From Cymodocea nodosa (Eukaryota > Streptophyta > Magnoliopsida > Alismatales > Cymodoceaceae), in NCBI GenBank assembly GCA_036874045.1, contig CM072337.1:7068001-7132000 (forward strand): 64,000 nucleotides of DNA, given 5' to 3'. Below, in pieces: positions 1-64,000 of the stretch (positions are counted from its first letter, which is position 1; each line of letters opens with the position of its first letter). The notes beneath the pieces were generated by a model. The model was not told the origin of the DNA and did not search any database. It saw nothing but the letters and a program-made list of their open reading frames with translations. The position numbers and the translations under genes are program-made.

Positions 1-1531
1 AAACAATTTCATAACTACAAACAGAGAAAACTAATTTGCGGAATTTAAAATATTTCTCCCTGTTTGAGATCTTTCTTCTTCTTCTTTCTTCTTCAGCAAT
101 TCTTCAGTATCGAATATTTTGTCTTTCTATGCTTCACCGAATTTGCTTTCTTCTGATACGTCAAATCTTCAGTGATGAAAATCTTACCATTTTATGCTTC
201 ACTGAATTTTCTTCCACTTGAGAGATTTTGCCCGAAGAGGTGTTTTTGATCCTTGAAAAAGATTTTTCTTTTGGTGTGTAGGGATGGTTTGATCCTTGAA
301 AAGATTTTTCTTTTTGTGTGCAAGGATGGTTTGATCAACGAGAACTCTATGCCTTTTATACTATATCTTCATTTCATGCATATCCTCCACGTTTAATCAC
401 TACCAGTTTTCCACTTCTCCACGTCTTTTCTTTTTCCTTCATCGAAACACACACGTTCCAACCCACGTTTATATTTCAAATTTCCTTTAATCATCAGTCT
501 TGGATCTCTGAAAAATTTCCTGCAAAATAAACTTTCTCGTCCAAAAGTTTTTCATCAGTGTAATAAGAAGTCGTTACTTTATTGTTAACTAAACGAGTAA
601 CACAAGTATATATATATAACTTAACGAGTTCACCATGTGCCATTTCACGTGACAAGTATTGTAGCTAACTCAACGAACTAAGTCCGTGGTGTTATGATAA
701 CTCAACGAACCAACTTAACCTTTCTTTCGGAAGGTTAAATAATAACTCACCGAAAACAGTTTAAGTTTCGGATAGTTGCGGATGTAAGTCACCGAAAAAC
801 TCTTTATATTATAAAACTAGTGAGACACATGTCAAGACCTGAAAACATGACTTAAGTTACTTTTTGGATAGTTACGACTATAAGTCTCCGAAAAACTTTA
901 ACTCATTGATTCAGTAATAAACAAATGTTTTTATAATAAGAATTTTACCACGTGCAAAAATAACAACTTAAGTTTATAACGCTAACCTAACGCGTTGCCT
1001 TAGTGTTCAATATAGCAACTCAATGCGTTTAGTTATGTTAACTTAACGAGTTAAACATGTGCACCTCACGTGATACAATACAACATTTGTAACTTATAAT
1101 TTCACCACGTGTATAACACTAACTTAACGAGTTCGTCTCTTCTTTTACTCACTAACTTAACGAGTTATCACGTGACCTATTTTAACCTTTAAGCCTTTAA
1201 CTTAACGAGTTCTCACGTGGCCTCTATACAAACAAAACTCTAACTTAACGAGTTGTCTAAACGTGCACTGATCATGATATAGAAGATATAACTTTAAAAC
1301 ATATCATGCTTTTCAATAAAACCACATGTTAACTTAACATTTAGCTAAATGAGAAATTAATGCAACGAAACGACTAGTTATTAACTTAAGATCCAATACA
1401 GACAAGTATTTATATCAGTAAGCTTTTCCTATATTAATTGATGATTTTAATTTCTTGTCACAAGCAATAGTAATTGAGAAAATATGATTATTTTCATTCA
1501 GCACACATCATCAAAACAAAAATACTCAACA
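1..1531 (-). repeat. Element B 3' LTR, partial
   Basis: The sequence aligns with 2046-3591 in the same orientation; window base 1 corresponds to about 2240 of that copy, so roughly 190 bp of the LTR end lies outside. It closes at 1531 with CTCAACA, the reverse complement of the LTR start. A reverse-strand TATA box is at 353-360. Bases 580-1260 hold repeated TAACTTAACGAG half-sites interleaved with CACGTG at 646, 949, 1067, 1106, 1169 and 1214. Gag sequence follows the LTR edge directly, with no polypurine tract between. Confidence 0.85.
580..1260 (-). promoter_or_regulatory. Half-site and G-box array in LTR B
   Basis: At least five copies of TAACTTAACGAG or close variants occur (near 619, 1039, 1120, 1153 and 1199, with another near 1241). 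Six CACGTG palindromes are scattered between them, several only 4-6 bp after a half-site. The region lies upstream of the LTR TATA box in element orientation, as expected for an enhancer. Repeats of short motifs in LTR U3 regions act as enhancers in other plant elements such as Tnt1 and Tto1; any such role here is inference. Confidence 0.6.
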
Positions 1532-1845
1532 TCTAATGCATGCCACACCTCATAAGTAGATTTATATGCTAACATTTTACTGAACTGTTCATAACTCAAT
1601 GCACAAAATAAAATATCTAAACCTTTAGCATTCAGAGTTTCATTTTCAGTAATTGTCCAAGTATTATAAGGAGTAGTTAACGAAGTATAAAGTTTAGAGA
1701 TCACAAACCACAACTTATGATCTATACTTTGAAGAAAGACTGTCATCTTATATTTCTAATATTCAAAATGTATTCCATCAAATAAAGGAGGACGATTAAG
1801 ATTTTAAACTTCATATAAAGAAAAATTACCATTTCCAGTAGCCAT
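1532..1845 (-). pseudogene. gag N-terminal remnant of element B
   Basis: From the ATG at 1845 the minus strand reads a Copia gag N-terminus with the PPLFDG motif and then a stretch matching the G gag (MTVFLQSI, TPYNTWTIT, LFCALSYEQF, YEVWHAL). Two stops interrupt it early, one at a conserved Trp position (the Y-W-K motif). At 1532 the gag coding sequence joins the terminal TG of the LTR directly, so the frame runs on into LTR sequence for a few codons. Only about 100 of several hundred gag codons survive, without the zinc knuckle. It cannot make a functional capsid. Confidence 0.85.
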
Positions 1846-2031
1846 CTTACCTTAGATTTTTCAACCTATTTGATTTTAAATAGTTTAAAAACTTTAAAAC
1901 AACTTGAGTCTTAAATCAAGAGAGTTAAGAGTATGCTCAACTATCAATTTCTATTTAAAAATAAGGAAGGCAGAATAAGTAATGATATTAAATAAGTTGG
2001 TATCGATTTTATATCAAAGATTATTAACAAA

Positions 2032-2043
2032 GCTCTGATACCA
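2032..2043 (-). other. Element B primer binding site (initiator Met tRNA)
   Basis: The reverse strand reads TGGTATCAGAGC, complementary to the 3' end of plant initiator methionine tRNA and typical of Ty1/Copia elements. It lies two bases inside the 5' LTR edge, which fixes the element's orientation as minus. Confidence 0.9.
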
Positions 2044-2045
2044 CT

Positions 2046-3591
2046 TATAGGATCATATGGCTACACAAGAGGGGGTGAATTGTGTTTTTCAACATTTTTG
2101 ATTATAATTGAAACTTCAATACTCAAAAACAAGTCGAGACACTATTTTCATAAAATCATTTTTATTCAAGGTTTCAATTACAATATACAATTCAATTCTC
2201 CTCAGAAATTGTAGATGCAATTATATATTGATACTATGTTTCATCTATACAATTTCATAACTGCAAACAAAGAAAAGTAATTTATGGAATTTAAAACATT
2301 TCTCCCTCTTTGAGATCTTTCTTCTTCTTCTCCTTTTTCTTCTTCAACAATTCTTCAATGACGAATATCTCATCTTTCTCTACTTCATCGAATTTGTTTT
2401 CTTCTGATACTTCAGATCTTTAGTGACATAGATCTTACCTATTTCTACTTCATTGAATTTTCTTCCATCTAAGAGCTTTTCCCTGAAAAGTATTTTTGAT
2501 CCCTAAAAGGATTTTTCGTTTAGTGTGTAGGGATAACTGATCAACGAGAATTCTTTGCCTTTTATACTGTATCTTTATTTCATGCATATCCTCCATGTTT
2601 AATCACTACTAGTTTTCCACTTCTTCACGTCTTTTCTTTTTCCTTCATCGAAATACACACGTTTACATTTCAAATTTTCTTTAATCATCAATCTTGGATC
2701 TCTGAAAAATTTCCTGCAAAATAAACTTTCTCATCCAAAATTTTTTGTCAAGTGTAATAATAAATCGTTACTTTAATGTTAACTAAACGAGTAACACAAG
2801 TAAATATATAACTTAACGAGTTCCTCGTATGCCAACTCATGTGACAAGTATTGTAGCTAACTCAATGAACTAAGTCTGTGATGTTACGCTAACTCAATGA
2901 ACTAACTTCGTGGTGTTACGATAACTCAATGAACCAACTCTGTTGTGTTACAGATAACTCAACGAACTAGTAATAAACAAATATTTTTATAAGAATTTTA
3001 CCATGTGTAATAATAACAACTTAAGTTTATAACGCTAACCTAACGCGTTGCCTTAGTGTTCAATATAGCAACTCAACGCATTTAGTTATGTTAACTTAAT
3101 GAGTTAAACATGTGCACCTCACGTCATACAATATAACATTCGTAACTTTTAATTTCACCACGTGTAAACACTAACTTAATGAGTTCGTCTCTTCTTTTAC
3201 TCACTAACTTAACGAGTATCACGTGACTTATTTTAACCTTTAAGCCTCTAACTTAACGAGTTCTCACGTGATCTCTATACAAATAACACTCTAACTTAAC
3301 GAGTTGTCTAAACGTGCATTATTCATGATACAGAAAATATAACTTTAAAACATATCATGTTTTTCAATAAAAACACACGTTAATTTAACGTTTAGTTAAA
3401 TGAGAAATTACTGCAATGAAATGACTAGTTATTAACTTAGTATAATTTCAGATCCAATACAGACAAGTATTTATATCAGTAAATTTTTTTTGTATTAATT
3501 GATGTTCTTAATTTCTTTTAACAAGCAATAGTAATTGAGTAAATATGATTACTTTCATTCAACACACATCATCAAAACAAAATACTCAACA
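2046..3591 (-). repeat. Element B 5' LTR
   Basis: This is a 1546-bp LTR. On the minus strand it starts TGTTGAGTATTTT at 3591 and ends at 2046, with the terminal CA changed to TA. Near that end is the ATTCACCCCC / CTTGTG motif found in the other Sirevirus LTRs of the window. A reverse-strand TATA box (CTTTTATA on plus) is at 2559-2566. Half-sites and CACGTG repeats at about 2780-3310 correspond to those of the other LTR. The right flank (3592 on) is element D sequence. Confidence 0.9.
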
Positions 3592-3960
3592 GCATCAATA
3601 TCTTCGAATATTGATTTTGAGTTTGCATCAAATGTCAACTATCTATTTGCTTATATCAATTGTTGAAATATAATTGCAATTTGTTTTCGTCTTTCCCTTT
3701 GATGTCGTACTGCTTTTCTTCTTTCTTATTTGATCATAGCATCAATTGAAGTATCAAGTTCCTCAATCCTTGTTTGATTCCAGTTGTTGATATATCAATT
3801 TTTGAGAAGTCAATAATTACTCTCCTAGTTTGTGGTATTTCTTCCTTTGTCTTGTTTATATACTGCATCATTTGTAAAAACTGAAAAATAGTAGAATGCC
3901 AAATGTTAATGTAGCAATTTATAAATATGTAGTTAGTATTTGTAGTTGCTGCCACATGCT
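3592..3960 (-). other. 3' non-coding end of element D
   Basis: This AT-rich stretch lies between the edge of element B and the first polypurine-like tract. I see no coding similarity on either strand. From its position it is the element's sequence just before its 3' LTR, or possibly part of that LTR. Confidence 0.4.
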
Positions 3961-4101
3961 CTCCCCCTATCTGTATGGAGATTCTCTGATTTTTAATAGC
4001 AAGCTATAGGCTCTCCCCCTATATGCATGCCCTCTTTATATACTTTCTTTTTGAACTGAAGTAGCATTCTGAAATCCCTTCATATAGTAGGTTCTCCCCC
4101 T
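3961..4101 (-). other. Cluster of three polypurine-like tracts, element D
   Basis: CTCCCCCT occurs at 3961-3968, 4013-4020 and 4094-4101, reading AGGGGGAG on the element strand. Multiple polypurine tracts near the 3' end are a known hallmark of Sireviruses. They could serve as alternative plus-strand primers. Confidence 0.65.
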
Positions 4102-4159
4102 ACTTATATGCTTTTCCTTGCAGACAAATTTGTTGCACTTGATCTGCAAAAATGTCATT

Positions 4160-4830
4160 TATGATACCAATTGAACTAAGTACCAATTGTTAATCAAAAA
4201 CATCATAAATAATTCTCAATCATTTAGCTTCTGATTCCAATCCGTTTATCTTCTCTTAGATCTTTATTTGAAGAGGTTCTTTCAATTTGTAGAAGATAAT
4301 TTGAAGACTGTAATCTGTCTACTGCAAAATTTGTTTGTCCTTGATAAATCAGATTTGTATACATTTATCCTGGCTCGTGCAGATCTTATTTCCTTTAAAG
4401 AACAAGATTCAATCATTGATGCCACTTTGATACTAATTGTTAATTTCAGAATATCTTAACTGATTACCTTCTAATTACCAACTATTTAGCTTCTTAAAAT
4501 CTCTCTTCAAGAAATTCTTTCTCTCATATGTAGAAAACAATTTGAGACTGTAGTTTGGCTGTTGCTTTCTTTTCTACATGCTTATTTCTAACTGCTGTAG
4601 ATTTTTCTCTCCTTGAATATCATGGTTTAGGCACATTTTCAACTCAATTTAAGTGTAGCACTTTCTATCAAATTATGGTGCCTCTTGTAATACCAAATAG
4701 TTGCTTTCATAACTGATTTTCAAATTTTCAGCCTTTTCTAATTGATCGTTCCATTGATCTTCAGGTTTTGATCATTTATAGATAATAGTTTGAAATTGTA
4801 AATTAGTTTCTCCCACTAAATAAAACAATT
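4160..4830. repeat. Three degenerate direct repeats of about 250 bp
   Basis: Three units begin with a variant of TACCAATTGTTAAT (near 4180, 4432 and 4688). Each continues with an ATTTAGCTTCT-like block and later a TAGAAGATAATTTGA-like block followed by GACTGTA (clear near 4300 and 4530, weak near 4785). The first two copies are the best matched; the third is much diverged. The repeat lies in the non-coding part of element D. The function is unknown. Confidence 0.45.
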
Positions 4831-4850
4831 CTGCAAATCAAATAGATATA

Positions 4851-5524
4851 GATTTTGGTACCCATACTTTCTTGGGTCCATAAGTGTTAGTCCTGGCAAC
4901 ATTTAATTTATTGCCTTTTGGTAGTCACATTGATCTAGATCTTCTTTTGATGACAAACACTATTGTACCATCTCTATAAGATCAAATAACACCACCACAA
5001 TAGGGTATTTCCTATGGAATAGCATACCCTAGGTCAAATCTATTTAAACTATGTCTTTGTGACCCAATGATTTTGTTTAATCCATTTTGTCCATTGGTAA
5101 ACTTATGCACAGTATTTTTCAAATCAGTAATTTCAAATTTCAAATTTTCATTTTCATTTATTAATTCATCACTATTACATTTTCTATTTTCAACATGCAA
5201 ATTTTCAAGTTCAGTATATGATTCTTCTAAACATGCAGTTAAATGCTTAATTTCCTTTTTATAATTTTTGCATTTAACATATAAATTGTCAACAGTAGAC
5301 AAAAGAATATTTACATCTAAATTATCATTATCTACATCAGAATCACTTTGAGATAAAGTGGAACATACCTCTTGTGCTGTATAACACACGTTTATTGGTA
5401 CCTCTCCATTTGAGTTGGATGAGCTACTAGAAGAGCTACTGTCATCCCAAGTAGCCTTCAATGCTATTTTCTTGTTATAGCTTTTCTTCTTCTTCTTCAT
5501 TTCTTTTTCTTCTTCGAGTGGCAA
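4851..5524 (-). pseudogene. gag-pol linker of element D, with coiled coil
   Basis: The minus strand has an open stretch of about 170 codons (5012-5524). It contains a Lys-rich segment, a Ser-rich tract (TWDDSSSSS), an acidic region and a long Leu/Glu/Lys-rich segment likely to form a coiled coil. The same block follows gag in elements E, G and J. After several stops it reaches GPKKVWVPKS near 4851-4890, the conserved peptide just ahead of the protease in these elements. Pol is lost immediately downstream, so no enzyme is encoded. Confidence 0.7.
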
Positions 5525-6367
5525 TGGACAATTAGGTTGTATATATCCCTACTTCTTGCATTTAAAGCATATTGGAGCATTGCTTTTTGATGTGCTGGCT
5601 TAGTTCTTTTTCTTCATCCATTTTTTGAATTTTCTAGCCAATAGCACAACTTCATCATCATCTAATCTTTGAAGTTCCTAAGTTGATGGAAAGGCTAATT
5701 TTTTCTTCATTTCTGTTTTCTTTTTAGCACTTCCTTCATCATCTTTCCATTCTTTCATTTGAACTTCATGGGCTAGTAGATTGCCCATTAGATCCTCCAC
5801 TAAGTATTTGTTGAGGTCTTTGGAATCTTGTATTGATGTGGACTTTTGCATCCATTCTACAGTTAAGCTTCTAAGAATTTTTTGCACCTGTTCACAAACA
5901 GAAAATTCCTTTCCCAAACCTCTTAAGCCATTAATAATCTCAATGAATCTAGAAAACATATCAATAATTGTTTCATCATCAAGCATTTTAAATAATTCAA
6001 GCTTTCTAAGTAAAATGCTGATTTTTGTGTCTTTCACTTGGCTGGTTCCTTCAAAGGTTATTTGAAGAGTGTTCCAAGCCTCGTGAGCAGATTTACAAGC
6101 TGGAACTTTATTATATTATTCAGTAGATAAGGCACAGTAAATAATATTCAACCCTCAAGCATCCATTTGGATGATTCTCTCATCCTCCTTAGTCTAGTCA
6201 TCCTCATGACTAAGTGGAATAGGTGTTCCTAGAACCACCACTTTCCATAGACTCACATATGAGCTTTTGAGGAAACATTCCATCCTATTTTTTCAGTAAT
6301 TATAGTTAATACCATCAAATAGGGGAGGACGATGGATGTTCTGACCCTCTCTATGAAAATATGCCAT
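5525..6367 (-). pseudogene. gag of element D
   Basis: The ATG at 6367 begins a gag with the RPPLFDG motif near residue 12, then the UBN2/Copia-type gag core (SILLRKLELFKML, MFSRFIEIINGL, KILRSLTVEW, NLLAHEVQMKEW) in the 119-codon open part at 5678-6037. The zinc knuckle near 5550 is damaged: a stop replaces one residue and the histidine position is Tyr. Stops also occur at a conserved Trp, also mutated in element B, and at other places. Gag would package element RNA in particles; this copy is dead. Confidence 0.8.
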
Positions 6368-6406
6368 GATCTCAGATGGTTAAATTTATAAAAAGGAGAT
6401 CAACCT

Positions 6407-6418
6407 GCTCTAATACCA
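6407..6418 (-). other. Element D primer binding site
   Basis: The reverse strand reads TGGTATTAGAGC, one mismatch from the initiator-Met complement. It lies two bases from the LTR edge at 6421. Confidence 0.85.
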
Positions 6419-6420
6419 AT

Positions 6421-7959
6421 TGTTAGGAACGTATGGCTTCACCAAAGGGGGGTGAATGGTGATCAAAGTGTAATTAAACTATTTTTAACTAGATAATCCA
6501 ATTTTAAATAAACAATTTGCTCAAGCATTAAATAGATAAATAAACATGCACAATGGAAATAAAAGTAAGAAACATAAGGGAATTTTAGGTGGTTCACCAA
6601 CTCAGCTAGTCCACCCCCAAGGATCACTTGGGCTTCACTAAGTGTCTCATCACTTACAAACACTTGCTTTCAAGTCGAAGCAAGAACTAACCATTCACTT
6701 GAGCTTTCTAGTCATAGCTCTAACCAACCACACAGAAGTTTTCAGGTATAAACTTCAATAAACTAACCTTTTGAATTTTCAGGTCGAAACTTAAACCAAC
6801 AACTTGAATGAAGCTTTAAGGTTGAAGCCATGAACCAAATGATCCTTCTTAGATTAGACTTTCAACACTTGGAGAGCTTTAAGAAACTTCTTATATATCC
6901 AGCTTTCAATCAATTCTTTTGTAGCAATTAATCTGAATTGAGCTTTCTTCTATAATACTAATTGATCTGCAATGTATACTGTATCTCTGTATGTGATTGT
7001 ATCTGTAATCTCACTTGTTAGCTCTACTAAATATTGAATGATCTGTTTGTATTTATGCTTGTAAGTCCAACAATCATATTTTCTCTTCAATGGATTTATT
7101 CTACTGTACTTGCTGAGTTAGCAAGTCTAAATATGGTAAGTTACCGTTTAGAAAGGTGTTTCAAGATAACCTTCTGATTTTCTTTAACTTTCGGATAGTT
7201 AGCTATATAACTTTCCGAAGGATGTTTGTAACTCACCAAAAATCCACTTAAGTCCTTTTGTCACGTGAGATTTAAGTCATACACATGAGGTGTCATAAGT
7301 TTGGATACTTGTAACTGTAACTCACTGAAATGTTCTTGACTTTCAGATAGTTAGCTACAGTAACTCTTTGATTTTTCTTTTAAGCTTCTGATTGTCTTTA
7401 TTTCGACACGTGCATAAAAGGATAACTTAAGTTTCAGATAGTTAAATCTGTAACCTTCCAAAACTTCTTGTTTTTTGGATAGTTAGCTTTCTAACTCTCT
7501 GAAAAATCCTTTTAAGCTTTTGTTTGGATTTCTACACATAGGTAAATGAATGACTTAAGTTTCGGATAGTTAGCTTTCCTAACTTTCTAATTTCTTTGAA
7601 CATTCAGATAGTTAGCACTTTAACTATCTGATCATTCAACCAGTTATCTTCCAAACTCTCCAAAGGCCTTGTATTTTTGGATAGTTATTCTTCTAACTAT
7701 TCGATAGTGTTTCTACTGCTTTAAACTAACTCTTCGGATACTTAACTAAGAATTGATCAAACTTCTTGGCTTTCTCTTTCAATTGTGAATGAATTGCTTA
7801 TAATGTAATATCTTTTGGATTCCTTGTGCAGCATTTATCTAGTCTATTGGCTGCAATTTGCTTTGACTTTTCCATCCATATCTATTCATCCTGCAACCTG
7901 TGAAATACATACACTTCTCTCATGGATGTTTGCATTATCAAAATACAGAGGTCCTTTCA
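6421..7959 (-). repeat. Element D 5' LTR
   Basis: This is a 1539-bp LTR. The minus strand starts TGAAAGGACCTCTG at 7959 and ends CCTAACA at 6421. The end region has the shared ATTCACCCCC motif. A reverse-strand TATATAAG box is at 6890-6897. The same family as the LTR of element C at 59942-61429. The flank at 7960-7964 is TTGCT; the partner target duplication would be beyond the window. Confidence 0.88.
7189..7740. promoter_or_regulatory. CGGATAGTTA half-site array in LTR D
   Basis: Repeated TTTCGGATAGTTA and its inverted partner TAACTTTCCGAA or TAACTCTCTGAAA occur in pairs with short spacers (clear at 7189-7218, 7433-7505, 7560-7590 and 7675-7712). TTAAGTT and near-CACGTG words lie between pairs. 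The array is upstream of the LTR TATA box in element orientation. The binding factor is unknown. Confidence 0.55.
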
Positions 7960-7975
7960 TTGCTTAGCTTCTCAA

Positions 7976-7993
7976 TCCTCGGCAACGACACTA
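7976..7993 (-). other. Decayed Asp-tRNA primer site of Athila element I
   Basis: The reverse strand reads TAGTGTCGTTGCCGAGGA, against TGGCGCCGTTGCCGGGGA in element F. All four differences are C-to-T or G-to-A. Element D has inserted about 16 bp away, so the rest of element I's interior lies to the left, outside the window. Confidence 0.7.
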
Positions 7994-8084
7994 GAAAACT
8001 TGTTTGGGGTTGTTAAGTTAATTCTTAAACTTGTTTAATTTGTCTTTATGATTATATCAATAATTACTTTTAGAAGTAAACAAA

Positions 8085-8089
8085 TAACC
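8085..8089. other. Left target-site duplication of solo LTR K
   Basis: TAACC here matches CAACC at 9310-9314 with one mismatch. The undisturbed site in the related LTR H near 58350 reads CAACC, so the left copy carries the mutation. Confidence 0.75.
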
Positions 8090-9309
8090 TGTAGGATTGT
8101 CTGTATCACAAGAGAGGGGGTGAATTGTGTCTTTAGTAATTAAACTAGTGGATAAAACAAGAGTACAAAACACTTGTAAATGAAATTCTATTCTTTTATT
8201 TCAAGACAGAATTTACAATATCTTTTCAGCTCAATTCCCTTCTTGACGGTTTTGATACAGTAATTTTTGATATACAATTCAAATAGGAAAACAAAGCTCT
8301 TTTTCAAAACTAATTTTGAATTGTATAAAACTTGATCTTTATGCACATAGCTTTTTTCTTTCTTTTTACTCAGCTTCTGTATCTCTTCTTCTCCAGTTGT
8401 CAAATTTCCAGACTTCTTGCGTTTGCAACTCCTTTTCTAAAATTGCTTGGAATTTCGAACTTCTTCTGATGTTGGAGAACTTTTCAGAATATGAATATTC
8501 AAACTTAACTTTTCAGTTAGGGATCCAGATTGAATATTTAGACTTAGTTTTTTTTTTTGAGATTGGGATTCTCTGTTGTAATGTAGCTCGTACTCTCTAT
8601 TAGTAGTCGAACTCTGTTGTCTTTCACGTTCAGCATGTTCATCCACTTGATCTGCAATCCATAATCCACATACTAATTTTCTCTTTAATCCAAATTACTT
8701 TCTATTTAAATTTCCACTTTCTTCACTAACATTTTGAGTTTCCACCATCTCCACTCGTAGATTCACTGAAACTTTATCTTCCTAGAGTCTTGTAGAATAT
8801 CTTCTAAGTCTTCGATTTAGTCAAACATTTATCCTTTAACTCCTGTAAAACTCGAACACTTATCCTTTAACTCTTCAAGTTTTTGCACCTGCAAAACACG
8901 TGACTAAACAAGGAAACTTATCTGTTCATTAGTCCTTTTATAAAACTCGAACAATTATCTATCCATGCGTATAAAAACTCGAATAGTTATCTAACTATTC
9001 GATTTTTCATTACCAAACGCACATGGAAAACACGTGACAACTTAAAACATTAAAAACACACGTGCAGATAACTTAACTATATGAGTTTTTTTAACATAAA
9101 GTATTCGACAAAAACGAAATGTTAACTATCTGAAAGTTTAACTATTGCAAATTTAGCTCTTTGGAAATCTTTAATTTATCCGACATAAAAATGAAACTTT
9201 CCAATAATCTCTTAACTATTATACTTAGAGAAATATACTTAGAGAATATTATGTAGACTTATTTAAATACGTTAATAAAGCATATATCATCAAAATTAAA
9301 TACCTAACA
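8090..9309 (-). mobile_element. Element K: solo Copia LTR
   Basis: A 1220-bp solo LTR. The minus strand begins TGTTAGGTATTTAATTT at 9309 and ends CAATCCTACA at 8090, with the ATTCACCCCC / CTTGTG end motif typical of the window's Sireviruses. No interior sequence is present, and the 5-bp flanks match with one mismatch. The likely origin is unequal recombination between the two LTRs of a former full element. It holds CACGTG words near 8887, 9026 and 9057 and TCGAATAGTTA half-sites near 8985. Confidence 0.85.
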
Positions 9310-10549
9310 CAACCTTTTACACAAATTAGATATTAATTTCAATTTGTGTCTAAACTGCAAGTGCACAGTGTATATTGTATTTGTGTGCAAGTACAGGTCG
9401 ATCCCATAGAGATTGAGTAAGAATTGTGTACTATTCCGATTTTTATATTAGAGTTTATATGTGTTCAGTTAAGCACTTCGTTGAGTTACAGTTAACACAA
9501 CAGACTTAGTTCATTGAGTTATGGCTAACTCAATGGACTGACCTCGTGGACTTAACTCCACGAGCCTATCTTTCCAGTTAAATACTATTATTTATAGAAG
9601 AATTCGGCCAACAATTGGGCGGTTCCACAGATTGTAAATAACATCAATTAAGCTATTTAATGTTAGTTAATATTAGATTTATCATTAAGCAATATTAACA
9701 TTTAGATATTTCAAATAGTAACCATTAAAATCTTTAAGTATCTGGAATGAATCAATTTCAGTAAACTGTAAAACTATTTTCTAAATCAAACGAACATAAA
9801 ACATTCACAATACTAACAATGATAACATTAATCACACTACAAAACAAACAATACAACACTTTAATACTAAATGTAAACACAGATAATTTATTGTTTTTGG
9901 TATTTTTGTTTTGATATGTTCCTGAAGATGATGAAAGGTGAAATGTAAAAATCTCTATCAACAGTAAAAACTTTCGTCACTACATGCAATGCGATTACAC
10001 CATTGAAAACTTAATCACTTACAATCCTGCCTCCTCTCCCTATAGAATCGCAAGTCCAAAATTGTAAGATGATCTCCTCTTCAACATACTGGCATCAACC
10101 CGAAACCAAGGCTAGAAGTTTTACGATCTCTTGAGATATGAGTCGGTCCTTGGTGAAAATGGCTTCCCTTCCCACGACACGATCACTCCTCACAGTGGTT
10201 GTCAATCACCATGTTTGGCTCGAAATCGACCCAACATCAGGAAAGTATCCTCATAGACCTCCGATGGTTGGTGATTATGGTGGTGGTGTGGAGCTTCAGG
10301 GAACTTTCGACGCTTCCTATAGTTAGCACGATTCTCCACCTCTACACACACTTTTTCTTCGTCTTTTATATTTCTTGCAGTAGTAATTGCTACTGCTTAA
10401 ATGATTGGCTGGATTTCCTTCATTCATATCAATGATGGTGATTTCTTCCTCATTCCACGAGTGAATTCCTGTGTGATACGTGTAATCGTGGTTTTCCTTC
10501 AAATGTCCTATTTCTGTAACTACTATAGTGGCATATTAGAAAATAAATG

Positions 10550-10990
10550 GTTTGTGGAGTTAGAGATAACTCAATGAACTTACTTCATTGATTTAACTAT
10601 AAAACACGTGTAATAAAGAAATAACTAGTTCAGATGTTTCGGATAGTTATAACTATAAATATCCGAAACTTATATGCATTTCGGATAGTTAACACCTAAC
10701 CTTTCGAAAGATAACTTAAGTCAAGTTTCCAGAACACGACATGTGTCCTCAGGCAGTTTTATGATAAAAAGATATTTTGGATACTTAAAAATCTAACTAT
10801 CCGATGCTTAGATGCATTTCGGATAGTTACTAGATAACTTACTGAAAAATTCATTTAAGTCATGCATTAAGGTTTCAACACGTGTATTCTAGGAAATAAT
10901 AAAATATTCGTTTAAAACATAACTGTTCGGTACATTAAACATAACTCTCCAAAATAACAGAAAATTCAGATACTTAAGAATTTCACAGCC
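10550..10990. promoter_or_regulatory. Mixed half-site array in Athila LTR I
   Basis: TTTCGGATAGTTA occurs near 10640, 10680 and 10815, paired with inverted TATCCGAAAC- or CTTTCGAAAG-like words, after a GAGTTAGAGATAACTCAATGAAC pair near 10557. The region includes CACGTG near 10605. Both variants seen elsewhere in separate families are present in this one Gypsy LTR. Confidence 0.5.
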
Positions 10991-11160
10991 TACAATCACT
11001 GACAATTTAGAAATGTACTTAATTAACATTAATTCCCTGAAATTATGCAAATTCCTTCATTAAAGCATATAATAGTGCAATTATAACATAATGGCTTAAT
11101 TCTCATATGATAAGCTAAATATTATTCAATTAACCATCATTTAACTATTAATATTATGCA

Positions 11161-12000
11161 CTTTTCCATTCTAAACATACTCATTGGTGTATTCTTTGTC
11201 TTAGTGTTGTCTAAACCAAACCTCTTTAATAAATCTTGAGTATATTTTTCTTGTGAAATAAAAGTACCCTAATTTAACTACTTAATTTGTAAGCCTAGGA
11301 AAAATGATAGTTCACTCATCATGCTCATTTCAAATTGATTAGTCATGTCTTTCGAAAAAGACTCAACTAATTTATCATTTGTTGCTCCAAATATGATGTC
11401 ATCTACATAGATTTGAACTACCAATATATCTTTTTCAACCTTCTTGATGAAAAGAGTGTGATCTGCCTTTCTCATAGAATAGCCTTTTTCCATAAGAAAT
11501 TTAGATAATCTCTCATACCAAGACCTAAGGGCTTTGTTTAAGGCCATATAGTGCCTTTTTAAGCTTATAAACATACTTAGGATGTTTTGAATCTTCAAAA
11601 CCTAGAGGTTGTTTTACATAAACTTCTTCTTTTATATATCCATTTAAAAAAAAGCAGTCTTAACATCCATTTGATATAATTTGAAATCCATATAACAAGC
11701 ATATGCTAACAAAATTCGTATTGATTCTAGTCTAGCAATAGGAGCAAATGTTTCATCATAATCAATTCCTTCCTCTTGCTTGTAACCTTGAGCAACTAAC
11801 CTAGCTTTATTTTTAACTATATGTCCATCCTAATCTACTTTGTTTCTAAATACCCACCTTGTTCCTATTATAGACTGATTTTCAGGTGGTGGAACTAGAT
11901 CCCATACCTCATTTCTTATAAATTGATTTAGCTCATCTTGCATAACTAAATACCAAAATTCATCTTCTAGGACATCTTCAATTTTCTTAGGTTCTAGTAA
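11161..12000 (-). pseudogene. J reverse transcriptase, truncated
   Basis: The RT starts near 12000 (EDVLEDEFWYLVMQDELNQF) and continues through [46 protein letters not shown] and YQMDVKTAF, with stops and a frameshift around 11600-11830. The catalytic YVDD motif is intact near 11400, followed by FFLGLQIK. It stops in the region after NTPMSM at about 11161, so RNase H is absent. The element abuts an Athila LTR there. The enzyme would copy element RNA to DNA; this copy is inactive. Confidence 0.8.
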
Positions 12001-13208
12001 AGAAACAAATGAATAAGCACCACAAATGTTGACTATTGATGACCTAGTCCTAACTCTTTGATTAGGATCTCTTATTATCTGATCAATAGGATGAGATGAA
12101 GCATAACACCAATTTCTATGTTGTTCCACATTTTCTATAGGTATGACATTATTTTCTTCTAAATTTTCATCATTTAAGTTTATATTTCTTATTCTATCAG
12201 ATAATCTCTCAATTTCTCTATCAACATCATTTGATACCACTTCTAGGAGAATTTCTAAATCAAATTTTTCAGCATGTCTAAAATCCAAATGAGAATTTTC
12301 ATGAAATTTCACATGTAGGGTTTCCTCAATGGTTTTTGTTGATTTGTTATATACTCTATATGCCTTACTTCTAATGGAATAACCAACAAAAATACCCTCA
12401 TCTAATTTGGCTCTAAATTTGTCTCTACGTTCCTTAGTGTTTAGAATAAAACACTTGCAGCCAAAGGGTTTTAAATAACTTATTTTGGGAACCCTGTTAT
12501 ACCATATCTCATAAGGAGTGTTATCCAAAATTGGTCTTAGATGTACTCTATTTATAATATAACATGCTGTATGAACTGCTTCTACCTAGAGAGATAGCGG
12601 TAACTTATTTTCATTTAATATGATTTTGGACATTTCCTGAAGTGATCTGTATTTATGTTCTACTATCCCATTTTGTTAAGGAGCTCTTGGAAATGAGTAC
12701 CTATGATCTATGCCTAATTCTTCACAAAAGGTGTCCATTTGATCATTATCAAATTCTATACCATGATCACTCCTAAGTTTTTGAATTTTAACATTTTGCT
12801 CATTCTGAACTTTATTATAGAATATCTTAAATATTTAAAAGACTTCAGTTTTATTAGCTAGAAAATAAACCTAGAATAGTCATCAACTAGTACAAAAGCA
12901 TAATGTTTACCTCCTAGACTAGTAGTCCTAGTAGGTCCAAATAAATCCATATGCACTAGTTCTAATACTCTTTTGCTTGTTATTTCATTTAAACTTTTAA
13001 AGGATGTTTTATGTAATTTACTTAGTTGACATGCGTCACACATAAACTCTTTCGAGTACTTAATACTAGGTAAACCTCTAATTAGATTCTTTTTAGACAG
13101 CTTTTGTAATAATTTTAAGTTTGAGTATCCTATCCTTCTATGCCATAAAATAACTTCATCTAATTTTTTAATTAAGCAAGCATTGTCTTTAATAATATCA
13201 AAAGGCAA
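12001..13208 (-). pseudogene. J integrase
   Basis: The N-terminal zinc-binding region reads LWHRRIGYSN, with the second histidine of the usual GH changed to Tyr, and then a normal CDACQLSKLHK. The core has LVHMDLFGP (first Asp), a SDHG-type second Asp near 12770 and a VEHKYRSLQEM segment with the Glu, but frameshifts around 12530-12860 break the frame. The C-terminal part (GCKCFILNTK, VGYSIRSKAYRVYN) is open to 12528. Integrase would insert element DNA; here the changed zinc ligand and frame breaks make it defective. Confidence 0.8.
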
Positions 13209-13532
13209 ATTTAGTATACAAACGGATCATTTCTTGTATGTAGTGAATAAAATTTCATTTGTAAACATGTCCATAATCTTAAAGGAATCTTTTTCAAAGA
13301 TTACTTTATAAAACTTCATTAAAATAGGAACACTCAATAAATTAAAACCTAAGTTTTCCACTAATAAGACATCATTTATAAAACATTTTTCAATTACCTT
13401 AACCTTGCCAGACCAAAGGATATTTGTTTTGCTTTTATTTCCAAAGGTAACTTGTCTATTCTTAGTCTTTGTTAATTCTGTAAGTAATTGTATATCTCTA
13501 GTCATGTGGCTGGATGCTCCATTGTCCATTAT
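13209..13532 (-). pseudogene. J protease region
   Basis: An open stretch of about 100 codons begins at the catalytic motif, here DNGASSHMTR rather than the usual DSGA, a Ser-to-Asn change. It continues with the TFGNKSK and VENLGFNLLSV segments found in the protease of G. Copia proteases are pepsin-like retroviral aspartic proteases that cut the Gag-Pol precursor. Confidence 0.75.
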
Positions 13533-14215
13533 CCATTTTGATTTGTGTACCTACAAAATAGTTAAGAAGAAATTTTATCTCTTGGAACCCATTTCTAAGT
13601 GGGTCCAAGAATTTTAGAGAGAGTCATATCAAAATAATCAATATTTTTAAACTTCAACTTATCTATTTTTTGATAATTATTCCTGCATTTATTTCTCTTA
13701 TTATTATAATTATTAGAACATTTATCTCTATGTGAACCAGAGTTGAAATTTTCATTTCTAACATTATTTGATTGTTGATCCCAATATTCGATATTTTTTA
13801 AATATGAAGAAAATTGATAAAAAATATTAAAATTCTCAAATGACTTAGCTTGATTTTTTCAAAAATTTCTTTTGAAATTGTTGCATTGTGTGCTATTATT
13901 TATATGTTGTATTTTATAAACTTGCACATATTTATCTCCCTTTTTAATCACACACGGAATAGTTTTTCTTTTACTATTCTTAGTACTAGAAATAAAGACA
14001 TTATTTTTAGCAGTACCATCATACAATATATATTTTTCAAAAGATGCATCGTGTAAACCAATACCATGTTTTTCTACATTTGATATTTTACTACTAAGTT
14101 CATTTGTTATAGTTTGACTATTATTCCATTTACTTAATGTAGCCTTTTGATCGCAAACCTTAATTTTTAACATATCAATTTCTAAATTTAAATCAGTAAT
14201 AGTCAGTTTCAGTTT
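13533..14215 (-). pseudogene. J gag tail and gag-pol linker
   Basis: The stretch reads KWVPR just before the protease, and upstream an open region (13859-14215) resembling the G linker: a coiled-coil-like segment, KYILYDGTAKNN, and VIKKGDKYVQVYK, matching the MKQGNKYVEV segment of G. It is cut at 14215 by the G 5' LTR; the rest of J gag lies beyond the far end of G, outside the window. Confidence 0.7.
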
Positions 14216-14479
14216 TGTTGAGTATTTTGTTTTGATGATGTGTGCTAAATGAAAGTAATCATATTTACTCAATTACTATTGCTTGTGAAAAGAAATTAAA
14301 AACATCAATTAATACAGAAAAAGCTTACTGATATAAACACTTGTTTGTATTGGATTTGAAATTATACTAAGTTAATAACTAGTCGTTTCATTGCATTAAA
14401 TTCTCATTTAATTAAACATTAAGTTAACGTGTGTTTTTTATTGAAAAAATGATATGTTTTAAAGTTATATTTTCTGTAT

Positions 14480-15060
14480 AATGAACAGTGCATGTTTAGA
14501 CAACTCATTAAATTAGAGTGTTATTTGTATAGAGATCACGTGAGAACTTGTTAAGTTAGAGGCTTAAAGGTTAAAATAGATTACGTAAAAACTCGTTAAG
14601 TTAGTGAGTAAAAGAAGAGATGAACTCATTAAGTTAGTGTTGTATACATGGTGAATTAAAAGTTATGAGTGTTATATTGCATCACGTGAGTTGCACATGT
14701 TTAACTCGTTAAGATAACTAAATGTGTTGAGTTGCTATATTGAACACTAAGGCAATGCGTTAGGTTAGCATTATAAACTTAAGTTATTATTTTTGCACAT
14801 GGTAAAATTCTTATTATAAAAACATTTGTTTATCACTAGTTCGTTGAGTTATCTGTAACACAACGGAGATGGTTCATTGAGTTATCGTAACACCACGAAG
14901 CTAGTTCGTTGAGCTAGCGTAACACCACAGACTTAGTTCGTTGAGTTAGCTACAGTACTTATTACGTGAGTTGGCACATGAGGAACTTGTTAAGTTAGAA
15001 ACGTTAAGTTATATATCTACTTGTGTTACTTGTTTAGTTCACATTAAAGTAACGACTTCT
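14480..15060 (+). promoter_or_regulatory. CGTTGAGTTA / CGTTAAGTTA array in LTR G
   Basis: At least eight half-sites of the form (A/T)CGTTGAGTTA or CGTTAAGTTA occur, with the GTAAC partner word often a few bases on. Several are followed by ACCACGAA or ACCACAGAC spacers, giving a loosely periodic pattern at 14845-14960. CACGTG words at 14535 and 14685 lie between. The array is upstream of the TATA box. Confidence 0.55.
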
Positions 15061-15265
15061 TATTACATTTGATGAAAAATTTTGGACGAGAAAGTTTATT
15101 TTGTAGGAAATTTTTCAGAGATCCAGGATTGATGATTAAAGAAAATTTGAAATGTAAATGTGGGTTAGAACGTGTGTATTTCAATGAAGGAAAAAGAGAA
15201 GATGTGAAGAAGTGGATAACTGGTAGTGATTAAACGTGGAGGATATGCATAAAATGAAGATATAG

Positions 15266-15273
15266 TATAAAAG
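15266..15273 (+). promoter_or_regulatory. TATA box of LTR G
   Basis: TATAAAAG in a GC-poor context, conserved in both B LTRs (2559-2566 and 353-360, reverse strand). Transcription would be expected to start about 30 bp downstream, near 15300. Confidence 0.6.
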
Positions 15274-15867
15274 GCATAGAATTCTCGTTGATCAATTATC
15301 CCTACACACCAAATGAAAAATCTTTTTAGGGATCAAAAACACCTTTCGGGGAAAAGCTCTCAGATGGAAGAAAATTCAGTGAAGCAGAAAAGGTTAGATT
15401 TATGTCACTAAAGATCTGAAGTCTTAGATGGAAGAAAATTCAATGAAGCAGAAAAGGTTAGATTTATGTCACTGAAGATCTGAAGTATCAAAAGAAAGCA
15501 AATTCAGTGAAGCAGAGAAAGACAAGATATTCGTCATTGAAGAATTGTTGAAGAAGAAAAAGGAGAAGAAGAAAAAGGAGAAGAAGAAGAAAGATCTAAA
15601 ATGGGGAGAAATGTTTTAAATTCTGTAAATTAGTTTTCTCTATTTGTAGTTATGAAATTGTATAGATGAAACATAGTATCGATATATAATTGCATCTACA
15701 ATTTATGAGGAGAATAGAATTGTATATTGTAATTGAAACCTTGAATAAAAATGATTTTATGAAAATAGTGTCTTGACTTGTTTTTGAGTTTTGAAGTTTC
15801 AATTATAATCGAAAATGTTGAAAAACACAATTCACACCCCGCTTGTGTAGCCATACGATCCTACAAG

Positions 15868-15879
15868 TGGTATTAGAGC
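15868..15879 (+). other. Element G primer binding site
   Basis: TGGTATTAGAGC, one mismatch from the initiator-Met tRNA complement, two bases after the LTR end. Confidence 0.9.
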
Positions 15880-16064
15880 TTTGTTAATAATCTTTGATAT
15901 AAAATCGATACCAACTTATTTAATATCATTGCTTATTTTGTCTTCCTTATTTTTAAATAGAAATTGATATTTGAGCATACTCTTAACCTTCTCGATTTAA
16001 GGTTCAAATTTTTTTATTGTTTTAGACTGTTTAAAATCAAATAGGTTGAAAAATCTAAGGTAAT

Positions 16065-16990
16065 TTTTCTTTGTACGAAGGTCAAAATCTTAATCGTCCT
16101 CCTTTATTTGATGGAATATATTTTAAATATTGGAAATATAGGATGACAGTCTTTCTTCAAAGTATATATCATAAGTTGTGGTTCATGATTTCTAAACCAT
16201 ATACTCCATTATCTACCCCTTATAATACTTGGACAATTACTAAAAAAGAAAATGAAACTCTGAATGCTAAGGGCTTAAATATTTTATTTTGTGCATTAAG
16301 TTATGAATAGTTTAGTAAAGTGTCAACGTATAAATCTACTTATGAGGTGTGACATGCATTAGAAGTTTCACATGAAAGTACTTCTCAAGTTAAAGAGACT
16401 AAGATAAACATGTTGATTCATAAGTATGAATTCTTTAAGATGCATGAAGATGAAAGTATTTCTGAGATGTTTTCTAGATTTCTTGATATCATAAACTCTT
16501 TAAAATGCTTAGGAAAGAATTTTGAACAGAAGGATTTGGTGAGGAAAATTCTCAGATCCCTAAGTTCTAAATGGTCTCAGAAAGTAACATCAATTGAGGA
16601 ATCATGGGATTTAAATGTTTATACCATGAATGAACTTATAGGAAACTTAACTGCTTATGAAGTTCAATTAAATGAATCACTAAGTCAAAACAAACTAAAA
16701 ATGAAAAAAGAAATAGCCTTCGAAATTAATTCAGATTCTGATATATCTACTAATTTTGACGAGGATTTGATCTTGTTGACTAGGAAATTTAAGAAAGCAT
16801 GGAAAGCTAGGAAACAGTAAAGGAACAAAAATGATAAACCCTCAACATCAAAATCACTGAATGACAAGAATTCTTCATCTAGAAAGTATGTATGTTACAA
16901 TTGTAAGAAACCTGGACATCTTTCTCCAGATTGTCCTATAAGGAAAAATGAAAAGCATAGTAGGACAAATCAGAAGAAGACGGCTTAGTA
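16065..16990 (+). pseudogene. G gag
   Basis: Copia-type gag: PPLFDGIYFKYWKYRM near the start, a UBN2-like core (MFSRFLDIINSLKCLG, KILRSLSSKWSQ, NLTAYEVQLNES), and an intact CCHC zinc knuckle at 16893-16934 (CYNCKKPGHLSPDC). Compared with element B, a 21-nt deletion between GGTAA repeats at 16059-16063 has removed the start ATG. In-frame stops occur near 16308, 16350, 16818 and 16986; the first sits where B still has Gln and the second where B has Trp. It would form the particle shell and bind RNA. Confidence 0.88.
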
Positions 16991-17042
16991 AACTCAGAAA
17001 AAGTTTTACAAGAAAAAGGCTTTGAAGGTCACTTGAGATGAC

Positions 17043-18302
17043 ATGTTAGAAGAGTCTAAATCTAAGGAATCATCATCAAAATCTTCACATTCAAAAGAAG
17101 AACAAGAGTTAGAAGACGTTGCTCATGTGTGCTTCATGGCAGATGAGTTTGAGGTAATATCTGATCCTAAAAGTCATTCAGATTTTAATTTTGATGAATT
17201 ATTATGTGCTTATCATGCATTATTACAAAAACTTAAAGTTTGTAAACTAGAAAATAAGAATATTAGAAACTCTTTGTCTATTTTGGAAGAAGAAAATTGT
17301 TTCCTGTCTACTACTTTAGAAAAGTTTAAATTTGATAATGAAAATCATGTTAGAGATTTGCATAAATTTAGATTTAATGAATGTGTCTTGTATGAACAAA
17401 TATAGAATACAAATACTGAAAATTTAAAAATAGAATTTGAAAATGAAATGTTGAGAAAGAATATAAATGATCTTGAGTTAGAGATTGATAGATTAAAAAT
17501 GAGAGAGCTAGATCTAAATTCTACCATTGAGAAATGAAATTTAAGTCAAACTAAGTTAGATAAACTAACTAGTGCCCCTACGGTGTTATATAAATTTGGC
17601 TTAGGATTTGATTATCCTGTATATCTTGAATCTCAAGCCAATAAATGATTTATTAGTTGCAATTCAAGTAAATCTAAGACTAAAATTCCTTTTATCATGA
17701 AACAAGGTAATAAATATGTAGAAGTAGGTAGTTCAAGGGATGAATCATGTGGTAATAATATAAACCAATGTGATTTATCTAAATGTACTTCTGACATAAC
17801 TATCAATGTTTCTAAAAATCTTGTTTCTTGTTTTGGAAATTCAATCACTAATGTTTCAAAAATGTCAAACAATTGTAGTAAACTGAAAATTCAGAAATCT
17901 AAGCATGAAATTCAAAACTCTAGTGTTAGACCAATTACTCATTTTGCATGTTTTTTATCTGAAAATTCTTGTGCAAAAAAAGATTTTGTATGTACTGAAA
18001 ATTCAAATACAAGTACAAAATCTTGGTTTGAACTTACTAAAATGTATGAGCATGACCAAAATAAATTAACATCTGATAAAAATCAATTTGTTCTTGGTTA
18101 TACTACATCTGAAAACAAAAAGAATGATTATAAGAGCAATAATACAATATGTGAGTATGAAGCTAATGATAAATCAATAGTACTTACAACTAATAAGAAT
18201 GTAAATGATATTGTTAAACTATTTTTAAACAAAAAGAAGAAATATGCATTTAATGAACTTGGTCCTCAACAACATTGGGTACCAAGAAATAGTTCTTCTT
18301 AA
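17043..18302 (+). pseudogene. G gag-pol linker with coiled coil
   Basis: After a Ser/Glu-rich opening (ESKSKESSSKSSHSKEEQ) come long Leu/Glu/Lys/Asn-rich segments (17200-17560) that look like a coiled coil, then a Ser/Asn-rich stretch in another frame (17697-18302) ending GPQQHWVPRNSSS. That peptide marks the border to the protease, as GPKKIWVPK does in E. No catalytic motif is visible. Sirevirus Gag proteins are known to carry coiled-coil extensions; the role here is inferred from that. Stops at about 17403, 17535 and 17646 break the frame. Confidence 0.7.
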
Positions 18303-18690
18303 TTTGTGTTGTAGGAGGAAACAACATCAAAATGGATCTTGGATAGTGGAGCATCAAGTCACATGACTGAATAGAAAAGTTTATTGAAAAATTTTACAAA
18401 TACCAAGAAAGGAAATGTTACATTTGGAAACAAAAGCAAGGATAAAATCATAGGTATGGGTAATGTTCAAATAACTCCTACTTGCACTATTTCAAATGTA
18501 CTATATGTAGAAAACCTAGGATTTAATTTACTAAGTGTTATAAAACTAACTGATAATGAATATTATGTATTATTTGAAGATGATGTATGCAAAATTATTG
18601 ATAAAAGTACAAATGAACTTAATTTCATTACAGTTGAAAAGGGTCTGTATGTATTTTATCTTTATCTTCTAGTGTAGTTGATTTAAATTC
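18303..18690 (+). pseudogene. G protease
   Basis: WILDSGASSHMT around 18333-18368 contains the catalytic DSGA at 18342, followed directly by a stop. The rest (18384-18677) reads VTFGNKSKDKIIGMG and ENLGFNLLSVIKL, the usual Copia protease core. It would cleave the polyprotein. The stop and a frame change at 18677 disable it. Confidence 0.82.
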
Positions 18691-19867
18691 AAGTTTGCTA
18701 GCTAAAACTAGTGATGCATATCTATGGCATAGAAGGATCGGGCATATAAATATGAAATTATTGCATGAATTATCTAGAAAGCATTTAGTGAGAGGTTTAC
18801 CAAAGATTAAATACTCAAAGGACTTTATGTGTAATGCATGTGAGTTAGGTAAACTTCATAAAAACTCTTTTAAATCTAAAACTGATATTTCAAGCAAGAG
18901 AGTTTTAGAACTTATACATATGGATCTATTTGGACCAACAAGAATCATGAGTCTTGGTGGTAAATGATATGTATTTGTTTTAGTAGATGACTTCACTAGA
19001 TACACTTGGGTATACTTTCTAGCATCTAAGACAAAAGTTTTTGAAAAGTTTAAAATGTTTTGCAATTTTGTTCAAAATGAACAAGGTGTCTCTATTCAAA
19101 AACTTAGGAGTGATCATAGTACTGAATTTGATAATGATCAAATGAATAATTACTGTATAGATCATGACATTGATCACAGATTTCTTTTCTAAGAGCACTG
19201 TCTCAAAATGGTGTTGTTGAGAGAAAGAATAGATCACTTCAGGAAATGACCAGAACTATGTTAAATGAACATAATTTACCTCAAAATCTTTGGGCTGAAG
19301 TAGTGAACATAGCTTGTTATGTTATTAACAGAAGTCACTTAAGACCTCTTGTTAATAAAACTCATTTTGAAATTATGTTTGATAGGGTTTCAAAAATTTC
19401 CTATATGAAACCATTTTGTTGCAAGTGTTTTATTCTTAATACTAAGGATAAAAGGGATAAATTTCAAGCCAAAGCGGATGAAGGAATTTTTGTAGGTTAC
19501 TCTACTAGAAGTAAAGCCTATAGAGTATATAATAAGACTTCTAGAACTATTGAAGAAACCCTCCATGTAAGCTTCAATGAAAATTCTTTTAGAGAATCTC
19601 AATCTAAAGATGATAATGATGATATGATCAATTTCCGAAAAGAGTTAAAAATCAATAGAGAGATTGAAGATTTATCTAAGAAAATAAAAAATATGAACTT
19701 AAATGATCAAACTAATGATGAAAGTGATGTACCTTTCGATGTTGATGAGAATATTGAGGAAAATTAGAGAAATTAGTGTTGTTCTTCATCACATACCATC
19801 ACTCAAGTTATTGGTAATATTAATGAGAGTTAAAACTAGAGCTTTAGTAAATTTAAATAGTATGTGT
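18691..19867 (+). pseudogene. G integrase
   Basis: The GAG-pre-integrase/zinc region is intact: LWHRRIGHINMKLLHEL and CNACELGKLHK give the HHCC ligands. The core shows LIHMDLFGP (first Asp), then a stop at a conserved Arg or Lys after SLGGK. The second Asp lies in KLRSDHS near 19110, and a frameshift near 19190 precedes the third motif (VVERKNRSLQEM). The C-terminal region (KCFILNTKDKRDKF, FVGYSTRSKAYRVYN, 19246-19767) is open. Domain order PR-IN-RT confirms Copia. Confidence 0.87.
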
Positions 19868-20850
19868 ATGTTTGTTTCTATGGTGGAACCAAGGAATATA
19901 GAAGAAGCATTATCTGATGAAAATTGGATAGTGGCAATGTAAGAAGAACTAAATCAATTCATTAGAAATGATGTTTGGGAAGTAGTCTCTCCACCAGAAC
20001 GTCAGTCCATAATAAGTACAAAGTAGATCTTTAGAAACAAAACTAATGAGACTAGTCAAGTTATAAGGAACAAAGCTAGATTAGTTGCACAAGAGTATAT
20101 ACAAGAAGAAGGACTAGATTATGATGAAACATTTGCTCCTGTGGCTAGGTTAGAAAGTATTAGAATATTATTGGCCTATGCTTGTTATATAGATTTTAAA
20201 CTATATCAAATGGATGTAAAGGGTGCTTTTCTAAATGGGTTAATTAATGAAGAGGTGTATGTAAAACAACCACCTGGATTTGAAGATATTAGAAATCCTG
20301 ACTATGTGTATAAATTGAAGAAAGTCTTATATGGTTTGAAGCAAACACCTAGATCGTGGTATGAAAGATTATCTACTTTTCTAATAGAACAATGTTATAT
20401 CATGAGAAAAGTAGACTATACTCTATTTATCAATAGAGATGATAAAGATTAGATTGTTGTTCAAATATATGTGGATAATATAATCTTTAGAGAAACTTTT
20501 GACAAACTGATAAAAATATTTTCTAAAGAGATGGCTAGTCAATTTGAAATGAGTATGATAGGAGAGCTTTCATATTTTCTAAGACTTCAAATTAAGCAAA
20601 TAGATAAAGGTATATTTTTAAATCAAGAAAAATATGCAGATGAAATGCTTAAGAAATTTAATTTTAATGATACAAGGATTCGAGGAACTCCTATGAGTAC
20701 TTCTTTCAAGTTAGCTATTGATGACATAGGAAAATCAATAGATCAAAGAAAATACAGAAGTATGATTCATTCTTTACTTTATTTGACAACTAGTAGACTT
20801 GATATTATGTTTGTTGTGTGTGCTTTTGCTAGATTTCAATCTAATCCTAA
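19868..20850 (+). pseudogene. G reverse transcriptase, catalytic Asp changed
   Basis: Standard Copia RT blocks appear in order: [69 protein letters not shown]. The catalytic box reads YVDN, the second Asp being AAT at 20477-20479 in place of GAT, a single G-to-A change that should abolish activity. Stops occur near 19941, 20025 and 20451. Downstream FFL-type and TPMSTSFKLA segments are recognisable. Confidence 0.88.
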
Positions 20851-21418
20851 AAAATCACACTCAAGTGCTATTAAAAGAATATTTAGAAATATACAAGGAA
20901 CTAAAACTTTTAGACTGTATTATTCTAAGGATAGTTCAATAGATCTTATAGGATATACTGATGTTGATTACGTAGGATCTAAATCTGATAGAAAGAGTAC
21001 TAGTGGCACATGTCAATTATTGGGAAATAATTTAGTGTCATGGTTTAGTAAAAAGCAAAACTATGTAGCACTTTCAACCACTAAAGTTGAATATGTTGTT
21101 GTTGCACTATGTTGCACTTAGATTCTGTGAATAAGGCAAACTTTAGAAGACTTTAGATTATCTTATGATACAACTAAGATTTATTGTGACAGTAGTTCTA
21201 CAATAAATCTTTCCAAAAATCCTGTATTGCATTCTAGAGCAAAGCATATAGAGGTTAGACATCATTTTCTAAGAGATAACGTAATCAAAGGAAATATTAA
21301 ATTAAGATTTGTGTCTAGTAAAAATCAATTAGCTGATATATTTACAAAACCTCTAGATGAAAATACATTCTACAACATAAGATTGAATTTGGGTATATGT
21401 AGGCTATGTGATGTGTAA
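20851..21418 (+). pseudogene. G RNase H
   Basis: The Copia RNase H signature is clear: GYTDVDYVGSKSDRKSTSG, WFSKKQNYVALSTT, a CDSSS segment after a stop region near 21120-21135, HSRAKHIEVRHHFLRD and QLADIFTKPL. The reading frame ends with the usual ICRLCDV-type C-terminus at 21418. It would degrade the RNA of the RNA/DNA hybrid. Confidence 0.87.
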
Positions 21419-22795
21419 AATGCTTAGACTCCACAAAAGATAAATTTTGGTGATGATGTTGTTTACCTCATAGATATTATATACTTATCATAAATAACTA
21501 AGTAATATCTAAACTACTGCATAAGATACTATGTATTTATTGTAATATTATAGTAGTATCTTATTGATTTTAAGTATTTTGTCAAGTTTGAAGATTTTCA
21601 AAATTTTAACTGGAAGTGTCAATGAAAAACATTAAATTCCTTTGAAATCCTGAAATTTTGATTAAGTGATTTTCTTTAGATCAATGACAATACATATGAT
21701 CATGCATGAATTTGACTTGATTGATTAAACTTGTAGAATAACTTATATGTAAATCATATTAAACTATTAATCAAAAGTATGAGCTTATTGAAACTGATTC
21801 ATATTTTCAGTAAAATCATAGACGTAAAAATTGTATGAGATTTGTGTTTTAATGCATCTGTATTAATGGAATACATATATATTGTGCTTAAAATGAAAAG
21901 TGCTTACAAAGTGAAAATCTTTGAGAGTTTATTGATTAGTTTGATCATGAGCCTTTTGTATTTGAGTAGATAGGTATGTAAGGATTGTTGTCCTGATAAA
22001 AGGATTCTTTAAATCTGGCAACCTAAGGTCCTGATCAAATCTGGGATTGTTGACTAAAAACTCAATACATGGGTACATTAGAAAGCTCTTGTATGATTCA
22101 AACTTTTCAAACTAACTTTTAAAGAAAATTATTAATATTTACTATTTTGAAAAGAAAAAGTTGTTTCATTAATTACAGATATTTTTGAATCGAATATAGT
22201 TTCTACCAATATGACTGTTGATTTATTGAATCAACATTAGTACTTTTGACTATGTTTATTTGAGATACATTCTTTTATTCTCCTTGAGTTAATCAAATTA
22301 AGTTTAAAGTTATGTTTTGATTCATATACGGTTGGAATTGATTCCTGAAATCATTTATGATGAATTAAGGATGATAGAAATTGTTTGAAAAGAGAATTTA
22401 AAGTGTAGTTATAATTAACATCTATCTTATATAAATATATTTTGTATGTAATTGAATATATTTGAAGTATATTTGTAGGGGGAGGAATAACAATGTCCAA
22501 AAAAGATTAATATAATTCAAAATAGAAATCTTGGTTAATCTAAGTTTAGTCCACTTAAGATATTGATGTAACAATTTAAAAGACAAACAAACTATTTTAG
22601 ATTCATAAAAGGAATATTAGAATAGTTTACAATGTTCTCAAGATGATTTATATATGTTAATTATAGCTTGTGTGTTGTCTTCGGAATGTTTCAGTTGAAA
22701 GCATCCGAAACTTGTTTTTAGTAAAGTGTACTAACTAATCGTTATGTTATGTAAGGTAACATGTAAAACTGCCTCCAGACAGTGTTTTACTTGTT
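21419..22795 (+). other. G spacer X between pol and third ORF
   Basis: About 1.4 kb without a supported gene. The part 21450-22120 has a clear reverse-complement match at 48245-48920 in block H, strongest at 21950-22110. An internal polypurine-like AGGGGGAG lies at 22477-22484. Near 22680-22720 is a degenerate CTTCGGAATG / GCATCCGAAAC inverted pair. Element E is inserted at the end of this region. Confidence 0.6.
22477..22484 (+). other. Internal polypurine-like tract of G
   Basis: AGGGGGAG, the same octamer as in the terminal polypurine tract at 47307-47320, but placed between pol and the third ORF. Element E has two such tracts in the equivalent position (27210 and 27279). Confidence 0.5.
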
Positions 22796-22800
22796 AGGTT
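22796..22800. other. Left target-site duplication of element E
   Basis: AGGTT, identical to 44330-44334 on the far side of E. It proves E inserted into G as a unit. Confidence 0.93.
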
Positions 22801-24515
22801 TGAAAGGATTGAATGACACACTAGAGGAGGGTGAATAGTGTCCTAATAAAATTTATTTTGCTTTTAAAAACTTTGGAAGCTGTTGACACTAATGAACCTT
22901 GATTAATTGATTTTGGAATTAAACTAGCAGTGCAAAAAGTAAAGAGCACAAAGAGATTTATAGTGGTTCCCCAAATTGGGTAGTCCAGTCCTCAAGGCCA
23001 CAACCTCGAGAATTCCACTAAGTGCTTTTAAGGCTAAGCACAAAGCTTAAAGAAGTTGCTTTTGCAGGCTAAGCAACAACCTTACAGATGTTTTTAAAGG
23101 CTAAACAAAAACCTCACACAAAGCACCAACTTTGTGTACTCAAGACCCCAATCTTGAGCAAGTGAAGTACCACACTTCACTCTCTTCACCAAGGCTCCGA
23201 CCTTGTGAAGGTATACTCACAACACCCTTGTGAGTTAAGGTTTTCAAGTAAACGAGAATACAATTTAAAACCAAGAGTCACTAACTCAAAATGAAAATGA
23301 CACACAACACCAGATCAACTCCTATGAAGAGTTGACACAGAAGCTCTGAGGAGATTTCTTGATTGATCTGCAGTTAATGATCTTCTGGACTTTGTTGCAA
23401 ACGAATCTTCAAGGTGTTTGTAAAATTATTTAATAGACAATTTCTCCTTTCAAGTGTTGAAAAATTCTATGTGTGTCTCCTTTTTATTTTTCTTTCGAGA
23501 TTTGCATAAGTGAAAAGAATTTTGAAATGGTTAGATGCCTTATGTAGGAATTCATTTTTGGCAACCTTCAATCATAATAAAGTTGAGATCTGCAATCAAA
23601 AGATATCTTGCCACAAAGATTAGTCAATTAATAATAGTTGTAGTTTCTGTAAAAATAAAATCTTCGTAGGCTTTCAGAAAATTGAAGACTTAAACAGATA
23701 ACCTGCCGAAACTCAAAATCATTTCGGATAGATAGAACTAACATACTGAAAGACCACTTAAGTCATGCATTAAAAATGAAACATGTGTCCTTTAGAAATC
23801 GCGTTATAAAATATTAAAAAATAAACTATTTGATAGAGTGGACATGTTTCAGATACTTATAAAGATAACTCTTCGATCCTTAAGTCATTTCGGATAGTTA
23901 TATAGGTAACCTTTCGAAAAGTCACTTAAGTCAGAAAATAAAAGAAAACTCAACCATCCGAAGCTTAAAATAGTTTTCGGATACTTACTGAAGATAACTC
24001 TCCGATTCTTAAGAGTTTTCGAATAGTTACATCGTAACCTTCCGGAAAGTCACTTAAATCAAGCGATGAGAGACTAACATGTGTCCTTCAAAAGAAAGTA
24101 ACTGAAAATATATTAAAACAAAGAAACAACTAACTCTCTAGAATAAAAACCTTAACTATCCGAAACCAAAGGGATTTCAGAGACTTATGATAAAAAATCA
24201 TATCCGGACATAAAAAGACTTAACTTACCGAAGATAAGTACTTTTCAGATAGTTACTGATATAACTGTCCAAAAAGCTAGGAGAGAGAGACATAACCATC
24301 CGATTTGTCCTGTTTTGTTCGATGACTTATAAAATAACTCTTCAATCAATACACTATAGGCAAAATAACTTGTTGAAATCTAATTTAAAAGATTTTGAGA
24401 ACAAAGCAGTTAGCCTAAATTCATTTGAGTAAAAAGACATCTAACATATGGTATAAATAATTAAACCACATGCTTTTCATCATCAAAATTAACTGATAAA
24501 ATAAATGAACTAACA
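22801..24515 (-). repeat. Element E 3' LTR
   Basis: A 1715-bp LTR. The minus strand starts TGTTAGTTCATTTATTTTAT at 24515 and ends CCTTTCA at 22801. A polypurine tract abuts it on the right. The array of CGGATAGTTA-type half-sites runs from about 23690 to 24330. It carries the ATTCACCC / CTAGTGTG end motif. Many transitions separate it from the 5' copy. Confidence 0.93.
23690..24330. promoter_or_regulatory. CGGATAGTTA half-site array in LTR E
   Basis: More than ten half-sites, mostly paired head to head: TTTCGGATAGTTA or TTCGGATACTTA with TAACTCTCCGA, TAACCTTTCGAAA or TAACTATCCGAAA. Between pairs recurs the word CACTTAAGTCA followed by an ACATGTGTCCTT or ACACGTGTCCTT word. The same array is at 43500-44170 in the 5' LTR, where some sites match the consensus better. 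Confidence 0.6.
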
Positions 24516-24570
24516 ATCTCCCCCTTTTTATGATGACAAAACTGTAAACAGATATATTCTCCCCCTTTGT
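24516..24570 (-). other. Terminal polypurine tracts of E
   Basis: On the element strand AAAAGGGGGAGAT abuts the LTR (24516-24528). A second AGGGGGAG-type tract is at 24557-24567. These would prime plus-strand synthesis. Confidence 0.8.
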
Positions 24571-24729
24571 CAGAATTAAAAAGTGGAGACAATTAAATGA
24601 AGAATACTCAAAGATAAATAAAATGTAATTTTATTGATTCAAGAGTAAGAAAAATAGGGATACATAAAAAATGAAAATTACATCAAAGGAAAAAAAAAAA
24701 AAAACAAATTAAGGTGTAGTTGACTTTTT

Positions 24730-26883
24730 CTATAACAATTCTTGAATTAAGTTATCCCTCTCTCTCAGAAGTTCTTCTAAATGAGCCACTTGATCCAAAA
24801 GCATCTGATTATGCTGAAGTAGAAGCTCATTTTGTTTTAGGAGAGTCTTAGAATTGTCAACTGCTAAAAATGAAGCTGCTGGAGCTAGAGGAGGTCCTGT
24901 AGGAGGTGGAGTTTCTATAGAAGGAGGTACAGTAGGAGGTGGATGTTCTGTAGAAGGAGAAGCTGATTTCTGAGTTGCAGATGGTTGAAAATGAGAGGGC
25001 AACTCAACAAGATCAGAAGATGACATTCTTTGAAGATCCTTAAGTTGTAATACTCTTCTTTTAATGGATTTCAGAGGCTTGCCTGATAAATCAATGTATT
25101 TGGCCATCAGATGATAAATAAAATCTCCATAGTACAGAAAACTTTGCAGATGAGAAATCTAAGTAATAATAACTTTTGCCCAGTTAACCTTGATACCAGC
25201 CAACACAGCATAAGTGGCTTGGTACACTTTTCTTTCCAATTCTTCTATATGACCAATCTTCTGAAATACAAAGGTAGATAGAATTATAGCAATCATCTGG
25301 GCCAAACCATTTAGATGTGCAATCTTTACTAACTTGAATTTTCTGTCAGAAGATTTTTTAATCAATTTATTCATCTCGGATTCCTGCCACCCAAGCTCTA
25401 AAGGAGAAAGAGCAATATTTATACCAGAAGATGGTATGCCAAACAGATTCTCCAAAAAATCTCCATCAATTCTTATTGTTTGATTTTGGAGATGCAGGTG
25501 ACAAAAATGAGGAAAAATCTCAAGGTTGGAGTAGAAAAATGGAATTAGGTCTTCAAAAACAGATAACCCTGACGGGGAAGAAATAAGACCTAAAAGCCCT
25601 TGATGAATTAGCAGACTATGAGTCAAATTCATTCCTTTAAAATTTACAGGTCTGCTGTAAATAATCTTCATGCCTTGATATTTATTAAAAAAGAAATCCC
25701 TAGCTGTAGAGGATCTGAAATAATATACATCTATAGGGATGTCTGAAGAAAAATTGACTTCAACCTCTAGATCTTCATCTGCGAGAGGTTTTGCAAAAGG
25801 AGGAGGAGATTGAGGAGCAGAGACAAAACCTGAATCTTCATACAATCCTTGTATCACCATTTGAGTGTAAGGTGAAGGAATTGGATGAGATTCGACATCA
25901 GATGAAGGAGGAGGTGTGAATTCTTCTCTATGTACAAGCAAAGATTGAGCAAAACTTGGATGAGAAGAAAGGGTTTTCTTTCTTCTCCTAGAGTAAATAA
26001 ATGAAGTAGATGGAAGGGGAGAGGAGACAACTGTAGGCAAAATTTGACTAGTTGAGGAGATCAAATGAGAAGGACCAAGAGCAATTTGGTGTAGAATTCC
26101 AATACATAACTCAGGAATTGGAGGATATGAACGGCCAGCCACATGCTTAAAATCAATTCCTTTCTAGGGCAAAAAGAATTCAGGTTCAACCATTGATTTC
26201 TTCTTCTCTGCCATATCAGAAAAATCATGAAGACAAGCAGGCTCTGTAGGCTCTTGAATCTTAATTCCTGGTTTCTCACTGAGTTTATGCAATAATGCTT
26301 GAGTTCTCCTCTTAACTAGAGTATCTTGTAAATGTAGGGCCATATGCAGTGCTCATTTTTCAGATGCCCTAATATCCTCAGAGGCATTCAAAAATTGGCT
26401 AACATAAGCCTCATAAACAAATTTAAATTGAGGTTCTAAGGAGTTCACTTTGGTAGTAAATATGTCTTCATCATCCGAAGAAGAATCCTTAGAAACCCTA
26501 GAATCAACACAATCTGTTTTACTGCTTTGTGAAGCATGGGTAGAAGTGGTCTTCAGTTTCTTATGACCAGTAGAAGTTTTGATGTATTTTCTCGAGGAAG
26601 GCTTCTTAGTTTTCAACTGTTTTCTACTTTTACCACTAGTGGTAATAGGACAAAATTTACAAGGAATAGACAACTATTTCTCCAAACATAATAACTAAGT
26701 AACTATATTTAAAGTGCCATATACTGACTCAATATCAATAACCTCTTCTCTAACAAAAATAATTTGTTGAACTTGTTCAAGAGAAAGATCTTTCATACCT
26801 GTCTGGAGATCTTGTTCCATTTTGTGAATCTACTGTTCTTGCTCTTGTAGAGAGAGGGCAGAGAAACGATTAGATGAAGCCAT
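24730..26883 (-). pseudogene. E third ORF (env-position accessory protein)
   Basis: ATG at 26883. The protein has a basic Lys/Ser-rich region near 26500-26640 and an open 327-codon core at 25159-26142: KYQGMKIIYSR, HQGLLGLISS, FEDLIPFFYSNL, RIDGDFLENLFGIPSSG, AHLNGLAQMIAII, ATYAVLAGIKVNW. The tail (24730-25107) has YIDLSGK, a Pro-rich repeat and a C-terminal coiled coil. The core is homologous to the third ORFs of G and H. Plant annotations often call such proteins a putative plant transposon protein. No signal peptide or membrane span is evident, so an envelope role is unsupported. Stops and frame changes break it. Confidence 0.8.
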
Positions 26884-26929
26884 GAAGGAGGCGATGCGAA
26901 AAAGGGATGAAGTAGACGAAGGATTTGAG

Positions 26930-27200
26930 AATCGGAAGGTTAAGATAGAGTGAGAAGATAACCCTCCAAAAGCATATAAAAATCGGAAAGTTTCAGAGAT
27001 CGGTGAGTTAGAGGCCTAACTTACCGAAAGAAAAGAATTTTCGGATAGTCACAAGATAACTGTCTCAAAAAGAAATAAGGCACAAGATAGTAACTTGTCG
27101 AAAACTAAGAAATTTTCGGATAGTTACAACTTAACTATCCGAAAAACCCTTAAGACAAAAGGACTAACTCTCCGACGATTGCTAGTACCCAACTAGGTAA
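26930..27200. promoter_or_regulatory. Half-site array upstream of the E third ORF
   Basis: Just upstream of the ATG (element strand) lie at least four half-site pairs. The best is a perfect inverted repeat of 14-bp arms, TTTTCGGATAGTTA at 27113-27126 and its complement at 27132-27145, with a 5-bp spacer. Others are at 27000-27030 and 27043-27068. The variant is the one used in the E LTRs. A TATAAAAA word near 26976 on plus corresponds to no clear box on the element strand. I infer an internal promoter. Confidence 0.6.
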
Positions 27201-28441
27201 AGAAAATAACTCCCCCTAAAAATATGTTGACAAAAAAATCTTAAAATTGAGAAAATCAGACATATCAAAAAGAATAAACTCCCCCTGAATATATGAATAA
27301 AAGAAATCAGCAAAAAAATAATTTTGTTGAGGTATTTGTATTTTTATAATGTTTTTATTTTATGTTATTATTTTTAATTATATATATATATATATTTTAT
27401 TGGATATATCGATATAAATATATATAAGTAGTTCTTGACTAAGAAAATTTTTTTTTTTTTAAATTATAATTATGTGAGAATTACTGAATTATTCAAGGCT
27501 CCACATTAAGATAAATAACACATTTCACTTAGCATAAGGACTTGATCCTATGGTTCACCTTATTAACCTTAAAGAAATCAGGTTTTATAAACTTCAGTGC
27601 TAGAACTTAATATTTTTAGAATAGAAAAATTCAGACACATTTAATATGTTCTCTTCGGCCATTTTGAAATTTCCATGAAGCAACCCCAAGGTATATTTTC
27701 CCTTAACCATGTCTATTATGTAATTAACTAAGAGAAAAAGAAGATCTTTGAGAATTATGAAACTGTTAGTACTACATAGCCATAATTGGAGGTTTTTTTT
27801 TTTTTAACAATATTGATGTTGGTTGCTCTTTGCAACAAACATTCCAATTATTATTTTTTATTTTAAACAATAGCAATCACTTTGACAATACTGAAAAAAA
27901 ATGTAAAGTGTAGAAAGTTAAAAACATTTGGACAAGGTCAAGTTAAATATCTTGAGTCTTATTGCTTCCAGCCACTTTTCCTTGTTTTTCACCCTCACAT
28001 ATTAAACACTTCTAAATTTTTTAGTCATGAAACATTTAGTCTAGCAAATAGGAATACAATCACTGAATTAATTAAGGTAACTTAGCTATTTTTCAGATTT
28101 AGGCCCCCATTCTAAGTGTCATGTGGACATTATTCTATTTGTGGAGCAGAAGCCTTTAGTAATTTGATGAATTAATTTGAGTTGATTTTAATATAGATGT
28201 AAGAAATCATTGTAACTTATAAACTCAATAGAAAATCATCTCAAGAAGAGTGTTGGCAGAGATGTTTTTGTTTTAAAATTTGAAGAAAAATAATTTGTAA
28301 ATATTCTCAAGAAATAACTCAAAATAAGAATTAGATAGAAATAGATTATCAAACTAACTCAATATAATTAAAACAAATAATAGAAAATAAGATGGTGAAG
28401 TAAATATAAAAGAAATAGAAGATAAAAGATAGTAGGTAAAG
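27201..28441 (-). other. E spacer between RNase H and third ORF
   Basis: AT-rich non-coding sequence with two polypurine-like tracts (27210-27217 and 27279-27286), a TA-repeat at 27378-27398, and T- or A-runs near 27450 and 27793. A 67-codon plus-strand frame at 27882-28085 has no recognisable domain. The position matches spacer X of G, but I see no sequence similarity to it. Confidence 0.5.
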
Positions 28442-30035
28442 CTAAAAATCATTTAGGCAGCATATTCCTAAATCTCTTCTCAATTTGATAAACTGTTTTT
28501 CTTTAAGAGGCTTTGTAAAAATATTTGCCAACTGCTCATGAGTAGAAACAAAATTCAGCTTAATGTTATCCTTCATAACATTATCTCTCAAAAAATGGTG
28601 TCTTATCTCAATATGTTTTGCTTGAGAGTGCAACACAGGGTTCTTTGACAAACTTATTGCACTATTACTGTCACAATTAATAGGAGTTTTTCCATATGTA
28701 ATTCCATAATCTTTTATAGTTTGTTTCATCCAAAGAATTTGTGCACAACATAGGGCAATAGCAACATATTCAGCTTCAGTAGTTGATAGGGCAACACAAT
28801 TCTGCTTCTTACTAAACCATGAAATTAATGAACTACCAAACAGTTGGCATGTTCCACTAGTACTCTTTCTATCAGATTTGCATCTAGCATAATCAACATC
28901 ATTGTATCCAATTAGATCCAAACTGCTATCTTTGAAATACATTAAACCAAAATTTGAAGTTCCTTGTAGGTATTTCATTATCCTTTTAACTGCAAATAGG
29001 TGAGATTCTTTTGGTTGAGCTTAAAAATGAGCACAGGCACAAACACTTAACATGATATCAGGTCTAGAAGCAGTTAAATAAAGAAGAGAACCTATCATTC
29101 CTCTATATTTACTAATATCAACAGTTGGCCTAGATTCATCTTTATCCAATTTAATTGATGAACTCATAGGAGTGCCAAAGAACTTGTAGTTACTCATTCC
29201 AAATTTTTCTAAAAGTTGCTTTGTATATTTCTCTTGATATACAAAAATTCCTTTTTCAACTTGTTTAATCTGCAATCCTAGAAAGAAAGTCAACTCACCC
29301 ATTAAACTCATCTCAAACTGATTTTTCATCTGATCTGCAAACTTATTACTTTAAATCTCATTAGTTGCTCCAAAAATGATATCATCTACATAAATCTGAA
29401 CAACTAACAAACCTAGATGATTTTTCTTAAAGAATAAGGTATTGTCAACCTTACCAATAGAAAAACCATTATCTAACAGAAAGGATTTTAGCCTATCATA
29501 CCAAGCTCTCGAAGCTTATTTCAACCCATACAAGGCCTTCTTCAGTTTGTAAACATGCTTAGGAAAATCAGCATCAGCAAAATCAGGTGGTTGCCTAACA
29601 TAAACTTCTTCTTTAATGAAACCATTTAAAAATGCACTTTTAACATCCATTTGATATAGTTTAAAATTCATATGAGCAATAAAAGCTAGAAAAATTCTAA
29701 TAGATTCTAATCTAGCTACATGTGCAAAGGTTTCTTTAAAATCTATTCCCTCCTATTGGTTATACCCTTGGGCTACTAGTCTAGTCTTATTTCTAATTAC
29801 TTGTCCTGATTCATCAGATTTATTCTTAAATATCCATTTAGTGCCAATAATTGAATGATCTAAAGGCTTAGGAACTAAGTCCCAAACATCATTTCTTCTA
29901 AATTGATTAAGTTCTTCCTGCATGGCACTAATCCAAAATTCATCATTTAATGCCTCATCAATGTTTTTAGGTTCTATTTCAGATAGAAATGCATAACACC
30001 CGGAAACATTAATCCTAGATCTTGTTTGCACACTT
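28442..30035 (-). pseudogene. E reverse transcriptase and RNase H
   Basis: From about 30030: [57 protein letters not shown] with YVDD intact near 29385, FFLGLQIKQVEKG, TPMSSSIKLDKDE, YRGMIGSLLYLTASRPDIM. RNase H (28442-28978) reads GYNDVDYARCKSDRKSTSG, ALSTTEAEYVA, NCDSNSAISL, HIEIRHHFLRD and QLANIFTKPL. Stops: TAG at 29753-29755, TAA at 29516-29518 (both also present in element C), near 29350 and near 29020. The RNase H part is one open frame to its natural end. Confidence 0.9.
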
Positions 30036-30470
30036 TAGAAATATCACCAATAATAAACTCCTTAGGGTGTTGAGGCAAAAATTTATGAGTCAAAGGATTA
30101 CCATTTCTTTCTTGACCCATGGTACTAGATTCCCTAATATTTGGTTCATCACATTCATAATCTGAAGTATCAATAATTTCTTTTGAAGTATTACTTGGCT
30201 CTTCATCAAAATTTACATGCATAGATTCTTCAACAGCTAACGAATTTTTGTTATAAATTCTATATGCTTTACTTCTTGAAGAATATCCCAAAAATATACC
30301 TTCATCAGATTTTGCTTCAAATTTATCTTTATTCTCTTTTGTATTTAGAATAAAACATTTAGATCCAAAAGCTTTAAAATAATGTACTTTAGGAATTCTT
30401 CCCATCCATAGCTCAAAAGGAGTCTTATTCATGTCTCTTCTTACGGTTACTCTATTTAAAATATAACATG
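30036..30470 (-). pseudogene. E integrase C-terminal part, left of insertion F
   Basis: Open frame reading ILNRVTVRRDMNKTPFELW, SKCFILNTKENKDKF, EGIFLGYSSRSKAYRIYN and an acidic linker to RT. Element F splits the integrase at 30470; the catalytic core lies at 39691-40400. Confidence 0.85.
30466..30470. other. Left target-site duplication of element F
   Basis: ACATG, identical to 39691-39695. Confidence 0.95.
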
Positions 30471-32006
30471 TGTTCAAGCTTTAATTTTGCCCATTTTTAA
30501 TGAATTTTATAAGTAATTTTGCATGATATTATATATCTATGATGGATAAATGATATTAATTATGGGTAATATAAGTCTTGAAATATAGTGCAATATAGAA
30601 ATTTAATTAACAAGTGCATCCCCCATTGAATATAATTTTACATGGAACACATTGATTTTATTTTGAATGTCCTATGTTGGCTAACGTCTTTTGGAGTTCA
30701 ATTTCCATTAATTGTAGGTAACACACATATGGAAGGAGCTTAATGCAAAAGACCAAAAGAAGATGTAAAGAATCAAAAGTTGGTGGACTAAACTTTAAAG
30801 AAGAGGGCATGCCAACACCTTATTGGCCCTCCTAGATCTATGGCATCCTATTGGCTTGGTGATAAAACCAAGGTGCCACATCAAAGAGAGAGAACACATG
30901 CTAACATAAAGGCAAGGGGAGAGGAATTTCGGAGGCCAACTTGGTGTTTCCAAGGAGAGAAAGGAGGAGAAGAAGCTTGGAGGTGAGGCTTGTGCTTCCA
31001 AAGAGAGACCACCCATTCATGCTATTCACCATTCCAAGGGCTAAGGAGAAGACGTCCAAGCTTGGAGGTGGATTTGCTGCCAAGTTCCATTGAATTCAAA
31101 GCTCTAGAGAAGAAGATAAGAAGCTCCTAAGGTAGTGACAACTCTTAGAGTTTATTATTTTCTTGTATAGAAGGAAGAATTGATGAGAAATGGTGGTGAA
31201 CATCTCAATTATATGTCTTCTTAGCTAGATAGAGTTCAATGAATGTATATGAATGTTTAATTCTTCTTTTCAACTTCTAATTTGCATCCTCTATTCACGT
31301 GTATTGTTGGGGCTGTTGGTGAGGCTTTCACACGAGTGAATGACACTCATCAATGGTGGCTTGGCGCATTTGAGAAGAAGGTGTGAATTGAAAGAAGAAG
31401 AAAATAAGTGTTGATGTTCATTTGAATGAAGAACCTATCACTTATATCTAGTTGTTAATTTTAATTTCAGTAGTTAATTGAGTTTGTTATATCTTATATT
31501 GATCACATTTTGTCCTAATCAATCTCCAAAAAGAATTTCTAATGCAAGTAGTATAGTATAGTTTAGCTAGATTAGCAAATAGAATAGTTGAATGCATTTA
31601 GTATAAATTAGAATAGAGTAGTATAGTCTATTGAACCTTGTTGTTTTATTTTTCTTTCCTTAATATTGATGCATTGATATCACTTCTGAAATCACGTGGA
31701 ACTTGTGTGCATGTTATAATTGAATGAGTTGATAGATTTATAAGTAAAGAAATTGATTCACATCACCATTTTCCACTACAAATTGCCTTGAAATTGCATG
31801 ATTTGTGAGCTTGTGTTAACTTTGATTATTCTACATTCACATGTCATTAATTTACTGAAGTATACCTAAGAGCTTGAAGAACAAGTTGAGTAATAGTTAA
31901 TTAAGTCATAAACACAATCCTTGTGGAAGAATGATCTGTATTTGCCATGTACACCAAAAGAACTGTGCACTTGCAGTAAAGCTTGAGTTAAAAATATAGC
32001 TCAACA
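30471..32006 (+). repeat. Element F 5' LTR
   Basis: A 1536-bp LTR, TGTTCAAGC at the start and GCTCAACA at the end. Unlike the Sirevirus LTRs it lacks the half-site arrays. Short open frames inside, on the minus strand at 30795-31083, recur in the other LTR but have no recognisable features; I do not treat them as genes. Confidence 0.96.
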
Positions 32007-32012
32007 AGTTTT

Positions 32013-32030
32013 TGGCGCCGTTGCCGGGGA
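32013..32030 (+). other. Element F primer binding site (Asp tRNA)
   Basis: TGGCGCCGTTGCCGGGGA, the standard Athila-type primer site complementary to aspartate tRNA, seven bases after the LTR. Confidence 0.93.
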
Positions 32031-32155
32031 TTGGCAATTTGGCTTAGTTTTTTTTTACCATATTTGAAGTTCTTAGTTGGTTGTTTGACAAATTTTGATA
32101 AACATATCATTCTTGTGCTTAGTTGTGAATTTTATTGCTTAAATTTCTTGCAAGT

Positions 32156-35100
32156 ATGTCAAATTTTCATCATAATGATCCTTTTAAGTTTATAAATGAT
32201 TTTTTATCTGAAAGTGCTTGTTCTTATTGTCATGTAAAAGGTCATGATGAAAGCATATGTACCAGCAAGTTATTTAATATAAAAATTCAACTAGTAGAAG
32301 AAACAACTCATGTTAGTGATGAATATGATGTCTTGCATGATGCTAGTGAATTTTCTTACGATTTTGATATGCATAAATCTCATATTGATGAAAGAAATGA
32401 TGTTTGTGATTGCTCTCATGTTAGTAGTAGTTCTATAGAAGAGTCCATGAGGAATATAGAGAGAATCATAGAGTTAGGAGATAGCTATTATGTTGCCACT
32501 AAGCTCCTACGACAAAAAGAAGATGTAATTGTCATAGATGATGAAGAAGACTCTAATGTAGATAAAAACGTGAATTTAATCTTAAGATCTGGAAAAACCA
32601 TAGAAAGAAACATATTAGAACATGAAAGTGAAGAAAAACAAAGTGAAGAAAACGTAGATGAAAAGGAAGAAAATATGTTGACAAGAGATGAACATAAGGA
32701 TGTAGAACTAGAACATGAAGGAGTTGAACTTGAAAAATGTCTAATGGATGAAACTAATGAAGAATTAATTGAAGAAAACCCTGTTATAGACTTAGAAATG
32801 GATAAAAAGAAAGAAGAAACATCTGAAAATATGAACAACAAACCACCATTTCCTAGTCGGCTTGACAACAACAAAGAAAATGAGGAAAATGAAGCTATAA
32901 GAACCATATTTGAGAAAATCAATGTTAATATGCCTATGTTAGAATTAATTAGAAAAATTCCAGCATATGGGAGGGTGCTTAAAAACCTTTGTACCAAGCA
33001 TAGGAAGCCAAGAAAAAAATTAAGTAAGCAAGTTTATTTAACCGAGTTAAGTAGTTCAATGTTGCTTGATAGTTTAGCTAAAAAATTCAATGATCCTGGT
33101 GTTCCTCTAATAACTTGCTTAATAGGGAATGTTTTAATTGAAAAAGCATTATTAGATCTTGGTGCAGGAGTTAACGTGATGCCAAAACACTTATATGAAC
33201 AATTGGGAATCACAAGAATTAAGAAAACTAGAACACTAATTAAACTAGCTGATAGATCATATAGGAGTCTCATGGGTATTGTAGAAGATGTCTTAATTCA
33301 AATTGAAGATTTTATATACCCAACTGACTTTATCATTTTAGAAACCAATGCACCAACTTGTGAACCAAATGAATCTACATTGATCCTAGGGAGACCATTC
33401 TTAGCAACTATTAATGCCCACATTAATTGCAGAAATGGTAAAATGTCAATCTCCTTTAACAATAAGGTGATATCATTGAACATTTTTAAAAGAGATAGGA
33501 CTATAAACCATCAAGTAGATCACAACATTAGTGTAAGCATTTCTGAATTATTTGAAGAAGTTGAAAATAGTAGTAATGAGGAAGAACTTAGTGCTGAAAT
33601 TTGCTTCCTAGACGTTGAAGATAATCTAGAACACAAGGCATCGTTACAAGAGAATAGTGGTGAGCATGAAATGAATAATGACTTGATTTTAGAAGTTAAG
33701 GAAAGGAATAAATTAAAAGCACTCCCACAAAATCTGAAATATGCATTTATAGATAAGCAAAATGAATATCCTGTTATAATTGGAGCAAACTTAATCCCAA
33801 ACCAAGAAGAAAAATTAATGAAGATATTAAGTAAAAACAAGAGAGCTCTTGGTTGGCAATTGAGTGATATTGTAGGAGTTAGTCCCACTATAGTTCAACA
33901 TAGAATTATCCTAGAAGATGAGAACTATGCCTTTAGAGAACCTCAACGTAGATTAAATCCCCAAATGAGTGAGGTGGTAAAGAAGGAGATAGTTAAATGG
34001 CTTGACAATGGCATTATATACCCTATTAGTGATAGTAGGTGGGTAAGCCCTGTGCATGTAGTACCTAAGAAATCGGGCTTTACAGTAGTTGAAAATCAAG
34101 ATCATGAGTTAGTGCCTACTAGAATAAAAACTAGTTGGAGGGTATGTATTGATTATCGTAAATTGAATTCTGCAACTCGTAAAGATCATTTCCCATTGCC
34201 ATTTGTTGATCAGATGCTAGAAAGGTTAGCTAGACATGAATTTTATTGTTTTCTTGATGGATACTCTGGGTACAATCAAATACCCATAATCTCTGAGGAT
34301 CAAGAAAAGACTACTTTTACTTGTCCAAGCGGAACCTATGCTTTTAGGCGTATGCCTTTCGGTTTATGTAATGCGCCTGCAACATTTCAAAGATGCATGG
34401 CAGGAATTTTTTATGATATGAATGAAAAATTTTTAGAAATTTTCATGGATGACTTTTCTGTTTTTGGCAAAAATTTTGATATTTGTTTACATCATTTAGA
34501 TATGGTTTTGCAAAGATGTGTTGAAAAGAATTTTATTTTAAATTGGGAAAAGTGCCATTTCATGGTGAATGAAGGCATAGTTCTTGGGCATGTGATATCT
34601 AATAGAGGGATTAAGGTGGATAAGGCAAAAGTTGACGTTATATCTCATTTGCAGCCACCTAAATCTATTAAGGAGGTTAGAAGTTTTTTAGGACATGCTG
34701 GTTTTTATCGTAGATTTATTCATGATTTTAGCAAGATAGCAAGACCTATAACTAATTTACTTGCAAAAGATTCTGAGTTTGTTTTTGATGAACATTGTCT
34801 TGCTACCTTTAATCAACTTAAGCATGCATTAATATCTCCTCCTATAATTCATGCCCCAATATGGGATTATCCTTTTGAAATTATGTGTGATGCCTCCAAT
34901 TATGCAGTAGGTGCAGTACTTGGGCAAATAATTGATAAGAAACATCATGTCATATGCTATGCTAGTAAAACTTTGAATGAAGCTCAAGTAAATTATACTA
35001 TCACAGAAAAAGAATTTCTTGCTGTTGTTTTTGCTCTAGATAAATTTAGACCATATTTAGTTTGCAATCAAGTTATTGTGCATACTGATCATGCAGCTAT

Positions 35101-36316
35101 TAAACATTTGATGAGTAAAAAAGATGCAAAACCAAGATTAATTCGTTGGGTTTTATTGTTGCAAGAATTCAACATAGAAATTAAAGATAAGGTTGGAAAA
35201 GAAAATTTAGTTGCTGATCACCTCTCTAGATTAGAAAATATTCCAGCATGCAATAATGTGATTAATGAAAAATTTCCTAATGAGAGTTTATTTCTAGTTG
35301 GTAAGTTACCTTGGTTTGCAGACATTGCTAACTATCTTGCTACAGGGTTAATACCAACTGATTTATCTAAACCAGATAAGAAAAGATTGAGGTACATGGC
35401 TAAACATTATGTTTGGATGGAACCTTATTTGTATAAAATGGGTTCTGATCAAATTTTAAGAAGATGTCTTCTTGAAGATGAAATTGCTAATGTCTTAAAT
35501 TTTTGTCATAATCATGCTTGTGGAGGTCATCTTAGCCATAGAAAAACTTCTTTGAAAATTTTTGAATGTGGATTTTATTGGCCTTCTCTAATTAAAGACT
35601 CTAAAGATCATTGTAGACATTGTGATAGATGCCAAAGAATGGGAAAAATTTCCAAACGAAATATGATGCCTTTGAATCCTATCATTGAAGTTGAAATTTT
35701 TGATGTTTGGGGCATTGATTTCATGGGACCATTTCCCATTTCTTTTGGTTATTCTTATATTTTGTTGGCTGTTGATTATGTTTCTAAATGGATTGAAGCT
35801 ATCCCAACTAAGAGAAATGATGCTAAAGTTGTTGATTTTCTTAGATCTAACATTTTTGCTAGATTTGGTATTCCAAGAGCTATAATTAGTGATAATGGAC
35901 CTCACTTTTGCCATAGAGTATTTCAAATGGCTTTGAGGAAGTATGGGGTTACTCACAAGTTAGCAACACCATATCATCCTCAAACAAGTGGGCAAGTTGA
36001 GGTATCCAATAGACAAATCAAGCCCATGCTCGAAAAAGTAATCAAACCAAGTAAGAAGGATTGGGCAGAAAAGCTTAATGATGCACTTTGGGGTTATAGG
36101 ACTGCCCATAAAACTGTGTTGGGAATGTCACCATTTAGAGTAGTTTATGGGAAAGCATGTCATTTGCCTATAGAAATAGAACATAAAGCAGAATGGGCTA
36201 TTAGAACATTTAACATGTGTGTTGATGATGCAGGAAAAGCAAGAAAATATCAACTCAATGAGCTGGAAGAAATAAGAAGAGAGGCTTATGAAAATGCAAA
36301 GATTGCAAAAGAATGA
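32156..36316 (+). CDS. F gag-pol polyprotein lacking capsid; PR-RT-RH-IN
   Basis: 1386 codons from ATG 32156 (an in-frame extension to 32135 would need TTG). Order: zinc knuckle [14 protein letters not shown] within the first ~37 residues; an acidic Glu-rich linker; aspartic protease with [12 protein letters not shown] near residue 340; RT with [23 protein letters not shown] and catalytic FMDD; RNase H with [14 protein letters not shown] and [12 protein letters not shown]; integrase with a HHCC finger ([18 protein letters not shown]), [17 protein letters not shown] and [16 protein letters not shown]. No Retrotrans_gag capsid domain is present; Athila Gag normally has one before the knuckle. 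A TGA at 36314 precedes the integrase tail. Otherwise open, unlike all other ORFs here. Confidence 0.93.
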
Positions 36317-36601
36317 GCAAAAGCATTCCATGATAAGAAAATTTTGAGAAAGGACTTTCATGAGGGACAAGAAGTTTTATTATATAACTCTAGATTACAT
36401 TTGTTCCCTGAAAAATTTAAGACTAGATGGACAGGACCATTCATCATTAAACATATATATAATCATGGAGCTATAGCTATAGAAAATTGTAAGACAGGAT
36501 TTAAAACTGTAGTGAATGGTCAAAGACTTAAAGAATATTATCTTGGAAAAACCTACAATCATGGAGAGAGTGCTTTGTTGTTGGAACCCAATTATAATTA
36601 G
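36317..36601 (+). pseudogene. F integrase C-terminal tail after the TGA
   Basis: In frame with the preceding ORF: a KAFHDKKI segment, then EGQEVLLYNSRLHLFPEK, TRWTGPFIIKHIY, KTVVNGQRLKEYY, ending at 36601. This is the SH3-like integrase tail that normally continues from the core. A single TGA codon (36314-36316) separates them, so the core would be made without it. Confidence 0.88.
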
Positions 36602-38137
36602 TTTTTATATGTACTTAGTTGTAGATGTAGTTTTTCTTTTCTTAATTTTTAGTAATTTTTCATTATATGTATTATTGTGTTAGTAGTTAACAATAAAATT
36701 GATTATTGCAAGTTCACGTCTAAATTTTATATGCATGATTTTCAAACACTTGAAGGGTGTAGAATGGGTTGAAAGACTTTATCATTATATCATGTGTTTG
36801 TTTGACAAATTGATGTTCAACCACAATTAGAGTTAAATACATTTTATCTACACTACTTGAAGAGCAATGCACAATAGGTATGCACTAACATTTTTCACTT
36901 ATTCTTATTGTTGAAACAATCCTTTCTACATTGAGGACAATGCAGGAACTAAGTGCGGGGGGGAGGAGAAAGTAAAAAAATGTTTTAGGATGCATACTAC
37001 AGCAATGAAATTGAAAATTTTCCAAATGTAAGTTTCTTTCACAAGCAGGTTGGTGGTAAGTTTGAAAATTCGTTCTATATGTTGCATGCCACCATGTTTT
37101 ATGTGTATCCATGATAAGAACTTGCATGTCAATTTTTTTTTAGGAAATAGCTTTGTTAGTTTAATTTTGATTTTGAATTATTGCATCTTAGCCTTACTAG
37201 CATGCTACTCAATCTCCATTGTATGCTCTTAAGGTTGAGATCATTAATTCTTTACTAGTTTTAGCTTTGTTTTCATTTGAACTTAATTTCTTTTTGTGGC
37301 ATGTTGAATTTTCCTCAGTAATGTTCTTTCCTTATGATGTCTTACACTTAGAGCTGAGCTTATCTTTAAGGTAAGGATAGGAATATGCATTTGAGATGCC
37401 AACCATAGTTTCTTACTTATAACATATACACATTCTTGCACTAGACTCTTAATCATGTGGTATCTAGAGGACTCTTCTTATGACATGAATCTTGAGGAGT
37501 GGCTTAGGAAATCATTCCAATAGGTTGTCCCATGAGAAGGGTAGATATATGAATTTGGGAATAAGGTTTGATACCCGTTCTCATAAGGTTGCTGGGGACA
37601 GAGGCTAAGTAACCTCTTAGTCTTCACGTGTAAACCCTTTATGGGAGGTATCCTAAGGGTAGTGGTAGGATGTGAGAAAAGAGAGGTATCTATTCAAAAA
37701 AAAAGAAAAAAAAAAAAAAAGAAGAGAAAAAGAAGAAGTTGTTCTATAGAATGAATAAAGAAAATACTTTTATAGAATCAAAAAGAAGAAAAATTCAATT
37801 GAAAATAAAGGGGCAATGTACTAGAGGATAGAAGCCTAAAGAAACCTTCATGTATTCTTGGATTAAGTGAGATGAACCTAGATGCTATTGATTATGGGTC
37901 TAAGCACTTTGCACTTAATAGTATCTTAAAAACTTATTTTCCTTAGGTTGGCATTAGATGTCCATTCTAAATTCCTCACCATTACAGGAACTCAACTTGT
38001 GAGTGGAGATTATCTATAAGTATGGCATTACTTGGTGAGAATTTAATTTGCCTTAATTTTCTTTATTGTGTTTGTTTGTTTAAAAGGGATTCCTTAATCT
38101 TTTCTTCTTTAAATTTTGCTAGAGGACTAGCAAAGTT
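36602..38137 (+). other. F 3' non-coding region
   Basis: About 1.5 kb without a supported ORF. At 36926 begins ACATTGAGGACAATG followed by AAGTGCGGGGGGGAG, a motif pair that recurs in block H near 49090 and is typical of Athila 3' regions. A pure A/G-rich simple repeat is at 37696-37735. No third ORF is present, unlike block H. Confidence 0.75.
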
Positions 38138-38151
38138 TAAGTGTGGGGGGG
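38138..38151 (+). other. F polypurine tract
   Basis: TTAAGTGTGGGGGGG immediately before the 3' LTR; it would prime plus-strand synthesis. Confidence 0.85.
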
Positions 38152-39690
38152 TGTTCAAGCTTTAATTTTGCCCATTTTTAATGAATTTTATAAGTAATTT
38201 TGCATGATATTATATATCTATGATGGATAAATGATATTAATTATGGGTAATATAAGTCTTGAAATATAGTGCAATATAGAAATTTAATTAACAAGTGCAT
38301 CCCCCATTGAATATAATTTTACATAGAACACATTGATTTTATTTTGAATGTCCTATGTTGGCTAACGTCTCTTGGAGTTCAATTTCCATTAATTGTAGGT
38401 AACACACATATGGAAGGAGCTTAATGCAAAAGACCAAAAGAAGATGTAAAGAATCAAAAGTTGGTGGACTAAACTTTAAAGAAGAGGGCATGCCAACACC
38501 TTATTGGCCCTCCTAGATCTATGGCATCCTATTGGCTTGGTGATAAAACCAAGGTGCCACATCAAAGAGAGAGAACACATGCTAACATAAAGGCAAGGGG
38601 AGAGGAATTTCGGAGGCCAACTTGGTGTTTCCAAGGAGAGAAAGAAGGAGGAGAAGAAGCTTGGAGGTGAGGCTTGTGCTTCCAAAGAGAGACCACCCAT
38701 TCATGCTATTCACCATTCCAAGGGCTAAGGAGAAGACGTCCAAGCTTGGAGGTGGATTTGCTGCCAAGTTCCATTGAATTCAAAGCTCTAGAGAAGAAGA
38801 TAAGAAGCTCCTAAGGTAGTGACAACTCTTAGAGTTTATTATTTTCTTGTATAGAAGGAAGAATTGATGAGAAATGGTGGTGAACATCTCAATTATATGT
38901 CTTCTTAGCTAGATAGAGTTCAATGAATGTATATGAATGTTTAATTCTTCTTTTCAACTTCTAATTTGCATCCTCTATTCACGTGTATTGTTGGGGCTGT
39001 TGGTGAGGCTTTCACACGAGTGAATGACACTCATCAATGGTGGCTTGGCGCATTTGAGAAGAAGGTGTGAATTGAAAGAAGAAGAAAATAAGTGTTGATG
39101 TTCATTTGAATGAAGAACCTATCACTTATATCTAGTTGTTAATTTTAATTTCAGTAGTTAATTGAGTTTGTTATATCTTATATTGATCACATTTTGTCCT
39201 AATCAATCTCCAAAAAGAATTTCTAATGCAAGTAGTATAGTATAGTTTAGCTAGATTAGCAAATAGAATAGTTGAATGCATTTAGTATAAATTAGAATAG
39301 AGTAGTATAGTCTATTGAACCTTGTTGTTTTATTTTTCTTTCCTTAATATTGATGCATTGATATCACTTCTGAAATCACGTGGAACTTGTGTGCATGTTA
39401 TAATTGAATGAGTTGATAGATTTATAAGTAAAGAAATTGATTCACATCACCATTTTCCACTACAAATTGCCTTGAAATTGCATGATTTGTGAGCTTGTGT
39501 TAACTTTGATTATTCTACATTCACATGTCATTAATTTACTGAAGTATACCTAAGAGCTTGAAGAACAAGTTGAGTAATAGTTGATTAAGTCATAAACACA
39601 ATCCTTGTGGAAGAATGACCTGTATTTGCCATGTACACCAAAAGAACTATGCACTTGCAGTAAAGCTTGAGCTAAAAATATAGCTCAACA
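38152..39690 (+). repeat. Element F 3' LTR
   Basis: 1539 bp, matching the 5' LTR except for six transitions (near 38334, 38370, 39583, 39618, 39650 and 39672) and a 3-bp insertion in a GAAGGAGGAG purine run near 38645. Ends at 39690, followed by the ACATG duplication. Confidence 0.95.
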
Positions 39691-39695
39691 ACATG
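39691..39695. other. Right target-site duplication of element F
   Basis: ACATG, identical to 30466-30470. Confidence 0.95.
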
Positions 39696-40706
39696 CAGTA
39701 CTAACTGCCTCAGTCCAAAAATAATAAGCAACCTTGTTTTCATTCAGCATAGTTCTAGCCATTTCTTGAAGAGATCTATTCTCTCTCTCTACAACTCCAT
39801 TCTGAGAAGGGGCTCTAGGAAAGGCAAATATATGTTCTATTCCTAGATCTTGGCAAAGTTTTTCCATCTTTCATTTTCAAATTCCCCTCCATGATCACTC
39901 TTAATTTTCTGAACTTTCAATTGCTTTTCATTTTGAATCATATTTAGAAAAATTTTAAACTCCTCAAATACTTCACACTTATGTCTAAGAAATATTACCC
40001 AAGAATATCTTGAAAAATCATCAACTAGAACAAATACATATCTCTTACCACCTAAACTTTCTGTTCTAGTAGGGCCAAATAAATCCATGTGAATTAATTC
40101 CAAAATTCTTCTTGATATAATTTGCTTTCCTGATTTAAAAGAACTCTTCTTCTGTTTTCCCAATTCACATGCATCACAAATTTTATCCTTTTTAAATTTT
40201 AAATTTGGTAAATCATCTACTAGGTTCTTCTTAGCTAATTTATCTAGCTGCTTCATATGAATATGACCTAGTTTACGATGCCATAACCATGCATTGTCTA
40301 AATTACTTGCAATTAAACAGAAATCAGTTGAAGAAACATCATCAGGTAAATTTAGAAAGCATACATCATTTCTTCTATGAGCAATAAATTTAACTTCGTT
40401 AGAGTTTTCATCAATAACAAGGCATTTCTTAGATTTAAACAAAACCATATAACCTTTATCTTCTAACTGAGTAATACTAATTAAATTATGTTCTAAATTT
40501 TCAACTAGTAAGACATTATCTATAACCATTTTATCATTTACATAAACAGATCTGATACCAATAATCTTACCTTTTTGATCATTACCAAATCTGGCATTTC
40601 CTCCATTCACCATCTTCAGGTCTTTTAGGACAGATTTATCTCCAATCATATGCTTTGAAGCGCCACTGTCCATCACCCATCGTGATCTTTTAGTTTTGAC
40701 TTGCAA
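39691..40706 (-). pseudogene. E protease and integrase, right of insertion F
   Basis: The minus strand reads WVMDSGASKHMIGD (catalytic DSGA near 40660), then a protease core (NARFGNDQKGKIIG, ENLEHNLISITQL) and the integrase zinc region (LWHRKLGHIHMKQL, CDACELGKQKKSSF) and core with LIHMDLFGP and SDHGGEFEN in one open frame of about 285 codons. A frame change at about 39855 precedes VVERENRSLQEMARTML. Insertion F cuts it at 39690; it resumes at 30470. Motif residues are intact where visible. Confidence 0.9.
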
Positions 40707-41640
40707 GGACAGTCATAATCACATCCTTTGGTACCCATATTTTCTTGGGTCCATTTTTGTCAGTGGAAAATATTTGAAATCTATTTTGTTTCGAAATCCA
40801 TGTGTTATTTCGATTAACAATATTTCTTTTTAACACATAGATAACTTTCTCTTTATTAATTGTTTTCAAATAGCCATTTCCATAATCCATTTTATAGCTA
40901 TTTGAAAAATTAACAGAAGCATATGTTTTTGGTGGTTCATAGTTAAAACCTATACCAGTTCTATCACCAAAAACTTTATAACTATTAATAATATTTTTCA
41001 GTTTCTTATCTCCTTTAGTAAATGCTCCTAGTTTAAATTTTAGTCTACTAATTTCTTGTTCTAATTTTTTTATATCATTATTAGAGCTAGAATTTACAAC
41101 ACACTAATTTTTAAGATTTTCATTCAATTTTTCAGTTTCATCTTGTAGCCTTTTGTTTTCTAAAAATTTATCCTTTAGTTCCTTAATAAGTTTCGAATTA
41201 TATTTTTCAAGTTCAGACATTTTATCATGCATATCAGAACTATCAGCAACAAATTTATTTTTCTTTAATGTAGAATTTTCAGTTTTTAATACAGTAATTT
41301 CCTTTTCTAGCTTAGTAGCAGCTTTATTATTATTTGATAATTTTCTTTTTAACATAGAGTTTTCTAAACTAACATTTTTTAGTTCTTCCAATAATTCATT
41401 ATAATCATCTTGATTTATATCAGATACATTAGAATCATTATCAAAAATAATTTCCTCAGCTCTATTAGGATCAGAATGTACCTCATTAGTGTTAGCCACA
41501 AAGCAGACATTGGCTAGCTCTTTAGACTCGGACTCAGTCTGTGTACCATCAGTACTAGTACCCTCAGATGCTTCAGATTCTGTAGAATCATCCCAAGTAA
41601 CTTGGAATGCTTTCTTCTTTTCTTGATTAAATCTTCTCTA
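40707..41640 (-). pseudogene. E gag-pol linker with coiled coil
   Basis: A 131-codon open stretch (41104-41499) is rich in Leu, Lys, Glu and Asn with heptad-like spacing (LLEELKNVSLENSMLKRKL, ELEKYNSKLIKELKDKFLE), typical of a long coiled coil. It is preceded by a TWDDSTESE acidic stretch and followed by GIGFNYEPP and GPKKIWVPKDV at the protease border (40690-40890). The same block occurs in D, G and J. A stop at 41104 and others break it. Confidence 0.75.
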
Positions 41641-42544
41641 ATGAAATTTTTGTTTTCCATGAGATTTCTTCTTGTCAAAATTCTTTCTTTCATCCTTCTT
41701 TTGATATATGCATTGGCTCTGAAAATGCCCATATCTATTGTAGTTGAAGCATTTTGTAGTAGATTGCTTCCCTTTATCATGACTTTTTCCTTTCTTCCAA
41801 AATTTTCTGTATTTTCTGATAATACAAGCCAATTCTTCTGGAAACTTGTTAATAGACTCCTTAGATGGTTGTTGAGCCTTCAGTGCTAGCTCCTTTTTCT
41901 TTTCAACTTTCGTTGAGGTTTCTCCTTCCTCTTCTTTCCAATCTTTCAATTGAGTCTCGTAGGCTAACAGATTGCTAGTGAGATCTTCTAGTGTGAAAGT
42001 CCTCATATCCTTTGAATCTTGCAGGGAGGTAGCCTTAGCTTTCCAATCTTTGTTCAGGCTTCTCAAGACTTTGATAACCTGTTCTTTCATGGGAAATTTT
42101 TTCCTGAGATTTTTCAAACCATTTATAATCTCAATGAAACGAGATATGAGATCAGTGATACTCTCATTCTCTTTCATTTTGAACATCTCATACTTTCTTA
42201 GTAGGATACTGATTTTTGTATCCTTCACTTCATTTGTTCCCTCATAAGTAATTTCTAATGCACGCCAAGCTTCATGTGCAGTAGAACAGGCAAAGATCTT
42301 GTTATATATATCAATTGTGATTGCACAAGTTAGTGCATTCATTCCTCTTGCATCCATTTGTATTTTCTTCTCATCTTCATCATTCCACATGTCTTCAGGA
42401 ACATCTAGAAGTTGTAATCCACGAACCACTGCTCTCCATACCTTCAATCCATAGATTTAAAAAAGTAGTCATTTTATTTTTCCAAAAGCCATAATTATTT
42501 TCATTAAAGAGTGGAGGTCAGTGTACATGCTGACCCTCTACCAT
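41641..42544 (-). pseudogene. E gag
   Basis: The ATG at 42544 opens a gag with a PPLFNENNYGFWK motif after a stop at residue 9; a frameshift near 42450 precedes a 269-codon open stretch: MDARGMNALTCAI, ILLRKYEMFKM, LISRFIEIINGLKNL, VLRSLNKDWKA, NLLAYETQLKDW. The zinc knuckle reads CFNYNRYGHFQSQC, with the second Cys changed to Tyr. It would form particles and bind RNA; the knuckle change and breaks make it defective. Confidence 0.87.
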
Positions 42545-42583
42545 TGATCTCAGATTGATTAAATCTATTACAAAGATAACCTC

Positions 42584-42595
42584 ACTCTGATACCA
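42584..42595 (-). other. Element E primer binding site
   Basis: The reverse strand reads TGGTATCAGAGT, complementary to the initiator-Met tRNA, two bases inside the LTR edge. Confidence 0.9.
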
Positions 42596-42597
42596 CT

Positions 42598-44329
42598 TGA
42601 AAGGATCGAATGACACACTAGAGGGGGGGTGAATAGTATCCTAATAAAATTTATTTTGCTTTTAAAAACTTTGGAAGCTGTTGACACTAATGAACCCTGA
42701 TTAATTGATTTTGGAATTAAACTAGCAGTGCAGAAAGTAAAGAACACAAAAAGATTTATAGTGGTTCCCCAAACTGGGTAGTCCACTCCTCAAGGCCACA
42801 ACCTCGAGAATTCCACTAAGTGCTTTTAAGGCTAAGCACAAAACTTAAACAAGTTGCTTTTGTAGGCTAAGCAACAACCTTACAGATGTTTTTAAAGGCT
42901 AAACAAAAACCTCACACAAAGCACCAACTTTGTGTACTCAAGACCTTAATCTTGAGCAAGTGAAGTACCACACTTCACTCTCTTTACCAAGGCCCCGACC
43001 TTGTGAAGGTATACTCACAACACCCTTGTGAGTTAAGGTTTTCAAGTAAACGAGAATACAATTTAAAACCAGGAGTCATTGACTCAAAATGAAAATGACA
43101 CACAACACTAGATCAACTCCTATGAAGAGTTGACACAAAAGCTTTGAGGAGATTTCTTGATTGATCTATAGTTGATGATCTTCTGGACTTTGTTGCAGAC
43201 GAATCTTCAAGGTGTTTGTAAAATTATTGAATAGACAATTTCTCCTTTCGAGTGTTGAAAAATTCTGTGTGTGTCTCTTACAGTTTTCTACAAAAATCCT
43301 TTTTATTTTTCTTTTGAGATTTGCATAAGTGAAAAGAATTCTGAAATGATGCCTTATGCAGGAATTGATTTCCGGCAACCTTCAATCATAATAAAGTTGA
43401 GATCTACAATCAAAAGATATCTTGCCACAAAGATTAGTCAATTAATAATAGTTGCAATTTTTGTAAAAATAAAATCTTCGGAGGCTTTCAGAAAATCGGA
43501 GACTTAAATGGATAACCTGTTGAAACTCAAAATCATTTCGGATAGATAGAACTAACATATCAAAAGACCACTTAAGTCATGCATTAAAAATGGAACACGT
43601 GTCCTTCAAAAACTACGTTATAAAATATTAAAAAATAAACTATCCGATAGAGTGGACATGTTTCAGATACTTATAAAGATAACTCTCCAATCCTTAAGTC
43701 ATTTCAGATAGTTACACAGGTAACCTTCCGAAAAGTCACTTAAGTCAGAAAATAAAAGAAAACTCAACCATTCGAAGCTTAAAACAGTTTTCGGATACTT
43801 ACTAAAGATAACTCTCCGATTCTTAAGAGTTTTCGGATAGTTACATCGTAACCTTTCGAAAAGTCACTTAAGTCAAGTGATGAGAGATTGGCACGTGTCC
43901 TTCAAAAGAAAGTAACCGAAAATATATTAAAATAGAGAAACAGCTTACTCTCCAGAATAAAAACCTTAACTATCCGAAACCAAAGGGATTTCGGAGACTT
44001 ATGATAAAAAATCATATCTGGACATAAAAAGACTTAACTCATTGAAGATAAATACTTTTCGGATAGTTACTGATATAACCGTCCGAAAAGCCAAGAGAGA
44101 GAGACATAACCATTCGATTTGTCTTGTTTTGTTCGATGACTTATAAAATAACTCTCTGATCAATACACTATAGACAAAATAACTTGCCAAAATCTAATTT
44201 AAAAGATTTTGAGAACAAAGTAGTTAGCCTAAATTCATTTGAGTAAAAAGACATCTAACATATGGCACAAATAATTAAACCACATGTTTTTCATCATCAA
44301 AATTAACTGATAAAATAAATAAACTAACA
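42598..44329 (-). repeat. Element E 5' LTR
   Basis: 1732 bp, the partner of 22801-24515. Terminal TGTTAGTT (44329) and CCTTTCA (42598). The half-site array runs at 43500-44170; several pairs match the consensus better than in the other copy, for example TAACTCTCCGA near 43811. Outer flank AGGTT at 44330-44334. Confidence 0.93.
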
Positions 44330-44334
44330 AGGTT
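44330..44334. other. Right target-site duplication of element E
   Basis: AGGTT, identical to 22796-22800. Confidence 0.93.
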
Positions 44335-44545
44335 AGTTAACTCAATGAGTTATGCTTAAATATTTTTGGGTACCTTTATTGAATAAACTTTATTCAATAT
44401 TCATTTAAAATCCAAACCTGACTTCTATACAAGTTGAGTTAGTCACCTAAAACCCTATTTAAGCACTTATTACACGGGCACTTAGGTTATTCATAAACCT
44501 TTGTCTGAAAATCTTTCCTACTTGTTCTTGTTACATCCTGCGACG
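44335..44545 (+). promoter_or_regulatory. Leader of the G third ORF
   Basis: Directly right of insertion E: an inverted pair GTTAACTCAATGAGTTA (44336-44354), GAGTTAGTCACC near 44425, then AAAACCCTATTTAAG near 44449, which combines a telo-box-like AAACCCTA with a TATTTAA word about 90 bp before the ATG. The half-site variant (TCAAtG/TCAACG type) is that of the G LTR. I infer an internal promoter; no experiment supports it here. Confidence 0.45.
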
Positions 44546-46794
44546 ATGGTCTCCAAGTATTACAAAGGTCATGGCAAAAGAAAAGGAAAAAGCAGAGGAG
44601 ATGGAAAAGGAAAAGAAATAGACCATGATGAAGTTCCATGAGCTTGGTTTAAGAAAATACTTCAAGTGGACAAAAGGTTAGCAAAAATTTATAGTGAATA
44701 CTTCTTTCCTAAAGGAATACTGAATGAAATTAGATTAGAGCTTCATAACACTGATGAAAGTATTCGAAGCAAGTTTGATAGAGAATATAGAATGAAGTGT
44801 GTCAAAATTGCATTTCTGGAACAGTATGCAAAATATATGGAAAATGGTGTAGGTACATCAACTAGAATTCCTCAAACTCCTATTAGTGGTACACGACTAC
44901 ATGCATTTGAGGAAGAACATGAATCTGCTATTCCTACTCTTTTGTATTCAAAAGAAAAACAAACAAATATTGTTGTGGATAAAAGAAAAGTTGCAGGTCT
45001 TCGAAAGGCAATAGCAATAGAAAGTGCCTTAGAAGAATTAAACTAGAAAACTTTTATGGAACAATTTCAAAAGAAAATAGCAATACTTGAAGAGGAGAAA
45101 CAAAAGTGTTATAGAAGAAGAAAAATCAGAAAAATTATGTTTGAGGAAACAAAGTCTACTGGAAAAAAAAGATCAGATGAGCATTTATTTCCAAAGGATA
45201 ATGTATGTCTAGACATTGTTCCTTTTAGTGCATTTGAAAAACTCATCAGTTTCGAGCATACAGAGATTGATGAAGATAATGAGACTTTATTTTCTCTTGC
45301 TAGAAAACTTGAGAAGAAATCCAAGACAAATATTAGCTCAAGTTTTTCTATTAGTTCAAGCCTTGATGATGTAGCAATTGAAAAATTAGAGCATCAAGCA
45401 ACTGACATAGAACAAGTTATTGCAGATATAATAGAAAATGTTGAGGCAGTAACTAGTTCACAGGCTGAATTATCTAGAGTAATGTATATTGAAAAAGTTA
45501 AGACTCCAAAAGAGCTAAATGTCAACCAGCCTTCTTCAGAATCTATAGAAGCAGAGTTTGAGAATTCATAACATGTATCAATGGAAATATTTGTTGAACA
45601 AAATGAAAAATTACAGACAAATACACTTGCTATAGAATTTGTGGAAAAATTGAACTCTGAACATTCTATAGAGACTAAACTAATGAATGTTGAGCATATT
45701 GAAGATGTTCCTTACACTATTGAAGCTAAAGAATCAAGCTTACATACGCAGCTTCAAGAAAATAATTTCACAAAGGAACAACATGACATTCATTTTGAAG
45801 AAGAGGTTCTTGAAGATGAATTAAACTCTGAATCAAGGCTTCAGGTATCACCTTCTTTGTATAAAGTATTACAAATTCAAGGTAATTCAATTCATTTTAG
45901 ATCTGAGGAAACAGTGTAGAAATACAATAATCTAATTACATGTCAAATTCTACATGCTCAACCAATAAAGTTCAGAAATTTGATTTAAATAAAAGATCTA
46001 TTTGAGTTTCATGGCCTCATTCAATTCTTGCCAGTTGGAATGAAATCGAAACAATATAAAGAGCTTATTGCAGCCTTCTATAGCAATCTAGTCAAGAATG
46101 ACAATATATTGAAAACTCAAATAAATCAATAGGAGTTCACATTGTCTCCTGAATTAATTTTTGAAGTTTTGGGATTGAAAAATGAAGGTGTTGTAACTAA
46201 CAGATTTGACATGATTAGACAATTGGAATAGAACATTCACTCGCTATTAAAAATTCCAGATGTATATACTAAAATGAGATTAATGGAAAATCTGATTGTA
46301 GAGGCAAAGTTACTGCAAATATATTGCATGCCAATTTATTTCAAAGAGTCGGACACAATATGGAAGTCAGTAGAAGTTGTTTATATGCAACTTATGACCT
46401 GCTGAATAGAATTCAAATTAATTGGTTTGATGTTTTCATTTCTCAACTACAACATATGAGTTCAAAGTTATTTTTTGGTAATGCTGTATGTAGACTTCTT
46501 GCAAACCAATTAGATTTATCTGACTGGCCCTTTGAAACTAAAGGCATGAGAGCTTTTAGTGTAAAAGATTTGCAAAAATTCCAAGCTATGCATCAACCTC
46601 AACGACAACAACAACCAACAGAATGTATAGAACATATACAACCACAATAACCAAGTTATTCAGTTCAAGTAGAACAACAACCCCAGCTACCTCTTGACCT
46701 AGATGATGTACTTAACGACATTAGAAATGATATTAGGCATCTAGGTGATAAAATATGTAATGCTATAAGTAATATACTTCAGAGGGATAGATAA
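44546..46794 (+). pseudogene. G third ORF (env-position accessory protein)
   Basis: ATG at 44546, opening with a Lys/Gly/Arg-rich basic tail. Middle parts are acidic and Glu-rich (45056-45919). The core at 45960-46320 reads IKDLFEFHGLIQF, YKELIAAFYSNL, LSPELIFEVLGLKNEGV, and after a frameshift near 46318 ATYDLLNRIQINWFDVFIS and KLFFGNAVCRLL. The C-terminus is Gln/Pro-rich then LDDVLNDIRNDIRHLGDKI. Clearly homologous to the third ORFs of H and E. No membrane span is seen. Stops near 44638, 45044, 45569, 45917, 45987, 46130, 46230 and 46648. Cellular role unknown; positioned like a Sirevirus env-like gene. Confidence 0.8.
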
Positions 46795-47306
46795 ATGTTT
46801 ATTTGCTTGTATCTGAATACAAAATGTAATGTTTGTATTTATTGTTTGATTCATTGAACAATACATTTTTTTGTAAATGGTTCAATTCTTATTTATGTTT
46901 ACAGAAAGTTTAGCTGTAAATATATCCCTTGGTTTATATACTATGTAATCATCTTTTTGATTAATGACAAAAAGAGGGAGAAATGTTAAATGTTAAAAAT
47001 TCAAATGTAGAAGATGATTATGATTTTAATTGCATATATTATAAAGAGAGATAATATTTAAGTGGTTATGATAGATGATAATCTGAAAGATAATTATGTG
47101 GTTATTAAAATCTAAAAGATACTTATGTAATTATTGACATCTGAAAGTTTTATTTTTGAGAGTTGAAATTTACACAAACAATAGAAATAAGCTTAAGTGA
47201 ACTTAAGTCAACAAACTTGTTTGTTGAATTAAAAGTTAACCCAACGAAGGTCCTTTGTTGAGTTAAATATATTTCATAATTGATTTAATATGGTTTTGTC
47301 ATCATC
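46795..47306 (+). other. G 3' non-coding region before the terminal polypurine tract
   Basis: AT-rich, without a supported ORF. A purine tract AAAAAGAGGGAG lies at 46969-46980. One near-half-site pair (GTTAACCCAACGAAGG with TTGTTGAGTTAA) is at 47227-47262. Confidence 0.6.
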
Positions 47307-47320
47307 AAAAAGGGGGAGAT
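47307..47320 (+). other. G terminal polypurine tract
   Basis: AAAAAGGGGGAGAT directly before TGTTGAG of the 3' LTR. Confidence 0.9.
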
Positions 47321-47622
47321 TGTTGAGTATTTTGTTTTGATGATGTGCATTGAATGAAAGTAATCATATTTACTCAATTACTATTGCTTGTGAAAAGAAA
47401 TTAAAAACATCAATTAATACAGAAAAAGCTTACTGATATAAATACTTGTCTGTATTGGATCTAAAATTATACTAAGTTAATAACTAGTCGTTTCGTTGCA
47501 TTAAATTCTCATTTAACTAAACGTTAAGTTAATGTGTTTTTTATTGAAGAACATGATATGTTTTAAAGTTATATTTTCTGTATTATGAACAGTGCACGTT
47601 TAGACAACTCGTTAAGTTAGAG
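47321..47622 (+). repeat. Element G 3' LTR, first part
   Basis: Matches 14216-14517 of the 5' LTR. It stops at 47622 where block H begins. The equivalent of about 14518-14785 is missing; the LTR resumes at 59152. Confidence 0.9.
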
Positions 47623-48240
47623 TTCTGATTCTACCTTTTGTAGCTCTTTCTCTCTTGTTGTATTTTTGATCTTCTATCGCGTGTGTCATTCTTCAGATTC
47701 CTTCAGAAACTGTGCGGTGTCCACTACATCTTCCCAGAATTCAGGTGTCATTTTCCTCATCGTGGAGTTACACAACAGTACGAAATCGCTATGATTTCTA
47801 CTATTCTAGATTCTAAATGATTTGTCGGATAATGCCCCCAAAACCCTAGGTTTTAGTTTAAATAAGCCCTAAGTTTAGGCAGGTAATCGGGTCATTTCCT
47901 GAACCAACTATTACTATTTTATTTGCGGTCTTAGTTACAGTATTCCGTTGAGTTACAGTTAACTCAGTATTCCGTTGAGTTACAGTTAACTCAACAGAAT
48001 AAGCTTGTTGACTAACTCAAGACTCAACGAAGTAAGCTCGTTGAGTTAAGCGTAACTCAATGAACTCCCCGTACAAACATATATAATAATAATAATACTA
48101 TAGATAATAGTTTTTCTGTTTTTTTACCAGTTTAACCGATACGATGTTTCGGTCAGACCTAAATATTTTTTCCGGTTGAACCGATACTATGTTTCGGTAA
48201 AACCAACATTTTTTTCTCTTTTTTTTTTTGTACTTTAAAA
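47623..48240 (-). repeat. Second copy of the H third-ORF leader and first codons
   Basis: Aligns in the same orientation with 52728-53268 at high identity. From an ATG at 47760 it reads MRKMTPEFWEDVVD for about 46 codons, then is cut at 47623 by G LTR sequence. The upstream array has two more CGTTGAGTTA-type units than the other copy (47941-48065). An AAACCCTAGGTTTT telo-box-like palindrome is at about 47839-47853. Confidence 0.8.
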
Positions 48241-48244
48241 GTTA

Positions 48245-48920
48245 ATTTGACAAGCTTGAATCATACAAGAGCTTTCTAATGTACCCATGTAACGAGCTTT
48301 CACTCAATAATCCCAGATTTGATCAAAATCTTAGGTTGCCAGATTTCAAGAGTCCTTTTTTAGGTCAACAATCCTTACATACCTATCTGCTCAAGTACAA
48401 AAGACTCGTGATCAAACAAGTCAATAAACTCTAAAATTTTTCTTTCTTTCTTTTTTTTTTGTTTTTTTTTTTTGTTTTTTTTTTCAATCAAAATACACAC
48501 ACAAAACATTAATCACATATTGTATATGTATGTATTTCATTAATATAGATGCAGTAAAACACCAATCTCATATAGTTCTGCTTCTATCATTTACTGAAAA
48601 TATGAATCCATAACAATAAGCTCATACTTTTTCTATAGTTTAATAAGATCTACACATAAATCATTCTACAAGTTCAATCAGTCAATTAAATGTATCTTTC
48701 ATCATATATGTTTCATTTAATCTAGAATTCACATTTCAGCTCCTTTAGGACTTCAAATCATTTACTGATTTTTCATTAAGCATTTTGATTTCATTTTAAA
48801 ATCGTGAAACTGTTAAACTCATGAAATTCAGAAAAAAACATAAGATACTATATCTAGATTTGCATAAATAGTAAATTCTATAGCATCTTATATAGCCTTC
48901 TAAATATAACATTCAAGTAG
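48245..48920 (-). repeat. Copy of G spacer X inside block H
   Basis: The reverse complement matches G at about 21450-22120: for example the GAGCTTTCTAATGTACCCATG and AATCCTTACATACCTATCT words. Similarity weakens towards 48920 but stays colinear. On the H reading strand it precedes the third-ORF leader, the same order as in G. T-rich simple repeats lie at 48430-48485. Confidence 0.7.
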
Positions 48921-49059
48921 TTACAATTTATATAAATTTTACAGTCTTAATTATCGAATAGTTACAGCAAGTTCATAAAAATTTTCAATTTCCACAACTT
49001 TGCAGTACCATATTAATTTCTTTAATTAACAAACTTACATGGCTATTACTTTAATTACC

Positions 49060-49100
49060 TGCCCCCCATACCTACATTTTGCATTGTCCTCAATGTAAAA
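49060..49100 (-). other. Athila 3' motif and polypurine-like tract in H
   Basis: The reverse strand reads ACATTGAGGACAATG then, about 10 bases on, TATGGGGGGCAGG. The same pair is found in F at 36926-36965. It marks the 3' non-coding region of an Athila element. Confidence 0.7.
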
Positions 49101-49306
49101 GATTTGACAATAAGTACAGTAATTGTAGTAGGCATGAATATAGTTTTGTTTGATTTAAAATTCAGGTTGAGTAATTAGTTACATACCTTGTTCCGTTTGT
49201 ATCTCTCTATGCATATTCTGATTTTTTTTATTCTGAAAAACTTTTCATTCACAGATAAAAGAAAAATATAAAACAAAATAACTGATATTAATAAATCAAT
49301 GTCTTT

Positions 49307-49726
49307 TAAAGAAAAAGGGATATATCTAAGTTTAATAGCATCTATACTCATGTTCGACATTGTCATCATTTGACAAACTTCATTAAATTCTCTAAGGAAA
49401 TAATAGGCATCCTCTCTTTCTAATCCATGAAAATGTGGCAATTGACTAATATAATTAGATTTCAGTTCAAAGCTATCTCCCTCAAAGGTTGGCAATCGAA
49501 TACATGAAGGTTCATCAACTAATTCAGGATACAGAATCTCTCCTAATGGTTTTTCTACTAGAGTAGCCATCTCTACGTTCTCTTTTAAAGAAAGGTTAGC
49601 TACACCCTAAAGAATTTCGTTAAAGTTCAGTTTAGAAAATTTTTCAGTACTCCTCTGCAATGAAAATTCCTAGGTAGGTGTTCTTACTAATCGTTTAGTG
49701 CTTAGAGAATGGGTCCATGTGCTCAT
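49307..49726 (-). pseudogene. Displaced gag capsid fragment in H
   Basis: From ATG 49726: MSTWTHSLSTKRLVRT, then after two stops LSLKENVEMATLVEKPLGEI, CIRLPTFEGDSFELKSNYI, LPHFHGLEREDAYYFLREF, EVCQMMTMSNMSIDAIKLRY, PFSLKD at 49310. This is the N-terminal capsid part of Athila-type Gag (Retrotrans_gag family), which normally sits before the zinc knuckle. Here it lies 3' of pol and of the third ORF, and breaks off at FSLKD. It is either a fragment of another Athila element or a relocated gag. Confidence 0.75.
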
Positions 49727-50672
49727 AAATAAATAGCAAAAGATTAATTACATACTAGTCTAAAGCTTTCCATTCAATAAATATTTGTTATCAGATGAAG
49801 TTGAATCAGCTACTTCACTTTCTAGTTCCTCCAACGCATTTCTCCTTTCTTTTAAAAGTGCTGGTAACTCGTAAATAACATTCTATTTTATATATATACT
49901 ACACATTCATAAAGTGAATAAATCTCGTTGCAAGACACGTTCTTGCAACGTGCATCGTGGTTCCTGTTTTTACGGGTACGTGTACCACTACTAATTTCAA
50001 ATTTTGGTAACCACTAAACCAACGAAGTTTCGTTCCTGGTTAAAAGAATAACTGTTCTGCTTAATCTACGAACTAACCTCGTTGAGTTACAGATTACTCA
50101 ATGGAACACAGTCAGTTACTATTGCTAACTCCACAGACTAACTTCGTTGAGTTACAGATAACTCAACGGAGTGACCTTATATTATATTACTGACCTCGTG
50201 GAGTTACGTTTAACTCAACGGACTTACTTCGTTGAGTTAACACTTGGCAACTTCTAAGTTTTACTCTCGTAAGTACCTCTCTATTTTTTTTCTTTGTTTA
50301 TTCTGCTAACTAAAATAAAGTTAAATCTATGTCATTAATGCATCATTCTAATTAAAATTCGTTTAAATCTGAACATTATATAAGTATTTAACTTGCAGGT
50401 CATTTTATGTTATGCAGAATTTATATTTTACCTTGCAACATGCAGAAATTTTTAAGCATTTATCCTGTCATTCAGCAAATTGTAAATCTGTTACATATTT
50501 ATTTATAAAGTTCCACAAATTACATAATATTCAATAAATTCCATTCATTTCACATCCAAAACATGTATGAAAATTGCATTTGAAAAATTATATTCATTAA
50601 TATGAATCAATTACATTACAAGTACATCATACAATTTCATACAATTTTACACAAGTAGATGAACAATACAAT
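49727..50672 (-). promoter_or_regulatory. Region between H third ORF and displaced gag, with half-site array
   Basis: About 0.9 kb. At 49990-50250 is an array of CGTTGAGTTA / TAACTCAACG pairs (clear at 50084-50104, 50147-50167, 50195-50222 and 50229-50239), then CACGTGT-like words near 49975. Nearer the gag, a short reading frame (about 49770-49870) gives LPALLKERRNALEELESEV, a coiled-coil-like fragment I cannot assign. The placement of the array before gag resembles a promoter or a worn LTR; no primer site was found. Confidence 0.45.
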
Positions 50673-52865
50673 TTAATCTCTATTCCTAAGTTCATCTACT
50701 TCCTTCTAGAGTTTTTCTAATTGAAGTTCTAATTGATTAATTCTTTCTACAGCTTCTGTAATTCCTCTAGAAGGTACAGCTAGTTCTGCAACTACAAAAT
50801 TTCTGTATTCTTTCACTAAAATGGTTCTTGATCTGATCCTTTTTGATGTCCATTTAGTGAAATTGATACAGTCCACCATCAGCAATGAAATCAAATCTCC
50901 ATAAAATAATTTTTTCTTTACTGTTTTCGACTTGGAGATAAAAACTATAGACCAATTTATTTGAATCTTATTTACAACTGCATATGTGGCCCATTTGACA
51001 AATTGACTTAATTCTATGTCATGGCCTTGTCATTGATAGACATTTTTAATCAGAATGTTAGCTACCATGTGTGCTTTACCATTTAAATGCTTCAATCTGT
51101 TTAATAATGGCACACTACGATTGATAGCTAAACAATCCTTAATTTCTTGTTCAGTCCACTCGACGATAGTTGTATCTTCCAAAATTTTTATTCCTTCATT
51201 CTTTAAACCACAAATGTTGTGGAGAAGCTCTGGTGTTATCTGTACATCAGCTTCCTCCACGTTTGAAATTAATCCTCCTTCTCTTTCTCTTAAATTTGCA
51301 TAAAAACAGGGCACTAAATTCTCATATACTGCATGCCCTCTCTCTTGAGAAATGAATTACAGTAGACCTTGGAATTCAAATAGATCTTTAATTTCTTGCA
51401 TTCCATCCCAATTTACTAGTCTACTGTAAATAATGTCATAACCCCTTATTTCTTGGTATTTGGTATAAGCTTCCTAACTACAAAAATGTACTTCATTCAA
51501 AATTATTATTTCAGTCGGGTCAGGAAGGTGACTTTGTTGTTCTAGAGGGGTTTGTACTTGCTCTTCCTCTAACATAGGTTGCATTTGAACATTTTCAATA
51601 GATTCCTGAATTTCTGTTTCTGTTTGTGGTGGTAAGCCAGCAAAACTCTCCACTCTGTCTTGAATTCTTTCCATAAATTGCTGAAGAGTTTCTTGTTCTT
51701 CAATGGAATCTGTGAAATTATTTTTGTCCAAATGGCTTCTTTCAGCCTCTTCATTTTCTGCTCTTTCTTCTTTCTCCTGACTACCAATCTGTTCTGTTAC
51801 TATTCTTTCTAATTTTGTAATAGATTGGGATGGAGTCACGGGCAATTCAGTTTCTGCCCTAATTTCTGTTTCTTCTTGTACAGGCTGCAGACTAATTTCA
51901 ACCTGATTTTCTTCTTTTCTTTGCTCCTACTATTGCAGCTCCTACTCCTCCTGAGAATCGGATAGCAAGTTTATAAAAATTTGCTCCATAGGCCCTGTTG
52001 ACAATGGTATCTCAGATTTAATCTCTTTTGGATAGTTAGGCATTATCTCTTTTCCTTTCCTTTTTCTGATTAATTGTGCATCTTCTTCTTCTAAGATTAA
52101 ATCTACAAAAGTAGGCTCTACAAGCCTTCGAGCCACAGGTACTAGCTTTTCCTGTTTAACTTTTTCTATAATTACTGGCCTCGAAGGACCAACCTCTCCT
52201 ACAGCACTTGATTTAGTTGTTGCCTGATATTGTTCAACTTTTATTTTGTATTGGGCCCTTATCCTTTCTTCGACCCTTTTTTTCTTAATGGCATCATATA
52301 AAATATGTGCCTTAGTCGTATCTATCTCTTGAGTATCACCTTGGTCTCTTGCTATTTTGACCAAGCTAATAAATTCTTTCTCTTCTTCTTCAATTCTCGG
52401 CTAAGCAAATGCAACTCGTGGCAATGGCTCTATTGGCTGAACTGGAGGTCCTGACTGTTGTTCCTCAAGAATAGGTCTTTCAGCAATTGGTTCTTCCTAT
52501 TCTCTTGCTTGTTGTTGCTCCCATATTGCCCAGCTTCCTTGACCAGCAATGCGTTTCTTAAACCACAATCTGGCTTTACATTGAATTAGCTCTAAGGCTA
52601 CTTCATTGTTTGGCCGGATTTTTCTTTCTTTACTAACTACAATTTCAGTTGCCACTCTAATCCGTGTCTCCATTATCTATGGTATTTGTATTTCTAACTC
52701 AACTAAAACTTTCCTCAAGTTAAAGAGTTCTGATTCTATCTTTTGTAGCTCTTTCTCTCTTGTTGTATTTCTGATCTTCTACTACGTGTGCCATTCTTCA
52801 GATTCCTTCAAAAACTGTGCAATGTCCACTACATCTTCCCAGAATTCAGGCGTCATTTTCCTCAT
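50673..52865 (-). pseudogene. H third ORF (env-position accessory protein)
   Basis: ATG at 52865 (MRKMTPEFWEDVVDIAQFLK), stops soon after, then charged Glu/Lys-rich regions (51942-52364, 51474-51845) and the conserved core at 51030-51480: KYQEIRGYDIIYSR, IKDLFEFQGLL, YENLVPCFYANL, ITPELLHNICGLKNEGI, LKHLNGKAHMVANIL, then ATYAVVNKIQINW and KKLFYGDLISLLM. C-terminal coiled coil (INQLELQLEKL). Shares this core with G and E although those are Copia elements. About seven stops. No membrane span or signal peptide visible. Function unknown; I infer a DNA- or RNA-associated accessory role only from its linkage to half-site arrays. Confidence 0.8.
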
Positions 52866-53419
52866 CGTGGAGTTACACAACAGCACGGAATCGCTCTGAT
52901 TTCTACTATTCTTGATTCTAAATGATTCGCCGGATAATGCCCCCAAAACCCTAGGTTTTAGTTTAAATAAGCTCTAAGTTTAGGCAGGTAATTGGGTCAT
53001 TTCCCAAACCAACTATTACTATTTTATCTGCAGTCTTAGCTACAGTATTCCGTTGAGTTACAGTTAACTCAACGAAATAAGCTCGTTGAGTTAAGCGTAA
53101 CTCAACGGACTCCCTGTACAAACATATATAATAATAAAAATACTACAGATAATAGTTTTTCTATTTTTTTACCGGTTTAACCGATACGATGTTTCGGTTA
53201 GACCTAAATATTTTTTCCGATTGAACTGATATTATGTTTCTGTAAAACCAACATTTTTTTTTTGTTTTGTTTTGAAAATTAATATACATATTTTGTATAT
53301 TCTAGTCATATCGATGGATCTAGTCGGTTGAACCGCAATGATTTTTATATTATATATATATATATATATTTTATTTTTTTTAATGTTTTTTTTTTATATC
53401 AACATAAAAATTGATTTTC
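52866..53419 (-). promoter_or_regulatory. Leader of the H third ORF, with palindrome pair
   Basis: Two perfect inverted repeats with 10-bp arms, CGTTGAGTTA against TAACTCAACG, lie at 53051-53074 and 53084-53107, each with a 4-bp spacer. Nearer the ATG are a TATTTAAACTAAAAC word and a telo-box-like AAACCCTAGGTTTT at about 52945, features common near plant transcription starts. At the far end is a TA-repeat (about 53352-53372) and T-runs. The array variant is the one in LTR H. Confidence 0.55.
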
Positions 53420-53703
53420 TACTAAGTAAAGCTTGAGTAGTCCTCTACTCTGACTTCTTTTATAATTCCAAAGGAGCTTTTTGGTGTTTTCAGAATAGGT
53501 TTCAGCCTTTGTCCATTTACTTTAAATATATTCTGATTTTTAGGATTTTCAATTTCAATAGCTTCATAAGGATAAATATTTCAAACTATGTAAGGTCCTA
53601 CCCATCTAGATCTTAATTTTCCTGGATGGTTATGGAGTCTAGCCATATAAAGATATACTTCTTGTCCTATTTCAAAGCTTTTTGGAATAATTTTTCTATT
53701 ATG
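53420..53703 (-). pseudogene. H integrase C-terminal tail
   Basis: After a stop the minus strand reads HNRKIIPKSFEIGQEVYLY, ARLHNHPGKLRSRWVGPYIV, EAIEIENPKN, FKVNGQRLKPI, homologous to the F tail at 36317-36601. It closes the pol region of H. Confidence 0.8.
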
Positions 53704-56700
53704 TCAGAATTTAATTTTCTCTTTTTCTCTTATAGTCTTCGAATAAGCTTCATTTCTAAATTCTTCTAATTCAATTAATTGCATTTTTCTATTTTCAGTA
53801 GCTTGATTTAAATTAGTGTTCAGAGTTTTTAATGCCCAATAAGCTTTATGTTCTATTTCAACAGGTAAATGACAACTTTTTGCATATACTAGCCTAAAAG
53901 GTGACATACCTAAGCTCATTTTATAAGTAGTTCTAGAAGCCCAAAGTGCATCTATCAATCTATTAGCCCAATCTGTTCTAGTAGGATTTACTACTTTTTC
54001 TAAGATTAACTTAATTTGTTTGTTTGCACTTTCTACTTGTCCACTTGTTTGCGGATGATATGATGTTGCAATTTTGTGGTTTACTCCATATTTCTTCATT
54101 AAGGCTTCAAAACTTCTATTACAGAAATGAGTTCCTCTATCACTGATAATAGCTTTAGGTATTCCAAATCTGGCAAATATATTTGTTCTTATAAATTGTA
54201 TTACCACTTTGTTGTCATTAGTTTTTGTAGGAATAGCTTCTATTCATTTAGATACATAATCCACCCCTAACAATATGTAATTAAATTGATTAGACATAGG
54301 AAATGGACCCATAAAATCTATTCCCCACACATCAAAGATTTCAACCTCAACAATAGGATTAAGAGGCATCATATTCCTCTTTGATATTCTTCCTATTTGT
54401 TGACATCTTAAACAACTTAAGCAATATTTATGAGCATCTTTGAATAGTGTTGGCCAATAAAACCCACATTGTAGAATTTTTGCAGTAGTTTTCCCTAAAC
54501 CAAAATGCCCTCCACAAGCTTGGTCATGACAGAAAGACAATATGCTTGGATATTCAGTTTCTGGAACACACCTCCTTAAAACCAGATCAGGACATTTCTT
54601 AAATAAGTATGGGTCTTTCCAATAGTAATATTTTACTCTTGAGAAAAATAATTTCTTATCCTGTCTATTCCAATCCTTAAGTGTTAAACCAGTAACTAAG
54701 TAATTAACTATGTCTGCATACCAAGGCATTATGTTGATGGTCATTAATTGTTCATTAGGAAAATTATCCTTAATTTCAATATTTGATTTTTCTATTTGTA
54801 ATCTTGATAAATGATCTGCTACTACATTCTCACAACCTTTTTTATCTTTAATTTCTAGATCAAATTCTTGTAATAATAATATCCATTGGATCAATCTAGG
54901 TTTAGTTTTTTTTTTCTTTATTACATGTTTTAGAGTTGAATGATCTGTGTATACTATTACTTTAGCTCCAATCAAATATGATCTAAACTTTTCTAAGGCA
55001 AATACAACAACTAATAATTCTTTTTCAATAGTTATGTAATTAACTTGAGCATCATTTAAGGTTTTGCTTGCATAATGAATCACTCTAGGAGATTTTTCTA
55101 TTTTCTGTCCCAACACTACTCCTATAGCAAAATCAGATGCATCGCACATTAATTCAAATGGATGGTTCCAATCAGGTGCTTGAATTATAGGAGTTGAAAT
55201 TAAGCTAGTCTTAAGTCTAAAAACTACTTCCTTACAATTTTTATCAAAGTTAAATGGGACATCTTTTAATAGATTAGTTAAAGGTCTAGTTATTTTGCTA
55301 AAGTCTTTAATAAATCTTCTATAAAAACTAGCATGTCCTAGAAATGATCTAATATCTTTTACTGATTTAGGTTCTAGTAGATTAGAAATTACTTCTATTT
55401 TAGCTTTATCTACTTCCAACCATTTCTTAGAAACAACATGCCCTAAGACTATTCCTTGTTTAACCATGAAGTGACATTTTTCCCAATTTAAAACCAGATT
55501 TTCTTCTACATAACATTTTAATATTTGGTCTAAATTGCTTAAACAAACTTCATATGAGTTGCCATATATAGTAAAATCATCTATAAATATTTTTAAGAAA
55601 TCTTCAGTCATTCTAGTAAATATGCCTTGCATACACCTTTGAAAGGTAGTTGGTGCATTACATAATCCAAATGACATTCTCTTAAAAACATAAGTTCCAT
55701 TAGGACATGTGAACGTTGTTTTCTCTTGATCCTCTAATGCTACTGAAATTTGATTATAACTTGAATACCCATCTAGGAAACAAAAATATTCTTGCCCTAC
55801 TAATCTTTCCAGCATTTGATCTATAAAAGGTAAGGGAAAATGATCTTTCCTAGTCACAGCATTCAGCTTTCTATAGTCTATACATACTCTCCAACCTGAT
55901 TGAATTCTAGTAGGTATCAAGTCTTGACTTTCATTCCTAATAACTGTTAATCCTGATTTCTTGGGAACTACATGGATTGGACTAACCCACGAGCTATCAG
56001 AAATCAGATAAATTATGTCATTATCTAACCATTTAACTATTTCCTTCCTGACTACTTCTTTAAGGTTGGGATTTAATCTCCTCTCAGGATTTCTAACAGG
56101 TTTAGCATTTTCTTTTAAATATATGTGGTGACAGCATAAAGTTGAACTTAACCCTTTTATATCAGTCATAGTCCATCCTATTGCTTCTTTATAACTTTTT
56201 ACTACATCTTTTAATTTAGTTATTTGATCCTCTTTTAAATCTGAAGCAATAATGATTGGACAGGTTGGTTTATCTTCCAAAAATATATAGGTTAATTCAG
56301 GAGGTAAAGGTTTTAATTTTAAATGTTGCCCATCAGAAGCTAGAGCTCCTAATTGAACATCATCATTTTCTAAATTAATTTCTTCTAGATCTCCTTCTAT
56401 ATTTATACTTTCACTTTCCTCTAAAGTTTCAGAATTGATTTGCTTATTTAATTCTTCCTGAATCACATCATCTAACATATCTCCTTCATCCTCTAAAAAG
56501 TCTATGGTATGTAAGGACATTTCTAACTCCTCAAACCTTTCTGGTTTGAAAATATTTAATTGAGTATCCTCATTACCATATGCTAACTTCATTACTCCAG
56601 TCTTACAATTTATAACAGCCCCTGATGTTGCTAAAAATGGCCTTCCCAAAATTAAAGATGTATCAGTATTTTTATGCTTAATTTGTTGGGAATCCAGAAT

Positions 56701-57070
56701 TACAATATCAATAGGATATATAAAGTTTTTGATTTTAATTAAGACATCCTCTATTTTTCCTCTAGGGTATATTATACTTCTATTAGCTAATTGAATAACC
56801 GTACTAGTAGGAGTTAAGCCTTCTAATCCTAAGGATGCAAATATATCACTTGGCATAACATTTATACCTGCACCTAAGTCTATTAAGGTTCTTTCTAGAA
56901 TGGTATTTCCTTTGGTGCATGATATAATAGGGATTCCAGGATCAAATAACTTTTTAGGAATTTGTGGCAGAAATAAGAAACTACTTTGCTAAGCTAAAAA
57001 GACATTTCTAAGAACTTTTTGCTCTCTTTTCCTAGTACACCAATCCTTCAGAAATTTAGCACAAGGTGGC
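53704..57070 (-). pseudogene. H pol: protease, RT, RNase H, integrase
   Basis: Protease TLIDLGAGINVMP near 56870 and [14 protein letters not shown] with [34 protein letters not shown] and catalytic FIDDFTIYG; RNase H with CDASDFAIGVVLGQ and YTDHSTLKHV; integrase HHCC finger (CGGHFGLGKTT, CLSCLRC), [33 protein letters not shown]. An 870-codon open frame covers 54244-56856. A stop at 54241-54243 replaces the Trp of SKWIEA; the rest continues to 53704. Same lineage as F but clearly diverged. Confidence 0.9.
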
Positions 57071-58064
57071 ATTTTCTACAATAGATCTAACAAAGGAATG
57101 TTAACTTGTACTTTTTCAAAAATTTCTCTGATTTTTTCTTGTTTTTCAGGTATTGTTTGTTGTAATCTTTCAAGATAGGGTGCTAAAGATTTTGATTTCA
57201 AAGATTCTTTTTCTTTTAGTTGATTTGTTTGATCATTTTTAGCTTCATTAGCAGATTTAGATTGTTCTTCAGTGATTTCTAGATTTTCAGCTATTACATT
57301 TTCATTATCATTTTGATTTTTACTCTTATCTACCTTCATATCATTTTCATTTTGAGTTCTTGGTGGTATATCAATTCTAGATCTTAATGTTACACAAACA
57401 TCTTCCAGATTTTCATTACTCTTATGATGTTTTTGTATGTCATTTTCGTAATTATGATCTTCATTTGTTTTTAGTTTTAAAGTGCATTCTTTAAATTCTC
57501 TTGCATTAATATTTTCTATTTGCTGTATATTTTGCAAATTATGTAGGTTTATAACATTATAATTTTCATTATCTTGTTGCATAACTTGTATTTTCATTGT
57601 ATATTTGTCTAATGCTTTTAATTTTCTTTCTAGATAATCTAATTTCATTACATTCAATTTTTGATCAATTTTCATTATGGGTTTTTTAGTTTCATAAATT
57701 ATATCATTTTTAAGTTTTGAATATGCTTCCTTATAATTTAATTGGTTGACTTCTTATTGCTGACACATAAAGTATTCCAGTTTATCAAGATTTTGCTCTA
57801 TACTACGCTCCAGTCTGTCATACCTATCCCAAACTTCAGTGTCTTTCAACATATTACACATTCTATATTGACCATCAGTTGGGTAACTATAGGATTCTCA
57901 TACTCAGCTCTATTATATTGAGGATAATTCATTTGTTCATGGGATCTAACCATCTATAAACGTCTCAATTTCAAACAGTCAGAAATGTCGTGTCCTTCAG
58001 AATTGTAGAATTCACATATGCTAATTACAGGTTTCAGAAATCTTTAAGCATAAGCATATGCCAT
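57071..58064 (-). pseudogene. H capsid-less gag and linker
   Basis: From ATG 58064, only ~110 bp inside the primer site, the minus strand quickly reaches ICEFYNSEGHDISDC, a zinc-knuckle relic with the second Cys changed to Tyr, then an acidic, Asn/Glu/Lys-rich linker (open at 57076-57675) ending ERLQQTIPEKQEKIREIFEK before the protease. F has the same layout. The capsid domain that should precede the knuckle is absent. Several stops. Confidence 0.75.
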
Positions 58065-58173
58065 ATTCTCAATTACAGAAGAAAACACACAACTCTGGCT
58101 ATTAAAACGAAACAACTCTAACAGTTGCTTATATCTAGTCAATTCAATTCTATTCAATTCAATTCAAGTCAAT

Positions 58174-58191
58174 TCCCCGGCAATGACGCCA
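58174..58191 (-). other. H primer binding site (Asp tRNA)
   Basis: The reverse strand reads TGGCGTCATTGCCGGGGA, two transitions from the site in F, both at CpG positions. Confidence 0.88.
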
Positions 58192-58198
58192 TAAAACT

Positions 58199-59151
58199 TG
58201 TTTGTGTTTTCCCAACACGACACCAGAATATCTGGTTAGATCTCCAATAACGTACCAGAAAAACTTGGATTTGTTACTTCTATTTTTACTGAGTTCATTT
58301 ATCTTTATGCCTATTCTTTCTTTTAGAAGTAAACAAACAACCTTTAATACAATTTAGATATTAAGTCCAATTTGTACTTTAACTACAAGTGCACAGTGTC
58401 TATTGTATCAATGTGCAAGTACAGGTCGATCCCACAGGGAATTGCTGAAGAACTTGAGAACTGTTCGTTTGTTAACAATCAAATTTATATATTCAATAAG
58501 CTCTCCGTTGAATTACAGTTAACTCAACGGACAAAGTTCGTTGAGTTATGGCTAACTCAACGAACTAACCTCGTGGACTTAAGTTAACTCCACGAGCTTG
58601 TCTTTTCTTTTTAATATTGCTATTTACAGAGGAATTTGGCCAACCATTGGGCGATTCCACAGATTGTAAATAACATCAATTAAGCTCTTTAATGTTAGTT
58701 AACATTGGATTTATCATTAAGCAATACTGACATTCAGATAATTCAAACAGTAACCATTAAAATCTTTAAGTCTTTTGAACGAACCAATTTTAGTAAACTG
58801 TAAAACTAAAACAACATAAAACAATCACAACACTGACAAAGATAACATTAATCACGATACAACACAAACAATACAACACTCAAATACAACATACAAACAT
58901 AGATAAATTGTTTTTAGTATTTTTGTTTTAATATGAACATGGAAATGGGCGAAAGGTGAAATGTAAAGTAATCTCACTTGACAGTAAATACTTTTGACAC
59001 TACTTGTAACGCGATTACACCATTGAAAATTAAACCACTTACAATTATGTCTCCTCACCCTATAGAATCGCGAGTCCAGAATTGCAAGATAATCTTCTCT
59101 TCAACATACAGGCATCAACCTAAAGCTAAGGCTAAAAGCTTTATGATCTCT
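58199..59151 (-). repeat. Athila-type LTR of H, truncated
   Basis: Begins at 58199 beside the primer site and matches LTR I (8001-8089 and 9310-10134). It is cut at 59151 (GATCTC), where G LTR sequence resumes; LTR I continues past this point, so the upstream U3 part is missing. Half-site pairs (CTCCGTTGAATTACAG, GTTCGTTGAGTTATGG with TAACTCAACGAAC) lie at 58500-58600. Confidence 0.82.
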
Positions 59152-59941
59152 GTTATTTTTGCATGTGGTAAAATTCTTATTATAAAAATATTTGTTTATC
59201 ACTGGTTCATTGAGTTATCTATAACACAATGGAGATGGTTTGTTGAGTTATCGTAACACTACAAAGTTGGTTCGTTGAGTTAGCGTAACACCACAGACTT
59301 AGTTCGTTGAGTTAGCTACAGTACTTGTCATGTGAGTTAGCACATGAGGAACTCATTAAGTTACAAATGTTAAGTTATATATCTACTTGTGTTACTCGTT
59401 TAGTTAAAATTAAAGTAGCGACTTCTTATTACACTTGATGAAAAATTTTGGACGAGAAAGTTTATTTTGCAAGAAATTTTTTAGAGATCCAAGATTGATG
59501 ATTAAAGAAAATTTGAAATGTAAACATGGGTTAGAACGTGTGTATTTCGATGAAGGAAAAAGAAAAAACATGAAGAAGTGGATAACTGGTAGTGATTAAA
59601 CGTGGAGGATATGCATGAAATGAATATACAATATAAAAGGCATAGAATTCTCGTTGATCAATTATCCTTGCACACCAAATGAAAAATCTTTTCAAAGATC
59701 AAAAACACCTTTTGGGGAAAAGCTCTTAGATGGAAGAAAATTCAGTGAAGTAGAAAAGGTCAGATTTATGTCACTGAAGATCTGAAGTCTCGAATGGAAG
59801 AAAATTCAATGAAGCAGAAAAGGTCAGATTTATGTCACTAAAGATCTGAAGTATTAGAAGAAAGCAAATTTAGTGAATTAGAGAAAGACAACATATTCGT
59901 CACTAAAGAATTGCTGAAGAAGAAAAAGGAGAAGAAGAAGA
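59152..59941 (+). repeat. Element G 3' LTR, second part
   Basis: Matches 14786-15595 of the 5' LTR, including the half-sites at 59210-59310, a weak TATA word near 59630 (TATAAAAG) and the GAAGAA purine stretch. It ends where element C begins; the last ~270 bp of the LTR and its flank lie beyond the window. Confidence 0.9.
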
Positions 59942-61429
59942 TGTTAGGACCTTAAGGCTTACCAAAGAGGGGGTGAATGGTAATAATTCATTTCATAACC
60001 TTTTAGAAGTAGTTTAATGTAAAGAGATAGCAAGCACACAATAAAAGAATTCACATAGAGATTTTTAGGTGGTTCACTACTAATGGCTAGTCCACCCCCA
60101 AGGGATACTTGGGCTTTACTAAACTCTTGCAAACTTACAATCACTTGTTTTAAGGTTTAAGCAAGAACCAACCAACCATTCACTTGAGCTTCCTTGTCGA
60201 AGCTTCAATCAATCCTTTCTCTGAAGTTTTGATCCATGTACTTCAGTAAACACTAACTTGTGAGCAACAGAGTTGAGTGCGTGATGAGCTTTTGAAATTC
60301 AGTTTGTAAACGATGAAGATGATTTGATCTCTAAAGCTTTTCTTCTATTGAGCTTTGTGTAAGTATGTATATGAGCAAAAGCTATCTAAATTCGTTGTCT
60401 GTATCTTGTATATATACCAAACATGTGTAATGATCATATTTTCTTCCAACGGATGTATTCTACAGTACTTGATTAGACTTCAGTCCCAAATACGGTAAGT
60501 TACCGTTCAAAAAGTTATTTCAAGATGTCCTTCCGATTTTCTTAACCTTTCGGATAGTTAGCTGTGTAACTCTCCGAAGAATATCTATAACTCACCAAAA
60601 GATCACTTAAACCTTTCTACCATGTAGGATTCTAGAATATATACTACGAGTTGTTATTCAATTGGATACTTATAACTGTAACTTACCGAACAGTTATTTA
60701 ATTGTCAGATAGTTGGCTACAGTAACCCTTCGTTAACTTTTTGATTGCTTTAATTCAGCACATGCATAAAAGACTGACTTAAGTTTCAGATGGTTATCCC
60801 TATAACTCACCGAAACGCTTCAGGATTTCGGATAGTTATCTTTCTAACTCTCCGAAAACTTATTTGAGCTTCTCTTTGGAATTCTGCACATGGGAAATTC
60901 AATGACTTAAGTTTCGAATAGTTAAACTGTAACTCACTAAAACTCTCTTGAATGTTCGGATAGTTATCTTTCTAACTCTCCGAAATCTTATATGAACTTC
61001 TGTCTGGAATTCTACACGTGGGGAATTCAGTGACTTAAGTTTTGGATAGTTAAACTATAACTCACCGAAACTCTCTTCGAGATTTCAGATAGTTATCTAA
61101 CTCTCAGATTTTTCCTTTTAAGTTTTTGACTATCCGCTTCTCCATTCTGCACGTGATTAATTGAATGACTTAACTTTCAGATAGTTATACTTGTAACTCT
61201 CCAAAAAGTTTTTTAAGCTTCCAAATAGTTAACTCCTTAACTTTCCGATCATTCAATCCTTTCTTAACTGTCCGATTTTCTGTAGCAACACATTCTAAGA
61301 TTTACTGCAACCTGTTTGTTGCTTCGATTTGTCTGTCTTCTGATCTTTTTGCTGTACTAACTAACCTGATAAATACAATTCAAAACATTACATTGATTTT
61401 TGCATTATCAAAATCTAGAGGTCCTTTCA
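59942..61429 (-). repeat. Element C 3' LTR
   Basis: 1488 bp. The minus strand starts TGAAAGGACCTCTAG at 61429 and ends GGTCCTAACA at 59942, with an ATTCACCCCCTCTTTGGT end motif. A TATATATA word at 60409-60416 may be the TATA box. A strong half-site array lies at 60530-61270. Confidence 0.92.
60530..61270. promoter_or_regulatory. CGGATAGTTA half-site array in LTR C
   Basis: At least seven head-to-head pairs: TTTCGGATAGTTA then TAACTCTCCGAA at 60549-60578, 60836-60858 and 60956-60984, with more degenerate pairs around 60660-60730, 60785-60815, 61040-61070 and 61170-61245. The word GACTTAAGTTT and a CACATG, CACGTG or CACGTGG word recur between pairs, giving a repeat of roughly 110-120 bp. Confidence 0.6.
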
Positions 61430-61606
61430 ATCTCCCCCTTTTTGATAATGGCAAAAACCTTACAATGTATTACATGTATTTCTCTCCCTATATATCTATA
61501 CAAGAAAAAACACACGAGGAATACAGAGATATTTCTCCCCCTGAATTTCTCCCCCTACTTTACTGCAACTTTGCTTACCAAAATATGATATTTCTCCCCC
61601 TTTTTT
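61430..61606 (-). other. Polypurine tract cluster of C
   Basis: On the element strand the terminal tract AAAAGGGGGAGAT is at 61430-61443, with further AGGGGGAG tracts at 61535-61542, 61549-61556 and 61594-61606. No gene lies in 61430-61751. Confidence 0.85.
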
Positions 61607-61751
61607 GCCAATTGTCAAAAAGAAGTGAGAAGTCAAATATTGAGTTGGTGGAGCAATTATAGTTGAGTATCAAAACATCTAAGTTGCTACAAAATAGAGA
61701 TGTTAGTAGAACCAGCTCCTAGTTGTGAGCTTGGAGAGTAGAGATATGAAA

Positions 61752-62150
61752 TTATAAATCATATAAAGAACAAATCCCTAAATTTCGTCTAATATGATTA
61801 AATGCAGCTTCAAATAATGTTTTGGTGAAGATATCTGCAAGTTGTTCTTTAGTAGAGACATATTCTAAGGAAATATAACCTTTTTCAACATGGTCTCTTA
61901 AAAAATGGTGCCTAATCTCGATATATTTTGCTCTAGAGTGTAGAACTGTATTTTTGGAGAGATTGATGGCATTGCTACTATCATAGTAAATAATGGTATT
62001 CTGAAAATTTAGCTTATAATCTGCTAGAGTTTGTTGTATCCATAAGATCTGTGCACAACATAGGCCTGTTGCCATATATTCAGCTTCAATGGTGGATAGA
62101 ACAATAGAGTTTTATTTCCTGTTGAACCAAGAAACAAGTGAATGACCAAG
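61752..62150 (-). pseudogene. C RNase H
   Basis: Reads WFNRK, LSTIEAEYMATGLCCAQILW, a DSSNAINLSKNTVLHSRAK segment, HIEIRHHFLRD-like YIEIRHHFLRDHVEKG and QLADIFTKTL, ending at 61752. A TAG near 62154 (the Gln of GTCQLLG) and another stop near 62115 separate it from RT. Confidence 0.88.
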
Positions 62151-63290
62151 TAACTAACATGTCCCACTAGTGCTTTTTCGATCTGATTTGGATCCTACAT
62201 AATCTGCATCACCGTATCCTGCTAATATCAATTGATTCTGTGAAGAATAAAATAAGCCAAAGTCTTTGGTACCCTGTAGATATTTAAATATATGTTTAAC
62301 TACTTTTAAGTGTGATGCTTTTGGAGAGGCTTGATATCTTGCACAAGCACAAACACTAAACATTATATCTGGTCTACTGGCTGTTAGATACAGATGTGAT
62401 CCAATCATGCCTCTGTATTTCTTTTGATCTATTGGAATACCAGAAATGTCCTTATCAAGTTTTTCATTTGAGTTCATGGGAGTACCTGTTGCTTTGGAGT
62501 TATCTATACCAAATTTTAAGAGAATCTCTTTGCAGAATTTTTCTTGATTCAGGAAAATGTCATGCTGAAGTTGATGAATTTGTAATCCTAGAAAGAATTT
62601 TAATTCTCCTATAACACTCATCTTAAATTCATTCTTCATTAAGATTTGAAAATCATGACATAGTTTCTCATGTGTGGCACCAAAAATGATATCATCCACG
62701 TAGATTTGAATAATCAACATATGAGAACTTTCAGATTTGATGAATAAGGTGTTGTCTGCAGTTCCTATGTTAAACTGATTCTCAAGAAGGAAACTCTTCA
62801 GTTTATCATACCATGCACGTGGTGCTTACTTCAAACCATAGAGAGCTTTATTCAGTTTGTATACATGATTTGGATTTTCTTCATCTTCAAAATCTAGTGG
62901 TTGTTCTACATATACTTCTTCTTGCAGAATGCCATTAAGAAATGCACTTTTAACATCCATCTGATAAAGCTTGATTTTCATACTGCTTGCAAAGGCAAGT
63001 AACATTCTAATTGCTTCAAGTCTTGCAACAGGTGCAAAAGTTTCTTCATAGTCGATTCCTTCCTATTGGTTGTATCCCTGAGCAACAAGTCTAGCTTTAT
63101 TTCTGATAATACTACCATTATTATCAAGTTTGTTCTTAAACACCCATTTAGTACCAATAATTGATTTTTCAATGGGCCTTTCAATCAAGTTCCAGACTTC
63201 ATTTTTCTTGAACTGATTTAGTTCCTCTTGCATGGCCATGATCTAGTATTCATCATTGCAGGCATCTTCAATTGTTAAAGGTTCAAGTTC
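62151..63290 (-). pseudogene. C reverse transcriptase
   Basis: From the right: NDEY and a stop, [40 protein letters not shown] then TAG at 63063-63065, [44 protein letters not shown] then TAA at 62826-62828, then an open 188-codon stretch with YVDDIIFGATHEK, FFLGLQIHQLQHD, TPMNSNEKLDKD and TASRPDIMFSVCACARYQ. The catalytic YVDD is intact. Both of these stops are at the same codons as in element E. Confidence 0.9.
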
Positions 63291-64000
63291 AGACACAAAA
63301 GCACAAATATTTTGAATTGTGCTTCTTATTTGAACACCTTGATTTATATTCCCAATAATTTGTCCAATGGGACGTTCAGACTTTGTCTTCCATGCTTTTT
63401 CTATCTCAGTAGGTGTAGGTAGTGTTGAACTATCCTTTTTCTAAGGAATTTTCTGATTTATTAATTCACTTTCACTTTCACTATCTATTTTTAGCCTCTT
63501 CAATTTTCCTACCATATCTTCATCAAAGAATACATTTATTGACTCTTCTACTCTTCTTTCATGTTCAAAATAGACCCTGTAGGCCTTGCTTCTTGAAGAG
63601 TATCCAACAAGTAGAGCAAGATCAGACTTTGCATCAAATTTGTCCTTTTGATCCTTAGTGTTAAGCACAAAACATCTTGATCCAAAGACCTTAAAATATC
63701 CAACATTTGGTATTTTACCATACCATAGTTCAAAAGGTGTCTTATGTAGGATAGGTCTAAGGTGAGTTCTGTTTATAGAATAACATGCAGTATTTACAGC
63801 TTCAGCCCATAGAGACTTTGGTAGATCAGATGCATCAAGAATTGTCCTTGCCATTTCTTGTACTGATCTATTCTTCCTCTCTACAACTCCATTATGAGCA
63901 GGAGTGCTTGGATATGAGAATTCATGTAGTATGCCAAAAGAATTGCATAATTCTTCAAATTCTGAATTTTCAAATTCACCTCCATGATCACTTCTGATCT
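63291..64000 (-). pseudogene. C integrase, C-terminal half
   Basis: Runs off the right edge. Visible: a SDHGGEFENSEF-type second Asp region at the edge, VVERKNRSVQEMARTIL (third catalytic residue), LWAEAVNTACYSINRTHLRP, TPFELWYGKIPNVGYFK, RCFVLNTKDQKDKF, LVGYSSRSKAYRVYFEHERR and an acidic linker to a stop at 63441. The frame is open over 63441-63854. Confidence 0.88.

Follow-up and report, generated by a model that had tools for sequence, protein, structure and literature searches.

Palindromic half-site arrays in the LTRs and ahead of extra genes of copia and gypsy retrotransposons from Cymodocea nodosa

Arrays of inverted CGnnnAGTTA half-sites were recognized in a 64,000-bp stretch of the Cymodocea nodosa genome (assembly GCA_036874045.1, contig CM072337.1, positions 7,068,001 to 7,132,000; hereafter the window), where they are concentrated in the LTRs of retrotransposons and in the leaders of their third ORFs. 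In a multi-copy Ty3/gypsy family, designated H, they lie ahead of the third ORF (ORF3), a displaced gag-like ORF, and an F-box ORF, which goes beyond the earlier description of similar boxes in Sireviruses. These arrays are probably protein-binding modules located close to promoters, one for each gene unit, of the Sirevirus repeated-motif kind. The dyads would be bound as DNA by a transcription factor, probably that of the host. One module would stand in the LTR promoter and another ahead of each extra gene, which would thus be read from its own internal promoter, and a Ty3/gypsy family with three genes past pol (ORF3, gag-like, and F-box) would use the same modules. Protein binding, promoter activity, and the identity of the binder are what we infer from the sequences.

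Nested Retrotransposons in the Window

The elements are summarized in Table 1. Two nested Ty1/copia elements, E and G, are of the Sirevirus type; they have the conserved polypurine tract (PPT) and attachment site (AAAAAGGGGGAGATTG), a Met primer binding site (PBS) near TGGTATCAGAGC, copia pol, and the optional ENV-like ORF. Their copia integrase, RT, and RNase H frames were identified by visual inspection, and tblastn recovered them in other copies. H is a Ty3/gypsy element, whose pol domains were identified with Pfam. The only Pfam match among the ORF3 pieces was a weak one of the H core to PF20167 (Transposase_32), with an e-value of 0.0018, which falls short of the curated cut-off. The array at 50080-50239 was considered as the H 3' LTR and rejected, as other copies show that it precedes the gag-like ORF. 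Family I has no ORF3, and the 2.6 kb of its interior that was examined has no half-sites.

Table 1. Retrotransposon features and half-site arrays in the window.
Feature	Position	Strand	Evidence and remarks
J-family (copia) LTR, inserted in gypsy H-family LTR	8090..9309	-	AAx/GAT half-sites
Further H-family LTR, ends not proven	9309..11180	-	GA array in first half (10131-11180), T array in second half (9309-10130)
G 5' LTR with T-class half-sites (TTA, TTG)	14216..15864	+	LTR comparison, half-site typing; Met PBS at 15868
E 3' LTR, GA-class array about 24221-23866	22801..24515	-	PPT at 24514; 92% to 42597-44330; TSD AACCT; half-sites
E third ORF in several stop-free pieces, 25162-26163 being the longest	24733..26882	-	31% to H core piece, e-value 2e-14
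E leader	26883..27250	-	10 half-sites (<=1 mismatch) in 368 bp; TATA-like TTTATATG 98 bp upstream of ATG
Gypsy element nested in E, LTR similarity 99.4%	30470..39691	+	No ORF3 match, no array; internal negative control
E 5' LTR, GA-class array	42597..44329	-	LTR comparison, PBS, TSD; Met PBS at 42583
G leader, right of E insertion	44335..44545	+	TAACTCAATGAGTTA at 44338-44352; TATTTAA about 90 bp upstream of ATG
G third ORF, broken	44546..46791	+	32% to H, e-value 4e-20
G 3' LTR start, continuing at 59153	47321..47623	+	LTR comparison; PPT at 47307
Second leader fragment of the H type (H'), T class	47766..48240	-	Sequence comparison, half-site typing
H-family gag-like ORF, shortened here	49178..49606	-	No Pfam match itself; longer relatives match PF03732
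T-class array upstream of gag-like ORF	50080..50239	-	Arrays in corresponding stretch of L009, L011, L015, L017, L031, L032
Broken H third ORF with a weakly Transposase_32-like core	50676..52856	-	Pfam, ORF comparison
H leader with a pair of perfect T palindromes (33 bp apart)	52857..53420	-	TATTTAAA 113 bp upstream of ATG
H gypsy pol region (RT, RNase H, integrase)	53421..57753	-	Pfam
H LTR second half, T-class array	58200..59151	-	PBS (Asp-type, at 58179, 2 mismatches), half-sites, copy comparison
GA-class LTR of an I-family Sirevirus lacking ORF3	59944..61428	-	ORFs, PBS/PPT scan, half-sites

Enrichment and Composition of the Half-Site Arrays

The window contains 96 exact CGnnnAGTTA half-sites, whereas 20 Markov simulations gave 2.25 on average. 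When one mismatch is allowed, the density is 27/kb in the E leader and 0.6/kb in the remaining E interior, while the G and H ORF3 bodies show 0.9-1.4/kb against a simulated background of 1.7/kb. At the same threshold, 18 half-sites were counted in the G LTR, 31 in the I LTR, and 21 in the E 5' LTR, where they lie between positions 141 and 824 of 1732. Full dyads number 2-7 in each LTR, fewer than the half-sites.

The initial annotation proposed that each third ORF is preceded by the half-site variant of its own LTR. For E, the half-site pairs were confirmed, including the palindrome with 14-bp arms at about 27113-27145. The two perfect palindromes of the H leader are also present (53051-53074 and 53084-53107), but they match only half of the LTR, because the segment compared, 58200-59151, is the second half, and the first half, known from 10131-11180, is mainly of the GA class. 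The sites reported for the G leader exist as one overlapping palindrome accompanied by weak sites, while the G LTR is mostly of the TTA variant with a TTG sub-array.

The dyads have the form CGnnnAGTTA-N(mostly 2-7)-TAACTnnnCG and fall into two classes, GA and T; in the window, GA dyads carry CGG...CCG at their outer ends and T dyads do not. A spacer of at least 5 is seen in 26 of 27 GA dyads and none of 17 T dyads in the window. With 26 further loci included, the counts become 106/163 and 9/125, and the absolute spacer rule was thus reduced to a tendency. The polarity of the GA dyads softened similarly: the right arm is GAT in 24 of 27 in the first count, whereas in a wider set without families I and R3, GAT arms are found 26 times on the right and 14 times on the left. 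Among neighboring T dyads, 28 of 43 pairs are spaced by 32-34 bp, close to three helical turns.

Compared with shuffled sequences, much stronger folding (z from -4.1 to -10.9) was seen for five array stretches, namely two from the E leader and one each from the H leader, an H LTR array, and the pre-gag array. Palindromic motifs of maize LTRs are small-RNA mapping hotspots according to the available text of PMC5311732. The palindromes could be transcript hairpins, or they could serve mainly to supply small RNAs to host silencing, a possibility that has been raised for maize Sireviruses. Folding does not separate these readings, because any palindrome folds well; the window GA dyads are systematically imperfect, and the near-helical spacing of T dyads is not needed in RNA. 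A role as RNA structure or as a small-RNA source is considered quite improbable.

The array sequences are also mobile. J leaders resemble the first half of the gypsy LTR at 70-83%, some G LTRs contain an inserted GA block, and the H arrays and the H LTR have 43-63-bp blocks in common at 86-93%. Tandem duplication, recombination, and fragment insertion could have spread repeat-prone sequence through the non-coding parts with no function at all. Against this, the array positions recur across contigs and in several families, another non-coding stretch (48241-49170) is poor in sites with 2 half-sites in 930 bp, and the same placement is seen in distant Sireviruses with different motifs (PMC2829016). 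The absence of function is thus judged very unlikely.

The palindrome pattern gave no match in a search of viral contigs; two bacterial places among genome contigs were regarded as chance and set aside.

Pairing of Leaders and LTRs

With three elements and two classes, the window alone would give a matching assignment by chance with a probability of 1 in 3 (permutation arithmetic), and a wider sample was therefore needed. In the four families with ORF3 (E, G, J, and H), the pairing of leaders with LTRs of their own family ranked first among 24 assignments with exact half-sites and second with one mismatch. This analysis included all typed LTR segments, among them the G LTRs L018 and L029 (both with GA blocks), two H first halves, three more G LTR pieces from the window, and H'; the ranks were the same when all of these were left out. 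L012, with a GA leader and a T LTR, was dismissed as a counterexample, since the LTR there has no preceding PPT and is probably an unrelated insertion. The class match is not exclusive, as one half of the H-family LTR is of the GA class and the other of the T class, and the leaders match only the T half and have no GA arrays. Leader and LTR variants thus pair within families, as anticipated, but the class does not clearly track the relatedness of ORF3.

It was also suggested that the ORF3 protein, like VANC, binds to its own element's array, both in the LTR and in the leader, and counters silencing. Arrays and ORF3 co-occur in E, G, J, and H with the within-family class matches described above, and the nested gypsy element has neither an array nor an ORF3 match. 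The ORF3 pieces contain basic NLS-like runs and heptad-like stretches close to the C-terminus, and the 3' ORF protein of a sunflower Athila element is predicted to be nuclear in the text available from PMC11728184. On the other hand, no DNA-binding fold was found in ORF3 by Pfam or by a PDB sequence search of the E and H cores, and GA arrays are present in family I, although VANC6 likewise acts on unrelated copies. Both array classes are present in one H LTR. ORF3 trees from three short pieces, without support values, disagree; in the core piece, J is nearer to H. The Kyte-Doolittle maximum over 19 residues is at most 1.09 for H and 0.89 for G, while one E segment reaches 1.66; because this segment is borderline hydrophobic, a membrane role of ORF3 is possible. 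Self-recognition by ORF3 appears improbable on balance. The PDB search likewise returned nothing useful for the F-box protein. The homologous-protein search yielded one relative of the E ORF3 (P0001) and none for the H core or the F-box protein.

Comparison with Known Systems

Bousios et al. (2010; PMC2829016) found that Sireviruses carry palindromic motifs in high copy in the upper part of the LTR and again ahead of the ENV-like third gene, each element having a single consensus for the two places; this placement was found in nine ENV-containing Sireviruses, and an internal promoter was suggested. Thus, the co-regulated pair of LTR and third ORF proposed for this window stands insofar as a box is common to both in four families, but it had already been reported in 2010 and is not an undescribed system. 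In Sireviruses, clusters of RM boxes form CpG islands. At least eight palindromic copies stand there mostly in the upper LTR half, and the extra copies ahead of the ENV-like gene are missing where that gene is missing. Likewise, the E, G, and I LTRs hold at least 8 half-sites (up to one mismatch), mostly in the upper LTR half, and extra copies are found in the E, G, and J leaders but not in the I interior examined. Unlike the RM boxes, the T-class boxes lack the CGG-CCG core; the GA class has CGG...CCG at its outer ends. The RM was called Sirevirus specific, the comparison set being Ty1/copia (PMC2829016), whereas the boxes here are also found in a Ty3/gypsy family, upstream of gag-like and F-box ORFs.

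VANDAL elements, in the available text of Hosaka 2017 (PMC5735166) and Sasaki 2023 (PMC10398659), similarly combine an extra gene with motif arrays in their non-coding parts. They are class II elements with same-orientation motifs and shown binding and demethylation, whereas the present arrays are dense but made of inverted dyads, mostly with a 2-7 nt spacer. Grande gene23 and Retand TRP28 also lie between pol and the 3' LTR, and the Grande gene is driven by a promoter of its own and encodes a nuclear product; these genes are antisense, belong to other gypsy lineages, and the tandem repeats of Retand are family-specific (PMC7264820, PMC11963269). The available text of these two sources makes no mention of LTR-matched boxes.

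A Gypsy Family with Boxes Ahead of Three Genes

Downstream of pol, the gene order of family H is ORF3, gag-like, and F-box. An Asp-type PBS is typical of Athila-type gypsy elements. H has such a PBS (with 2 mismatches), gypsy pol, and a 3' ORF core weakly matching PF20167, a partial likeness to the Athila-type elements with a PF20167 3' ORF in the text available from PMC11728184. It differs from them, as compared without a lineage tree, in the gag-like and F-box ORFs 3' of ORF3 and in the palindromic box before each.

Exact half-sites in H-family ORF3 leaders are all of the T class (33/33 in nine segments: H and H' of the window and seven other copies). The pre-gag stretches show 36 T sites out of 37 (seven segments), and the pre-F-box stretches 9 out of 9, found in three of five segments with no dyad in the other two. 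H-family coding sequence of 17,554 bp contains no exact half-site and 15 one-mismatch sites, below the simulated background. A further 20 copies, one per contig, were searched for dyads with up to one mismatch per arm. Pre-F-box dyads are present in all 20, with 51 exact sites, every one of the T class, and a spacer of 5 in 37/37. ORF3-leader dyads are present in 15 and absent from 5; their exact sites comprise 59 of the T class and 1 of the GA class, and the spacer is 4 in 29/31.

The presence of the boxes across copia and gypsy points to one trans-acting factor common to unrelated elements. With LTR-matched boxes before several extra genes in both groups, the internal-promoter idea is testable in one many-copy genome. 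What the third ORF does in plant env-class retrotransposons is a long-standing question. The P0 protein of poleroviruses is an F-box protein that offers a counter-defence analogue, and the high-copy F-box gene of this LTR retrotransposon is by analogy a candidate counter-defence gene. H might even be a multi-promoter, virus-like gypsy element, in which pol, ORF3, displaced gag, and F-box are units each with an LTR box, the product of ORF3 or of the F-box gene (removing a silencing factor) acts on the boxes or on host silencing, and the box system is common with unrelated Ty1/copia families. This is rather unlikely; if true, unrelated Ty1/copia and gypsy families could exploit each other's factors.

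For the preferred reading as promoter-proximal modules, the sequences next to the boxes are relevant. The splice-acceptor-like TTWTACAG follows the pre-F-box palindromes closely in 16 of the 20 copies by eye (6 with a narrower scripted pattern), and these palindromes may therefore be intronic rather than promoter-proximal. TATTTAA is located 113 bp upstream of the ORF3 ATG in five of eight H copies, and TATTTAAACT is present in 13 of the 20 further ORF3 leaders, measured at -113 in nine of these. Such TATA-like words have a chance of 0.10 per random 36-bp stretch; AT-rich DNA contains many of them, and the search windows were picked after sequence inspection. In both copies read (L015 and L032), TATATATAAAA is found about 200 bp past the pre-gag array.

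Half-site arrays and their geometry

The half-site CGnnnAGTTA occurs 96 times in the window, compared with 2.25 expected occurrences. Half-sites tend to face each other, and 51 facing pairs with a spacer of 2–7 nt were found with up to one mismatch. Two half-site classes were recognized and designated as GA (CGGAnAGTTA and relatives) and T (CGTTGAGTTA, CGTTAAGTTA, and CGTGGAGTTA). In the window, the spacer of these palindromic pairs (dyads) is 5–7 nt in 26 of 27 GA dyads and 3–4 nt in all 17 T dyads, a class specificity that is only a tendency once 26 loci are added to the window. The right arm is GAT in 24 of the 27 GA dyads of the window, and this polarity is weaker in the wider set (GAT arms 26 right versus 14 left). 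Perfect T palindromes with a 2–6 nt spacer were counted 8409 times genome-wide, against 0 for a reversed control, and the spacer was 4 nt in 51 of 53 distinct places listed (hand count). Neighbouring T palindromes, at 53051–53107 and at genome-wide places, are spaced at about 33 bp, and in many leaders (the stretches just before the third ORF, ORF3) at 66 bp; these distances are close to three and six helical turns.

Pairing of leaders and LTRs

Twenty tiles of 10 kb, taken in 40-kb steps beside the window, and six shorter follow-ups revealed four retrotransposon families with an ORF3: the copia families E, G, and J and the gypsy family H. In the leaders, the exact half-sites are GA in E (10/10; 3 segments) and J (12/13; 2 segments), and T in G (2/2; 2 segments, with one further ATT site left of the insertion of E) and in H, including a second H-type leader fragment (33/33; 9 segments). 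Those in LTRs are GA in E (16/16; 3 segments), of the AAx/GAT kind in J (18/18; 6 segments), and 37 T and 9 GA in G (5 segments). The first half of the H LTR contains 41 GA and 12 T among 54 sites, and the second half contains T in 17/17 (6 segments each). The J LTRs were assigned through an upstream LTR and primer binding site (PBS) at a fitting distance in the loci L028 and L027, not in one continuous read.

The leader half-sites were scored under the LTR model of each family, based on all typed LTR segments. Own-family pairing ranked 1 of 24 with exact sites and 2 of 24 with one mismatch, G and H being swapped, and the ranks were the same in an earlier run with fewer LTR segments. J leaders scored 0.70 bits with the J LTR, 0.68 with the E LTR, and 0.66 with the first half of the H LTR. 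H leaders scored 2.43 with the whole H LTR, 2.47 with the G LTR, and best, 4.80, with the second half of the H LTR, a division introduced post hoc after the data were seen. Since J and H leaders fit other LTRs about as well and the G leader contributes 3 exact sites only, the correlation proposed in the initial annotation, in which each leader carries the half-site variant of its own LTR, is real at the class level and weak below it.

This arrangement had also been regarded as the best candidate for an undescribed system, and the core of it is already found in Bousios et al. 2010 (PMC2829016). In the available part of that paper, palindromic repeated motifs are described from the LTRs of 13 Sireviruses, with one consensus per element. 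Nine Sireviruses with an ENV-like gene have extra copies in the linker, 77 of 79 being upstream of that gene, while the same part gives no copies for the linkers of four Sireviruses without it. It supports an internal ENV promoter and terms the motif Sirevirus specific. A 2016 follow-up, as represented in PMC5311732, treats palindromes and small RNAs.

Gene order and coding content of the gypsy H family

As a composite of several copies, none read whole, the H family has the order LTR, Asp PBS, pol, T array, ORF3, T array, gag-like ORF, T palindromes, F-box ORF, 3′ untranslated region, and LTR; the LTR is about 2.2 kb with ends not proven. The gag-like ORF matches PF03732 (E-values 7e-6 and 3e-5) and the F-box ORF matches PF00646 (1.1e-11 and 3.1e-10), above the curated cut-offs. 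Six of the 26 sampled loci (tiles and follow-ups) contain F-box matches, and a 3′ LTR follows the F-box ORF in L010, L011, and L017. The 5′ piece of H that was tested (window 57079–57753) showed no gag domain.

Genome-wide, the F-box protein matches at least 138 places (6234 first-look candidates) at 89% or more over nearly the whole 282 residues, and many of the places listed have an open frame of 389 codons. The ORF3 core matches at least 150 places (9633 first-look candidates) at 90% or more. Among the places listed, 21 ORF3 copies have an F-box on the same strand 2.7–3.15 kb downstream (hand count). The F-box stretch contains no stop in L015 and one in L032, and the dN/dS between them is 0.56; thus, the constraint on the F-box gene is mild at best. 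The dN/dS is 0.27–0.49 for the second piece of the gag-like ORF (three comparisons), 1.21 for its first piece (one comparison), 0.52 for one ORF3 piece and for gag57, and 0.24 and 0.42 for integrase. Among the open papers listed, none describes, by title and abstract start, a plant LTR retrotransposon that carries an F-box gene, a limited scope that is not proof of absence.

Coordinates of elements, H-family ORFs, and related regions
Feature	Superfamily or family	Strand	Location	Remarks
Element E	Ty1/copia	minus	window, 5′ LTR 44329 to 42597, 3′ LTR 24515 to 22801	5-bp target duplication AACCT
Element G	Ty1/copia	plus	window, 3′ LTR broken at 47623, resumes 59153	~267 bp missing
Element nested in E	gypsy		window 30470-39691	LTRs 99.4% identical
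F-box ORF	H		L015:8447-9292	
F-box ORF	H		L032:3931-4776	
F-box ORF	H		L011:5266-6104	
F-box ORF	H		L017:5804-5002	
F-box ORF	H		L031:3759-4548	
F-box ORF	H		L010:3776-3600	
Gag-like ORF	H		L015:7000-8091	PF03732, 3′ of ORF3
Gag-like ORF	H		L032:2485-3576	PF03732, 3′ of ORF3
Gag-like ORF	H		L011:3823-4915	PF03732, 3′ of ORF3
Gag-like ORF	H		window 49606-49178	3′ of ORF3; truncated, PF03732 match in longer relatives
Region similar to G linker	H		L011:7238-8052	
Region similar to G linker	H		L017:4582-3719	
Region similar to G linker	H		L010:2498-1676	

Arrays upstream of H-family genes

The H-family coding sequence contains 0 exact half-sites in 17,554 bp (15 with one mismatch). The leaders contain 33 exact half-sites, and the stretches upstream of the gag-like ORF and of the F-box ORF contain 37 and 9, respectively (the latter in 3 of 5 segments). 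For replication, 20 leaders of ORF3 and 20 stretches upstream of the F-box ORF were taken from the match lists, one place per contig; these places are near the top of the protein-match ranking, and younger copies are therefore favoured. Of the 20 leaders, 15 contain dyads; the exact sites are 59 T and 1 GA, and the spacer is 4 nt in 29/31. Dyads were also observed in all 20 stretches upstream of the F-box ORF, where each of the 51 exact sites is T and the spacer is 5 nt in 37/37. In 17 of these stretches, the starts of the two dyads are 34 bp apart.

TATTTAA is located 113 bp before the ORF3 ATG, with the same surroundings, in the window H copy, L010, L011, L019, and L026. The L015 leader has the same string with an ATG unmatched by the search pattern, the L009 leader is without it, and the corresponding place in L021 is past the tile end. 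TATTTAAACT is present in 13 of 20 further leaders, at −113 in nine and with the ATG unmatched by the pattern in four. Downstream of the pre-gag array, TATATATAAAA is found in both copies read. Downstream of the pre-F-box palindromes, a splice-acceptor-like TTWTACAG is retained in 16 of 20 stretches by eye (6 with a narrower script pattern). Upstream of its array, the H leader (53166–53345) contains diverged repeats around AACCGA...TCGGTT.

Movement of array blocks and a candidate binding factor

The similarity between leaders and LTRs is limited to array blocks: 34–69 bp between the E leader and E LTR, and 43–63 bp at 86–93% (best pieces) between the H LTR and the H leader, pre-gag, and pre-F-box stretches. 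In J leaders, up to about 500 bp align with the first half of the gypsy LTR, and some G-family LTRs (window 1–1531, at 725–893; L018; L029) contain an inserted GA-class block similar to that half. This distribution among copia and gypsy leaders and LTRs indicates that array blocks move within elements and between the two superfamilies, and such movement favours a cross-family factor over strict self-recognition. Most likely, a factor, probably host-derived, binds the dyads, and the bound module serves the LTR promoter and the promoters internal to the element that drive the extra genes. Plant MYB sites may be similar to some of these half-sites. RNA hairpins of the arrays fold well, which does not separate the readings because it is expected of any palindrome.

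The G linker between pol and ORF3 (21430–22793) shares 72–76% similarity with the region immediately upstream of the H-family 3′ LTR, a likeness that points to sequence exchange between superfamilies.

The ORF3 pieces of elements E, G, and H share homology. All three have basic runs together with heptad-like stretches, and a single segment in E is borderline hydrophobic. The H ORF3 shows a weak match to PF20167. In the available part of PMC11728184, a sunflower Athila 3′ ORF has PF20167 similarity and a predicted nuclear location.

Nested elements in the window

The window consists of nested plant LTR retrotransposons. E (22801–44329) is inserted into the ORF3 leader of G, adjoining the palindrome of G. 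LTR retrotransposon insertions show a weak palindrome preference, though not in the nested set alone, according to the available part of PMC6911290. The gypsy element H lies between the broken halves of the G 3′ LTR. The block 47624–59151 (H, a second leader, and an ORF3 start) is joined into this LTR with a loss of about 267 bp; no LTR ends were seen at its junctions, which reflect rearrangement and not a clean insertion. In the gypsy element nested in E, no array, ORF3 match, or recognised gag domain in the long frame was found, and it is possibly dependent on other elements. Both E and G contain the Sirevirus polypurine tract AAAAAGGGGGAGATTG along with a Met-type PBS. The pol domains of H are of the gypsy type, and its Asp-type PBS has two mismatches.
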